A program made the position numbers and the translations under genes. Positions 1-64,000 of a stretch of DNA of 64,000 nt are shown in pieces (the stretch's first letter is position 1; the number at the start of each line of letters is the position of its first letter). Under the pieces are notes generated by a model. That model saw only the letters and a list, made by a program, of their open reading frames with translations. It was not told the origin of the DNA and did not search any database. The stretch spans positions 7,972,266 through 8,036,265 of the forward strand of contig NC_049985.1 in NCBI RefSeq assembly GCF_000003815.2. The letters are read 5' to 3'. The DNA is from Branchiostoma floridae. Lineage: Eukaryota; Chordata; Leptocardii; Amphioxiformes; Branchiostomatidae.

Positions 1-1213
1 ACGCTCCCGAGGTGAGAGAACTTTTTGTTCTGTGTGGTGAGAGAGAATTTCTGCGTTGTGTGTCAGAATAATATGATTGTCGAGGAAATGTCTATAATAT
101 AACAGAATGTCATTTTTGAAATGGTTTATTATTGAAAACTGAAGAAAATGACACTGTTCATTGCCATTTGGAAGTTACGAAAACTCAAGCAAGTTATTCT
201 TCCACTACTCCAAAAGCGCTCTCACATCGACAAAATTTCGCTGTCACCTCCAGCCAGGTTTGCGGGGAAAGTTCCCGAGGTGAGAGAACTTTTTGTTCTG
301 TGTGTGAGAGAGAATTTCTGCGTTGTGTGTCGGAATAATATGATTGTCGAGGAAATGTCTATAATATAACAGAATGTCATTTTTGAAATGGTTTATTATT
401 GAAAACTGAAGAAAATGACACTGTTCATTGCCCTTTAGAACTTAAGAAATCTCAATGAAGTTATTCTTCTACTACTACAAAAGCGCTCTCACATCGACAA
501 AAGTTCTCTCTCACTCAGACGAAAAAATCGCTCACTCCTCCAGCCGGGTTGGCAGGGAAAGCCTCCCGAAGTGAAAGAACTTTTTGTTCTGTGTGTGAGA
601 GAGAATTTTAGCGTTGAGTGTCGGAAAAAGATTGATCGTCAAGACAATGTCTTTAGTTTAAGTGATTGTTAGTGTATGATGTATATCGTTTCAAACTATA
701 CAAAATGTCAGTGTTTAACATGCGTTTGAAGTAAAGAAATGATGAAGGAAGTTATTCTTTCACTACTCCGAAAGCGCTCTCACATCGACAAAATTTCGCT
801 CTCACTCAGACCAAAAAAATCGCTCACTCCTCCAGCCGGGTTGGCAGGGAAGCCTCCCGGAGTGAGAGAACTTTTTGTTCTGTGGGTGAGAGAGAATTTC
901 TGCGTTGTGTGTCGGAATAAAGTGATTGTTGAGGAAATGTCTATAACATAACAGAATGTCATTGTTAAAATGGTTTATTATTGGAAAATGAAGAAAATAA
1001 CACTGTTCATTGCCATTTGGAAGTTCAGAAAACTCAAGCAAGTTATTCTTCCACTACTTCGAAAGCGCTCTCACATCGACCAAATTTCGCTCTCACTCAG
1101 ACGAAAAAATCGCTCACTTCTCCAGCCGGGTTGGCAGGGAAGCCTCCCGGAGTGAGAGAACTTTTTGTGCTGTGTGTGAGAGAGAATTCTAGTGTTTGTG
1201 TGTCGGAATAAAA
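1..1213. repeat. Tandem array of about 290-bp hairpin-containing units
   Basis: About 4.5 units. The anchor GAGAGAACTTTTTG (or a one-base variant) recurs at 14, 282, 573, 864 and 1154, so the spacing is 268, 291, 291 and 290 bp; the first full unit lacks about 25 bp. Each unit has two related arms of about 55 bp in inverted orientation (for example 778-830 and 859-915) around a G+C-rich centre containing CCAGCCGGGTTGGCAGGG. Each unit could therefore fold into an imperfect hairpin. Short open frames cross the units in several frames but show no conserved protein and are best read as by-products. The array runs off the left edge of the window. Confidence 0.85.
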
Positions 1214-2133
1214 ATGTCTGCTGTATCAAAGAATAGTTTGTCTTTAGAAAGAATAATTCGATATGTGTTTGAGAGTTGATTTCTGCAAGTGTTTGAGACA
1301 AAAAAATTGCACATTTGTTGACGCGCCATATTCTCGTGGCTTCTGCACTATGTGAAGAATGCAATCAACCCCCAAAACTTTAAAGTCGTCGTACTTATAC
1401 ATCCGAACAAGGATCTTTTAATCAGTTCTCTTCAGGGACGGATTTTTTTCCAGCTTAAGCTCTCTTACCATAGGTGACTGACTTGCAGAAACATCTTGCT
1501 GTGTATTTGAAAAAATTCAGCCTCAGTTTTGGGGTGATATTAGTTTTGACAAATATTATGTCTGACCTCAAGAACGATCTGAAAGAGTATCTAAGAAAGA
1601 TATCGAGCGTACAAGTTTGAGTCGGTGAAAGACAACTTATATGACATGTGTGCGTGCATTCTATGACTCCAGAGAAATTCCAGCTACGGTATACTTCCAA
1701 TAAGTGTCTCAATATGGGAAAAAAGCAAATCATATAAGCTATATAACAGATCAAAAGTCAAAGTCATGCTGGCAATTGTATCATCAATGTTGAAATAGAG
1801 ATGGATTTGAATAGCGGTCACGGTATTCACTTACTAATACGTTTGAAGTGACGTATTTGAATTAGCAAGTCTCGAAGAACTAATGCGTTGATACAACGAT
1901 GGCATAACGTTATATTGTTTTGTCTGCATAAACAGTTCTGTGAGCATAAACATAAGCGCTGAGTGAGAATAAGAGGCGGAAACAACAAAATCGTTGTTGT
2001 GTCAGAAATGTTACAGCCTCTATATTGAAGAACAAAGTACATGTTGAACTGAGAAACCGTGTGTACATTTATAACATTTGTGAAGAATTGTATATGACGA
2101 AAAGTTACCTTTTAAAAAGCTGTCACTTTGTGC
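1214..2133. other. Intergenic, no gene recognised
   Basis: AT-rich unique-looking sequence between the two repeat arrays. The open frames here are short, lack family motifs and show no convincing splice context. I see no RNA gene or element ends. Confidence 0.5.
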
Positions 2134-2356
2134 AAACTTTTTCAACTTTTTAGTGGGAGAGAAAAATCTGTCTATGTGTGAGACCTTTTTCAACTCTTGT
2201 GTGAGAGAGAAAAATCTGTCGATGTGTGCGACCTTTTTCAACTGTTGTGTGAGAGAGAAAAATCTGTCAATGTGTGCGATTTGTTTCCACTGATGTGTGA
2301 GAGAGAAAAATCTGTCTGTGTGTGAGACCTTTTTCAACTCTTCTGTATGGGAGAAA
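2134..2356. repeat. 48-bp minisatellite, about 4.5 units
   Basis: GAAAAATCTGTC starts at 2161, 2209, 2257 and 2305, exactly 48 bp apart, with degenerate half-units at both ends. Because 48 is a multiple of three, the minus strand is open across the array and reads as a 16-residue repeat of the type HIDRFFSLTQQLKK. I see no start context, domain or splice signal that makes it a gene. On the minus strand the core (CACACATCGACAGATTTTTC) resembles a segment of the 290-bp units upstream, read on the plus strand (CTCACATCGACAAAATTTCG). Confidence 0.85.
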
Positions 2357-2790
2357 ATTCGTTCTATGTATACGTTTAATTTTGCGACACTTGGCCCCCA
2401 ATAGAGGGGACGTGTACAAGTATTTTTCATGCTGTCTAAAATAGCAGGGGTACCACAGCGCATAGGCTACCACTAGTCACTACCGACGGAGATCCAAGAT
2501 CATATTTTGGATCGATGTAGTTGTTTATTGAAACCGTTCCGAAAAATAGCCTAATTTGTTGTAGCCATATGCATTCCTGCTCGTTTTTTGGGTCACAGAC
2601 TCTCCATGCATGGGAGATTTGCAAGGCTTTGTCCGTCTTAGTTGTTTCAAGTCGTCACGGTGTTGGTGGTTTGAGCCTAATAAACAGACTATGGATAGGT
2701 ACAAAACTAGAAACTAGAGAGATGGCCAAAGATCTGTATACAGGTGGAAAAGGTAGCAACAGACACGGTTTTCTTCCTCACTAGGAAAAC
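2357..2790. other. Upstream region of the first sulfotransferase gene
   Basis: No gene is recognised. The stretch presumably holds the promoter and 5' UTR of the gene starting at 2791, but I cannot identify a TATA box, initiator or other element with confidence. The 87-codon plus-strand open frame from 2521 has no family features. Confidence 0.4.
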
Positions 2791-5700
2791 ATGAAGACTG
2801 CAGCAACTGTCAGCGTGCCACTCTTAGCGATCTGCTTCTTTGCTGGAATGTGGACTACAGGAGTGTACTACAACTATTACAAAGGTATAGATTGTGATTC
2901 TTGGGATCCTCTTTTAAACTATCTACTTCATAACAGAGGTGGACGGTCGGTAGGTAGGTAGGTAGTAGGTGTGTGCGCATCATGGGGTTATCATGAGTTA
3001 TAAAAATGATCTAGTGGTTAGGATTTGCCGCTCTCACCGCCAAGGCCGGGCCTAATTCCCGGTGTGGGAATCAGTGTAAAAAAAAAGAGTACAAACTAAC
3101 AGGAAGAAAACACAATGTCCTGATACTCGGGATTCGAACACGCGCCGATCCCGGGCCGCCAGATCACAGTCCCAGACGCTAAATTATTACGGCAAAAGCT
3201 TAAAGCCGTTTCGAACCAGATCCACGGTGCGTAATGTATAGTATCAAACTCCGGTGCCCGTTTGACTCCCTTAGCCGGCTACACTCCTTGGCAAGCTTTG
3301 ATACTATCTTATGGCACCGTAGGATCTGCTTGGAGATTACATAAACCCCACTGTTACAGTTCTGGACTCGATATAGATCAAGAGTGCCATGCTTACTCGA
3401 TATTAATCAATTTCATGCTAATTTCTCAAATTACTACATAATAGATGCCCATCTTGTTTGTCAAAGACATCACAGAATTGACATTTTCCGCCTTTTTTCT
3501 TCTGACAGAAGCGGTGAACGAAGGAATCCCGGAGCCACAGAGGAAATGGAGACACAGTAAGACCCAGACAAGACTTCAGGAGGGGCTGGACGTCTGGGCG
3601 CGTCGTAACCATAGCTACCATGACGTCACAAAAGTCCTGTACAACAGGGTACCTAAATGTGGGAGTAACACCATGAAAGTGCTTCTCAGAGAACTACAGA
3701 ACAGAAATCGCTTTCAATTCTTTGAAGACAAGGATTATGGACTAAAGGCACTTCCTAACAAGCTGTTGGTGAGTTAAGGTCATTTTTTTCACATGGGGCG
3801 GGTTGTGACCAGGTAGGGTTTATGCAGTATAATCCTATAGTTTTAGAAAATCACACGTTGATGTAATATTAAACAAATCGGTTTCCCCCTTTTTCATCTA
3901 CTGACTAACATTACCAGAAAATTGCACCCTCGGCAAAGATGAGGTTTGATTATGAGTTTTTGCTCCACTTATACATGACACGAGAATTGTGGCTTATGTT
4001 TGTGACCGCAGCGTAAGTTTGTACAAATGGTCGACCAGCTTCCGAGACCGTCCATCTACGAAAAGCACATCTACTACGTGGACTTTCAAAAGTAAGTGTC
4101 AAGAAGCTCTTGTTTTTATTGTTAGTATTATACGTTTGAGAAGAGTAAAAAGAAAACATAATCTTCTTCATGCATGTTTTAAAGCTAAACGAAGGGTTTT
4201 TCTCCGGACCTTCAGTCCTTTGCAGGAGATTGTCAGTTGAATCCTTTTAACTTACGTTTAGAGCTTTTGCTACAAGCAAACCCTAATATGAGCTTTCTTA
4301 TCTTCAAGGTTTGGTAAGCAGCAGCCAACATACATTAATCTGGTCCGGGATCCCCTAGAGCGTCGAATCTCTGGCTACTACTACATGCGGTTTGGGCGAA
4401 TTGACGGCAACCAAAAGCAAAAGCGAACAGAGGAGGAAAAAGCACAGGTTTATGAAACGATAAAGAATTCCCGACATGATAACTTTTCACGAGAATTTCA
4501 TTGACGTATCTATCTCAATCGTTGATAGGGGGTTAAAGAGCTGCCGTTGTCATATTCATTGGTCAAAACCATTTCCGAGTATTCCAATATTGCTTATTAC
4601 ACTGCGGTTATGTATTGCTTGGAAGGGAACATTTCTTTTACTCCATTTTCTCTTCTTCTTCTTACATGAACAGACAAATCAACGACTTGGACCAAACGGA
4701 CACATAATGTAGCAAGTGGCAGGATAGAGCTGGAGGACCTGGTCTCTCCATACAAATACATGTATATATATATGGCGTACTTCAGTACTTGTTGCCTTTT
4801 TAATTGATCCTGGTTATTCTATTTCTTTTCTAGACGTTTGATGACTGCGTACTAAACAACCTGTGGGAGTGCGATGAGTTCGGACCGAAAACTTTTACGA
4901 TGACACAATTCTTTTGTGGGCAAGAATCAATTTGCATGTAAGTTATACCAGTATGCGGATAACCTTTATGTTTTCCCTATGTTTTACATGATTCGCATGA
5001 AGTGCTATACTTGATGATCTTGAGTACTTAACGTTATAAGCTATACTAAAGATATTTTCTCACTGGTGTAGCTAAAGGGTGTGAGCGCAATAGTTCTATA
5101 TGCCATTTAATTATTTATTGATCTTTAGGGTAGTCCCTTCAGTTAACGTAGTAACTGATTATGGCATATGATTATGGCATACTAGGAGAATGCTATTTGT
5201 TCTAGGGAGCCTTCCCAGATGGCAGTTGAAGTAGCCAAAGAGAACATCAGGAGGCACTACGCTGTGGTCGGGGTACTGGAGGAGTTCAGCAGCTTCCTGA
5301 AGGTCCTGGAGGTGGTCATGCCGCAGTTCTTCCGCGGAGCTCACGACACCTGGCGGAAAATTGGTGGGTAGCACCTGTCTTGCAGTCGGTTATTTGCGCC
5401 AACTGAGTGCAGACACGGTTTAAGAACAAACAGTTGGCGATTTGTTAGGAAAGACCACGGCGGACACAATGTTAGACGAATGATGTCTTTTATAAAGATC
5501 AATTCCATATTTTTGATAGAGACCATAGATGATCATGCCTACTAAAGCGTATTATTTTGTTATATACGGTATATTTGTTTGTAGCATAATCAATTTTGAA
5601 TGTGACAGAATATTTTTGTTTGCATCTTGCAGAGTCGAAGCAGATGGAACACCAGAAAACGGCTATAAAGATACCTCCTTCTAATGAGTCTCGAGAAATC

Positions 5701-5793
5701 ATGAGAGAAAGATTACACCTGGACTATCAAGTTTATGACTTTATCAAGGAGAGATTCCACAGGCAGAAAACACAGCTGGGAGTCAAGGACTGA
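2791..5793 (+). CDS. UST: Uronyl 2-sulfotransferase-like gene 1 of 5 (331 aa)
   Basis: Exons 2791-2884, 3509-3768, 4012-4091, 4309-4447, 4834-4937, 5206-5363 and 5633-5793; all introns are GT-AG and phases match. A type II Golgi membrane enzyme expected to move sulfate from PAPS to the 2-O position of uronic acid in dermatan/chondroitin or heparan chains. Exon 1 is a signal anchor (about residues 8-26) with a WTT motif. LYNRVPKCGSNTM (75-87) is the 5'-phosphosulfate loop; KCGS is typical of UST, whereas HS2ST has KTAS. KHIYYVDF holds His137, aligned with the HS2ST catalytic base. YINLVRDP (153-160) binds the PAP 3'-phosphate. CGQESIC in exon 5 and the C-terminal YDFIKERFHRQKTQLG match UST. 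The protein is shorter than human UST (about 406 aa) because it lacks the acidic tail. Substrate choice (uronic acid of DS/CS or HS) is inferred from family only. Confidence 0.93.
3005..3070 (+). pseudogene. Degenerate tRNA-Glu(CTC)-like sequence
   Basis: CTAGTGGTTAGGATTTGCCG followed by CTCTCACCGCC closely matches the D-arm/A-box and anticodon arm (loop with CTC) of eukaryotic tRNA-Glu. The T-arm reads GGCCTAATTCCCGG, where a working B box would have GGTTCGATTCCCGG, and the 5' acceptor strand is not recognisable. It lies in intron 1 of the first sulfotransferase gene. It is either a tRNA pseudogene or the head of a tRNA-derived SINE. Confidence 0.65.
3112..3190 (-). repeat. tRNA-like fragment (probable SINE head), minus strand
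   Basis: On the minus strand the segment reads GCGCGTGTTCGAATCCCGAG, a good pol III B box (consensus GGTTCNANNCC), preceded by a G-rich stretch that could be a decayed D/anticodon region. A T-run plus strand-equivalent tail follows. It is 40-60 bp from the tRNA-Glu-like piece but in the opposite orientation, so the two are probably separate insertions. Confidence 0.4.
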
Positions 5794-5796
5794 TCA

Positions 5797-5802
5797 AATA
5801 AA
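5797..5802 (+). terminator. Poly(A) signal AATAAA, three bases after the stop codon
   Basis: AATAAA begins three bases after the TGA of sulfotransferase gene 1 (stop 5791-5793). If used, the 3' UTR would be only about 20-35 nt. Whether it is the main site cannot be told from sequence. Confidence 0.5.
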
Positions 5803-7506
5803 GATATTTTAAATATGTGCAAGATACATCTATCGAGTTGTACAGTTTAGTCTGTAACTCTGTATGATCTCAGATATTCAAATTTAGTAAATGTTCTGTT
5901 ATCACAATGTACGCCTCCTATCCTTTGCGTTTTTATGCCATTTCTGGTTGTGAGTTGCCAGGCGGAAGCTTGATACCGAAATTCACCAAAAATCCATTTC
6001 AAATAATATTCAAAAAGCTGCGGTGTATTGAACTAAATTATCATGCATTGAACTAAATTATCATGCATCTTACATCAATTTAGTAAGGACTAGTGATCAA
6101 GATTTTTTCGACTTTTGCTTCTTATCGGTAAGAGCTCTCAGGCTGCCTGTAGGTAATGTGCGGGATACGGTGAAAAATCAGTCACAATCATATTACCTGT
6201 TACACTTGTTAACTACATTTCCTTACGCCTATACATCGCGGGCAGGCTTACACACTCAAGTCCTACAATCAAAGATACAGTACAGCATACACGTTTATCA
6301 AGGACAATTACTTAACAGCGCACCGAATGGGTAGGTTCTGCCGATGAGAAGGCGGGGTCTCCGGTATCCGGAATTACCTGCTCCCGGCAACACATTGACC
6401 TTCATGCTTCGACCCTCGTGTTTATAATTACTACAATCGATGCATTGAACCAGCGCTTGCAGCATGAAGGCACCACACTGCAGCTATGACCATCTTTAGG
6501 TCGGTACGGCTGGACGAGAAAGATGTGTCGCCTGTCAGGAAACACCGTCTAAAGCTTTAAATGTGTGTACTACAGTAAGTACAGGGACATCTATCTATAT
6601 GTATATATATAGCAATTTTACAGTACTATTAACCAGAGACTTTTTCTCCAAGGTCAGTTTTACGGCGGTGTCAAGGCCGACACATTTCTGGGACATGCGT
6701 AAAGTAAAAATAGAACCTTGACCCACAGAGGCACCGGCTTTACCCTCCTCCTCCATACTCGTGTATCTTCTTGTTGACACGCAGTAATTCGCGTGACACT
6801 AGATAAATAGTTAAGGCAGGCGCTCTTTATATATCTCATCGCCCTGCCATAACTAATCACTGTTAACAGCGCTAAAAGGTGGCAATGAGACATGGCAAAC
6901 GGTGTGTCCCGCGAGACACGTACTTTTCTTACTTGTTACAGAAAGCATTTTAGGTTTTCCCTTTTCTATACGTGGTTTGGAGGGATATACATCATGTGAT
7001 CTCATCATTTGGCACACACGGGGAGGGTAATGATCACGAGAGGCCCTCCCAGGGTAAATCTCGTACCGCCCCTCACAGGAACACAGGTCCATACGTCACA
7101 CGGAGTGGGGACATGTTTGACATGGACCGGGCTGGAAGGATTGTCAGGGCCTGTCGACCGTACCATAGGTAAGTTTGTAGGAGAGATTAGGGAACAATGT
7201 TTACATACCTGAAATGCAAGTGAAGACGTTATCTACTAAAGTTTGCCAAATTAGGACGTTATCCCTGAACTCCTTATCCATCGCCACCGACGGTTAGTCA
7301 GAAATCATAAGACTCAGATGCCACTTGTAGCGGTTTAAGCCTAAGTACACTTTGATAATGGTCTTGAAATCAATGTAGCATAGTTTTCAGGAAGTAGGGC
7401 ATTGGTGGCCCGAGCTGTTTCTCTATCTGCGGTTGGATTACAGATTCCCCAGGCGTAACCCAACAGACGCAGCCTGTCAAGCTGTACTACATATCAGGCG
7501 ACGAAC
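5803..7506. other. Intergenic between sulfotransferase genes 1 and 2
   Basis: No gene is recognised. Contains a short tandem duplication (TTGAACTAAATTATCATGCA twice, about 6029-6067) and a small AT dinucleotide tract near 6595-6612. The overlapping short plus-strand frames at 6972-7212 have no domain and no consistent splice sites. Confidence 0.45.
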
Positions 7507-10500
7507 ATGAAGAAGTCGGCAGCGGTGGCCGTGCCGTTCACAGCGCTCTGCTTGTATGTGGGGGTGTGGACTACTGGGCTGTTCAACGCCTGTTATAGAG
7601 GTATGGTAACACCGTTCACTGACTTCACTGACTATGCTGAACGCATCATGAGCAGAATAATGATCAATGCTGAGCCTCCAAGCCTGGCTGCAAGTGAACA
7701 CAAAACAATGCGCTGATTCTTTATACAAGTTGACAACGCTGCATTAGTGCTTAACGGCACGTTCGCTGTGGCAAGGTTGTTTTCAAGAAGTCTGACTTCG
7801 GTATGCGTAGGAGACTAACCTATAAATGCCGAAGTTCAGCCCCATACAGCGACTTGGTGTGAGGCCATAAACTTTACCGAGACCGGTTTACAATTATGTC
7901 CGTTCCTGTTCCAAGATCTTGCATCTGGAATTAGTTGGCCTTCAGACCCTCAAGTACTTTTTGGCGGATTCTTAGACAGATGGCATGACCACACATGACA
8001 GGATGTGGTTTTGATTACTTTAACCTGTAAATATAAGTGCGCAAAAGATGCTGGGATTCTAAACGGTCAATTTTAATCGAGAGCGTATCTCAATGACTGG
8101 TAAGTCTGTCGTGGCTCCCTTTTCTTAGTTTGAATTTTTTCTCTTTCTTTCTCTCACTTTCTTCCATTCTTTTGTTTATTCAATTCAAGCCCCCATTTTC
8201 TTATCCTGGTCAACGATTAACGGTTTTTAAAATTAAAGCGACTGCATGACTCTTTAGTTTTCTGTTCAAAGGTATTTAGAAAACAAATCACGTCTTTCAA
8301 AGAGCCGATGATATGCCCCTTCTCTGCATGCATATGAAACGGACAATGGCTTCTGTGACTGATCGACTGTGTCCCCTTCCAGCAGCGTTCAAATCAGGGG
8401 TCAGAACGCGGGATAGACTGGGATTGGAACCCCGACCTTGTGGTCCGGAAACTGGATTACCGACTACTTGCCCGCGGCACGCTAAGCTTCACCTGCCGTG
8501 TGACCGGTGTCAAACGTAGAGCCAGGATGTTGAGATTCTGGATTAGAAACCCCTGACATACCCCTGAGTTGTGTCCTTGTACGATAATCAATTAACACTA
8601 ATTTCCTCAGGTGAAAATGAGTACCTAACTTCGGTTAGAGACGTCTCTCATATAGTACACAGGGACACAGAATCAGTGATAAAAAGTCATGTCTGATTTA
8701 GCTAGTTTTGATCATATATCATAAGTCAAGAGCAGAGCTGGGGTCCCGTGTTTGTGGAGAGACACACTCCGAGCACTTTAAAGAACCTGCCAAACTTTTT
8801 CAAAGTTTTTTTTTTACAGAAACATATATTTAATTTATTTAATAGAAAGGTAGAATTAGTGTTTTAATACACTCTTATTTTAACACGTCTTGTATAGATT
8901 ACATTGCAAACATGCATCCATTCTACCTTCCCTAAACCGTACCGGCGAGCCCTTATTTAAGTAAGTAGTAAATAAGGGCCTCTTTAAATCACAGACAGTT
9001 TGCCACCCACAGTGCATTGAGGGCCGGTTCAGTGTGTTGCACCTTTCGAAGGTATCGAACTTTTCCTTCATGTCATTGGCACTTTTCAATGATTTCATTG
9101 TTTATGTCTGTGCATTATGAGAAATAATCAAGTTATATATGGTGGCATAAACGTTGCACCAAGCAAGCCGAGTGTCATATATCAACTCATCATAGTATAA
9201 GTATACCCGTGCTATACTTTTGCATCTGTATCTGTAGTCGGCATAACCGTTCTTCAGCGTAACACATCAGCTTCGCAGGCAGGCGGCACGGCAACTTCTG
9301 GTACTCTAAACGACACCCAACATGTGCACTTCTAAATTTAAATGAACTATCAAATGAGGATGCTCTTACAGCACTTGATGGTAACATGTTCCACTCAACG
9401 ATAGATCTAGGGAAACAATTTGAACGCCTTGAAACTCTGACCTACTCTCGTTTTCCACTCATTCAGAATTCGAAGATGACAGACCGCCTGCTCCCAGACA
9501 GAACTGGACCAAACGTCACGACCAGAGCCCGGGAACACACCGAGACGACCTGAGGGTTTGGGTACGGGCCGGACATAACTACTCTCGGGTGACTAAACTG
9601 TTTTACAACAGGCTGCCGAAGTGCGGCAGCCGGGCCATGAAGGTTCTCATCGCGCAGTTGCAGGAGAAGAACCATTTCAAGTTCTTTTCAGCCGCCAATC
9701 TACACGCCAAGGCTCTGCATGGCGAAGATTTGGTGAGTAAACCGTCCTTAAATCATAATTATTACAGAAAAGGTGTGACCATTCGTCTTCTACTGTCTCA
9801 GAAAAAGAAGCCAAACCCAATAACTGAATAAATTACAGTTTATCGTTAGACTAGAGTAGTCGCTTACTATATTGTTTTCATTGTCTGTCATTTTATATGT
9901 CCCTTGCAGTTAGCCCTTGGACAAGAACTTGCAATAAAATTATTATCATTTTTCGATTCTTACTGAGATAAACATGTCCTAGTAGTGTCGTACACAAAAT
10001 CATGTTGAAAAAATAATATCGTCATGGAATTTCTGTCTATAAACACAGGATGTCACAAATATGATAGCCTTATTTTTCGATTTACAAAAACAACGTACAT
10101 ATGGGTGATGTATCAGACACAGTCTTGTTTTTGTTTTCAACTTTTCCTACCAGCTACGGTTTGCACAGATGATGGACAAACTTCCAACTCCATCCATTTA
10201 CGAGAAGCACACCTACTTCATCGACTTTCCATTGTGAGTATTCTGCTCCTCGCAACACGCATAGATCCCAAAAGCCTTTTTGAGACACACACACACACCG
10301 TGACACACACACACAGACAACTAATAGATTGTGTCAAAAATCAAACCTCTACGTTGCCTTACAATCGCAGTTCCTTTCCACGTTATCATTTTCTGTCATA
10401 CCGCTTCAAATTGTTATCGGGATCGGACTGGGACAGGGCTGCATTTCATGAATAGAAATGTAACAGTTATGGCCTTTCTTCCTTCCTTAAGGATGGCCGC

Positions 10501-12700
10501 GAAACAGCCGCTCTACATCAACCTGGTCAGAGATCCCATAGAAAGACGCGTCTCTGCTTACTACTACCTCCGGTACGGGCGGCATGGGAACGAGTTCGCC
10601 GATATCCTGAAACTGAGAAGAACAGAAGAGCAAAGAAACCAGGTTTGGGAAAGAGTTATTCGATATGTGTAGGATCAATTTCTTTCATCTGAAATTTTGC
10701 CTCGACTGAATGAAAATATCCATGTGTATGTACAGGCGTTCTCTGCATTTAAACTTACGCTGTTTGAGATATCCACGTCCCTCCTCCGCTTTGAGTAAGG
10801 AAACGGCACACACAGGGTTTATAATGAATGAATGAATGACCTTTATTGTACATTTGTGCTCAAACAAGCTAAGTACAGGTCGTAGCGTTAGTGATAAGGT
10901 ACAATTTTGACAAAAAGGTATCTTATCATCTCTACATATGCTATTACATGCTAGTATGTACAAGTTCAACTTCTTCTCGCTTCTTAAAACAGTTATAAAC
11001 ATAAGGACAGATGGAATCAATAATGAATGGTTTATCTAGTTGCATGAGAAATATGAATTTTTCCGTGGTATTCAAGAATCGGAAATTAGGAAACATATGT
11101 TGTATATTTTCAAAGAGGACGTTTCTTTCGTTGTTGTATAAAGTACAGTCAACAATAAAGTGACATTCATCCTCTATCTTATTCAAGTTACAATATTGGC
11201 AGATTCTTTCTTCCAGAGGAATGTGGTTATGTCGGCCTTTTTCAATGTGGAGTCTGTGTGAACTAATGCGGAGCTTTGTGATGGCTGTTCTGTGCCGAAT
11301 GTTTGCAATCTTTAAGTATTTCTCGTCGTTGTAAGTAGTCTTAAGTAATCTGTATGTTCGTAATTTGTTGTTTTTGCGCATTGCTGTCACGAAAGATTGA
11401 AGGTACATATCTTTTAAACGTTGGTCGATGGATGGAATTATTTGCGATGGATTTAGGACAGATGACATGGGAGAATGCCAGACATAGCCAAAACCACATT
11501 CCTCTAGCGTCTTGCGGACTCCAGAAGCCCAGCATTTAGCGCCTAATGTGTCTAGCTCAAGTTGGCACAAAAGGGCGTCTGCAGACAGACTATCAGCTGG
11601 CACGTTCTGGCGTACTCTAATATACTGTTTGATGGCGTTAAGGGATGCTTCTAGTTTAAGAGGGTGTCTTCCCAGTTCTGCCATTACGGCCAGGTTATAA
11701 AGCGTTGTGCTTCTCCGCGTTAGTGTCATTTTCTATATTTTCATGACCTATGCTGAGTGTATGTGAAGCTAGCGCAAGCAATGGTAATCCATCCGGTATT
11801 CAGAACTTTGGCTCAGCCAAGCTGTTCAAAACCTACTGTCATCAATAGTAACACCACACATTGTAAACGTCACCACAATTCATCTCATTTGTTTTCGTGT
11901 TCGCAGACACTTGACTACTGTGTAGCCAACAACCTGCGTGAGTGCAGCGCGTCCGAGCCCAATAGCTTCATACTGACGCAGTACTTCTGTGGACAAAGTA
12001 CAATATGCACGTAAGTGTCATGTCATTTGACAAGGGCCTAATGCATAAGCTGCATTTGCGAAGTAGGGAAAAGATTAAGTATTAAGAAGCTCAGCAAGTA
12101 GTATCATCTTTTTCTCGACAATTTAAAAAGAAAACAAATAATCTAGAACCTATCCAGTCCACAAACTCCTGTACTGTGACTTTTTCTTAGGAAACCTTCG
12201 CAAGTGGCAGTGGAAGTAGCCAAAGAGAACATCAGGAGGCACTACGCTGTGGTCGGGGTACTGGAGGAGTTCAGCAGCTTCCTGAAGGTCCTGGAGGTGG
12301 TCATGCCGCAGTTCTTCCGCGGAGCTGTGACGGAGTGGGAACATATCGGTGTGTAGCAGACATCAATCATTCTGATCCATTCATTCTGAACAGTTTATAT
12401 ACACATGTCCTATCAAGGATTGATGTGTTCAATTTTTTCCTGGAACTGTCACAGAGTTGAGCCCTTTGCCATTAAGTACAGTAGAAGCATTATCGCATGA
12501 TAGTTCTGAACAACTCCCGTTCATAGTAGTTACAGCTTGATTCTCGAAGGCTATGTATGTGCATGGCAGGTCGTTCAGTGTACTATAACTAGCTGTTGTC
12601 ACGACGAGTGCCTACTGGGCGTGTGTTTCGCGGAAGTCCGTACACGTAGGTATGCATAGCCAGAGTATTTAGATGTTAATATCAATACCTCAGCAAGCAA

Positions 12701-12748
<48 letters not shown>

Positions 12749-12994
12749 CAAAAATCGAAAGTTCTGTAATAGTACCAAATGAAGATCTCTGTACATATCT
12801 TACCATTGATACTTTTATGCTTTAATATTGCAGAGTCGAGTCAAGTGCCATATCAGAAGACGAGGAATAAGATACCCCCCTCTAAGAAAACCATACAAAT
12901 ACTGAAACAGAGATTGTCCCTGGACTACCAAGTCTACGACTTCATTCGGGAGAGATTCCACATCCAGAAAAAACAACTTGGAATCAAGGACTGA
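7507..12994 (+). CDS. UST: Uronyl 2-sulfotransferase-like gene 2 of 5 (337 aa)
   Basis: Exons 7507-7600, 9467-9732, 10154-10233, 10492-10642, 11907-12010, 12191-12348 and 12834-12994; GT-AG introns and phases identical to gene 1. It starts MKKSAAVAVPFTALCLYVGV, a signal anchor followed by WTT. The 5'-phosphosulfate loop is FYNRLPKCGSR, the His-bearing strand is EKHTYFIDF, and the 3'-phosphate segment is YINLVRDPIERR. The Cys pair FFCGQ/IC is present with Tyr replacing one Phe (YFCGQ), and the C-terminus is YDFIRERFHIQKKQLGIKD. In exon 6 the usual AHDTW after FFRG is replaced by AVTEW. Intron 1 (1.9 kb) carries a tRNA-like element and a hairpin; intron 4 carries a LINE fragment on the minus strand. 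It appears intact and is the most divergent in its stem region. Golgi 2-O-sulfation of a glycosaminoglycan is inferred from family. Confidence 0.92.
8385..8515 (-). repeat. tRNA-derived SINE-like element
   Basis: On the minus strand it contains GGTTCCAATCCC (within 8420-8434), a perfect pol III B-box match. Upstream on that strand is an A-box-like GGGCAAGTAGTCGG at tRNA-like distance (about 45 bp). Other arms do not form a clean cloverleaf. It lies in intron 1 of sulfotransferase gene 2. A plus-strand open frame across it has no protein features. Confidence 0.5.
8949..8979. repeat. Perfect 11-bp inverted repeat
   Basis: GCCCTTATTTA at 8949-8959 and its exact reverse complement at 8969-8979, with a 9-base loop. 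It is an intronic hairpin in sulfotransferase gene 2 with no known role. Confidence 0.6.
10287..10318. repeat. Interrupted CA microsatellite
   Basis: ACACACACAC runs interrupted by a CGTG, in intron 3 of sulfotransferase gene 2. Confidence 0.8.
10823..11735 (-). mobile_element. 5'-truncated non-LTR retrotransposon (LINE), C-terminal ORF2 fragment
   Basis: A 261-codon open frame (11729 down to 10944) has the features of the extreme C-terminus of a LINE reverse-transcriptase polyprotein. It contains KNNKLRTYRLLKTTYNDEKY, then RTAITKLRISSHRLHIEKGR, then the zinc knuckle CQYCNLNKIEDECHFIVDC (C-x2-C-x8-H-x4-C). The reverse transcriptase and endonuclease are absent, so it is a dead 5'-truncated copy. 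Its 3' end on the minus strand runs into a CATT tetranucleotide tail (plus strand AATGAATGAATGA near 10825-10838), as in LINEs that end in short tandem repeats. It sits antisense in intron 4 of sulfotransferase gene 2. I could not delimit a target-site duplication. The clade was not determined. Confidence 0.75.
12699..12748. repeat. TG microsatellite
   Basis: About 23 TG dinucleotides with one T interruption, in intron 6 of sulfotransferase gene 2. Confidence 0.9.
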
Positions 12995-13919
12995 TTTATG
13001 TTGCTAGATGCGAACAGTACTCGACTTGGGACATTGTGAGGATTCGGGTTAATGTGAAATACACTCGTACATTCCAACAGTATATTTCTCACTGTGTAAT
13101 AAGGTCAGCAATATCTGGGTTATGTAATTGTTAGGTCTTTTCATTCTCAGATTCCTGTCTCGGAAAATGAGCATTTTGTCTGTTACCACGTTGTATTTTG
13201 CTCTTTCGTCCTTGATTCACCATAACAAAACTACTTTTGAATCAATTTTCCTCGACGCTCCAAATAGCCTCTATTACCTTCAGCTTCCCATGTTTACATT
13301 CCGATATGACTTTGTCGTATACAGAGCGGACTGGTCATTTTGTATCTTTCCCCTCAGGAATCTGTGTGCTGTAAATCCGCACTGATAATAGCAATACGTT
13401 AATTGTAAGTACATGCCCGAGGGCTGATTGCAAGTACATATGAGGATGATCAATACAGTGATATTGAGAAATACTTAATGAACCAGTCTGAATAAAACAC
13501 TGAGTCAGTGAAGCAAACGGTTTGGTTTATGAGGTGGTCATGGGATGACACTGTATACACCAAAATAAAGCGGTTACATGTATAAACGTTACTATCGTAC
13601 GGCCATTATCATAAGCAATATCAAACCCACACATGTATGAAGCAATGTGTAGACCATAACGGACACACCTTGAAGTAAAAAAATAAAAATTACGAATTAC
13701 ACACACACTTAATCGCCATGTTGAATATATGTGGAAAACTCATGCGATGAATATGGAGAAATAATGTTGGTTATGGGAAAGCTGAGCATTCTCAACGACC
13801 AACATTTAACACATAGGTACTTATGACACCTTTCTAGTCAGTTCTGGTATGTAGGACACGGGACTCTATTATAGCAACCGGTCTTCCCTGTCTAATGAAA
13901 CAGTGAATGAAAATACAAG
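12995..13919. other. Intergenic between sulfotransferase genes 2 and 3
   Basis: Probable 3' UTR of gene 2; AATAAA is at 13492-13497. The remainder shows no gene or recognisable element. Confidence 0.45.
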
Positions 13920-15145
13920 ATGGCATCGTCGGCGGTGATCAGGCGTTTAGTAACCTTTATCGTGTTCTTTGCTGTGATCTCAGTTTGGACGACACTACAG
14001 CTGCACCGTGACTTTATAATAGGTACGTCTCTATTCACTACCTAGACAACAATTTCCTAAAGTAGAAAGATAGAACTGTTGTTTTGGGAACATATTGAGC
14101 ATTACACGAAGTCACAATGTAGCCAGTACAACAATACACGAACAATATACCAGCAATATGCGAACAAATTATGCATCATGTCGCAGTCCTGGATGACAAA
14201 CTTCAGCTGCACAGAGAATTTATAATAGGCACGTCTCTATTCACTGCCTAGACAATAATTTCCTAAAGTAGAAAGGTAGAAATGTGTTGTTTTGGGAACA
14301 TATTGAACGTTATAAGTAGTCGACACAATATAGCATGTACAACAATGCAACAATACATAACTGTTACGAGCAAATTAAGTATTATGGTTATAATTTATGC
14401 CGCACTCCTAGATGATAATGAAGTCTACTTAAGAAGAAACGAAGGCGGAAATAATATCTTACACTCTAGATAAGTCGACGAGTTAGTTATTTGGGTTGTA
14501 AATAGGGTCCGACTCTGTTATCTACGCTGAGACAATATGCTGCCTATCAGGAGGACAAATCACGTGATCAGAACTACACAAAACAGCTTGGCATTGCCTT
14601 GTATTTAATAGGCACATCTAAGTACCGTTCAAGACCAGTCTACGGTATTTGTGACAGTAATTTTAGCCGAGAGAGACGAAAATTAGTGGATTCAAATTCT
14701 ACAATACGGCGACCACTCCATTCCCACCTAACAGGCAATCATTAAGTATTTAGGCATGGTGCCGGACCGGAACAACGTGTTCCACACAAAAGATGCACAG
14801 AAGATGGCTTGCATATGGATGAAAAGAAACTCCTCTCGTATGCAGTTTGTTACTACTCTTCAGACAGTCTACCATTTTCTGCAGTCGTGAAACTCATAAG
14901 GACAGTTTGCAAATGTACGTCACGTATACCGGCCCAAGGGCAACCACCTGTTCTTCAGACGTCAGTGCCCTTAAAGTGGCCGTTTTGTCGATGCCTTTGG
15001 CTAGCCATATAGGTATCTCATATTTAACCTATTGGGACGATCTGATTGCTGTCTATCGTTCCCAATTCCTTATTCAGTATCTACCACTATTACCAATATT
15101 CTGAATTACCTTCGCTAGAAGATTATGTGTTGAGCCTGTGAGGTC

Positions 15146-15204
<59 letters not shown>

Positions 15205-18173
15205 GTGCGATCAGAATGAATGGAGAAGCTTTGTTTCTTACGTTGTTTGCTATAGCCTCCATAGCAGGCTCTCTATGGACTTTTTTGGGCACTTTTGCTG
15301 GCATTTCTTTTTGTACTGGGTCGCTGATTGCTGGCCTCTCTCATAGCCGTCCATTTATAAAAAGTCAATAGAGAGCCTGCTATGGAGGCTAGTTTGCTAC
15401 CCGTGTCTCCAAATCTGGAGGAAACATCTGTTTAGTTTACGATCAAATCATCTGATTTCTTTTTGTTTCGTTGGTATAGAGTCTTATCTTAGCGACTTAA
15501 CTTAACAAAATTTTGCTCCAGGTTCTAACTACGAAGCAAAGCCAGCATCAATACAAGCGCGGGTTGAACATGTCCAGGACCAGCAGCCTCTGACCATCTG
15601 GCCTGGTTCCAACCATAGCTACTATAAAGTCTTCTACAATCGACTCCCAAAGTGTGGAAGCACCAGCGTCAAAATACTCATCAGAGAACTGAAAGAGAAG
15701 AACGGATTCAAATTCTTTGAAGACAAAGATTACGAAATCCAGGTTCTTAGTGGCAGAAACTTGGTGAGTTTACAATGCAATACTCTTGCAATCCGATAGG
15801 GTGTACAACGGAACGATCTGGTTGTTGCTGGCATGCTTATTTTATAGTTTACTAAGACAAACAGGATGAATGTTAGTATGCAAAGTACATTTCATGTGAC
15901 ATACATTGTCTAATGTATTCCAGCAAAATTCATTTATGGAGAAAAATAATGTCATTTACACATGGTTACGTGCATGATCTTTCAAACTTGACCGGTACGT
16001 TGACGGGGACAGTAAATTCTATCTTTCATTTCATTTCAGAGTAGATTTGCACAGATGGTCGACCGACTCCCTACTCCGTCTATTTATGACAAGCACATTT
16101 TCTATGTAGACTTTCAGCAGTAAGTATTCAAATTCTCGCATTATGATTTAACCTCTAAAAGATTCAGTCCTTGAACTTGGCCTTGTCAGGCTCCTGAACG
16201 AACTTTTCCAATGCAGATGATGTAAAACGTATCAAATGATCAAAATCCAACAGCATTTACAAGTGCTGTGTTTTAAACAGGCTGTACTTTCTGTTATGAA
16301 GATAACTTGGTATTTCTATAGAGGAACATCTCGAGTCCATGTACAAGTACAGGTTACAATACCCGGTTTCTTTGTTCTGCTTTTAGCATATTTCCGAGAA
16401 TGATACGCTATTTCCTTCTCTCTCTACTCTGTAAGGTTCGGGTTAGACCAGCCGGTGTACATCAACCTTGTCAGGGACCCGGTAGAGCAGCGGATCTCCG
16501 ACTACTATTACATGCGGTTTGGACGACACGGAGAGAATCAAACGGCACAACAACGGCACAGACGGACAGAGAAAGAAAGATCCCAGGTTTCAAGCTTTTA
16601 AAAATAATTAAAGTACACACCATCGACACCGATCTACAAACATACTATTTGTGACAGCTACTAGGCCTGAACTTCCGAGCTACTAGGCCTGAACTTCCGA
16701 GCTACTAGGCCTGAACTTCCGAGACAGTTCATTCTTTTTGGATTAGTCACTGCTTCTTTAGTTGCTATACAAAATTTACAGTTTCTAACAAACATATTGA
16801 AGCATCTATTTTTTAGCACTTTCCACACCTGCAAAACCATTTCTTTAAAACAACACGATCGAAGGGTACAATTATTCAAGTACAATTACAATCAAAGCTA
16901 AAATGACATTTGGATTCATAGATAATTATCACTGACATTTTTGTTTTGTTTTTCCAGACATTTGATGAGTGTGTTTTCAACAACTTGTGGGAGTGTAATG
17001 CCTCTGGTGCCAAGAGATTCCTGATGACCCAGTTTTTCTGTGGGCAAGATTCTATATGCATGTACGTGCGGTAGGATATAACACATGCAACATGTTATAT
17101 ACAAAGGTCAACTGATGAACAGGAAAAGCATAAACAGATCAAGGCCATTTTTAGAAATGTTCTCGGGTAGATGAATAAGTCAGAAGACAAAAGGCAACTC
17201 ATGTCAAGGTCAAATCATTGCTATTAGCATATCGCTAATTTCATCTTCAGTTAGTGTTCTTTGGTATGCCGTAAACTGTATCTATACATAACCTGATTAA
17301 ATGTCGCTTATAGCAGCCCGCCCAACATCCGTTCAGCCTCTGTGGGGAGGGGCCAGTTACAGCCCTGGACAACAGAGTTACACAGACTATATACACATAT
17401 TCATACATAAGCCCGGTTCATACCTCTGAAGTTGTGACAATTATTTATTGTAGAGGCTAAACTTCATTGTAGCTGTAAACTCACGTGAATAAGGTGGTTG
17501 CTAAACAGCATTTTGGATATTCATCAGGAGAACTTTGTTCTAGGGAGCCTTCCCAGGCGGCAGTAGAGAAAGCCAAAGAGAACATCAGGAGGCACTACGC
17601 TGTGGTCGGGGTACTGGAGGAGTTCAGCAGCTTCCTGAAGGTCCTGGAGATGGTCATGCCGCAGTTCTTCCGCGGTGCTCACGACACATGGCGGGGAATT
17701 GGTAGGTAGAAGTCGTCAACGCAAGAATGAAAATTTAAGGAAAAGTAATGAAAGTAAAGCCTACATAAAACGTTTAATGTAAATATGGCTTTGGGATTGA
17801 CGGTTGCACTGATGGTTTGCTATTTTTACACATAGATATAAACATTTATGGAAAGGCGAATGCGGGTGTGAAATTACCAATAATGTAACGTTGAGATTCG
17901 AAATGACGATGGTTGGGTGAGCGTATACGTAACAACGAAAGTTCGTTTTAATAATCTCCCATGGGACCAAATACCAGATTGTATGTGCTTCTCTTATTTT
18001 TGTTCTTTCCAGAGTCGCAGCAAATGGAATATCAGAAAACGGCCAAGAAGAGACCCCCTTCTGTGAAGGCTCGGACTATCATGAGACAAAGACTACAGCT
18101 GGATTATCAAGTGTACGACTTTATAAAGGATAGATTCCACATGCAGAAAACACAGCTAGGAATTGTAGACTGA
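13920..18173 (+). CDS. UST: Uronyl 2-sulfotransferase-like gene 3 of 5 (332 aa)
   Basis: Exons 13920-14022, 15522-15763, 16040-16119, 16436-16586, 16958-17061, 17544-17701 and 18013-18173. Phases are the same as in its neighbours. The N-terminus (MASSAVIRRLVTFIVFF...) has a signal anchor ending in a WTT motif. Key segments are FYNRLPKCGSTSV (5'-phosphosulfate loop), DKHIFYVDF (His retained), YINLVRDPVEQR (3'-phosphate), FFCGQDSIC, and the C-terminal YDFIKDRFHMQKTQLGIVD. Exon 4 carries a Gln/Arg-rich linker after the RFGR motif. Intron 1 contains a partial duplicate of exon 1, a GT microsatellite and a hairpin element. It appears intact and is predicted to be an active Golgi 2-O-sulfotransferase by family. 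Confidence 0.92.
13986..14320 (+). repeat. Tandem duplication containing the 3' part of exon 1
   Basis: A segment from about 13986 to 14110 recurs at about 14190-14315. The copy includes the end of exon 1: the TTTATAATAG junction is present, but the donor reads GC where the true exon has GT. The following intronic TCTCTATTCACTGCCTAGAC is also shared. A further weaker copy of the left edge appears near 14395-14420. The duplicate exon tip is not required by the gene model. Confidence 0.75.
15149..15198. repeat. GT microsatellite
   Basis: About 24 uninterrupted GT units in intron 1 of sulfotransferase gene 3. Open frames across it are artefacts. Confidence 0.95.
15253..15391. mobile_element. 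Foldback (MITE-like) hairpin element
   Basis: Arms of about 33 bp, 15253-15286 and 15359-15391, are near-perfect reverse complements (TAGCCTCCATAGCAGGCTCT on the left, AGAGCCTGCTATGGAGGCTA on the right) around a 72-bp loop. No transposase and no clear target-site duplication is seen. Confidence 0.7.
16657..16722. repeat. Three perfect 22-bp tandem repeats
   Basis: GCTACTAGGCCTGAACTTCC plus GA is repeated exactly at 16657, 16679 and 16701, in intron 4 of sulfotransferase gene 3. Identity between units suggests recent slippage. Confidence 0.95.
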
Positions 18174-19701
18174 AATGATTAACTTTGTGTAAATATCTTT
18201 TCCCATGGCTGAAGTGTGATTGATCAGTCTGAAAGTTCAGACTGCCCTTTAGAGTTATTCTCCAAAGAACATGTGAGAAGGGGTCTTGACAGTGACTGTT
18301 GCAGAGAATGGTTCTTGTAATGTGTACCGACGGTCCGGGATCTGTGCACCATTTGTAGTAGAATGGTTAATTCTCTTGATAGCCAAGACGTGACCGAAGG
18401 CCGAGTTATTAGGCTTTTTTTTTAATTGTTAGCATTTACATACGAGAACATGCTAAGAAAGCAAAGTTAGCAACAATTTCCGTGCCATGTGAAAACATTG
18501 TAAGATTAACGTTACAGAGTTTTGTTTGTACCGATGTAAAATCTAAGACTTAACTAGAATTGATAAGCAAGATTTTGTGCCGTCTGCTTTACTCAGAGGG
18601 AAGCTGTGTTGCGTAAATAATTTGCATTTGTATTTATTAACAATGAAAACAGTTCATTACACTGAGTCAGCCTAGGCAGCTAGCGCAGGTAACGGCTGTC
18701 CCACAGGAATACGGACGGACATACCGAACGTTATACCCACATAAATTTACAAAAAGCATTACATTACAATATATTATATTAGAACAATACTTCTTCAATA
18801 TGAATAGTCATTACATAAAGGACCCCCCATAAAGAATCTCCTATTTTCACCAGATTGGTGAATAAAAACGTGAATAAAAAATAGTAACGTAACAACCGAC
18901 GTTTCGGTGACCTTCTGTCACCTTCCTCAGGGCATTCTGACTGGTTCATCTTGCAATGCAGCTAAAAATGTCACTGCTTACTCTCTGAAGTGGGCTGTTA
19001 TGTTACACCGCTTGTGAATAAAGAATGCTATTATTTAGGAAGTTGTATTGATGCTCTATCGCCAACCCCATGTGTCAGAGCTGGCGCAGTGACCTTTCAA
19101 CAATTTGTCAGATATCTAGAGCGGATAAACCTGTTTTAGACGCCATTCAGGCAGAAGTACATGTGCCTCGATATTGAACAATGTAACCTGGTCTGTACAA
19201 TGAGGTCGACGTCAGTACAATTACAGTACAACTTCTAGATCAGCAAGGAAACCGTCTTCTGTCGTTCTGAGGTACGAGTGCTCCCACGAAATGTTTCAAG
19301 CCATCTCTGATGAATGTCACTTCTGTTATTGTTCGTTAGTTGTTGCTTTTTGCCATGGAAAGAAGAAAGGATTTGCTAGAATCAGCCGCTGAAATGGTGG
19401 ATACAAAACCCGCCATAATGTGCCATACCATGTGCTGAGTGATTTTGTATCTTGATTACTTAGTGAAACACTTTTGATTCTTGACTGATGGCGTGGTCAT
19501 GACCTGTGAATCAGGTATGATACTTTGTAACTGAATCCTGAATGCTATGATAGGATCGTCAAATCATTTACCTCAACAAACGCGCCACTCGCAAGGTCAC
19601 AATTAAGGTCACCATCCAACTGTGTTTGCACATGCAGACAGTCCTAGTACACAGGTCGCCGACGCCAGCCAGCTCTCTTACTTCGTTAGAAAAACAACAA
19701 G
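18174..19701. other. Intergenic between sulfotransferase genes 3 and 4
   Basis: No protein gene is recognised. It contains the ribozyme-like core at 18896-18932 within a short repeat-like stretch (about 18840-19020); the rest is unassigned. Confidence 0.45.
18896..18932 (-). ncRNA. Hammerhead-ribozyme-like core, probably a Penelope-element remnant
   Basis: On the minus strand CTGAGGA (fits the invariant CUGANGA) is followed by a 6-bp stem GGTGAC/GTCACC with loop AGAAG, then GAAA and CGTC. This is the catalytic-core arrangement of a hammerhead (CUGANGA, stem II, GAAA). I cannot find a convincing 5' stem III strand with an NUH cleavage triplet upstream, so it is partial or requires a partner. 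Penelope-like retroelements are known to carry minimal hammerheads in their repeats; assignment to them is inference. Confidence 0.4.
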
Positions 19702-22620
19702 ATGGCAACATTCCAGGTGGCCAGGCCTTTGCTCTCCTTCGTCGGCCTCTCGGTAGCGATTGCGTTGTGGACGATACCATATCTCCGTTACAACTTTAAG
19801 ATCGGTACGCCTTCAACTAATAATTTACAATTCCGGTGATGGTCGCAAAGTTGGGTAGGTTTGACTTGGCCGTCTTTTCGACGTCAGTGCACAAGTAGCT
19901 CTTGAGTTTTCGACCGTCGTTAACGATTGAAATTGATTGACACTCGAGCTCATTAAGTTAGTTTGAAAACAAGTTCCATTGTGTCTATCGGTTATTTCCG
20001 CTGTGTTGCTTTCCGTACCCTTTAGATGTGTGTGAACTGACAAATCTGATTTCGTTTTGCTTCACTGATAACCTAAGCCCTTTTCAAACCCTGTACCAGC
20101 TTCTGCACACAAAAAGTACGCAGCAGCGACACAAAATTGGACTGGACATGTCCAGGACCAGAAAACGTTGAACATCTGGCCATGCTTCAACCATAACTAC
20201 TCTATGGCCAAACTCGTCTACAACAGAGTGCCAAAGTGCGGAAGTAACAGCGTCGTAACGATCATAAGAAAACTGAAAGACAGGAATGGATTCCACTTCT
20301 TTGAAGACAAAACATATACAGCATATACAGTGCTTCGCGGTAGAAACTTGGTGAGTCAAATGTGTACATAATCCTGTTACATTACTTGTAGAAAAGTCAT
20401 CAACGTGCGATGTAACATCTGCTATTGTGTATAGTAGAATATCATGTTGTAAGTGAAGCAATGGTCGACCTTGCTCAGCTGCCCATGATATTGCACATGT
20501 CCTTGCACATCTCCATGTTTTGCAGCATATGACAGATATGACTATAACAATAATATTATAATAAAGAAATGCAGATAATCCAGAGATTGATTATAGCACA
20601 TGTTTGTACATCGAACTTGGCGAGGCAATCTTATATTTCCACATTTATCAGTATCCTTTTTTTTTCAGAGTAACTTCGCACAGATGATCTATAACTTCCC
20701 AACACCGTCTATTTACGAGCGGCACATCTTCTATGTAGACTTTCATCAGTGAGTACCCAAATGCATTTATCTGATCATCATATTAAAAAAAAAACTTAAA
20801 TCCTATCGTTGACTGAATTCATTAAGTAGTTGGGTAATTCTCAGGTGTAACGTTTGACGAAACAAATGAAATGATGACCTTGCAACGATATCTTAGACAA
20901 TCTGTGCACATGGGTACCATCCCCGCAGGCACTGCTCGCTCTCCCTTTCCATTGCATACAACGCAAGCGAAAGTCAATGTAATTGCGGAGGATGGTACCC
21001 AGGCTACTGTGCAGCCACCATGCCTTCTCCATTTCTTGGTTCTTGTGTGCAGACAAGTTGACATTCGGATATCTCGAGCTCATGAACAAGTGGGAGCAGT
21101 ACATGTACAGTGCAGTACATGACTTGTTCAGTTCTTTTACAAAAATCTTATGCTACTTATGTCGCTCTCTATTCTTTAAGGTTTGGGTTGCAGCAGCCCA
21201 TGTACATCAACCTCGTCCGAGACCCTTTAGAACAGCGGATATCCGGGTATTACTACATGCGGTTTGGACGAGATGGCCAAAACCTGACAGCCTGGCAAAA
21301 GCAAAGACGAACAGACAAACAGAAAGCACAGGTTTAACAACTTCTATAAAGACTGCCCAGTTTTTTAAGTTTCCAAACACTTATTGCAGACAGTGTCTGA
21401 CACGTTAAGATAGAGACTCATTTTCTAGACCTTTGCATGTCCATCTTTTTCTAGACTCAATCATATGTGGAGTTTAGGACAAATCTTTTTCAGTAATCAG
21501 TATTAAACTTTACTTCGTTGTATTTCCAGACATTTGATGACTGTGTTTTCTACAACACATGGGAGTGCAATGCCAAAGGCCCTCTAGTATTTATGATGAC
21601 CAAGTTCTTCTGTGGACACGATGATATATGCATGTACGTGCGGTGTGATATATAACTAATGGGACAGGCAATAGTCTGGCTAGAATAGCTGGGAAAAGGT
21701 GCCTGGTTATAGAGGTCAGCAGAAAGGCAATAGGTGAAGCTTCAGGGTCTATTGCAAATTGCACATTGGGTGATAAGGATACAAACTGTTACTATGTGTT
21801 ATTGGTGTCTGGTTTATGTTTGAAAGGGATTTTATTGCTGTATATTAGTACGGTCTTCTTTGTTACATAGTTATGCTGTTGTTGACAGCCATCAGTAGTG
21901 CGAGTTTTATTTCAGGCAGCCTACCCAGGCGGCAGTAGAAAAAGCCAAAGAGAATATCAGGAGGCACTACGCTGTGGTCGGGGTACTGGAGGAGTTCAGC
22001 AGCTTCCTGAAGGTCCTGGAGGTGGTCATGCCGCAGTTCTTCCGCGGAGCTCACGACACATGGAGGGAAATTGGTAGGTAGTATTGAAGGAAATAGACAT
22101 AAACAATGTAACGTTGGACGCGTTAGTTGTTGTTGATGAAAGTATGTGTTTTGTAGCGAGTCGTACAACATGTATGATGGTATTGGAAATATGCACGACA
22201 AAAGTAGATAGTAGTAAACTGTTCCAAAGTAAGTTTATGTTCTTTTTATGTTCAAACAACGGCTGTAGATAGGTGGATGCACCAACGACATTGTAATTAA
22301 TGCATACGATGCATGCACATGCAAGTGGCGTAATGTTTGAGATACGAGAGCCCAGTTACATATTCTTCGTCTGGTAGTTTCAAGAAGTGAGGCTCGATTG
22401 CAATGTTATGTGCGCTTCCCGTTTTATGTGTTTGGACTTCTTCTATTCGCTAATTTCAGGCTCGAAGCTGATGAAAATGCAGAAAACGTCGAACAAGAGA
22501 CCTGCCTCTGAGAAGGCGCGGGAAGTCATGAGAGAAAGATTGCACCTGGATTATCAAGTATATGACTTTATCAAGGAGAGATTCCACAGGCAAAAATCAC
22601 AGCTGGGAATCAAGGACTGA
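19702..22620 (+). CDS. UST: Uronyl 2-sulfotransferase-like gene 4 of 5 (335 aa)
   Basis: Exons 19702-19804, 20100-20350, 20669-20748, 21181-21331, 21530-21633, 21916-22073 and 22460-22620. This is the most compact copy (2.9 kb). The signal anchor lies in the first 34 residues (LLSFVGLSVAIALWT). Key segments are VYNRVPKCGSNSV, ERHIFYVDF (His retained), YINLVRDPLEQRISGYYYMR, FFCGHDDIC and YDFIKERFHRQKSQLGIKD. It is most like gene 3 in exons 1-5 (both share the HVQDQ linker in exon 2), so genes 3 and 4 probably arose from the more recent duplication. Intact by inspection. Confidence 0.93.
20902..21014. mobile_element. Short TIR/foldback element
   Basis: CTGTGCACATGGGTACCATC at the left and GGATGGTACCCAGGCTACTG plus TGCAG at the right are inverted copies with a few mismatches. 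It is about 110 bp, in intron 3 of sulfotransferase gene 4. Confidence 0.55.
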
Positions 22621-23850
22621 TGAAGAGAGGAAACTGTCAACTTAGTGCCATCACATGGTGTTCACCGAAAGCTCAGTGCGCTTCTGTTAATATGTTCCAA
22701 ATTGGAATATGAAATATTTCACGTAAGACTTCATGGTAAATCTCAATGTATTTCAAAGTTACCCACTCCATTAGACGACTCGATATATTGTTTTAGTTTA
22801 AGACAGGCGGCTAGATTAAATTCTAACACAAAAAGAAAACTAATATGTGTGTCAGTTTCGTCAGCTTCATACATTTACCCAAGGAGGTTTTACCTCCTTG
22901 ATTTGGCTTTCTTCTCTTTAAAGCTAGTATTATCATCTCCTCCTTCTAGATCATATATATTGACAAACCTCTTCCTAAGGAAGCTACTGTGACATTTATG
23001 CATAAAATGTTCAAATAGTATCAAAATCTTTATTATCTGTCTCGCATCACTGATCTAACATACACGTGTCACTAATAAGAACATGCCACCATTTGCCACT
23101 CAAGTATTATGCAATCTTAGTAATAAAAATGAACGATTTGCATTGTTTGACTTAATCTGTTTTGAAGTCTGCAACTGAAACATCGAACAGTAACAAAGAA
23201 AGTTGCTAGAGGGCCCAAACTTCCCGAGTACAAGAGCTATACCTACCACCGAACAATCATGACCATAGTATGTCCGGACCACTGCATATCAAAACTACCT
23301 GCTGCAGTACAACTGAAACCCTCTCGGGACCCATAATTTGATAGTTTCTTCATACCAACATACCATAACGTTATTACAAAATCCATCTACAACTTCTCGA
23401 GTTGTCCCGTATACAAACGCACATATATCATATGTATTCACGCGTACCTATATCATGTACGCACGCACACACACGAAAACATAAACATGGTATAATTGGG
23501 TCTAGTGAGTCCGCGAATAGGCTATAAGAGGATAACGTTAATATCCAGCATTTGTTTCTCCGTATGTACAAGGTGACTGTGTATATGATAATACATATTA
23601 TTATTATATATCCTGTAACCACCTCAAGTTCATTTGGTGGTTATGGGGACAAAACGGGTCATATGTCACCATTACACCTCGGGTCGAGACGTTAATTTGC
23701 CTTTTTCACTCAATCAATGACGCAGCGCCATTCGCGTGAACGTTGTCTATGAGAGCGACTGTCTATGAGAGCGACTACCGACAGGAACAGGAAGGACAGG
23801 TTCCCCGACATGGTCCCTGACCCGCCATCATCTACGTCACCAGGGCGGAC
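22621..23850. other. Intergenic between sulfotransferase genes 4 and 5
   Basis: No gene is recognised. It holds a small hairpin, CAAGGAGGT (22880-22888) with its complement at 22892-22900. A direct repeat of CTGTCTATGAGAGCGACT precedes gene 5 (about 23743-23777). Confidence 0.45.
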
Positions 23851-26800
23851 ATGATGAAGGCGGCTGGGGAAGTCAGGTTTTTCCTCGCCCTCGTTGTTTT
23901 GGTGGGATTATGGACTGCAGTGCAGCTGTACTACAGTCCTGGACAAGGTACATGTACCAGTCTGTTCATCATTAGACTAGATTATCTAATATATCTATCG
24001 AGCATTTGTAGCGAAAGCAGATATTACTGTACTTTGCACGGAAACACAGACCCCTGGGGAACTTGTTAGACAACAACATCATGAACAATAACACCAGGTG
24101 GCACGATTCTACTGTACTATTTATAGTCATCAGTCGTACGTTAGACTTGAGTGGGAAGCATATTATAATATTCAAGGCTTTGTTCCAAATTCACTGCGTA
24201 GAATCCAGATAATGTTTACGTTGAAGTACGTCAACGTCTTATAAACATGACGCTGACGTTAGACAACAACAACAACAAACAGGATATATAGATTATTCGA
24301 CCCTTTACCCAGTCAACTCGGCCCAACACTCTGGTCAATTCGGCCCAACACCCTGATTAGTTAAATCGGCCAGGTTCGGGGTTAAACTCCTATAGCTAAA
24401 CCCGCGCAATACTATACTACATTTTCAACAGATACCAATTCCAAAAAGCGAGAAAAAGACGAGATATGTATTAGATTGTGAAACTCACGAAGTTGTACCA
24501 ACATGTATGTTTGTAAAAGGATCTATGTTGTGACCTGTTATTAGGTTACTACTACTACTACAATTAGGTTAGTTACTGAAATAACGCATAATAAAGGTAT
24601 TCATTCAATAACCCTTAATACTTAACCGACATTTATCATCACATATCACACAACAAATGCACGTTAGAAATTTCATTTCCCTCTTATTCTGACTTTTTAC
24701 CCATACACTCTTTGTTCAATTGTCTACCAACCCTAATAACTAGCTTTATCCGCTATCAGAATCTACAACTGAGCGAACCCCTGGGCTACTGAAGCAGAGA
24801 TCAATGGTGAACACAAGACTCCGTGACAAGCCTCTAGTCTTCTACAACAGAGTTCCCAAGTGCGGAAGCAACTCCATGAAAATTCTGCTCAGGACAATGG
24901 CAAAGAATAATTACTTCTCCTTCCTTGAAGACAAAGTCTACGTGATAGAAACTTTCGAGGACAACGAGTTGGTAAGTGGGATGTCCTTGCTTTTGTATGT
25001 AATCTTTTAGAGACATGTAGCGTTACGTAAACGCAAGGATAAAGGGTAGAGTAAGATTTTGGGATTGGTATGGATTGCCGATGCAGCAATTAATGTCGAA
25101 ATGCAACGAAAATGTCTTTTTCTTATCATTTTTGATCTATCTGTATTGATATATCTGTATTGATTGTAAGCTTTTGCATGTCATCAGTCCCCGAGTTACG
25201 GTTTTCCGTTTTTTTAGCAAGATTGTCTTTTCTTCGGATGTTACTTACTAACAACACCTTTTTTTTCATATTCCGTTTTCAGCAAATCTATACAGAGTTG
25301 GTCTACAGACTCCCGACGCCTTCAATTTACGAGAAACAAATATTCTATGTTGATTTTCGGAGGTAGGTAACCAAAATGTTTTCTAATCCTGTGGAAAATT
25401 TAAACAGTCATCTTAACGTGTGCCCGGGGTTTCTCACCGCCAACGAAGAATTCATTTGTTACGTTGACTGCATTTCAGTAAGTCACAAATGAATAACACA
25501 AAGTAGCATAAGTACAATTACATTAACAAACAAAATAAACGTACAAACAAGCAACAATACCAATAATCATCACCAAGAATCAATCAAGAATTCCTAGAAA
25601 CATATCAATCCAGACCATGAGATTCCAAAATTTTATTACTCTTTCTTTAAAACAACACCGGTGCCCATGCACCACACAACTAAGGACTAGAGAAATAAAC
25701 ACAAGAAAAGATTTCAGCTTGACCGCAAGGATCATCGCATGTGCCTGTTTCAAATTAAAGGGCATTCAACAAATATATTTACTGATATATGGACTCTTCT
25801 CCGATTTTAGTGTTTGCGTAATGTCTCAAAGTATCTATCTTCTACAGGTTCGGGTTTCAACAGCCTTTGTATATCAACCTGGTTAGAGACCCTTTGGAAA
25901 GACGCGTGTCCTGGTATTACTACATACGCTTCGGACGGGTGGTGCACAGACCAATACCGAGGAACTTTTCACAGCAAGAGATGGCACAGGTTTGTTGTGC
26001 TCATTCTTTGATTTAAAGGACAAGGAATCCTTCAGATAGCGAAAACGGCCGGGATTCAAATTCTATAGTTCCACTACGGCCCAGAGGTAGCCGTGACGAC
26101 TCCGGAAGGCAAGCAACTGTGCCCCAAGGATAATCTGCAAGCAGACCTTGCGATGACTTAAGAATTCAGATAGTATCATTAACTTCCTTGGGAAGGCGTT
26201 TAGCCGGCGTGGTAAAGGAGGTTAATTGACCACCGCATTTCATTTGCCTGTAAAAGGGGAAATGTTACCCCTACAGCGGTCTCTCCAATTTAGGGGCAAT
26301 TATTCGCCTTTTTTTTTTCCTTTTGCTGAACGCTTCCATCCATAACCCTTAAGATAGGAAGGCCTGCTCCCTTGCAACATAGGCATTTATTGTTATTGTC
26401 CAAGGCACTAGTACGATACTTAGCTAAGAAAGCATCTTTTCCCACAGACATTCGATGAATGTGTCCTCAGCAACGCTTGGGAGTGCGACGCTGAGGGACA
26501 GGAAAGCTTTCTGATGACGAAGTTTTTCTGCGGACACGATCCGGTATGCAGGTACGTACTGCATGGTAGATATGGTCACACGTTCTGGGTACCATCAGCA
26601 CGAGATTTATGATGTATATGAAAGTGTTTGTATCACATAAAACATTCCTGTAAAGTATGAAATAAGAAAACACATAATTCATGCACATTTCAGACAGTAA
26701 GCTTGAAGGCTTGGTGCCGTCACAACATCAGACTTACGTACTGNNNNNNNNNNNNNNNNNNNNNNNNNNNNNNNNNNNNNNNNNNNNNNNNNNNNNNNNN

Positions 26801-27931
26801 NNNNNNNNNNNNNNNNNNNNNNNNNNNNNNNNNNNNNNNNNNNAAAAAAAAACAACAACACAGAACCCCCCCCCTCCCATTTCATGACGTGACATTCAGC
26901 GGCCACTTGGCCCCAGTTTCCTTCTAATTGAAACCCTCATAATAAATGTTCAAAATATGACAGGGCTGTAAGAGTTGGATAAACCTGCAGGACGAAAGTA
27001 AAAACATACGTCGTGTATTTCATAAAGTACTTTTAAACTATTTTGTTAACTCGTCCAGACAGCCTTCCCAGGCGGCAGTGGAAAGAGCCAAAGAGAACAT
27101 CAGGAGGCACTACGCTGTGGTCGGGGTACTGGAGGAGTTCAGCAGCTTCCTGAAGGTCCTGGAGGTGGTCATGCCGCAGTTCTTCCGCGGAGCTCATGAC
27201 ACGTGGAAAGAACTAACCCAGCGTATGTATCAAACTCAATTTTCCTTTAAACTACTTATAACGTTATATAAGAACTCAAGTTCAATAAACACTAAACAGT
27301 AGTTGTAATGATTTTCAACCCATTCACTTCAATAGAAACTAAGCCTTTATAAGCTCTGAACGTTTTGGTCAACAACGGAAACGAACATTAGAGAATGGAC
27401 TGACATGGCACTAAGTGAAACACTGACAAGATCAGTAGAAACGAGAAAGGTGGAGAAGACTGGTTATCACATCTCCTGTAGTGCTCCGAAAGTCAAACAG
27501 ACAGAATCGATAGATAGATAAAATAAGATGTACGTTTCTAATTTGAGAACAATTTTTTTACTTCATCTATAATATAGATAGACGCTTCATCTCTTTTGGA
27601 AATGATTCACCATCACCGGATGGCATTGAAAGTCTCCGTCTTTTGTTTGCTTGTATTAACAATGATGTCGTTAATTCCTCAACATTAGGGGTGATAGTGA
27701 CACTGACACCATGGACATGTACAAAATGCTGTTTACATAACATATTGTGCCGAACTTTTCCATTTTTCAGAGACGCAACTTCTGGAAGAACAAAGAACTG
27801 TAAACAGATCACCTCCTTCTCCCAGAAGTCAGAAGATAATGAGAGAAAGGTTAAAGCTGGACTACCAAGTGTACTACTTCATAAGGGAGAGATTCCACAG
27901 GCAGAAAACACAACTTGGAATCAAGGACTGA
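23851..27931 (+). CDS. UST: Uronyl 2-sulfotransferase-like gene 5 of 5 (319 aa), catalytic His replaced by Gln
   Basis: Exons 23851-23947, 24760-24971, 25283-25362, 25848-25989, 26448-26551, 27059-27222 and 27771-27931. The assembly gap lies in intron 5 and does not interrupt coding sequence. The signal anchor is FFLALVVLVGLWT. The PAPS-binding segments are intact: FYNRVPKCGSNSM and YINLVRDPLERRVSWYYYIR. The strand that in the other four copies reads [DE][KR]H reads EKQIFYVDF here (CAA codon 25337-25339, residue 122), so the residue aligned with the HS2ST catalytic base is Gln. The stem is about 16 residues shorter than in gene 1, and exon 6 is 6 bp longer at its 3' end. The frame is open throughout with good splice sites, so this is not an ordinary decayed pseudogene. 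It may be inactive, have a changed mechanism, or act as a binding protein. Confidence 0.9.
24303..24372. repeat. Short tandem repeat, about 23-bp unit
   Basis: CAGTCAACTCGGCCCAACAC is followed by a second unit (GGTCAATTCGGCCCAACACC) and a partial third. In intron 1 of sulfotransferase gene 5. Confidence 0.7.
26744..26843. other. Assembly gap of 100 N
   Basis: Exactly 100 N, the usual placeholder for a gap of unknown size. It lies in intron 5 of sulfotransferase gene 5, so exon content is unaffected but intron length is uncertain. Confidence 0.98.
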
Positions 27932-28480
27932 TCAAGTTGACAACTGAAATGTGCCTGGTGCTGCTATATAGTTCTCCTCAGGGGGAGTTTCTCATGTTAT
28001 AAGGCTAAGACTACTGATTATGAATTTAAGAGTCATTTTACATATTTCAAACAACACATTTTTTCATTACTTTAGGTCTGTCCTGTGTGTGTGTGTAGAA
28101 ATTACTATAGGGAACCAATGACTTGTATTATTTTTGTAGTCATTCTTAAAGTAATTTTCCTGCTGAATTTCTTCTCAAGCAAATAACTATCTAATATAAA
28201 GCAAACAAGAATAGCCATACTAAACATACCTTTTAAATGACACGTGCATGGTTTATTGCAATGCCAACAATGTTTATGTTATTCATTGATTAGAAATTCA
28301 TTATGTATATTTTTTACTTCTAACTATACTATAGCAGGCAGCATATGAAGTTTTACTTGTGCCTTAATGGCTCCTTGAAATGTCTTGGTTTAGTGTAAAT
28401 CTTTTACTGATAATGCTCCATGTATATATTACAGCACTGCATGTTGCAATATGGTGCACTTTTAAATTAACAATGAAATC

Positions 28481-28486
28481 AATAAA
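28481..28486 (+). terminator. Poly(A) signal candidate for sulfotransferase gene 5
   Basis: AATAAA 550 bp after the stop codon, inside the region where the convergent GUF1 transcript (stop at 28575-28577) would also end. A minus-strand AATAAA lies at 28252-28257. The two 3' UTRs may overlap. Confidence 0.4.
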
Positions 28487-28574
28487 ATTCATCTCAGGAA
28501 CAACAAAGCCTTTGTCTGAATGGACCCAGTGAAGAATATTCAGGCAGTGTATCCTACATCTATATCAAGTGGTG

Positions 28575-31500
28575 TCATCTTTTTAGTACAGATATGAAAG
28601 CATCTTTTGGAATATCCACATTTCCAATTTTCTTCATCCTCTTCTTTCCTTCCGCCTGCCTCTTAAGAAGTTTCATCTTTCTGGAGATGTCTCCGCCGTA
28701 CTGGACAAGGAAAGGACATTGTTATTGGCAGTGACTCAACAATGGTTTCCAAAGGGATTGCACAATCAATGAGCTATCAAACATGTCAACACAATACCAT
28801 TTCAAACCACACTTCACTCACTCTTGTCTGTTCATTATTCTTTCTGCCATTTAATATGATGTTTTTAATAAAAGAAAACAACTAAAAAAATGACCAGGAA
28901 AAGTTATTGGATGGCTTCCACTCAAATTTGTGGAAAAAAAGAACATTTATGATTAGTTGAAAAACACTTTCAAACAACATTAACTAGTCCTACTACATTT
29001 CTATGACTATAGCAGAAGCATGGTTGTATGTATGGAGGTAAACGAGCATTGGCAAGGAAAGGCTATCTTCAAGTTTTCTCGATTCAGAAGTTAAATTGAA
29101 AACAGCAAGCAGGATGACTTACACATTTTGCCAACACATTCTTCTTATAGGCCCTTATCCTGGAACAAACAATAACATATTAAGTCTGACTTAAGTAATG
29201 TATCAAATTAAAATCAAATCTTCAAAGACAAGAAAATATTCAAAGACTAAATGTCAAACACACAAGGTGCCTACATACGTTTCCCTGGCTATGACTTTGT
29301 TTCCCAAGGCTGCCTGAATGACGACCTCATACAGCTGTCTGGGGATGACATCCTTCAGTTTAGAGGCAAGAGTCTTCCCCACTGGGTAGGCCTTGTCTTT
29401 GTGCACAATGGTGGACAGTTCATTGATGACTTGACCATTGAGAAGGACATCCAGCTTGACCAGATCTGATGGTTCATAGCTGTGATCCTCGTAATCAAAA
29501 CTGAGTATTGAAAAAGTGAATTTTGTCTAATCAAAGACAGCACATTACTGGTACTTACTACTTATATGCATAACTGTCTCAAATGTGCATCTATCAATAT
29601 TCACATTCAATTTTTCAATGTTTTATCAGCACACACTTGGGACTCTAGAAGACTTAAAGTTACAGACACAAGAAATCAAAGATCTTATACTTCGTGGCTC
29701 TTGTGAATTTCTTGCTTATTTGTCATCATGTACTTCTTGATACGTCTTACACGTTGCACGCAGTTCTTATCCCTGTGAGACTTAGTGCGCCAGTAGACAA
29801 GAGGGTGGAGAAGGAAGTGCACACCCCTCCTTCACCTTAAATGTCATGTGCAGGCCAAGCAGATGGGTCACCTAACCCACCCTGTCTTCCTACCATTGTC
29901 TTCCGAGACAGATGAATGCCAACTCAGGGCAACGCTATATAGACCTGGGCCAGTGAGAACAAAGATGCACACACCGTGACAAACAAAAACAATGCCTTCG
30001 TTCTGATGGATCTAAGTCCTATGGATGTCCTTTTTACCTTGCATAGCCTGAAGTGATGGACTTGAGAAGGTCGTAAAAGTCCACCACAATCTCGTTGAGT
30101 GGCAGCTTGTACTTCAGCAGCACTCGTGACGCATCAATGTAGGTAAAATCCACCTGTTCTCCTCTTTTGGCCTGGAAACAAAGTTCCATAAGGTGAATTC
30201 TGGAAACATTGATTTTTACTGATCTACTATTCAAATTCTTGATGCTTTTGTTGTGTTCTTACTATGAGGCAAGTCTGCAAAGCTTTTAAATCTTTCAAAA
30301 TTGTTAAAAAAATATCTGCTCCCTTTGTTTGATACATTGATCTTTTTGAAAGCAAAGCCACTTCTCTCAGAACTCAAGACTCTTCTCACCTCACAGAGGC
30401 TGAATATCTTGTTGAGGTGAACGTCTGGTGTGATGATGGTTCCCATGACGATAGGCTCCAGGTACTCTGTGACATCTCTCTTCTCTGGGAACTATGTAAA
30501 ATAGGATTGTGTTGTTGCAACTTCATATGGCATTATATGGGGCCCAAAACTGACCTTGACTTTTGTCTTTCCAACAATGACCCACATCCTTATAATGTTA
30601 TATCCATCTAGAGGTTTTTAAGTTATGCTGACTACAAAATTTGTCAAGAAACACAAACACAATTACATTCACAGAAAAGACACACACACAGCTGTAGACA
30701 CACTCAAAAATCTGTTTCTCACGGAGGTAATGAAGGTGTCTTCAGTAAGACTGTACCCATCCTTATCCAAATATTGACCCAGGTTACTAGATCATACAGT
30801 AGGGCTGGGTACCGGTACAGTGTACCGGTACAAAACCGGTTTTTCGTATTGTACCGGTCCGGAAAAACCGGACCTGAAAAAATTCGGTGGACCGGATGTT
30901 GGACCTTTTCGAAAATGAACAGACTATATTATCAGGAATTCATGCATCCTTACCGATCGAAGAAAATAACAAGGGCGAAGCAGACTACAGTCATTTCTAC
31001 AAAGTTTTGCAGTCAATCGTACAGAGGCAGTTAGTCTTGCAGGATTTTAGAACGCCAGTGGGAGTCAAATACTCCACAATGTCAAACATACTTTTTTGTA
31101 GCGAAATGGACCATTGTTTTGAGTATCGTCCATTCATATGGTTTCACATACTGAATCAGGTCCAGGTTCAGGTCCGGACCTGGACCTGATCCTTTGGACC
31201 TGAACCGGACCTGGACCTGAATTTTCTGTACCGGTACCCACCCCTATCATACAGTACTGCCAATTGGGCAATGACTGGCATGTACTAGTATTACTGAATA
31301 CTCGTGTCACATATATACAAAATATCCAAAAATGTTGAATATTTATGTGCTCAATATTCACAATGTAAATCAAGAGAAGTTGAAGTTCACCTCTGCTGGA
31401 CTGAAGATGGTGATCTCGTCTGTCTTGTACTGTTTGATGAGTTTCTCACTGCTCAGACGAGCTGGGGATACACAGGAAGAACAGTTCATGAGGAGCGCCA

Positions 31501-34500
31501 CACCTTGAGAACATTGTAGAACCTGCCACACTTATTGAGCAGGGGTCGTTCCTGGTTTCAGTGTGGTTTAAACCTTTCAATCCAATGGCCGCAGCTGGGG
31601 CACTTATGTAGTACTGAGGTCACTTGACTGTTGATTACAGACCCTTGCAATTTTAGACTTGTAAGTTCCTCACATGTACAGTTCAGCCTCTGGCTGCGAA
31701 GAGAGAGCAATAACTTCTTTTTTTTTCACTACACTGGAGATCTAACCAACATTAGCGACGTTACTTCTTGCAAGAAAGCAACATGTGAGCTTTAGCAGCA
31801 GAGAAGTTTGACTGTAATTGCCCACCTTTACATGGAACACTTGGGGTTGTGACTATGGCAGTAGCGTTGTACTCCTGCTCCAGTCTCTGGTTGAAGACCT
31901 CCATGTGCAGCAGCCCCAGGAAGCCTAGCCTGAACCCCAGGCCCAGGGCAGGGCTGTTTTGTTGTGACAGCAAGGGAAGGACTGAATATTCATTCTTGTG
32001 AAAATGGTATAATAGTTAATTCTCTGATTGGCTAACAGCTGGTTACAAGCCATGCACACAAAAGTGGAAACCACATCCCCGTTTAGCAGACAAGGCAGAG
32101 GAGGCTGTGTGTAGGTACAGGTACTGGAATGTTTCTATTTAACATGCCTGAAGATTGCAATCTTGTTCAGGTGCACATTGTAAGCTGAGGTTGACTTTTA
32201 ATAGTTTTAGCTGCAAAGAAAGATATAAAAAAAAAGTTAGCTACACTTTTGTCTTGATGAAACAAAGAGGAGCTGCACTTTTTCTGCCTGTCACTAGAGG
32301 GATCTCCCTACATGTATGTTCTCTAATTTCCACTTACCTGCTGTCCTTAGCCACAGTTACACTGGAGTCATTTAAGGTCAACCTGTCCACAGCAACCTTT
32401 AGGTCACGGTATTCTGACTGCTCCATGGGGAAGATTCCACCAAACACCTAGAAAAGATGAAAAAGTTCTTGCTTCAAATTTGTAACTGGGAAAATTGAAT
32501 AAGGCACTTCATTTTGGATAATAAAAAACATAGAGAAAACTACTATATGACATTGTATACTGTTGAATGGTGTGACTACAAATATGCCTGCATTACTTAA
32601 TGATTCTGTCTATGATGACACTACCAGAGTTATGTTTCAGAAGCGCACCTGTTTTGGAAGGTAGCACAACCCATTACTAGTAGCAACTTGAGACTTTCTT
32701 TAAGGTCTGAAGTGAATGTGTCAGTTGAAAATTCAGTGAGAAAAATCATAATACAATCTTGACAATCCTCTTAATTCACTGACTGAAAGATGATACAAAA
32801 AACAAGCATGGCTGTACCATGGGTTTGGCAGGTTTGAAGCCAGGGAGTGGTTCCACAGGTGAGGAGGACAGGTGTAAGGTGTCGCCTATCCTGGCCTCCT
32901 GGATAGACTTCATCCCAGCTATCAGGTAACCTACCTGTCCAGCATGTCTGTGGGAGGGAGAGAGGTAAGATAGAGCACCTTTTCTTTCTATTATTCTGAT
33001 GTTTTATTCTACTTTTATCTTAAATCATTGAAGTGTAATGATGATGATTGAAGAGTTATGGCAAGTGATACGAATGTTGTAAGAATGAATGTAATTCAGC
33101 CCCTATGGGGACTGCAAAGCTGATAGAGAAATAAAGTTTCAAAGGTTTAAATCTTTTCTGAATATCAAGGAAGAGATTAAAAAAATAAGAGTAACAATGA
33201 TAGTACAAAAGAACAGACTTTAACTACTTCACACATGTCAAAAATGTCTAATCATTCTCATTATCATAGTTCCTGTATAATGGGTACTTCAGACAAAGAG
33301 AAAGACATAAAAATTTCTCAGCATGAAGGCTTATCAATGTTGGTATGATTCATTTTGTCCCTAAAGTCACGTGCTCAGAGTAATTGAATTGCCACTCCTG
33401 AAGACGGTTGAAGGATGTGCTACCAAAAATTTGAGGTGCGTTGAACAAAAGTTACAAACTCCAAAAGAGATCTATCAAGTTACTATTTCATTTGCTAAAT
33501 GTTGTACAATGTACTAACAGTTCCTGAGTAGACTGGTAGTCCGGGCTCATGATCCCCAGTTCCTGCACCTCGTACACCTTGCTGTTGTGGGCAGAGCTGA
33601 TCTTGTCCCCCTGCTGCACCTTCCCATCTATAACAGCCACGTTGGTCACAGCCCCGCGGAAGTGGTTGTACGTGGAGTCAAACAGGAGGGCCTTCCAGGG
33701 TTTGCTGGGATCAGACTTAGGCCTGGGTGGGAGAAATAGAATAACATTACGCACTGTACTACACATGCACAACTAGAGTTCCACAAACTCATATCTTCGC
33801 CAAATAAACAAGGGTTATTATAAAGAATTGTCTGTTTTTGAGACCTTATCAATTGTGGGTGTTATGATGGTCCTATATTGTAGAGGTCCTTAACGTATTC
33901 CACCAATTATGTGTTATATTGTATATTGTTCTTTGTATATCTCGAGTTATGTTGTTTACAGCCAAATGCACTTACGTACAAAGTTCCCTGGGGACCAGTA
34001 GGAAAACGCCAGGTACACCTTATTCGAACTTGACCTTCCTTTTTGTAACCTCTACCTACCAACCAAATATCATTAAATATCCATCAACAACATCTTGAGT
34101 TATCTTGTTCACAGACAAATGCACCTACGTACAAAAGTCCCTGGGGATCTGTAGGAAAATGCCAGGTATACCATTTTTGAACTTGACCTTCCTTTCCACA
34201 ACCGCTGCACACCTATCAACTATTATCAAAATCCGTCCACACTTTTTTGAGTTATATGCGGTTGACCTACATATAGACCCCAAAAGTCCTGGCTAAACCG
34301 TTTCCATAACTTCTGCCACTCTGGTGAAGGCAATAATGAAATAAAAAGGACTTTTATATCATTTCAAATTGGTCTGGGTGGAAAAAAGCAATCATGTCCC
34401 ATTTTGGAAGATCTAGACAATTATTTTTTCGCTACTGCTGATGGGAAGGCCTGGAATTGTATAAAACACAGCAAAAAGAAAATATCCAAACTCCACACTT

Positions 34501-37500
34501 CTGTTCAGTTTTGTTTTCAGTGGGGATTGTTCTCTAGATCAATTGAGTTGATTCACTCCCTCCAGCAGACAGCAGCACAAACTCTTTGCTATCGAAACTG
34601 TGACTTGCCTCCTGAACTAGTGTTCAATGTTTACAGAGTAGGAGTAGTAAGAGTAACGCCAACAGGAGGACCGTTGATTGATACTATCAGTTTGAGACTA
34701 CGATGGACAGCAGTTGGCAGTGATGGGGGAAAGTAGTCAGGCAGTCGATCCGGACGGATTCTACTCAACAACATCAGGTACCTATGAGGAAGCACAACCG
34801 GTAGTGGCGAAAAATGTCCCCTCTGCTCATACGGTCAGGACAGAAACAGCAAACGCTCCAGAAGACCTCTATTCAACGCCATCAGGTGTTTATAAAGAAG
34901 CACAGCTTTTGAAACCAAGTAACGTTCCCATCAACAAAACAGTCAAGCTAAGAGCAGAAACAGCGGCTGCCCCAGAAGATTGCTACTCGACAACATCAGG
35001 TATTTATGAAGAAGGGGAACCAGTACAGCCAAGCAACCTGCTCTCTGGTCAGTCAGTTAAAACAGAAACAGTGACAGCTCCAGAGGACGTTTGCTCGACA
35101 CCATCAGGTATTTATGAAGAAGCACAATCCGTGCTGCCAAGTAATGTTCCCAACAACCAAATATTCACTATGAGAACAGAAACAGCGGCCACTCCAGAAG
35201 ATGTCTACTCAACACCATCGGGTGCGTACGAAGAGCCAGAACTGGTAGTGATACGTGATGTTGTCCCTGGTCAGGCTGTCAGAGGGGGAACTGCCATGAC
35301 TGGGCAAAACCGAAGCTTAGAGCGAGCAGCTGATCACACTGGTTCCTCATCAGCTGGTAAGTCAAACTGTTGATCATAAATTAGAAGATAGTCACCCTTC
35401 TCACACACTAAAGCTAAGGGCACAACCCGCTGTACGTGCAATTTGTCTGTACATTTTTTTTTGAGGCCACGTCCGGCACGTACTTCTGAAAACGTTCAGG
35501 CTATACAAGGCAAGCGCCTTGCCCGTACTGACACATAAGGCCCGATGGCACGTTAAGTTCTACAGCGTGTCTTCGTGCTCTAAAATCTGTCGGATTCCGT
35601 ACGAGGTAGTACAGAGGCGGTACTTACCACTTATGGATCCCAAAATATTGCCCACGTTTCGGCACGTAGACAGCACGTAATTTGTACATACAGCGGGTTG
35701 TAACCTCAATGCTTAAGCCACTTACTAAGTCAGTCACTCATTCACTTACCCTCCCAAACTAACTCACTTACTTACACAATTGGTTATTATCATTCTGCTG
35801 CTCACAAGCGTTTCCCCATCAGTAGGTTGTACCAAATTGTAAACTGGGTAATGACTTGTATCATTGTGAATAAAGAAAGAAAAAAAGACACATTAAAACC
35901 TCACGATCACTTTTGAGATAGTGATATCACATTTCGATTATATGGTCCAAAGCATTTAAAAATTTAAACCTCTTTCTTCTCAGACCGTTCAGAGGAGCAA
36001 CCAGCTCATCCCGACTGGATCCGCCCTTTCCTCTACCACCGTAAGGGACTTTGCGTTGTCATCATGTCGTGCTTTGCTGTGGCAGCCATGTTGTTTGGAA
36101 TGTTCATCAGTGAGACCACAAAAACACGCCCGCATCTAGTAACACTACAGGTAAGTGCGCTCTCAAAAGACCTGGTAAGATTTACCATGTTTCTGTACTG
36201 TGCTGTATCCTTCAACTTTACAAATGTTATATATAATATCAATGTATAGAATCTGCTGTGTTTGTGTTGTAATAGAAAGGAATATTGATTTCAGTTAACA
36301 ACATGTTGTACAGTCAAACAGGGTTGTAGTTTATGAAAAACGGCTAAAGATACAATCCAAGAGAAAAAATGACTGCATATATGTATGAAGCTGTGTTTAT
36401 TTGATCACATTGCCTGCCTGGTTGATTGATTTATCTGCACATCAAACCAGCCCCTGGAAATTCAATGAATGATTTGATTGCTTTGCATAAAGGCAGTTTG
36501 CACATAAAGATGATCTAATCCCATTTGCTTTTCCAGACACCAACCACAAACACGCCGTGCTCCCCGAGTGAGCGCCCCTGGCGACTTTTGACAGGTAGTG
36601 CAGCTCTGGTCACTGCTGTACCGGATTCTACTCATACGGTAAGTTTGTTGTTGTCCTTCGTCTCTCCATCTCTCTCTGTCTGTGTCCCTCCCTCTCTCTC
36701 TATATTATATATATTGATTATATTATTTATGTGATTTATATTACTTATTGTATCGTTTATGAAGTATTATGATATGATTGCTTTATTGTAGCCAGCTTAC
36801 GACTTAGCAAAATGGTCTTTTCCCCTATGCATCCTTATCTTACCAGGACGCTACCAGCAACAAGACCGGAGGTTTAGTACCTATGACAAGTGCATACAAG
36901 GTCGTTCATATCCCCAGCAGCACTGATGGTGAGCATGAATATGCTAAACATACTGATAGAAATTCGAGGAACACATTTTTAGAGTGTTCATCGACAGAAA
37001 TGTTAAAGAGTCAAATTGAAATAAAGATATAAATATGTAAATCTCTTTGTGAACCAGTTACGATTTTCCATCTTAAGCAGACCAAAATTTAACAGTTTTC
37101 CACTTTTTTAAGAGACGAATAGGGACAGAACTGCATGTCATGCTATCAAGGTTTGTGCAGTCCCATAATGTAAAAACATTCTTTAAAATCAGCATTGCAC
37201 CTAAGGTACTCCAGTCTTTACAGTACTCAACAGTAAGGCTTGAAGAATTGAATCAAGTTATGACGATCACGACTTTTTTCCAGAAACGACAGCTGTAGAA
37301 GGTAGCCGACAAAAAGTCACTTTTGGCAGGAAAGGATCAGGACCAGGACAATTCGCTCGTCCTACTGGAGTTGTCGTTTCGTCTAAGAATGAGATATTCG
37401 TGGCTGATCACGACAACCGTCGGGTACAAGTCTTCAGTATGGAGGGCGCTTACCTTCGTCATTTCCCAACCACTGTGCCGGGAATGGCGGGTCAAATGCT

Positions 37501-40500
37501 GTCACCAGAAGATATCACTATGGATGGCCAGAACAACTTGTGGTTGGTTGGGGCGGCGGTGTTTGCTGGCGACTTTGTTGTACGGTACAGCAGGTACGGC
37601 CATGGCTTGTCAATGTTTTCAATCCAGCAAGACGGACGCTTCGGCGGAATCGCCGTGAACTGTCGGAATGGCCACGTTGTTGTGACGAGACCAAACAGTG
37701 AGAAGGTGCTGATATTTCAGAAGGATGGCTCGCTGATCGGAGTGTTTAGCAAAAAAATGTTAGTTTCACGGTACGTCACCTACAACATAGACGGGAACAT
37801 TGCGATGTCATCAAACGGCTTCGTACACGTGTATAATCTGACAGGACAGCTCCTGATAAGGTTTGCAGGCCCAGGAGGTAGCCATGGTGCAATCATGAAT
37901 GCCATGGGCATCTGTACGGACAGATCCGGCCACATTCTCGTAGCAGATCACCAGCACAAGCGGGTCTCGATGTTTACAAGCAACGGTGTGCTCGTTCGCC
38001 ACATGGCCACTGGACTGAAAGCTGGGATGTATGTTGCCGTGGGACCAAATGAGCAGCTAGTGGTGATCGATGCAGATGATGAAACGGTCACTGTCTATCC
38101 AAGTTACTGAGGAACCCGCTATTGAAATGGTGCTGTGTGGCCTTAGAGGGCCATCAGCCGTTCTAATTCCACGAAATTCGCAGCTGGACCTATCCAATGC
38201 AGCGTAGGGCGTATTCAGTGAATTCTACTCAGAGCTTGATAAAAGCCTGACATAAACGAAAGACAAAGCCAGTCTGTCCAATTCATCGCAATACGTAGCA
38301 GCTGCCTTCCTGAATTTAGAGTGTAGCATTGACGCTACATCTCCCCGTACATTCCCCCATTTATGCACAAGCCCGTAATGTTTTTTTCTGGATTGTATTA
38401 TCAACTAGAGTTCCACGAACACATACCTTTGCCAAATATACCAGGTTTGTTGTGACCAATGATGTCTGTAGATATAAAAGTGTTACTCATTACATTTTAT
38501 TTTATATGTTATTTGATAAAGTCACACAAACTCTTATCAACTAGAGTTTAACGACCTCATACCTCCATAAAATATTAAGAGCTTTTGTAAATGTTATGCA
38601 AATGACATACTAGGGGGCCCAAAATCTAATCATTAGTCTTTGTTATTATGAACATCCTTGCCCAAGCTACCTACATGCCTAAGATGATGAAAATTCGACG
38701 TTCATTTCTGCAGTTATCCTCATTGGAATGTCTTGACAAAAACACCCCTGTAGATTTAAAATCAAATGTCAGGGGGCTGAAACTTGCCCCACCTTGTCAT
38801 AGCGCTAAAAGCCATCTACCTAAAAGTAGAAGTAGAAAAATAGAAAAGTAGAAAAGCTTCAAGCTAAAGCATCTATAATAGTCTACTTACGGTGGTATTC
38901 TCTGGATCACTGCATCCAGAATTTCTTCACAATTTATCCCTAGTTTGGCTGATATCTGGAAAAAAATAACCAGTATTAAATAATAACAAAAACATGTTAA
39001 ATGAAAAGCACAATCATGATAAGGACTGTAATAATTTCAGTTTGCACGTTGAAGGAATAGAAATTTCTTTGGTCAGGATAGGGAAAACGATAAGCCTTAC
39101 CTTAAATAAATCCTCATTTTTAAAATCAAAGAGTCGTCTCATCTGTTCTTCAGTGGACTCTACATCCGCCTGTTTAAGATCTATCTGTTGATTAAAGGAA
39201 GAGTGCATGATAATTTTATAGGAAGGTTTAGAATATAACCTGTGTTATTGAGAAGTGTTTCTACTGGTGTAAGAGCAATAATCTACCCTATGTTTTTAAT
39301 TGATGTTCAGGAAATTTGTTTGAAAAAAGGTGTCCTTACTTAGAAGTTTGTCCTTCAAAGTTCAATGGTATTAAATGGCATTGGATGTATTTACCTTGTT
39401 AATGACTGGTATGATGGCTAACTCTGCCTCAAACGCCAGGTAAAAGTTTGCAACAGTTTGGGCCTGTACTCCCTGAAAACAGAGAAATTGTGAAACAATG
39501 TCACAGCCATTTAACAAACGTGTTGTTGAAACTCAAGTTCTGCCTCCTTATCATCATATGTCATGTGAAAGTGAAGTTAGTAAAAATTAAAAAAAAAAAG
39601 ACTTCCTGTTTCTGTTTGCTAGAAAAAAATCATCGATACCTGTTTTGGTGCTATACTTTTTTCATAGGTAAAATGCAATGTAGAACAAACATTTGAACTG
39701 AGATTATCCCACCTGATTAGCATCCACCAATAGCAGCACTCCCTGACAGGCAGCCAGGGACCTGGACACCTCATAGTTAAAATCTACATGACCCTGAAAC
39801 ACATAAAAACATCATAAAATCTACATGACCCTGAAACACATAAAAACATCATAAAATCTACATGACCCTGAAACACAAAACATCATAAAATCTACATGAC
39901 CCTAAACTACAGATATGCTTCCATTTTAGATTTACTGAGCCAGGAATTATTCTTTAAAGTTACATCTGAGAAATGTAAGTAATCGCAACATGACAAGTTG
40001 TTACAAGTATATGTTTATCAAACAATATAGATAGTCACACATTCAACATTCCCATGTGGAGGTCAGACGTCTTGAATCATTCACATAAAATTATAAAGTA
40101 TGCATTGATAAGTATATATTCTATATATACAATATATTCTATAAATACTTATTGAGTAGAATTTTATTGTGTATTAATTGTAAGTCTTTGTTCTGTAAAT
40201 GTTTAACTTAAGGGAGCTCTACAGTCACTCACACGACACTGTTAATCTCCGACCAGGGAGCCAAAAATATCTTCAATCTTGTCCAGGTAAGTGGAGTGCT
40301 GCAGGGCAAAGACTAACACCTGTTGCCATGGCAACCCACTCCCACCCAACCTTTGCCCCAGCTGCCTGGAGAAACATGACCTCATCCTCAGTGATGACAT
40401 CATCGCCAGCTGATGCTTACCACATGTGAGGTAAGACTGCTCACTGCAAAATGCTAAGAATTTTCTGCTTTCATTTTACCAGTGCAGCTTTATCTCCACT

Positions 40501-43500
40501 TCCCTATTGCCTGTAGTGCCTGTTCCATGTTTTGACAGCAAGTTGCGCAGCAGCCATGTTTGCCTAGTCAACAACTCTGGGTTTATGATCAACCAGGGGA
40601 CAGAACAAGGCACTGCTTTTTGCGAGGTGACGCTAACCTGGCTGCAACCTGTGTTACACTTTCATATACAGTGTTACACTGTTTTTCAGGGTCCTACAAG
40701 AATTACACCAACTGAAAACATTCAGAGAGATCAAGACAGGCTGGTAGGACCACATCAGCACCACGTGCCAAGATATCAGCACTTTTACATTAGGACTTCC
40801 CTCTAAGAACTGCTGAGACTCCAAATATAGGACGTGACATAAGGGTTGTTGTGCCCTTTCAGCTGACCCCAGCACAGTTCTGCAGGGATATACAACAGGA
40901 AGCAGGCAGGAAGCCCCATCGGCACCAAACAGCTGACTGTATCAGGCTGACTCTTACCCAGATCAAGGCCACCATGGCAGGGAGGCACTTTGTGGTTTTT
41001 CTCCTTGTCCAGATGACATTTTTCTGCACCAAGGCTGTTGGGCAAGGTGAGTGTGATACTCAGGGAGTTGGCCCGTGTGTCTTCTGTCAAGAGGGAGACC
41101 TGAGTGGCTATCAAGGCTCGTTGAGTTGTATCATAGAAGACGTTGTGTCCATCCCGAAATGTCTGCTGAGCGGGGTCCCTTCTTTGGACATACTGGGTCG
41201 GCAGGAAGGACAACCTTCCGAGGGGTACCCAGATATCCTCCCTGCCTCGGGCCTCACCCCTCCCACCAGGAGAAGGGCACGGATTCAGCACATCTTGCAG
41301 CAAGACCCTCCCGATGACAACTGTACGTTCTTCGCTCAATTTGATCCTGATAACTACACGATTTCAGCACTGGTGTTGTATCTGAACTCCAGTGACATCG
41401 CTGACTTCCCACAAGATTTGCTTCAAGACTTGCTCATGCTGGAACATCTCGTGATCGAAGGCTTACAGATGCCCACCCCACCACCTATGAAAGGGCTGAG
41501 CTCGCTGAAGACAATAAGCATGACAAACAATGGCATACAGACCCTGAATCTTACCAATGTCAAAGGCTTGGCTGAAGTGACGAGCATCAAGCTTACAGGA
41601 AATGACTTGGGAAAGATTCCTTTCCATGCCTTTGCTAAGAGCACTCTTGTGAAGCTAGAAGATATAATGCTAGACTCTAACAAGATCTCTGTAATACAGG
41701 AAGATGCTTTTGCTGGTCTGCCATCTCTAAAAGTGCTAGACCTCAATGGCAACGTGATTCAAATATTGAACAAGGCGATCCTACACCAGCTTGAACATGT
41801 TGTTAAGCTAAACTTGTCGAACAATGCGATCCATACACTGGAAGCTGAGACATTCTCAGAGATGAAGGATTTGCAAGTGCTTGACCTGTCTCAGAACAAC
41901 ATGACATTTACAGCTGAAGCACCTGCGTTGTTATTCGCTGGACCCAAAAATCTGACGAGTTTGTACCTGGCTCAAAATTTGATCAGAGGCTGCCCAGAGG
42001 GCCTTGGATCAGCAGTGCCCTACCTACAACATCTTGACCTACAGAAAAACAACATTTCTGTTTTCTCAGAGACATTCTTGAAGGGACTGGGTTCCTTAAA
42101 AGAGATTGACTTGTCTGGGAACCCTTTCTCGTGCACATGCGACATGGAGTGGTTGTTTGATTGGTTCGAAGAAAACAGCACCTTAGCATTTATAAACTGG
42201 AAAGATTACGAGTGTTACTACCCACGGCATTCGCGCGGCGTCAACTTTGAACATTTCAACCCGGAGGTTCTCAAGTGTGACCACACAGACCACACCCGTC
42301 TGGGACTGTCCCTCGGGATTTCTCTCACCCTGGCTGTTCTGGTTATCGTGCTTGCAGCTGTGCTGTACTACCATTGCCGATGGCGCGTCAAGTATGGCTG
42401 GTTCGTGCTGTGCGGCAAAAAGGGCGAGCAGATTGAACAGAAAGTTGAGGATGAGTACTTCAAGTACGAGGCTTTTCTGTCGTACTGCAGCAACGATCGC
42501 TGGTGGGTCATTGACGAACTGATCCCCAAGGTCGAGAACTGTCCCCCACCTACATACAAGATGTGCCTCGATATTCGTGACTTTGAGGATGGACCAAAAG
42601 ATCAGAATAACATCATCGCCGCGATGGACGAGAGCCGGAAAACGATGTTCGTCATCTCCAGTAGCTTTCTGCGGAGCAAGCGGTGCCTGTGGGAGCTGGA
42701 GATGTCCAAGAACAAGCGCTACGGGAAGAGCAAGGATGACCTCATCTTCGTGCTGCTGGAGGAGGTTCCGCAGTCCAAAATGCCCAAGCTGCTGCAGAAG
42801 GTCATGATGGGAAGGAAGTATCTGCGGTGGCCCGAGAACCCGCGGCAGAGGGACGCCTTCTGGCAATGTCTACGTGAGTCATTCAAGACAAACATCTTCA
42901 AACGGCAGGGCAACAGGATGGAGATGCAGCAGATATAGACATTATTAATAGCATCTAACAGATACAGTATGTCCTGTAGCACTACTAACAATTTTTGAAT
43001 GTTGACAGTAAGTTGGTAAGAATCTAAGATAAGGACCTATTTCATAAGTAACATTAAGTTGACTAATTTAGATAGTTATCTAAACATGTAGTATGATGTA
43101 CATGCACTGTCAGCCCAGAAGACAAAACTTAAAACTTAACCCTAAACATAGCAAACATTTTGGTACCTTGAGTAAGAGATGCCAATATATTTTAACACCG
43201 TAATGTTGGCTTGTACCTTCTGACATGTATGAGTGTGTTATCATTTGGCACATGTTGACATAAGGAATGCCAAGAGAAAGAGGAAGGAAATATCAGTTAC
43301 TCTTTTACTGTAACTCCTGATATCTTTTTGCTGATAGATAAACTGAATGTTAAACCATTGGTTCATAATAGTGCTAAAACCACTTGTTTGTTTGTTGTGA
43401 CCATAGCTGACATAAGTAAATATGTGTATGAATGATGTCTAGTAAAGACTTATAAAAAAACATGCAGATATAGGTTTAGTGGGTAGAGTATTACTTTGCA

Positions 43501-45882
43501 TTCCATGGCTAAGACATGAAAGACAGAGTTGAATGAGATCCAAGTGACTTCATGTAATCACTTAAACAGCAAGAATGTAAGGGAGTAACAAGACAGAAAT
43601 TAGAAATACTATTGCTAACCCAAATTTTCTTTTATGCCAATGACACATCATCAAAGACTTGCAATACTATTATTTTACTTCCTGAATTGAAGCAAATATA
43701 ATGCATGTATTTAAATACTTCTGCATCTATTTGAAACTACACTTGAAATACTACTAGTACTTCAAATGTCAAGATGGACAAGGATATGTAGGACATTCTA
43801 ATTTCTTGATTCACTTATCTAGTCTTTAAATTATAGGATGCTTGTAAACTTACTTTAACATTCAGATTTGCATATACATGTACCGTTATTGTTTTTTGTA
43901 TTTCTGTATATCATATACTGTCTATACATATAGTCATTACTGAATGTTTACATTATATTATGCTTATATAATGTTCTATTATTCAATTCTATTCCTTGCT
44001 TATTTCACAATGGTAGTGATGTATCTATTAGTATAAATCCCATGTTGTTGGACAACAATCAGATGATACATTCCTTAATGTAAAGAAAAAATATACCATT
44101 GGATTGACAACATGACTTTAGATGTGCAATGGTGACTGAGGTGTGTCTGCATACAACAAAAATAAAATTGAAGATGCAAATCTTGGTATACTTTATATCC
44201 TACTACTAGTATCATCTAGTCCAATATTGTTGTCTGATATAAAACTTTTGATTTGTACTCAATATGTCAAAGTGAAAATTTGTACATGGGAATGCCTCAT
44301 AAAGGCCTTCAGTTGAGGTCTATAGTTGAAACACTTCAAGTAGAGGTCATACAAGGGAAATATGTATTCGCTGTCGTAAATCTGCAGTGCAGTGGTCAAG
44401 ATGAAAACTGGAAAATTAAAACCACCACGAATGTTTAAAGATTTACAGTACCTTCAATTATTAGTGCAGTACCAGCAGAATAAACAAGGAGGCGTTGCTC
44501 ACCGGTGTGTCGATCAGGTTGAGCAGGTAGGTTTTGCCCTGGTACTGATGGACCATGGACGCTGTCTGTGCCTTCACCGTGATGCCCCGCTCCCTCTCCA
44601 CCTGCAGCTTGTCTAACACCTGCTTGTTCGATGCCTCCTGGGAGATGGTTCCTGTGATCAAGGCACAGGAGGGTCAATTTTATTGAGATGCAGAGATCAA
44701 AAGAAAGACTAGAAATCAAAAGAAAGGTACCATTTTTGCAGGTAAATTTATTATGATGTTTAACATTCACATGGTTTAACATAACAATGTAAGCTCCATT
44801 TCTTTTTACTGAAACACACCAATATTTAAGGTGACTAGCCCTCCAGCTCTGTTCTAACACTTGTTACATGTTACTTGAGATCACAACAGGGTTTCTGCTA
44901 CTTTACCAGTAGCCATGGTGACATCTGCCTGGTATGGGGCATTAGTTTGGAGGGAAGAAGAGAAAGCAAAAAACTTAACACTATTTCCCGTCAGTGAGGT
45001 AAACATGAACATACCTGTGATCTCCAGTAGTCTGTCAGCCAGTGTGCTCTTGCCGTGGTCCACGTGTGCTATGATACTGAAATTCCTGATGTTCTCCACT
45101 GGAAACTGTGACATGTCAATCTGCAAAAGGATATAAATGTTACAAATGTTGAAGAGGACTAATTTTCTGATGATGTACAATCTGAATGCATCTAACTGCT
45201 TCTTCAGGCTCATCAGAACGCATGTGTGGTGACAGGAATTCTAGGTAATTTGCCAAAGGTTAAGGCCCCGAAATTGAAATCAGTACTTGTCTCGACCACT
45301 GTTTCAATTTGCATAACAATGTCCAGGCGGTTTTTGGTTTCTTGTAGCAGTTGGGTTTAAGCGTTGCCAAACTGACCACGCCAGTGGCTCTAGAGCTTTT
45401 GGTGTTGTGGTTTGCACGTTGGATTTGTAATCTGATGCCCCGGGTTCGATCCCGGGCATCGGCATGTTTGTTTCTTTCTGTTCTTACTCGCCCCTCTGAA
45501 TTCTTACATCTTTTCCGGGCCTTCACCTTTGACATATTACCTAGAATTCCTGTTGCTGCACATGTGTTCTGATCTCTGTGAAATGGCTTATTCAAGTCAT
45601 TGGACACTTTTTAAAAAGGAATACTGGGGTTGGGTATCACACCAATTCGATATTGCTTGTATCTATACTTGTCCTACTTGTTCTGTACCCATAATTGCAA
45701 ATGCTTCAGGTGATGATGAGTTACTGCTAGTCAAAAATACAAACCTGTCCAGCATGGTTCTCAGGTGACTTTGAGCTTGCATGTCGTCTGCTAGCGAATG
45801 GCGCCAAATATCCCACATTGTGGGAGATGAGTCGGATCCTTTGACACAAAGGGCACGCCAAACTTCTCCACAACGTTGTCAT
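28575..45882 (-). CDS. GUF1: Translation factor GUF1 (mitochondrial EF4/LepA GTPase), 654 aa
   Basis: 17 coding exons in transcript order: 45745-45882, 45015-45120, 44503-44651, 39713-39793, 39395-39472, 39101-39184, 38891-38955, 33519-33722, 32818-32947, 32338-32447, 31826-31953, 31391-31461, 30390-30491, 30038-30171, 29279-29500, 29123-29159, 28575-28700. The sum is 1965 nt in one frame. Exon 1 encodes an Arg/Ser-rich, acid-free mitochondrial presequence starting [14 protein letters not shown]1 is AHVDHGKST (64-72), G3 is DTPGH across the exon 3/4 junction, and G4 is NKID across exons 5/6. [20 protein letters not shown] and [14 protein letters not shown] mark EF-G-like domains. The LepA-specific C-terminus [20 protein letters not shown] ends the protein. 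Human GUF1 is about 669 aa. It promotes back-translocation or fidelity on mitochondrial ribosomes. Two introns contain other genes on the plus strand. Confidence 0.96.
30800..31246. mobile_element. Non-autonomous hAT-type element (447 bp) with 8-bp target-site duplication
   Basis: Terminal inverted repeats TAGGGCTGGGTACCGGTACA (left) and the complement of TGTACCGGTACCCACCCCTA (right) differ at one position. The element is flanked on both sides by TCATACAG (30792-30799 and 31247-31254), the 8-bp duplication typical of hAT transposition. The interior has many GGTCC/GGACC and CCGGT subterminal repeats and no transposase. It is inserted in a GUF1 intron. Confidence 0.88.
32015..32091. repeat. Dispersed repeat, single-arm copy
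   Basis: Contains CTCTGATTGGCTAACAGCTG and CACAAAAGTGGAAACCACAT, matching the arms of the foldback element in the UNC50 intron at 51284-51446. In a GUF1 intron. Confidence 0.65.
33770..34300. repeat. Dispersed repeat with internal tandem duplication of about 150 bp
   Basis: 33770-33817 (CTAGAGTTCCACAAACTCAT) matches 38399-38457. Downstream, a unit with CAAATGCACTTACGTACAAA and TTGAACTTGACCTTCC-type text recurs: GAGTTATGTTGTTTACAG near 33944 and GAGTTATCTTGTTCACAG near 34099, with a third weaker start near 34250. It is in the GUF1 intron upstream of the NHL gene. Confidence 0.65.
34723..38110 (+). CDS. Transmembrane NHL-repeat protein with tyrosine-motif tandem repeats (603 aa)
   Basis: Exons 34723-35356, 35984-36150, 36537-36638, 36847-36928 and 37284-38110, all GT-AG and in frame. 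Residues 12 to about 175 contain five units of about 36 aa, each with a motif like [13 protein letters not shown] and ending TAxxPED; tyrosines are seven residues apart (one is Cys in unit 4). One hydrophobic segment (about 233-253, [19 protein letters not shown]) follows basic residues, giving a likely type II topology with the repeats in the cytosol. Residues 329-603 are NHL beta-propeller: [20 protein letters not shown], then [12 protein letters not shown], and a later blade [12 protein letters not shown]. No RING or B-box is seen, so it is not a TRIM ligase. The ATG was chosen because no longer in-frame ATG exists and the upstream frame stops. It lies antisense inside a GUF1 intron. Function is unknown; ligand binding by the propeller is inference. 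Confidence 0.85.
35421..35702. mobile_element. MITE-like element with terminal inverted repeats
   Basis: ACAACCCGCTGTACGTGCAA at the left end and TTTGTACATACAGCGGGTTG plus T at the right end are inverted copies with small differences. It is about 280 bp, in intron 1 of the NHL gene, with no coding capacity. A target-site duplication was not clear. Confidence 0.65.
38399..38595. repeat. Two tandem-like copies of a dispersed repeat
   Basis: TATCAACTAGAGTTCCACGA (38399) and TATCAACTAGAGTTTAACGA (38536) begin related stretches (ACATACCTTTGCCAAATA against TCATACCTCCATAAAATA). A third copy is at 33770. Downstream of the NHL gene within the GUF1 intron. Confidence 0.6.
39779..39905 (-). repeat. Tandem repeat of 34-37 bp that copies the GUF1 exon 4 splice acceptor
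   Basis: AAAATCTACATGACCCTGAA recurs four times (about 39779, 39816, 39853 and 39886). On the transcript strand each unit carries TTTCAG followed by GGTCATGTAGATTTT, which is the acceptor and first five codons (GHVDF, part of the GTPase G3 box) of GUF1 exon 4; the outermost copy has TTTAG. The innermost copy (39793) keeps the frame of the spliced gene and is the modelled exon start. Confidence 0.88.
40974..42938 (+). CDS. Toll-like receptor, single coding exon (654 aa)
   Basis: Start at 40974 has a strong Kozak context (GCCACCATGG) and is followed by a signal peptide ([20 protein letters not shown]); an upstream in-frame ATG at 40851 would bury it. Residues about 130-395 hold about nine to ten leucine-rich repeats ([41 protein letters not shown]), capped by one LRRCT ([18 protein letters not shown]). 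A single membrane helix lies at about 444-467. The TIR domain (about 497-635) shows [15 protein letters not shown] (box 1), [11 protein letters not shown] (BB loop) and FW in WQCLRESF (box 3). It is a short V-type (single-cysteine-cluster) receptor, smaller than typical 750-1000 aa TLRs. Expected to sense a microbial or endogenous ligand and recruit MyD88-type adaptors. It lies antisense in a GUF1 intron. Orthology to a named vertebrate TLR cannot be assigned. Confidence 0.94.
   Translation: MAGRHFVVFLLVQMTFFCTKAVGQGECDTQGVGPCVFCQEGDLSGYQGSLSCIIEDVVSIPKCLLSGVPSLDILGRQEGQPSEGYPDILPASGLTPPTRRRARIQHILQQDPPDDNCTFFAQFDPDNYTISALVLYLNSSDIADFPQDLLQDLLMLEHLVIEGLQMPTPPPMKGLSSLKTISMTNNGIQTLNLTNVKGLAEVTSIKLTGNDLGKIPFHAFAKSTLVKLEDIMLDSNKISVIQEDAFAGLPSLKVLDLNGNVIQILNKAILHQLEHVVKLNLSNNAIHTLEAETFSEMKDLQVLDLSQNNMTFTAEAPALLFAGPKNLTSLYLAQNLIRGCPEGLGSAVPYLQHLDLQKNNISVFSETFLKGLGSLKEIDLSGNPFSCTCDMEWLFDWFEENSTLAFINWKDYECYYPRHSRGVNFEHFNPEVLKCDHTDHTRLGLSLGISLTLAVLVIVLAAVLYYHCRWRVKYGWFVLCGKKGEQIEQKVEDEYFKYEAFLSYCSNDRWWVIDELIPKVENCPPPTYKMCLDIRDFEDGPKDQNNIIAAMDESRKTMFVISSSFLRSKRCLWELEMSKNKRYGKSKDDLIFVLLEEVPQSKMPKLLQKVMMGRKYLRWPENPRQRDAFWQCLRESFKTNIFKRQGNRMEMQQI
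42939..44502. other. 3' UTR of the TLR gene and remaining GUF1 intron
   Basis: AT-rich, no other gene. A plus-strand AATAAA at 44161-44166 could end the TLR transcript. Many short AT runs, no recognisable element. Confidence 0.4.
45211..45574. mobile_element. Long-TIR element (about 58-bp arms) carrying a tRNA-like insert
   Basis: Left arm 45211-45269 (ACAGGAATTCTAGGTAATTT core) and right arm 45517-45574 (ATATTACCTAGAATTCCTGT core) are inverted copies over about 58 bp. A second, shorter member in the opposite orientation is at 57548-57761. The interior includes the tRNA-like sequence at 45384-45463. It lies in GUF1 intron 1. No transposase. Confidence 0.75.
45384..45463 (+). repeat. tRNA-like sequence (possible tRNA-Thr-derived SINE head)
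   Basis: GGTTCGATCCC (45443-45453) is a perfect B box within a 5-bp T stem CCCGG(G)/CCCGG(G). A possible anticodon arm TTGGA-TTTGTAA-TCTGA gives loop anticodon TGT (Thr). The A box is weak and the acceptor stem does not close, so it is not annotated as a functional tRNA. Confidence 0.5.
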
Positions 45883-45962
45883 CTCCTAGACATGGAGGAG
45901 AGGGGCTAAAACATACAGAAAATCAACAAATCAACATTGGGAGGGAAATTTTTGGCCTGTGC

Positions 45963-45974
45963 GCCACCATCTTG
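45963..45974 (-). promoter_or_regulatory. YY1-type site near the GUF1 start
   Basis: The minus strand reads CAAGATGGTGGC, close to the YY1 consensus AAnATGGCGGC that commonly sits just downstream of transcription starts of housekeeping genes. It lies about 80 bp upstream of the GUF1 start codon and in the GUF1 direction. Role inferred. Confidence 0.4.
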
Positions 45975-47030
45975 GGATGATACAATATAGTTCCAGGGGC
46001 TTTATAAGATTCTCTATCAAATATTCTCATGATCATGAGAAAGAAGTGTAACCATACATTCTTTTGTTTAAAATCTAATGTTTGATATGGAAATATAATC
46101 TATTGGATGTTAATTTTGAAAGATTTTGAATACAATAAAAGCAAAATGATGAATATAAGCCCCTACTAAAGTAATGTTCTCGTCCACACTGACCACTTGT
46201 AAACTCAAAAGTTCGACCATGGAATAATATTCTTTAGACAATCACATACCCTTTTGAACATATTTTCTAATCAATTCCCGTCCTACAGTTATTATTTTAT
46301 TACATATTCGTCTCATTATGTCCATTTTATCCCTACACTTAGGTCTTTTCTTGGGGTGAAACAACAGTGTTTTTCGCAGTTTGCTGCGGTCGATAGTGAA
46401 AAACAGAGGAAGGGGAGGGAACGTTGACAGTAGTTGCACCAGTTACTTTGGTAAGAAATTGTCTGAATTGTGCAAGCCTTTTTCTCCATATTAGATAGTT
46501 CTTTATCTGCACCAAACATTGCGATATTAAGACCCTAAGCAGTTTATTGAAATATCGTCAGAGTATAGTTTTAGGGGCCTAGTCGATTGCCACTGTAGTC
46601 TGTCAGGTTGGTCCTGTCCCGAGGTGGGGAGGGGGGCACTGATGACGTGTAGAGTGAAATGTTGTCAGTCTGTCTCGTCATCGATGTTGTGATACAAGAA
46701 ATGACATCACGAGGAAATTGGAAGTGCGGGGAGTACTTTGATTGAAGAAGTAGCCACATAGTTAGTAATCAGTGTTTTAGGTACCAATTCAAGCTCGAAG
46801 TTAGCCTTGCAACAAGAGGTAAATATTTGGGCATTTGAAAACTAGATTATGCCACAAAGAAGTTTGAAATTTCCACAGAACTTGTAATATGTACGTCTAT
46901 GTACTGTAAACCTTACTACTAGTTCTCATTTCAACTTGTAGAAGCAAGATTGAGCTTCTTGAACATCAATAATATTTATTGCTTTAGATATGATAGAACC
47001 GCCTTCTTCCCGTGGACGGTATCAAAGGTA
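45975..47030. other. Intergenic between GUF1 and UNC50
   Basis: GUF1 promoter side of the divergent gene pair. No open frame with family features; a short G-rich tract lies at 46620-46640. Nothing else is recognised. Confidence 0.4.
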
Positions 47031-48112
47031 ACGGGAGGGGACCATACTTCGACAGGGGTCCAAACTTCGTCAGGTTTTAAAAATCATTGTTGCGGAGAAA
47101 TGCATAGATGCCTGCACATAAGAAGTACAACTAGCTGTAGACTAATCCTTGTTGTATATAACTACAAAGACGGGGTATGTGTAGAAGTTAGCAAGTTCCA
47201 CAGATAACGATTGAAAAATTTGCACAAGTTTGACGCCTTCCGTGCAAGTTGACGAGCAAACGTATCGAGACCATGGCCCGGGAAACTCTTGAATTAATCT
47301 TCGCAAAATACGACATGTGAAAAAATACCACCACACATAGAAATGATGTTTATTAGCCTTCCGAAAAATAATACCTGTGTTCTGTTTTCCCTTTAACTGG
47401 GTTGGATAAACGGAGCTAAAATGATGCCACAATGTTCACCCAGTCGGGGCTCCGCCATTTTACTATCACGAACGCCGGCGGCCGAGCGATGCTCAACACG
47501 TTGAACTCAGTCAGCCCGTCCGTAGAGCGACAAACATTCAAGAAAAATCGATCCCTACCGACTAAAAAATCCTGTAGCCATTGCTGCTGCCTAAAGACAG
47601 GATGAAAAGGCAATCAAGGAAGCCGAAAAGCGAAAATGCCATCACAGTTCAATGTAACAATGCGCTGCCGTTTTGCGGCAAGGTGGTCTCACCGTGAGAG
47701 GTAAACGTTTTAACACACCGTATTTGAATAAGTCGCGTAATACAAAATATGACCCATATTTGATACAAAAAAATTATAATGAAGACTTTTAGTGCTATTC
47801 TATTTGCATAAATTGTTTAAAAATGCACGGCGATGGTCTGGTTGTTACTATGTCGGAGTTTGGACCCCTTTTTTGTGTTGGAACGTTCTGCTAGGACGCA
47901 AGCCGAAAACCTGCCGTAAGTTTCGTGCGCTGTCAAAGTACAGTGCGGAACGCTACCGTTAAATGAAATATATATCTGTACAGCTTTAATCACAGTTATA
48001 AGGATGCATACAAGATCTTAACTTGTTTTTGATGAGTTCACTGTAAAATGTACATTGACAAAAGCCATGCGCATCCACTTAGAACGGCTGTCGAAGTATG
48101 GCCCCCTCCCGT
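47031..48112. mobile_element. Possible TA-flanked TIR element upstream of UNC50
   Basis: ACGGGAGGGGACCATACTTC plus GACAGG (47031-47056) and its inverted copy ending at 48112 (GTCGAAGTATGGCCCCCTCC) match at about 24 of 26 positions. Both are flanked by TA. A second inner pair (GGGTCCAAACTTCGTC near 47056-47071, and its inverted copy near 47851-47868) lies inside. The interior (about 47440-47540) is CpG-rich with CGCCATTTT, resembling a housekeeping promoter; a noncoding first exon of UNC50 could lie here. No transposase was found. Confidence 0.55.
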
Positions 48113-48589
48113 TATATGATTGTTAATCTGGCATTAAAAGCTTGTGGCTATGTCTGTGTCATCTTAACCACCTCCAGTGTGCAGTGATCTAATCAGAATC
48201 TTTACATGTACAGTCATGCAAGACACACTCGTATCAATGTTACAGTTGACATTTCACTCACACTTGCATGTCATTAAAAGTACGACTGTACCATTAAATA
48301 GTTGACCAGAATGAAACATTCAAGAATTTTTTTAAAGCTCTTTTTTCCTTCTTGATATTTAAGAACTTTTTTATCATTATGTGTTTGTGAACTTTCTTGT
48401 ACAATCCAATTTTTTTGTGTGTGACACTGACAGCTTAATTTTTTAGATGTCCTTACTAGTTAGTACACAACGCTCCCCGACAATACCTCCTATCTATCAT
48501 ATATTGCACATTCATCGACAGCCTAGCAGCATCATCACAACCCACACTAACACATTAACACTTCAAATGTATCCATTACATCAGCCTTG

Positions 48590-51500
48590 ATGTTACCCAG
48601 CAGACTCTCGCCACCAGCCAGCCCGACCGGTACTTCCACAAACCCCATGTTGGAGGCACGGCACACCGCGGGCGCCAAGCGCTACAAGTACCTGCGTCGC
48701 ATCCTCAAGTTCCGACAGATGGACTTTGAGTTCGCACTATGGCAGATGCTGTACTTGTGTGTTGCACCACAGAGAGTGTGAGTCATTGTTCATGAAGTCA
48801 GTAAGATTGTCAACTTTAAATTGTCAGCTTTAACTTTAAGGGCTTGTATGTCAAGTCAAGTGTATTCAGTCATTTTCATGTATGTACTGTTTTATTTACT
48901 GTTGCTCAAGAACTATGGTGTGGAGAAGATACAATGTACTGTGATTCTTGAAATTTTTATTATGGTTTACATGTATGTTTGCAGTTACCTCTTTGCACAT
49001 ATTTAAGTCTTAACACTGGCCCAGAAAGTTACATGAAATTCATCACTATCTTACAGATACAGAAATTTCCACTACAGAAAACGTAAGTATACAAGCCTTA
49101 AAACTTGTAGTTATACAACAATGTATTAGATTAAGCTGTCAAAGTTCTCCAGATTATATTGGTTGTGATATTCATTCGCACAAAAGCAAGGAAACTATGC
49201 ACAGTCATTAAAAAACTTGGTGACTATCCTAATAAACAAAATCAAGCCAAATTTGTTCCTTTCTTTCCAGAGACAAAAGACCAGTGGGCTCGAGATGACC
49301 CGGCCTTCCTGGTCCTGCTCAGCTTCTGGTTGTGTGGTAAGTAGGACAACAGAGGGACTGGGGGCTATGTTGACTCTTGTGGTGTAAATGGTCTCTGTTG
49401 AGAAGAGTACAGAACTTTGTGTATACCGATGGTTTGCTACAGTTACTTCATAAGTTATGATAACAGCGACAGCCATTGTAGGTAGATTTTGATTGTTGCA
49501 ATAACATTAACAAGACGAAACGAAATGGTAATGCTTCATTCCATTTAGCTGCAGCATTGTTTGCCCTATTGCACCTGTAACTGAGGATCACTTCGGTTAG
49601 TTGTTATTGATATTCCAAAATGTATTTGGATATGGAAAATATTAATGAATGTTATGAACTTGTAGGCATCACTGTTTCTTAGGTGAATGACAAGTGCATG
49701 TAACGTTTTCTTTTCTCTCTTTCCTGCAGCATCTTCCCTTGGTTTTGCCATTGTGCTACAGTTGAGTATAATGGGGATGATTAAACTGCTCCTGTGGGTC
49801 ATCTTTGTGGACTGTATCGGAGTTGGACTCATGGTAGCGACACTGCTGTGGTATGGATACAACTTCTGTCATCAAAATGTTAAAAAGGCTTAGCCTTAGA
49901 TGATCATCAGTGTGCAATTTATTTTAAAAATCCTTGATCAAGGAAAGTTGAACTTTATGCAGATGTCTTGTGAAACTTTTTACATTGAATGATTTGGTTG
50001 AGGTTATGAATCAGAATTGCACTTTTAGCAGGAAAGTACTCTATAGGGAATTTGAAATTGCCAAAGATGACTATTAGCGTAAAAATACACAGCAAAGACT
50101 AACTGGATTGTGAAAGAGTGAACAAATTGATTGACTGAACTTTCCATGGTTGCTAGTTTTTGGGCAGGGACTTTAACTAAGGTCTGTAGTCACCATTCAT
50201 GGATATTTCATGGATATTAAACTAATTAAAGAAAAAGAATCATAGAGAATTGTCAGTAAACACCGTAAACTTCTGTATCATTGTGACAGGTTCGTTGCCA
50301 ACAAGTACCTACAGACACAGAAGTCTGACCAGGAAGTAGAGTGGGGATATGCCTTTGATGTCCACCTGAATGCCTTCTTCCCCCTGCTGATCATTCTACA
50401 TGTCATCCAGCTCTTCTTCATACACCGTGAGTAGAGTTATGCCTGAGAGTGAGAATGTAGTATGCATGTGATTAGTAAAGATTTAGTTCCTTGAAGGCTT
50501 TTTTTTTCGTGTCTGCATGGTGTAGAAGTCTGAGCCCTCTACATTGTGTTGTATCTGGTTCAAATTCCGTGGAGCCAGTGGCCTTGGTGAGGACAACACT
50601 GGAAAAGTGTTGCATAGTCCTATCAAATGGGAACATAAAGCTAGTGGCCCAGTTTATGAGGGAGCACAGGGAGGGAGCCTCCAGCATCAAACTTCTGCTC
50701 ACAAAAACAATAAACACACTTTTCCAGAGGAGAAGGGATGACCCGATATGCTTGGCCAAAAGTGTGATGCTGCCATGCTCCACTAGTCTGTGTAACACAA
50801 ACTCTGCTGTCAAGGACTGTAACTGGCCCCTCCTTGTAGGCCGGCGGATGTTAGGCTGGCTGCTATAAGCAAGATTTAATCAGGCTATTGCACCACTAGC
50901 TAATGAGAAAGCACCATGCTTCTTCTTAAGTTTGAAGTCAACTGTTTTACCTTGAGGCATGTCTTTGTAACTGTTAAATATCTGTAGGTACATTTATGAA
51001 GGGAAGAACTGATCATGATGTTTTGTTCTGTCCACAGCTCTGATTGACAAAGAGTGGTTCATGTCGCGGCTGTTTGGGAACACGTTGTGGCTGATCGCCC
51101 TGGGGTACTACCTGTACATCACATTCCTGGGATATAGCTGTAAGTAGGCGGCCCTATATTTATGTAGATTCACTCTGTGAGTCTTACCTGTTCTTTTGTT
51201 TTATCCTTGCTTCCATGTATAGTCCATTCTCGTACTTAGAGCCTCGCTTATAACCTTGACAATATACCTTAGGAAGGCTTTGCTTAACCAGGCTGAGGTT
51301 TCACTTTTGTAGGTGTTACCTTTAACCAGCTGTCAGTCAATCAAAGAACCACCTAAATGTTTTCTTCAGGTGAAGCCAGTTCTCTAATTGCCTGACAGCT
51401 GGTTAGAGGCCTTGCCCACAAAAGTGGAAGTCTCAGCCCTGTTTAGAAGAACCCCAATCTCTGAATAAGATAATGGACTTGTAGTAAGATTCTGTAATGT

Positions 51501-52297
51501 ATAAAAGCAGACTGTCGCCAGCAAAGATATAAACTCTGATTTTGTATGGTGTTATTGTATGGTATCACTCAAAACACGAAGCCACATGGTCCATTCAGAA
51601 GGAGATACATTTGAAGGCTGATAGCAGGTACATTGTATAAAGCTACCACACCAGAATTGCTATCATACCACAGGCCTACTTTATAAGAGTCACAACAAGA
51701 CTGGCAATAAAAATGTATTATTGCCATGACGACGATTGAGGGTACAACAATACAGCTCAAATCAGAAATAGACTGGAACTTCCCTGTCGCACTATCCCTG
51801 GCACAATATACTAGCCCACCTGTAACATAGACCTACAGCCAGCAGAAATGTACTATCCCCGGTACAGCACAATGGTCTGACCTACATTCCACCATTGCAT
51901 ACCAGAGATACATCTGGAACAGATTTAGGGGGGGGGGGGGACTTGGATACCCAGCATACTGTGGAGTACTAGCATTCTTGGAAAAATGCCTGTGCAATTC
52001 CTAGAATTTTTGCAGACTGAATGCAATATATACCACTTGACGACTCCCCTGAGGCGTCGTCAAAAACAACTTGCCCAGGTGGTACCATTATGTCCTCGAG
52101 TCCACTGTCTTTCGGTTCAACCTGACGATTTGTTTTCTTCCCTTGCAGCCCTTCCGTTCCTGCGCCACACAGTAGTTCTGCTGTACCCTGCCATGCTCAT
52201 CATCCTCACGTTTTACATAGTCTCCCTTCCCGTGGGCTGGAACTTCACCCAGGGACTCATGTGGTTCTATAGATATAGAGTTGGGCATTATGTATAG
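48590..52297 (+). CDS. UNC50: Protein unc-50 homolog (262 aa)
   Basis: Exons 48590-48777, 49057-49082, 49271-49336, 49730-49850, 50290-50426, 51038-51139 and 52149-52297; total 789 nt in frame. The protein matches the conserved UNC50 core almost residue for residue: HTAGAKRYKYLRR, FRQMDFEFALWQMLYLCVAP, QRVYRNFHYRKQTKDQWARD, DPAFLVLLSFWLC, EWGYAFDVHLNAFFPLLIIL, GNTLWLIALGYYLYITFLGY and GWNFTQGLMWFYRYRVGHYV. It is a five-span Golgi/inner-nuclear membrane protein (human 259 aa) that in C. elegans is needed for assembly and trafficking of nicotinic receptors and in yeast (Gmh1) associates with ARF-GEFs. The ATG at 48590 is the first in frame before the conserved core. It is transcribed divergently from GUF1. 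Confidence 0.97.
50500..50880 (+). repeat. Probable tRNA-derived SINE
   Basis: TGCATGGTGTAGAAGTCTGA (A-box-like) and GGTTCAAATTCC (B-box-like, about 50558) are spaced as in a tRNA, preceded by a T-rich tract. The roughly 300 bp downstream contain no exon. In UNC50 intron 5. Open frames on both strands here have no family match. Confidence 0.45.
51284..51446. mobile_element. Foldback element with about 70-bp arms
   Basis: 51284-51353 and 51369-51446 are inverted copies (CTTTAACCAGCTGTCAGTCA against TGCCTGACAGCTGGTTAGAG) separated by 15 bp. The right arm matches the single-arm repeat in the GUF1 intron at 32015-32091. In UNC50 intron 6. Confidence 0.7.
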
Positions 52298-55200
52298 TCT
52301 CTAGGTTAATGGTGTACATTGTGTGCTCAAACAGAGCAAACAGTTCCATGTTTTCTTTCATTTCTATGTACAAATATAAAGTTCTAGGGTTAGGGTCTGA
52401 GAGAAGTGTAAATGTAATGACTGTATTATGAATTGTACGCTCTTTGTGTAAGAATACTAGTATAAAGGTGAACTTGTATTGTAGTCTAGTCTGCTACTAG
52501 CAGTATTTGCTGATATGTCAGCAACTAGCAATTTAGACTTATATTCTGGTGCAGCTGCAGTATGGTCCAATCATATGAGATGATTTATTCCTATGTGATG
52601 GTTGGCTTTGATTCCCCGACTCTCAAGAACTTTTATTGGGGTACACTGGATACATTATATGTGTTGTCTAAGATTCTTTTACAAGTGTTTGTGTGTGTTT
52701 CACCCATTTGTTTCAAGGTTAGGAAGAAATGTGCTATTTGTTATGAAGTAGAGCTACATGTACATTTCTTATCTAGTTTCATATTTCAATTATTTTCCAT
52801 GAACCATAAAGGTGTTGGTTAATCACATTAAAGCTTGTCAGGCATAGCCAAGGGTAGGGATTCTAGCAAATGCACCAGAGAATTTGCACTTGAATTTTGT
52901 AGATTACTTTATGACTGATTGCATAAAGTTTGTAGAGACAGGAGCATAGTAGGGAAAGAGTTAGATAGAGATGTTGTAGATCATGGGAAACCATGTAAAG
53001 CTTGCTATATTTTCTGTTGTTGTTATTTACATTGTGCAATGTGCTGTATCCCGTGAGTTTCACATCATTTTGGAATGGAACACTTTGTGAAAATAATTGT
53101 AGATATTTTGTCTATATACAGTATATGCAATTTTGTCTATTTACATATTCCTTACATACATACTTACATTCATGTATTCCTGTTAAAGTTTCATATATGG
53201 TATGGCTTCAGGCAATAAGATTGTCACTACTACACCAGTATTGTGTATGGAAGACAATCTAGGCTATAATGAGCTGATCGTTTCAGTCGAAACGTTAAGG
53301 CATAAATGAAGAATAGAGTTGTTTCACCTATCTCTGTGATATTTTGACTGTTGCATTCCTGATCAAATTGCCCAAAAGAAGCCACACAGCCGAGACTTCG
53401 ATATATGGGGTTTAATAGACTACTAGTATTTCGAGTATTCATTAAATTTTCCCAAGTCACACATTTCATCTGAGTTGTCCAGACTAGCTTGCACAGTCAA
53501 TACAAACTTGAATGAACAGAGGGCTGATTTGAGTTTTCCTACCAACACCACTGATTCACTACCATGGGTATGCTTCCACAGTGTACAATAACTGAATAAG
53601 GTATTCATTGAAGTTTACATTGTAGCTCATCTAAATATCTAAATAACACTTCAAACTACGTGTCAGCCCCTACAAGCAGCAGGCTGTTTAACACAGACTA
53701 CTTGAGGTTACTTGAAGAAACCCTGCTTTGAGAGGACTCCTTGAGTCTTGACCTAAATGTAGAAGTCAAACACACTTTGTGTTTTCACTTTTCACTAGTT
53801 AACTGAAGTACAAAGGTGATTAACATATACAAATTAGACATGTACTGAAGAATATTATGTAAATATAAAATAAAGGGATTTCAGTTGGTTTAGTAAGTAT
53901 TAATGGATCTGTAAGCACTACTTTTGTATTCAAATAAATGATACTGTTCATGTCTAACCCTTGGCTAACAGGGAACAACATGTGAACAGACGATACACTG
54001 TAAATGAGTGTGTGTGAGTGTTGTCTTTCTGAGTACTCCACAAACTAGGCAAGTTGTCATGGGACGCCTTCAAGTACAAATATTGACTAGGTAACTCCAT
54101 GCATTCTTGAAGCATTGATACGGGAGATGGTTTCTCATTGTTTACAAATTAAAAGCAATTTATTACACCTTGCCACGCAGACAACTTAATTTGCAGCATC
54201 CAGTTCTATACTATGAGCTAGAATTATAAGATCAATTTACTGAGCAGACTCACCAGATCTATTTAGGACTTTTCAATGTCAATAAAAACACACCTGCGAA
54301 TGGCTGCAATGAATGTCCTTCCAAACTCAGTTCTGATATGGTGCCAGAGTAAGTCATCAGCGGATCAACTAATGGTTTCTTCCCATTCCAGTTGTGACTA
54401 CTGCTTCATGCACGCATGTACGCATTTAAACAATCCTCTTAAGAAACCGCCCTCAAAGTCCGCTTTTAAAGATATATTGATTTTTGTTTTTGACCAATAT
54501 AATTTAGAAATCTCCAATGATTTACGGGAACACTAGCTAGCCAAGGTAGAACTAAATTTTACCTGGTACATACTAAGTACCCGCGAACGGCAGAAGTTTT
54601 TGTGCGCAAAAGAGATATTTAGATACTTGACGTATGATAAAATGCTGATTGGCGCAGGGGATTGTCTACGTATACAGCCTTGTAATGGGCGGATACCAGG
54701 CTACAGTTCAAATTTCTCCATGACAACTCTTGCATGTGTGTGTACGTGGTTGAACCCGTAGCCGTCGTTTCAAGATTATGATACACGTAAAGTTACAACT
54801 TAAACCAATGACAAGGTCCAACAAAGCACGTTATTAATCACTCCATAGATATAGAGTAGGAGCGCAGTCGACTCGCGGTGTTCTGAGACCGTTTTGGTCG
54901 GGGCAAGGGAAAACTGTTTTACCCCGCTGAGAGAGGAGACTTTAATACTTCATGTATATGTATATAGCGTATCTTCTAACCTTCTTAGTCCGAAGGTTAG
55001 ATGTAGTAGCAAAGGTTCTTTTCTCGTCCGCCTGTGGAGTACCCAGTTCACGGGTCAAGGACGTCGAGTGTAAGTTAAAACTGTAACCTATCTGCGAGCA
55101 AGGGTATTGTATAGATCTATATAATTTATAAATATCCTAAGACCTTGACCCAAGCAAATGATTTCTGCTACTCTGCTCAGAGATTTATCGAAATACTTGA

Positions 55201-55882
55201 GGAAAGCAATGGACGATCGTACAACTATTAAAAGGCACTTACGTCTTGGGCCGAACATTAAAAGTTCCCAACAGACATTCACAACAGTTACTGACTCAAT
55301 GCTGGCACAGAAAACAGAGAGAAATGGCTTTATTTGTAACTTTTTTCTCATCAATCAAAAGATCAGCATAACACTGAAAGGTACGATTTTTTTTTGTATA
55401 TGACTTATATTAATTTTATCATATTATAACGTTATAGCAAGTAGGCTTCCTTATTTTATACACAAGGGGCAGTTTTATAGGTAGTTTCTTGTCATTAACG
55501 AATCAGAAAGTAATCTGAACTTGTTCTGCAATTTGTCGACGCAGCAAGAGGAAATTGCAGTCGAAAACAACGTTATTCCCCACGCATTTTTCAGTCTTAC
55601 ACGACTTTATACACGTCAAAAAGTTCAATGCTCTCGTCATTGGCCAAAAAACATGTCACGAAGCTCAACACAAAACACGTGCGTCATCAGTCACGTGACC
55701 ACATATCCCAATCGGAAGGGAAGGACACGGCAGCCATTGTGGTTGTCAGTGTCGTCGGGAAGACCTTGCGGTAGCGAAATCTGGACAGTTTCTAGCCCCA
55801 ATAGGGACACTATTGTGATGTTTTAACCATCTATTAGAGACGTAGCACATTTCTGAACACTCGGAACTATCTTATAACTGGT
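52298..55882. other. Intergenic between UNC50 and the RNF150-like gene
   Basis: The first 1.5 kb is probably UNC50 3' UTR, ending near AATAAA at 53869-53874. No gene is recognised on either strand. Around 55735-55752, GCAGCCATTGTGG resembles an inverted YY1 site 140 bp before the RNF150-like start codon. The rest is unassigned. Confidence 0.4.
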
Positions 55883-58800
55883 ATGAAAATGGTGGTAGGC
55901 GAGGAAAGGACGTTCATGTACGGGTTGTGTTTGCTGTTGTGTGTTATGTTATGGTTCGGTTCAGCGCAGTGCATGGTAGGGGAGGACGCTGCTACAGAGT
56001 ACACCAAGGCCTTCGTCAACATCACCTACAGAGACTCCTCCACGAACAAGATCCACTCGGAGAAGGAGGAGGTCGGCGTGTACGGTAAGAACAGCCCCAC
56101 CATCGAGGCGCGCGGCATCGTGGTGAACGTGGGGAACGCCTGCCAGCCGCTGCGCCACATCACGCCGCCCAAGACGCAGTGGATCGCCCTGGTGGTGCGC
56201 GGCATCTGCGACTTCAGACACAAGATCAACCACGCCAAGAGCCTGAACGCCACCGCCGTGGTGGTCTACAACCACGAGCCGTCGCCGCCGGAAACCATGG
56301 CGCATGAAGGTGAGGTGGAAAAACACAACAGCTCACTTGAACCAAATAAATTATGTAAGACAGCCATAACTGGACAGGGTTTGTTTGTTGTGACGGAGGA
56401 GGGAGGGTCTGTGTTTTTGTTGTCAATCAACAGGAAGTCTGGTAGACAATACCTGATCGTAAGAGAGTAATTAAAATCCGCAATAAGCAGGAAATATCAC
56501 CCACCTTCACTAGCCCCCCTCCCCACCTCAACCTTTGCTTTTTGCTTGTGTCATCATTTGGGTGTGTTTCATCGTTTCATCCACTTTGCAGTTAGACCTG
56601 AATGTCAAAAGGGTAAGAAACAAAAGACCAGCCACATGTGAGAAATCCAGCCCAAAGTATATACCATGCAGTCATGGGTATACGCTTGTCGTCCCCAACT
56701 GTAATACAAAAAAGAGTTTCGAAAATGTTGCTATTGTAGAGCCGCAAGTAAGTTAGTTGCTGTATACAACTACCCCTGGTCAAATAATGTTTGCATTGCA
56801 ATGCAATAAAATCTTATTATGGACCCATAAGTTGGCTAAGCAGATAGGTTGTAAGATGAAGCAAGGAGGTTATATCTGATCTGAAGTAAAGTAATAAGTA
56901 AGAATTTAAAGAAAGAAACTGGGGTCCATCTCCCGTGACTTCTGTCAGAACATATGGCGAGTGCTGCCCAAAAAAGGCCAGGAAGATCCCTGATCAAATA
57001 AAGCAATCCATTTTCCAATTGGAACAGTTGTTTGTACCTAATCTCTGTTGGCGGTCATGTTGTTACAGAATTGTTAGATCCAGTTTGCCTACGAACAGAT
57101 GTGGTTTTGAAGTTCTGCCCAATGCAATGTTTATTGAATGTGTATACCTGCACTGGGGGAGTGGTCAAAATACTAGTACTGTACAGTGAAAACTTTCAAC
57201 ACAATTCCAATGTAGGCATCATTATTCCATCATCATGATCATCATCAGTCCCATAGCTTTTCAATCAGTTTGCTTCTGCCTAAAATTTGACATACAATCT
57301 ATTCAACTGTCTCTGCCATGTTTTGTGGAGATACCCCTATAATCTAACTAAACAAATAAAAAGCTGCAAGGGGGTCCAAAATCTTATCATTTCGAGGTCT
57401 CAACAAAACCTACCCACATACATACCTTCAAAGTTCTCAAGCTATCAGACTGAATGACACACACATACAAGAGCTGCCAAAAACATGGCTATTTTTTCTT
57501 GGACACAATGAGGTGAAAAGTTGTCCAGAATTTAACTCAAATTTTATAAGCTCTCTCACAGAGATCAAAACGTATGTGTGGCCACAGGAATTCAAATTCT
57601 ACTAGGTAATATGATGTCAAAGGTAAAGGCCCCTAAAAAGAAAACAACATTGTCATGCAAATCGAAACAATGGTCGAGACAATGACTGTTTCCCTTTTCA
57701 GGGCCTTTACTTCTGGCAAATTACCTAGAACTCCTGTTCTGATCTCTGTGTGAGGGCTTATTGATGGAAGGTACAAGGGTATTATTATAATACTAGATCG
57801 CCTAGACGCAAGTTTTCTAGGGTGATATGAGGATCTCAAGTAGTAAAGCAGGTTCAGCTAGAAAAGTGTGGGTTAATACATGTAATCTTTGCTCCAGGTC
57901 ACAGGAACAAAAGGCACCTATACTTTTCCACACATATCCTTACTTGTGTACAGTGTATTCAGCTGCATCAGAACTCTCTCACTAACCAAGCAGTGTCCTG
58001 TTACTGCCTGGGCAGACACTTGAGGTACAAGAGGACCACACTGTAAATGCATTTAAGTTTGCGGGGATTTAATTTCGCAGTAGTGGGAAGGAGGACTGTT
58101 TGCAGTGGTTTTGATTTGGCGGTAGCACCATGCACTGTAGTCTCTTACTGCCATGGATAATGTTCGCACTGGTTTTAAGTTCACGGTAAATTGCCAACAT
58201 GAAAACCGCTAACATAGAACCACCGCAAACATTTCTGCATTTACAATAGCTTCCCCATTGGCCACATGTCCTGCAGCTGGGGCATTTCAACAAGCTTTCT
58301 GATGATGATCATTGGATGGTGTTATGTGAGCTCGGAGGTCATTCCTAGTCCTAAATGTTAACATTTAAAATGTGATTTTTTGTTTTGATATCCTAGGTCC
58401 AAAATGGCATGTCTACAGTTGACATTTTAGGTTTTATTTAAATGTTTGGTATGTTATATTGTTTATGATTAGCACTGTCATAAAGTTAACCTGTCCATGA
58501 AAGAAGGCCAAGGTAGGGAAAAGGTTTGAGATGGTACCAGTCTACCAGGATAAGTAGCAATGTTAACCTTGAGGTAACACTGCAGGGCACATGCAGGCCA
58601 GCTCTTATTCCAGGACAACATACATTAGGTAGAATAGGTATTCTAGTATGTCAAGACAAGATTTTTGAAGTGTTTTTGAGAGCCCCAAACATAAACGGGG
58701 ACTGGGATAAAAGGGCAAAGGTTTAAACCGTATTCACAGCTTAAACGTCTTGACACTTTTGCTCTTGCATTCTATAAGACAGCAAAGCCTACTTGTATTC

Positions 58801-61800
58801 GCCACATGCTTGTTTCAATGTCAAGCATGTTTGATTCTGATAGTCAGTGCAATTAATCATTTAATGGTTACTGTGTGTAGTTGTAAAATATATTTTCTCC
58901 CAAGTTGTATTTGGTATGATCTTGGTCCCATTGTACCTCACAATGTTATAAAATGTTACACTGAACAGTGTGCTGGTAATGGAGGTTGGAGGATATTTTC
59001 TGATAAGCTATAAAACTTGGTAAGTGGTGTAGGGGTAGGGTAAATAGAGAAGGGTCACAGCAGAATGGAATATGCGTGTCACACCTATCATTTGAAGGTG
59101 CTGAAGTGTTACAAGTATGAATCATACCTGCTAATGTATCTCATACTGCAGTCAATTGGGTTGTGACGCACACACAACACGCATACATCATATATATATT
59201 TTGATAGTTTGGTATGAGATTGAATATGTTGGTTACGTTTTATAATGTGAATCATTTTGATAGCTTTGACTAACGTGATAACTGAAAGCAAAATTGATAG
59301 GATGTACTGTATTTTAATTTTTATCTTGGTAGCTCGGACGATTTCAGATAAAAATACTCATTCTCTTCAGGCTTGTCATGGCATATATGTATATCTAACC
59401 ATAGCTGGTTAAGTCTTAGCCATTCCTTAAAATGTAATGATTGTGTTTCCTTTTTTCTGTTCATGGACAGATGTTCTTTTGCCGTATTTGGAACTAATCT
59501 TATTAGAGACTTATTATCTGATTCTCAGTCTCAAAGGAATCTCAGGGTGTAGTTTCTCCAATAAGGATTTCAGTTTGACCTACAGATTTGAATGATTTCC
59601 AGTTAGTGCACAATTCATCTGAGGTGTATTTAATACAGCAAGCACACAGGAAGAAGTTTACAACACACAGCTTAGATTTATTGCAAAGAACTGCTGCAAG
59701 AACAGTACATAGACATGTTAACACAAGTCAAAGAGTTCTTTGTTATTACTAACAAGAGCACCTCATAGTATACTGTAAATGCATTTAAGTTCGCGGGGAT
59801 TCAATTTCGCGGTAGTTGGAAAAAGGACTTTTCGTGGTGGTTTTTAGTTCATGGTATCACCATGCACTGTAGTCTCTTAATGCCATGGAAAAATGTTCGC
59901 AGTGGTTTTAAATTCGCGGTGAAGTGGCCACTGCGAAAACCGTAAACATTAAACCACCGTGAACATTTCTGCATTTACAGTAATAGGATATGATATGATA
60001 TGGTATGTGTGTCATTAAATTGTTTGGTATTAATAACAATATATTGTGAAATGCTACCGGTTACAAGTGATATTCCCTATTGCATTGAAGTGTACCTAAG
60101 TCATAACATGGGCAGTTAACTAATCAATAGAAAGATATCGGCAGTATCGATTATATTTGGCAGCCAGTCAGCTTATTATATTGTCTTTTTTTTATTTGCA
60201 GAAGAAAGAAAGAAATGTGACCAGTAAAAGTCACTTTTCTGTTCTAGCAATGTATTAACGGTATATAGTATGTGTTGTAGACTAGTGTTGTGTACAGTGC
60301 TACTTGAATATTGATGCAATAATGATTTGGTGCCTTGAAGAATTGCATCATGTCTGAAAATGCGACTGATTATGAATGGTGGCTCAGACAGATTGGTTTG
60401 AGAAGCATTTTTTCCAGGGAACACAGCAGGACCACCATCTCATGTTTCAGAATTGAAGTGAACAATGGAGACGACAAAAGGCAATGTTGAATATGGGCAG
60501 AAAATCTAGTATTGACAACGGGACATGGTTTTCTAAGCACAAGGAACCCAACACCAAGTGGTGCTCTTAACATGAAGTGCAGGCTTTAGTATGTGGCTTT
60601 GGCAGATATTATTTCATATGTTCTGTTTGATGTAGATTAACAAAGGGCGATCGTTACAGGTGTAATAAAAGAAAGTGGAAAGCAGTTCGCTATTCCTCTC
60701 TTTACAATTACAGGGCTCGAAATACTGGGTACATGTGCACCCAGGTGCACCCAAAATTGGAGCTGTGCACCTAATTATTTTCAGGGTGCACCCAAATATT
60801 TTCATGGGTTTATGTATGTAAAGATATCAAAGTATACAAGTATGCATCATATTCTTGACATGTAAGTGTTAGAAAGATAATAAAAATGTCTGTCATGTTA
60901 CTTGTTTAAGAATTCGATAGCATGTAACTAAGTTTTGTCATTCGGTTTTTCTGACATTGAACTTTAATTAGGTGCACCCTAAAACTTTTTGGTGCACCCA
61001 ATTTTTTAAGCTTGGTGCATCAGTGCACCTAATCCCAAAAATGAGTTTCGAGCCCTGCTTTAAGTTTGATATAAATGCCAAGTCCAGTTTTTCATACTCC
61101 CATTATGTAAAATTTGATAAAGTGATCTGCCCTGTCTTTTGTTTGAGGATAACAATGTTGGTATGGGCTGAAACTGCAGTTCCATATGTGTAAGTTACAG
61201 TGTATATTTGCACAGCCTTGGGTAAGCTTCCTCTTGCGTACCAAGAAATGTCCTTGGGATCAAGCTTCCTTCTTGTAGCCAATAGGAGGGGTTAGAGCAA
61301 TTGTTTGGTATATCAGATTCTAGCTGAGGAATTTGTAGTGGAAATGCTAGAGCAACACAGGTCACAATATACCTGCATTACGTGTTACTGTACTGTACAC
61401 ATTTGTCCTGGGGCCATGGTGACAAGGCCATGAGTAATGTTTGTTTCTGTCTTGAGCTGTGCAAACTACACTGTTAGGAAGTCCCATCCTATTTTAAGTT
61501 TTTGAGAATAACACATGAACTTGCTGAAGTGTTGTCTTGGCAATACGCTAGCCGTAATAAGGGTCATTCTGAAGCGTAGAGGTCTTACACATGTTACACA
61601 AACGTGACAACAGTACAAATATTTGACCAACACCAGCTAAGCTAAACATAAACAAAACACATCCTTATGATTTGCTTACTTGTAAGTAGGTGATATTCGC
61701 GATATTTGTTGCACCCTTTGTTTGATAAGGACTTTGTCCTGAATATACACAGAATCTACTTTTCATAGGTATTGTCGGACTTAATAGTTAAGTCATTTTA

Positions 61801-62534
61801 AGGAGGGGCACAATTTGATTTGCCTGGTTACAGATCTGGAACACAAACACTGAAATGTGGAATAGAACAGCCAACCGCACATGTGAAATTGACTGGATTA
61901 GGAAATGTGTTCTTCTAGATGCACGTTCGATTAAAATGTGACAGATAGTCTAGTAGTTGTCCATTGATAATGTATGAACTGTAATTTCGTATAGATGTTG
62001 ACATTTTTATGGTGGTTTAATGTTTACGGTTTTCCTGGTAACCTCTTCAACCCACTTAAACCTCTGTGAAAGTATTTTGCTGGCTTCTTACCTACCCACT
62101 CGATTCAACTGCAAACTACAAGCCACTAGGAAACTTTATTTTTTGGACTTTGGGCCCTCTTGCAAATTGGCACTGCAACAAAAAAATCAGGTTTTTGTAT
62201 CTTTCGTCATGGACATGCTACAGCCTTGCCTGGTACCATGTTTGTGCTGTTTTTAACAACTTGGTACCTGTTGTTTGTTCCAGGCACAGGCAACATCGTG
62301 GCCATCATGATCTCCCGCGCCAAGGGCCTGGAAATCGTCACGCTGCTGGACAACGGCACGCAGGTCATGATGCACATCACCATGGGAACGCACACCCGCT
62401 ACAAAGTCATCGACAAAACCTCGGTCCTCTTCGTCTCCATCTCCTTCATCGTGCTGATGATCATCTCTCTGGCCTGGCTCGTGTTCTACTACATCCAGCG
62501 GTTCCGCTACGCCCACGCCCGCGATCGCTCGCAG
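55883..62534 (+). CDS. RNF150: Goliath/RNF150-like PA-TM-RING ubiquitin ligase, 5' part only
   Basis: Two coding exons are seen: 55883-56309 and 62284-62534, joined in phase across a 6-kb intron; the second ends at a CAG/GTAAGC donor. The N-terminus has a signal peptide (LCLLLCVMLWFGSAQC). The protease-associated lumenal domain includes YTKAFVNITYRD, VYGKNSPTIEARGIVV and WIALVVRGICDFRHKINHA. The membrane segment and juxtamembrane stretch SFIVLMIISLAWLVFYYIQR match RNF150 more closely than RNF130. The following KISKL/RING region would be encoded beyond the window, so catalytic residues cannot be checked. Such proteins sit in endosomal membranes and ubiquitinate membrane cargo. Exon 1 is strikingly G+C-rich relative to its surroundings. 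A second ATG at 55889 is an alternative start. Confidence 0.92.
57548..57761. mobile_element. Long-TIR element, second family member
   Basis: Arms 57548-57631 and 57699-57761 are inverted copies (AGAGATCAAAACG... and ...CTGATCTCTGTGTGAGGGCT). Internally CATGCAAATCGAAACAATGG is the reverse complement of the corresponding segment near 45295, so this copy is in the opposite orientation and lacks the tRNA-like insert. In the RNF150-like intron. Confidence 0.7.
58040..58248. mobile_element. MITE, family A copy 1
   Basis: About 210 bp, starting ACTGTAAATGCATTTAAGTT and ending ACATTTCTGCATTTACAATA. It is about 80% similar to the copy at 59771-59982 and foldback-like throughout. No coding capacity. 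Confidence 0.8.
59771..59982. mobile_element. MITE, family A copy 2 (intact ends)
   Basis: Terminal repeats TACTGTAAATGCA and TGCATTTACAGTA are perfect 13-bp inverted copies; read as CTGTAAATGC termini they are flanked by TA on both sides. About 212 bp, in the RNF150-like intron. Confidence 0.85.
60711..61057. mobile_element. Non-autonomous hAT-like element
   Basis: Ends CAGGGCTCGAAA and TTTCGAGCCCTG are 12-bp perfect inverted repeats of a type common in hAT elements. GGTGCACC motifs recur five or more times subterminally in both orientations. 347 bp, no transposase. Flanks CAATTA and CTTTAA do not give an obvious 8-bp duplication. Confidence 0.7.
62009..62033 (-). repeat. MITE family A fragment
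   Basis: ATGGTGGTTTAATGTTTACG plus GTTTT is the reverse complement of a stretch near 59935-59960. A 25-bp fragment close to the acceptor of the RNF150-like second exon. Confidence 0.5.
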
Positions 62535-64000
62535 GTAAGCAGCGCAGTGATTAGCACCGGTGTCATTGTAGTATAGGGGAAGCCTAAAGGTCGCACGTAT
62601 CATCAGCCGCCTACGTAAGAAGTGCGGATTAACAGCTTCGTATTTTTTCCCCTAATTGTCATCTCCCTAGGGATAGGAATACTACTAAGCACATGCAAAT
62701 TGCCCCAGGATCATTTTGCACAGGGAGTGCATGTGCCAGGCATTTATATAAGCAATCATCAAGCAATAGAGCCATTATATAAAAAAATGAACTATTTTCA
62801 GGAATACTCACCTTAGGCTATGGCGTCATAGGCTCTTGTATAACTTGTTATTTTGAGAGATAAAGATATCTAGGTGACTTTTTGCATTTAGATGTATATT
62901 TTCAGATACGCATATCTGACATCTGAAATTATACATTCAACACAAAAACAGATGTGTACATACACTCATATGTATGTCATGAGAATAAAAATACATCATG
63001 ACAATACTTGAAATAGGATGTGATGATGATAGTATGTGCCAAGAAACTGATGGGAAAATCTAGAAAAACATATTTCAGCCCTCTTTGTGTCCAACTTGAA
63101 GCCAGTCTACTAAAAAGGAAAATACTTAGGATTTAATTTTTCGGTGGAAAGAGAAAGGAGTTTTTGTGCTGGTTATTTGTTTGCAGTTAAAAACGACCAT
63201 GCAGCAGGGTATTGCTGTAATTGTAAGAGGGAAAATGCTCGTTGGGTTTTTGAGATTGCGGAAAACACAAGCATAAACTGCTGCAAACATTTCTGCTTTT
63301 ACTGTATTCCACAGGCAGTAGACAACAAATCAATATTTCTGCTGGACAGCCCAATTTCAACAGCCATTGGACAAAACCTTAATTATGCCTCCAAGTTGTA
63401 CAGTAGCTTTTGCATTTAGAGAAAATCTTTGCTTATTATATTCATGTTTTGCCACTTGGTCATACAACGCAAAATAACCAGACCAGATTGTTCCAATATT
63501 TATAGATGGCATTGAACTTGAAGGCGACTGGCGAGTAATTGCAAAGGGTTAGGGGTTAATGGAAATAAGTGCATGTTTCAGTGTCAGTCTGGAAATTCTA
63601 GCCATTTCTGCATAGAACCTGGGGCTTAGCCCAGAATATTATTGAAAGATTTGCAGAAAGTGGTAAAAAACAAACAAGTTTTTACGAAATCATCAGGATG
63701 ATTTCAGTGATTGGAAGTCAACTATGTTTAAAAACATAGTTTTGTGGTATTTAATTCTGCACAGTGTATAAAAGTAATGGTCCATTGGTTAAAATGTTGA
63801 ATGCTTAGTAACCCATGAAGAGTGAAGCTAGTGAAGCAGATTGAAGCATTATCTTAACATTTATGGGTGTCCAATGTGCTTTTTGAATCACCCTGCTTGT
63901 TGTCAATGAATATTCGATTATTGATATGATTGGTCTGTCCAATATGTCCTGGAGTGTAATTTTTATGAGCGTGAAATTGTCTCTCCCGCAAATTTTCATT
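62535..64000. other. Intron of the RNF150-like gene, to window end
   Basis: No exon is recognised. About 63130-63306 is a diverged MITE family A copy ending CAAACATTTCTGCTTTTACTG, which explains the 91-codon open frame there. The rest is AT-rich and unassigned. Confidence 0.45.

Follow-up and report, generated by a model that had tools for sequence, protein, structure and literature searches.

A short exon-6 tract kept nearly identical in five tandem sulfotransferase genes of Branchiostoma floridae, probably by gene conversion

How do five neighbouring genes that diverged long ago keep 104 bases in the middle of a single exon almost letter for letter the same? The question arises in a window of 64,000 nucleotides from Branchiostoma floridae (the whole stretch of DNA analysed, to which all coordinates refer), where five sulfotransferase genes lie on the forward strand. 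From exon 2 on, the divergence among the five genes is ancient everywhere but in the central part of exon 6. A preliminary description of this DNA preferred repeated short-tract gene conversion as the cause, and this reading is the best fit to the present results, with the silent sites of an unlinked homolog being approximately fully randomised. We put the probability of regional concerted evolution by short-tract interlocus gene conversion within the five-gene array at roughly 0.85.

The array and the core of exon 6

Judged by sequence, the five genes form a tandem array of putative 2-O-sulfotransferase-like genes of the HS2ST/UST family. Genes 1 to 4 extend from a candidate exon-1 ATG to the stop codon at 2791–5793, 7507–12994, 13920–18173 and 19702–22620, and gene 5, whose exon 1 was not located, occupies 24810–27931, beginning with the aligned portion of exon 2 and ending at the stop codon. 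The candidate first exons of genes 1 and 2 are defined by their mutual match alone, as are those of genes 3 and 4. The spliced frames are open from exon 2 on in all five genes. Besides exon 6, gene 1 comprises exons 2 (in-frame part) to 5 at 3577–3768, 4012–4091, 4309–4447 and 4834–4937 and exon 7 at 5633–5793; the corresponding exons are at 9541–9732 (in-frame part), 10154–10233, 10492–10642, 11907–12010 and 12834–12994 in gene 2, at 15581–15763 (in-frame part), 16040–16119, 16436–16586, 16958–17061 and 18013–18173 in gene 3, at 20159–20350 (in-frame part), 20669–20748, 21181–21331, 21530–21633 and 22460–22620 in gene 4, and at 24810–24971, 25283–25362, 25848–25989, 26448–26551 and 27771–27931 in gene 5. 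Exon 6 spans 158 bp in genes 1 to 4 (5206–5363, 12191–12348, 17544–17701 and 21916–22073) and 164 bp in gene 5 (27059–27222), where the 3′ end is 6 bp longer. The splice sites and intron phase of this exon are consistent across the five genes.

A Pfam search with two of the five genes as input matched PF03567 in both (gene 1, 59.8 bits, E 6e-16; gene 4, 44.9 bits, E 2.1e-11; cut-off 22), and a profile match to heparan sulfate 2-O-sulfotransferase was found with PDB entries 3f5f and 4ndz (E 3.6e-45 and 1.9e-45, respectively). This enzyme belongs to the same protein family, and such a distant protein comparison is uninformative on homogenisation. Protein identity to 4ndz amounts to 16/34 in the core, 21/45 in exon 4 and 15/34 in exon 5, and is lower in exon 2 (13/50), exon 3 (9/27) and exon 7 (12/42); at the level of the predicted protein, the core does not stand out as the one conserved segment. 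The five genes are not uniform in one residue of interest. The position aligned with what we take to be the catalytic histidine of HS2ST is occupied by His in genes 1–4 and by Gln in gene 5.

The core lies at 5234–5337, 12219–12322, 17572–17675, 21944–22047 and 27087–27190 in genes 1 to 5, leaving diverged flanks of 28 bp before and 26 bp after it in exon 6 of gene 1. All 104 bases are equal in genes 1, 2 and 5. Gene 3 carries one private change (position 79, G>A, Val>Met), and gene 4 another (position 12, C>T), a synonymous one in an Asn codon. Any two of the five cores therefore differ at no more than two of the 104 bases, silent sites included. The intervals and the near-identity given in the preliminary description thus hold, while its statement that every third codon position is invariant fails at the Asn codon of gene 4, which reads AAT for AAC. 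Genes 1, 2 and 5 had also been considered non-adjacent, so that conversion would have to skip genes; genes 1 and 2 in fact adjoin, and no skipping is required, since the whole array could have been homogenised before genes 3 and 4 acquired one mutation each.

When the window was shuffled 100 times, no shuffle contained a match to the core with up to three mismatches. In a whole-genome DNA search that skipped very common words and scored the best candidates alone, the core gave five matches, all within the array, as local exchange predicts. Viral contigs and prokaryote genomes that we scanned contained no relative, as expected for an animal gene.

Divergence around the core and the edges of the tract

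The core contrasts sharply with the remainder of the genes. Its synonymous divergence (dS) among the five genes is 0–0.05, whereas that of exons 2, 3, 4, 5 and 7 ranges from 0.36 to saturation. Where the five genes agree in the amino acid, the codon itself is also invariant in 31 of 32 cases in the core, in comparison with 23 of 80 cases in the other exons and three of eight in the exon-6 flanks (hypergeometric P 5.7e-12). The earlier contrast of freely differing exons with a fixed core is borne out by these counts, and equal synonymous divergence of exon 6 and the other exons, which would have spoken against it, was not observed. When independent evolution was modelled with strongly GC-biased codon usage, 31 of 32 invariant codons were reached in 0 of 1500 draws at the normal or half the silent rate. 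With the silent rate reduced to 0.25, 0.10 and 0.05, they were reached in 4, 189 and 718 of 1500 draws, respectively.

The mean synonymous difference among the five cores, 0.018, is not above the published allelic diversity of B. floridae, 0.0397, which we count in favour of conversion. Converted to age, the two core changes correspond to 0.65 million generations and the one synonymous change alone to 1.5 million, next to a 2Ne of 3.4 million; the estimate is rough because it rests on one or two events.

The edges of the tract are less abrupt than initially described. Identity was said to collapse at the core edge, but the mean pairwise identity is still 0.65–0.90 in the 32 bases 5′ of the core. 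It is 0.70–0.71 in the 16 bases 3′ of the core and falls to about 0.25, the random level, in the introns. The identical runs vary by pair and differ in their ends, with 114 bp for genes 1 and 2, 111 bp for genes 1 and 5, 109 bp for genes 2 and 5, and 104 bp for genes 1 and 4; among pairs without gene 3, the 3′ end of the run falls at offset 107, 109 or 115.

Base composition, conversion tests and simulations

The GC content at third codon positions (GC3) of the core is 0.88–0.91, compared with 0.55–0.63 in the same genes and 0.4–0.6 in the exon-6 flanks, and the core value was reached in 0 of 20000 random draws based on the codon usage of these genes. However, the same segment also peaks in three unlinked homologs, located on the contigs C4 (0.88), C9 (0.79) and C8 (0.79), in which the rest of the alignable gene is at 0.61–0.62 (one-sided P for the three homologs 0.001, 0.039 and 0.062; combined 0.0002). 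Windows of 34 codons with high GC3 are found in two of three other genes checked in the window, too (0.94 and 1.00; the third reaches 0.71). Because the peak is shared with unlinked homologs, we dropped it as a proof of conversion and do not count it as support. The GC3 peak of the core may predate the array.

A GENECONV-like pairwise permutation test, corresponding to the check proposed in the preliminary description, flagged the core in none of the ten pairs. The test drops columns common to all five genes and is therefore blind to array-wide homogenisation. The one low P value, 0.0015 for genes 2 and 4, came from an exon-2 stretch beside alignment gaps. As a separate observation, pair-specific tracts appeared in exon 7 for genes 2 and 5 (P 0.0045) and genes 1 and 4 (P 0.022), values that are uncorrected for ten pairs and were picked post hoc, and thus provide a lead only.

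In simulations with homology-dependent conversion, exactly one island remained in 27/40 and 22/40 runs at a single intermediate rate, C = 0.8. Islands were seen in 0 of 80 runs without conversion, and none in 240 runs at C = 0.1–0.4. An earlier set of simulations with other settings left at least two islands in 7/8 runs at C = 1 and in 16/16 runs at C = 3 or 10. In these models, a single island is left in a narrow range of simulated conversion rates only.

Origin of the homogenised tract and its meaning

Could nucleotide-level purifying selection, such as that on a splicing enhancer, an overlapping signal or an RNA element, have begun on the array lineage and held the 104 bases constant in every copy separately? 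The presence of the core in all five copies would be explained, and the high GC3 in the same segment of the three unlinked homologs hints at a shared pressure on codon choice. The homolog on contig C4 permits a comparison with the outside. At 25 core codons with the same amino acid, 16 match the array and nine differ, close to the chance expectation of 14.1 for randomised silent sites at GC3 0.9 and to the 15.1 predicted if conversion operates and silent sites change at the normal rate. Were that rate 0.05 along the whole path to C4, 23.8 matches would be expected, and constraint shared with C4 on the silent sites is rejected (P(≤16) 1.6e-6). Judged on this one unlinked homolog, the core silent sites appear free to change outside the array. 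Constraint private to the array lineage fares better, since a slow rate (0.05) confined to the array half of the path predicts 17.2 matches against the 16 seen (P(≤16) 0.37). It would, however, need a silent rate of about 0.05 of that in other exons and would have to start just before the array formed. Moreover, the core has no significant RNA fold (z 0.54 and −0.38), no Rfam family matched within the window, and the five cores contain no overlapping reading frame with shared ends, other frames being closed inside the core or having unrelated ends. Splicing enhancers are usually concentrated at exon ends, and it is precisely the ends of exon 6 that vary. We consider such array-specific selection unlikely. 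Two frames, sense +2 and antisense 2, stay open across all five cores, with unrelated ends.

The cores might instead have been homogenised by a common template, either a spliced cDNA or a sixth donor gene, and not by direct exchange among the five. A single source would make all copies alike, and the tract indeed lies wholly within one exon, with intron flanks devoid of homology. Yet copying from a cDNA would be expected to take in the adjacent exons 5 and 7 as well, both of which are diverged, and a donor outside the array was rejected, as the best-scoring candidates of the whole-genome search included the five array copies and no sixth, leaving this route highly improbable. Barely credible is an artefact of assembly or polishing, with a single set of reads duplicated at five loci or used to error-correct all of them. 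In its favour, the core does not exceed the length of a short read, and the assembly has an N gap (26744–26843) that ends 243 bases before the core of gene 5. However, the sequences on either side of each core are unique, all five reading frames are intact, two copies have private single-base differences, and real differences of several percent at full read depth are not expected to be erased.

Interlocus gene conversion would account for the pattern as follows. Non-crossover repair between array copies would repeatedly paste a tract of about 100 bp, and such ectopic repair would require partners that are nearly identical over a local stretch. Introns and the other exons would have lost this homology through divergence and dropped out of the exchange one by one, leaving the middle of exon 6, still above the homology threshold, as the last exchanging island. 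Mismatches at its edges would stop tract extension, giving sharp and yet pair-specific borders, and GC-biased repair may help to hold the tract GC-rich. It is doubtful, though conceivable, that the middle of exon 6 is in addition an intrinsic, sequence-borne conversion hotspot, where allelic GC-biased conversion raises GC3 in the array and in three unlinked family members and seeds the between-locus exchange in the array. If true, this would explain why homogenisation survived in exon 6 and in no other exon.

The process itself is already known and would occur here in a short, clean form. In B. floridae, allelic non-crossover tracts average 99 bp, 90.9% being <200 bp, and non-crossover conversion is GC-biased in all classes but one (PMC12500494). 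Their length is close to that of the 104-bp core, but those tracts were measured in pedigrees between alleles, whereas the event in the array is inferred and between loci (PMC12500494). In the clustered protocadherins of Fugu, the 3′ region of the variable exons is >99% identical with raised GC3, the 5′ region is divergent, and the authors infer repeated regional gene conversion (PMC1852091). Both systems share neighbouring tandem paralogs that are alike in one region, but the Fugu case involves large subclusters and the 3′ region of their variable exons (about 2.4 kb), whereas the lancelet tract covers 104 bp of an exon of 158 bp in five genes and has a GC3 peak that recurs in unlinked homologs (PMC1852091). 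Mammalian TLR1 and TLR6 are likewise described as tandem paralogs with gene conversion in one region and divergence in the rest; there, two genes and about 300 amino acids were covered by ortholog–paralog comparison in nine species, in contrast to one species here (PMC2077338). The open-access literature yielded nothing on amphioxus together with uronyl 2-O-sulfotransferase. The array is undescribed among the matches listed there, as judged from titles and abstract openings, although it may still be published. The main text of a study of amphioxus duplications mentions neither gene conversion nor sulfotransferase (PMC9673378).

Under the preferred reading of short-tract conversion, the array would be a clean natural example of end-stage concerted evolution, in which an island about as long as one non-crossover tract (some 100 bp) still acts as a single locus while every other compared exon has diverged at silent sites. 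Trees and orthology calls derived from exon 6 would mislead, and the case is a warning that pairwise conversion tests miss array-wide homogenisation. Together with the published pedigree data on recombination and mutation in B. floridae, the array would be a locus at which the homology threshold of ectopic conversion could be measured.

A tandem array of 2-O-sulfotransferase-like genes

The window lies on contig C7 (NC_049985.1) of the Branchiostoma floridae genome, which we searched over 513 Mb in 431 contigs. Its five tandem plus-strand genes (genes 1-5) encode 2-O-sulfotransferase-like proteins of the Sulfotransfer_2 family (PF03567), as assigned by Pfam for genes 1 and 4. The five-gene profile matched two structures of heparan sulfate 2-O-sulfotransferase (HS2ST), PDB 4ndz (E 1.9e-45) and 3f5f (E 3.6e-45), placing the array among the kin of this enzyme. 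From exon 2 onward, the spliced frames are open in all five genes with common intron phases; a candidate exon 1 was found for genes 1-4 only. The gene 1 protein shares 62-72% identity with the others over the aligned part, including the near-invariant core of exon 6. In exon 3 of gene 5 (25280-25363), a Gln replaces the His of genes 1-4 and of an unlinked homolog on contig C4; this His aligns with one of HS2ST that we take to be catalytic. Gene 5 may encode a pseudoenzyme.

The 5' splice site after exon 4 reads CAG|GTTT in all five genes (first base after the exon at 4448, 10643, 16587, 21332 and 25990, plus strand), whereas the other listed donors follow GTNNGT. A tandem pair at 13986-14147 and 14190-14355, 83% alike, may stem from partial duplication or supply an alternative first exon; its first copy overlaps gene 3's candidate exon 1. 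The gene 2 intron between exons 4 and 5 holds a 262-residue open frame on the minus strand (10944-11732), which by eye resembles a retrotransposon protein in its C-terminal part but had no Pfam match at E 0.001. Upstream of gene 1 lie tandem arrays at 5-1213 and 2114-2357, whose repeat periods are about 267-291 bp and 48 bp. Pfam identified neighbouring genes with NHL repeats (37244-38110), leucine-rich repeats and a TIR domain of the Toll-like receptor type (40983-42938), the start of a GTP_EFTU domain (44884-45240, minus strand) and a PA domain (55838-56470).

Silent identity confined to the exon-6 core

The preliminary description placed a 104-bp core within exon 6 at 5234-5337, 12219-12322, 17572-17675, 21944-22047 and 27087-27190 (genes 1-5), which our coordinates matched exactly. 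Genes 1, 2 and 5 are indeed identical there, and genes 3 and 4 carry one private change each, one altering an amino acid and one silent. The claim that silent divergence sets the core apart from the other exons was also borne out: per-exon dS is 0-0.05 in the core and ranges from 0.36 to saturation in exons 2-5 and 7. Where all five genes share an amino acid, they use the same codon at 31/32 positions in the core, against 3/8 in the exon-6 flanks and 23/80 in the other exons.

We modeled independent evolution with a GC-rich codon model and 1500 draws per rate, the tree having been obtained by a fit to the non-core exons. At the normal rate, 14.8 of the 32 codons stayed invariant on average. 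Draws reaching 31 invariant codons numbered none at rates 1 and 0.5, four at 0.25, 189 at 0.10 and 718 at 0.05. These draws ruled out strong codon bias as the sole cause of the core.

Mean pairwise identity in 8-base bins is 0.95-1.0 in the core and about 0.25 in introns. It lies at 0.65-0.90 across the 32 bases upstream of the core, and at 0.70-0.71 in the first 16 bases downstream and 0.51-0.53 in the next 16. Counted from the core start, identical runs extend from -6 to 107 for genes 1 and 2, from -1 to 109 for genes 1 and 5, and from 12 to 115 for genes 1 and 4; with such pair-specific ends, the core is an overlap of several tracts rather than a single fixed element. A GENECONV-type pairwise fragment test flagged the core in 0/10 pairs because it drops columns common to all members. 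Pairwise likeness also marks the final 24 codons of exon 7, at 90% between genes 2 and 5 (12920-12991 and 27857-27928; P 0.0045) and 93% between genes 1 and 4 (5719-5790 and 22546-22617; P 0.022), all on the plus strand and with both P values uncorrected; these are perhaps older or partial conversion tracts.

Conversion or constraint

An exon-6 peptide search of the genome gave eight matches, comprising the five array genes and single homologs on contigs C4 (63% identity), C9 (49%) and C8 (43%). The C4 gene matches exons 2-7 in order and can therefore serve as a within-genome outgroup. Between array genes, 47-71% of same-amino-acid codons outside the core are identical (randomised, 36-38%), and the array consequently postdates its split from C4, though it is itself old. 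Against C4, 34-49% of such non-core codons match (224/526 in total; randomised, 36.7%), the highest being gene 3 with 56/114 against 42.4 expected. In the core, identical codons at shared amino acids number 16/25 for genes 1, 2, 3 and 5 and 15/25 for gene 4, with 14.1 expected by chance at a GC3 of 0.9. In its silent sites the core thus shows no resemblance to C4, contrary to what freezing of these 104 bases in both would predict.

Given a path length to C4 estimated from the remaining exons, the normal silent rate predicts 15.1/25 core matches. A rate of 0.05 along the whole path predicts 23.8/25 against the 16 seen (P of <=16 = 1.6e-6), so that nucleotide-level constraint shared with C4 is rejected. 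The same rate on the array half of the path only predicts 17.2/25 (P of <=16 = 0.37), and this test does not reject a constraint arising within the array lineage itself. However, such a constraint would have had to arise just before the array formed, the exon ends are the variable parts, and searches of the core for a significant RNA fold, an Rfam match or an overlapping reading frame with shared ends found no signal; we regard it as improbable.

Some results count against our main reading, short-tract interlocus gene conversion: the pairwise fragment test missed the core, the C4 comparison is compatible with array-only constraint, and the array shares its GC3 peak with unlinked genes. This peak recurs in the core-homologous segments of C4 (21176406-21176567; 30/34 codons, 0.88, versus 161/263 other aligned codons), C9 (9280502-9280654; 27/34, 0.79, versus 105/169) and C8 (9787816-9787956; 27/34, 0.79, versus 45/72, taken solely from the exon-6 flanks and a single further exon), the remaining alignable parts having a GC3 of 0.61-0.62. 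The peak may reflect either an ancestor already GC-rich in this segment or a force, for instance codon preference or an intrinsic recombination hotspot, that acts on the exon in every family member found.

Rate and recency of the proposed conversion

In a published B. floridae pedigree study, non-crossover events average 99 bp, 90.9% are under 200 bp, and all classes except maternal multi-SNP events are GC-biased (PMC12500494). The 104-bp core is about the length of one such tract. We simulated five copies under mutation and conversion, where a conversion start needed a 25-bp identical stretch and tended to halt at mismatches. C denotes the rate at which conversion starts, per bp and for each ordered pair of genes, relative to mutation per bp, and an island is an invariant run of at least 60 bp. 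An exon stayed homogenised in 0/80 runs without conversion, and no islands survived in 240 runs at C 0.1-0.4. At C = 0.8, exactly one island survived in 27/40 and 22/40 runs, exon 6 being the sole one in 7 of those 27 and 10 of those 22. An earlier set with other settings left at least two islands in 7/8 runs at C = 1 and 16/16 at C = 3 or 10. Under this model conversion would suffice but would need a moderate rate, about 0.4% of that published per bp for alleles, and the surviving exon would be decided partly by chance.

The five cores differ by a mean of 0.018 per synonymous site, and a published estimate of B. floridae synonymous diversity between alleles is 0.0397 (PMC12862219). The core has one segregating silent site, which is no deficit against the 1.8 expected for five alleles of one locus (P of <=1 = 0.45). 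Within this small number of sites, the five genes act like a single locus in the core. Conversion is already known to homogenise tandem paralogs regionally in fugu protocadherins (PMC1852091) and mammalian TLR1/TLR6 (PMC2077338). The sulfotransferase core is not a new kind of system but a new, very short example of a known process.
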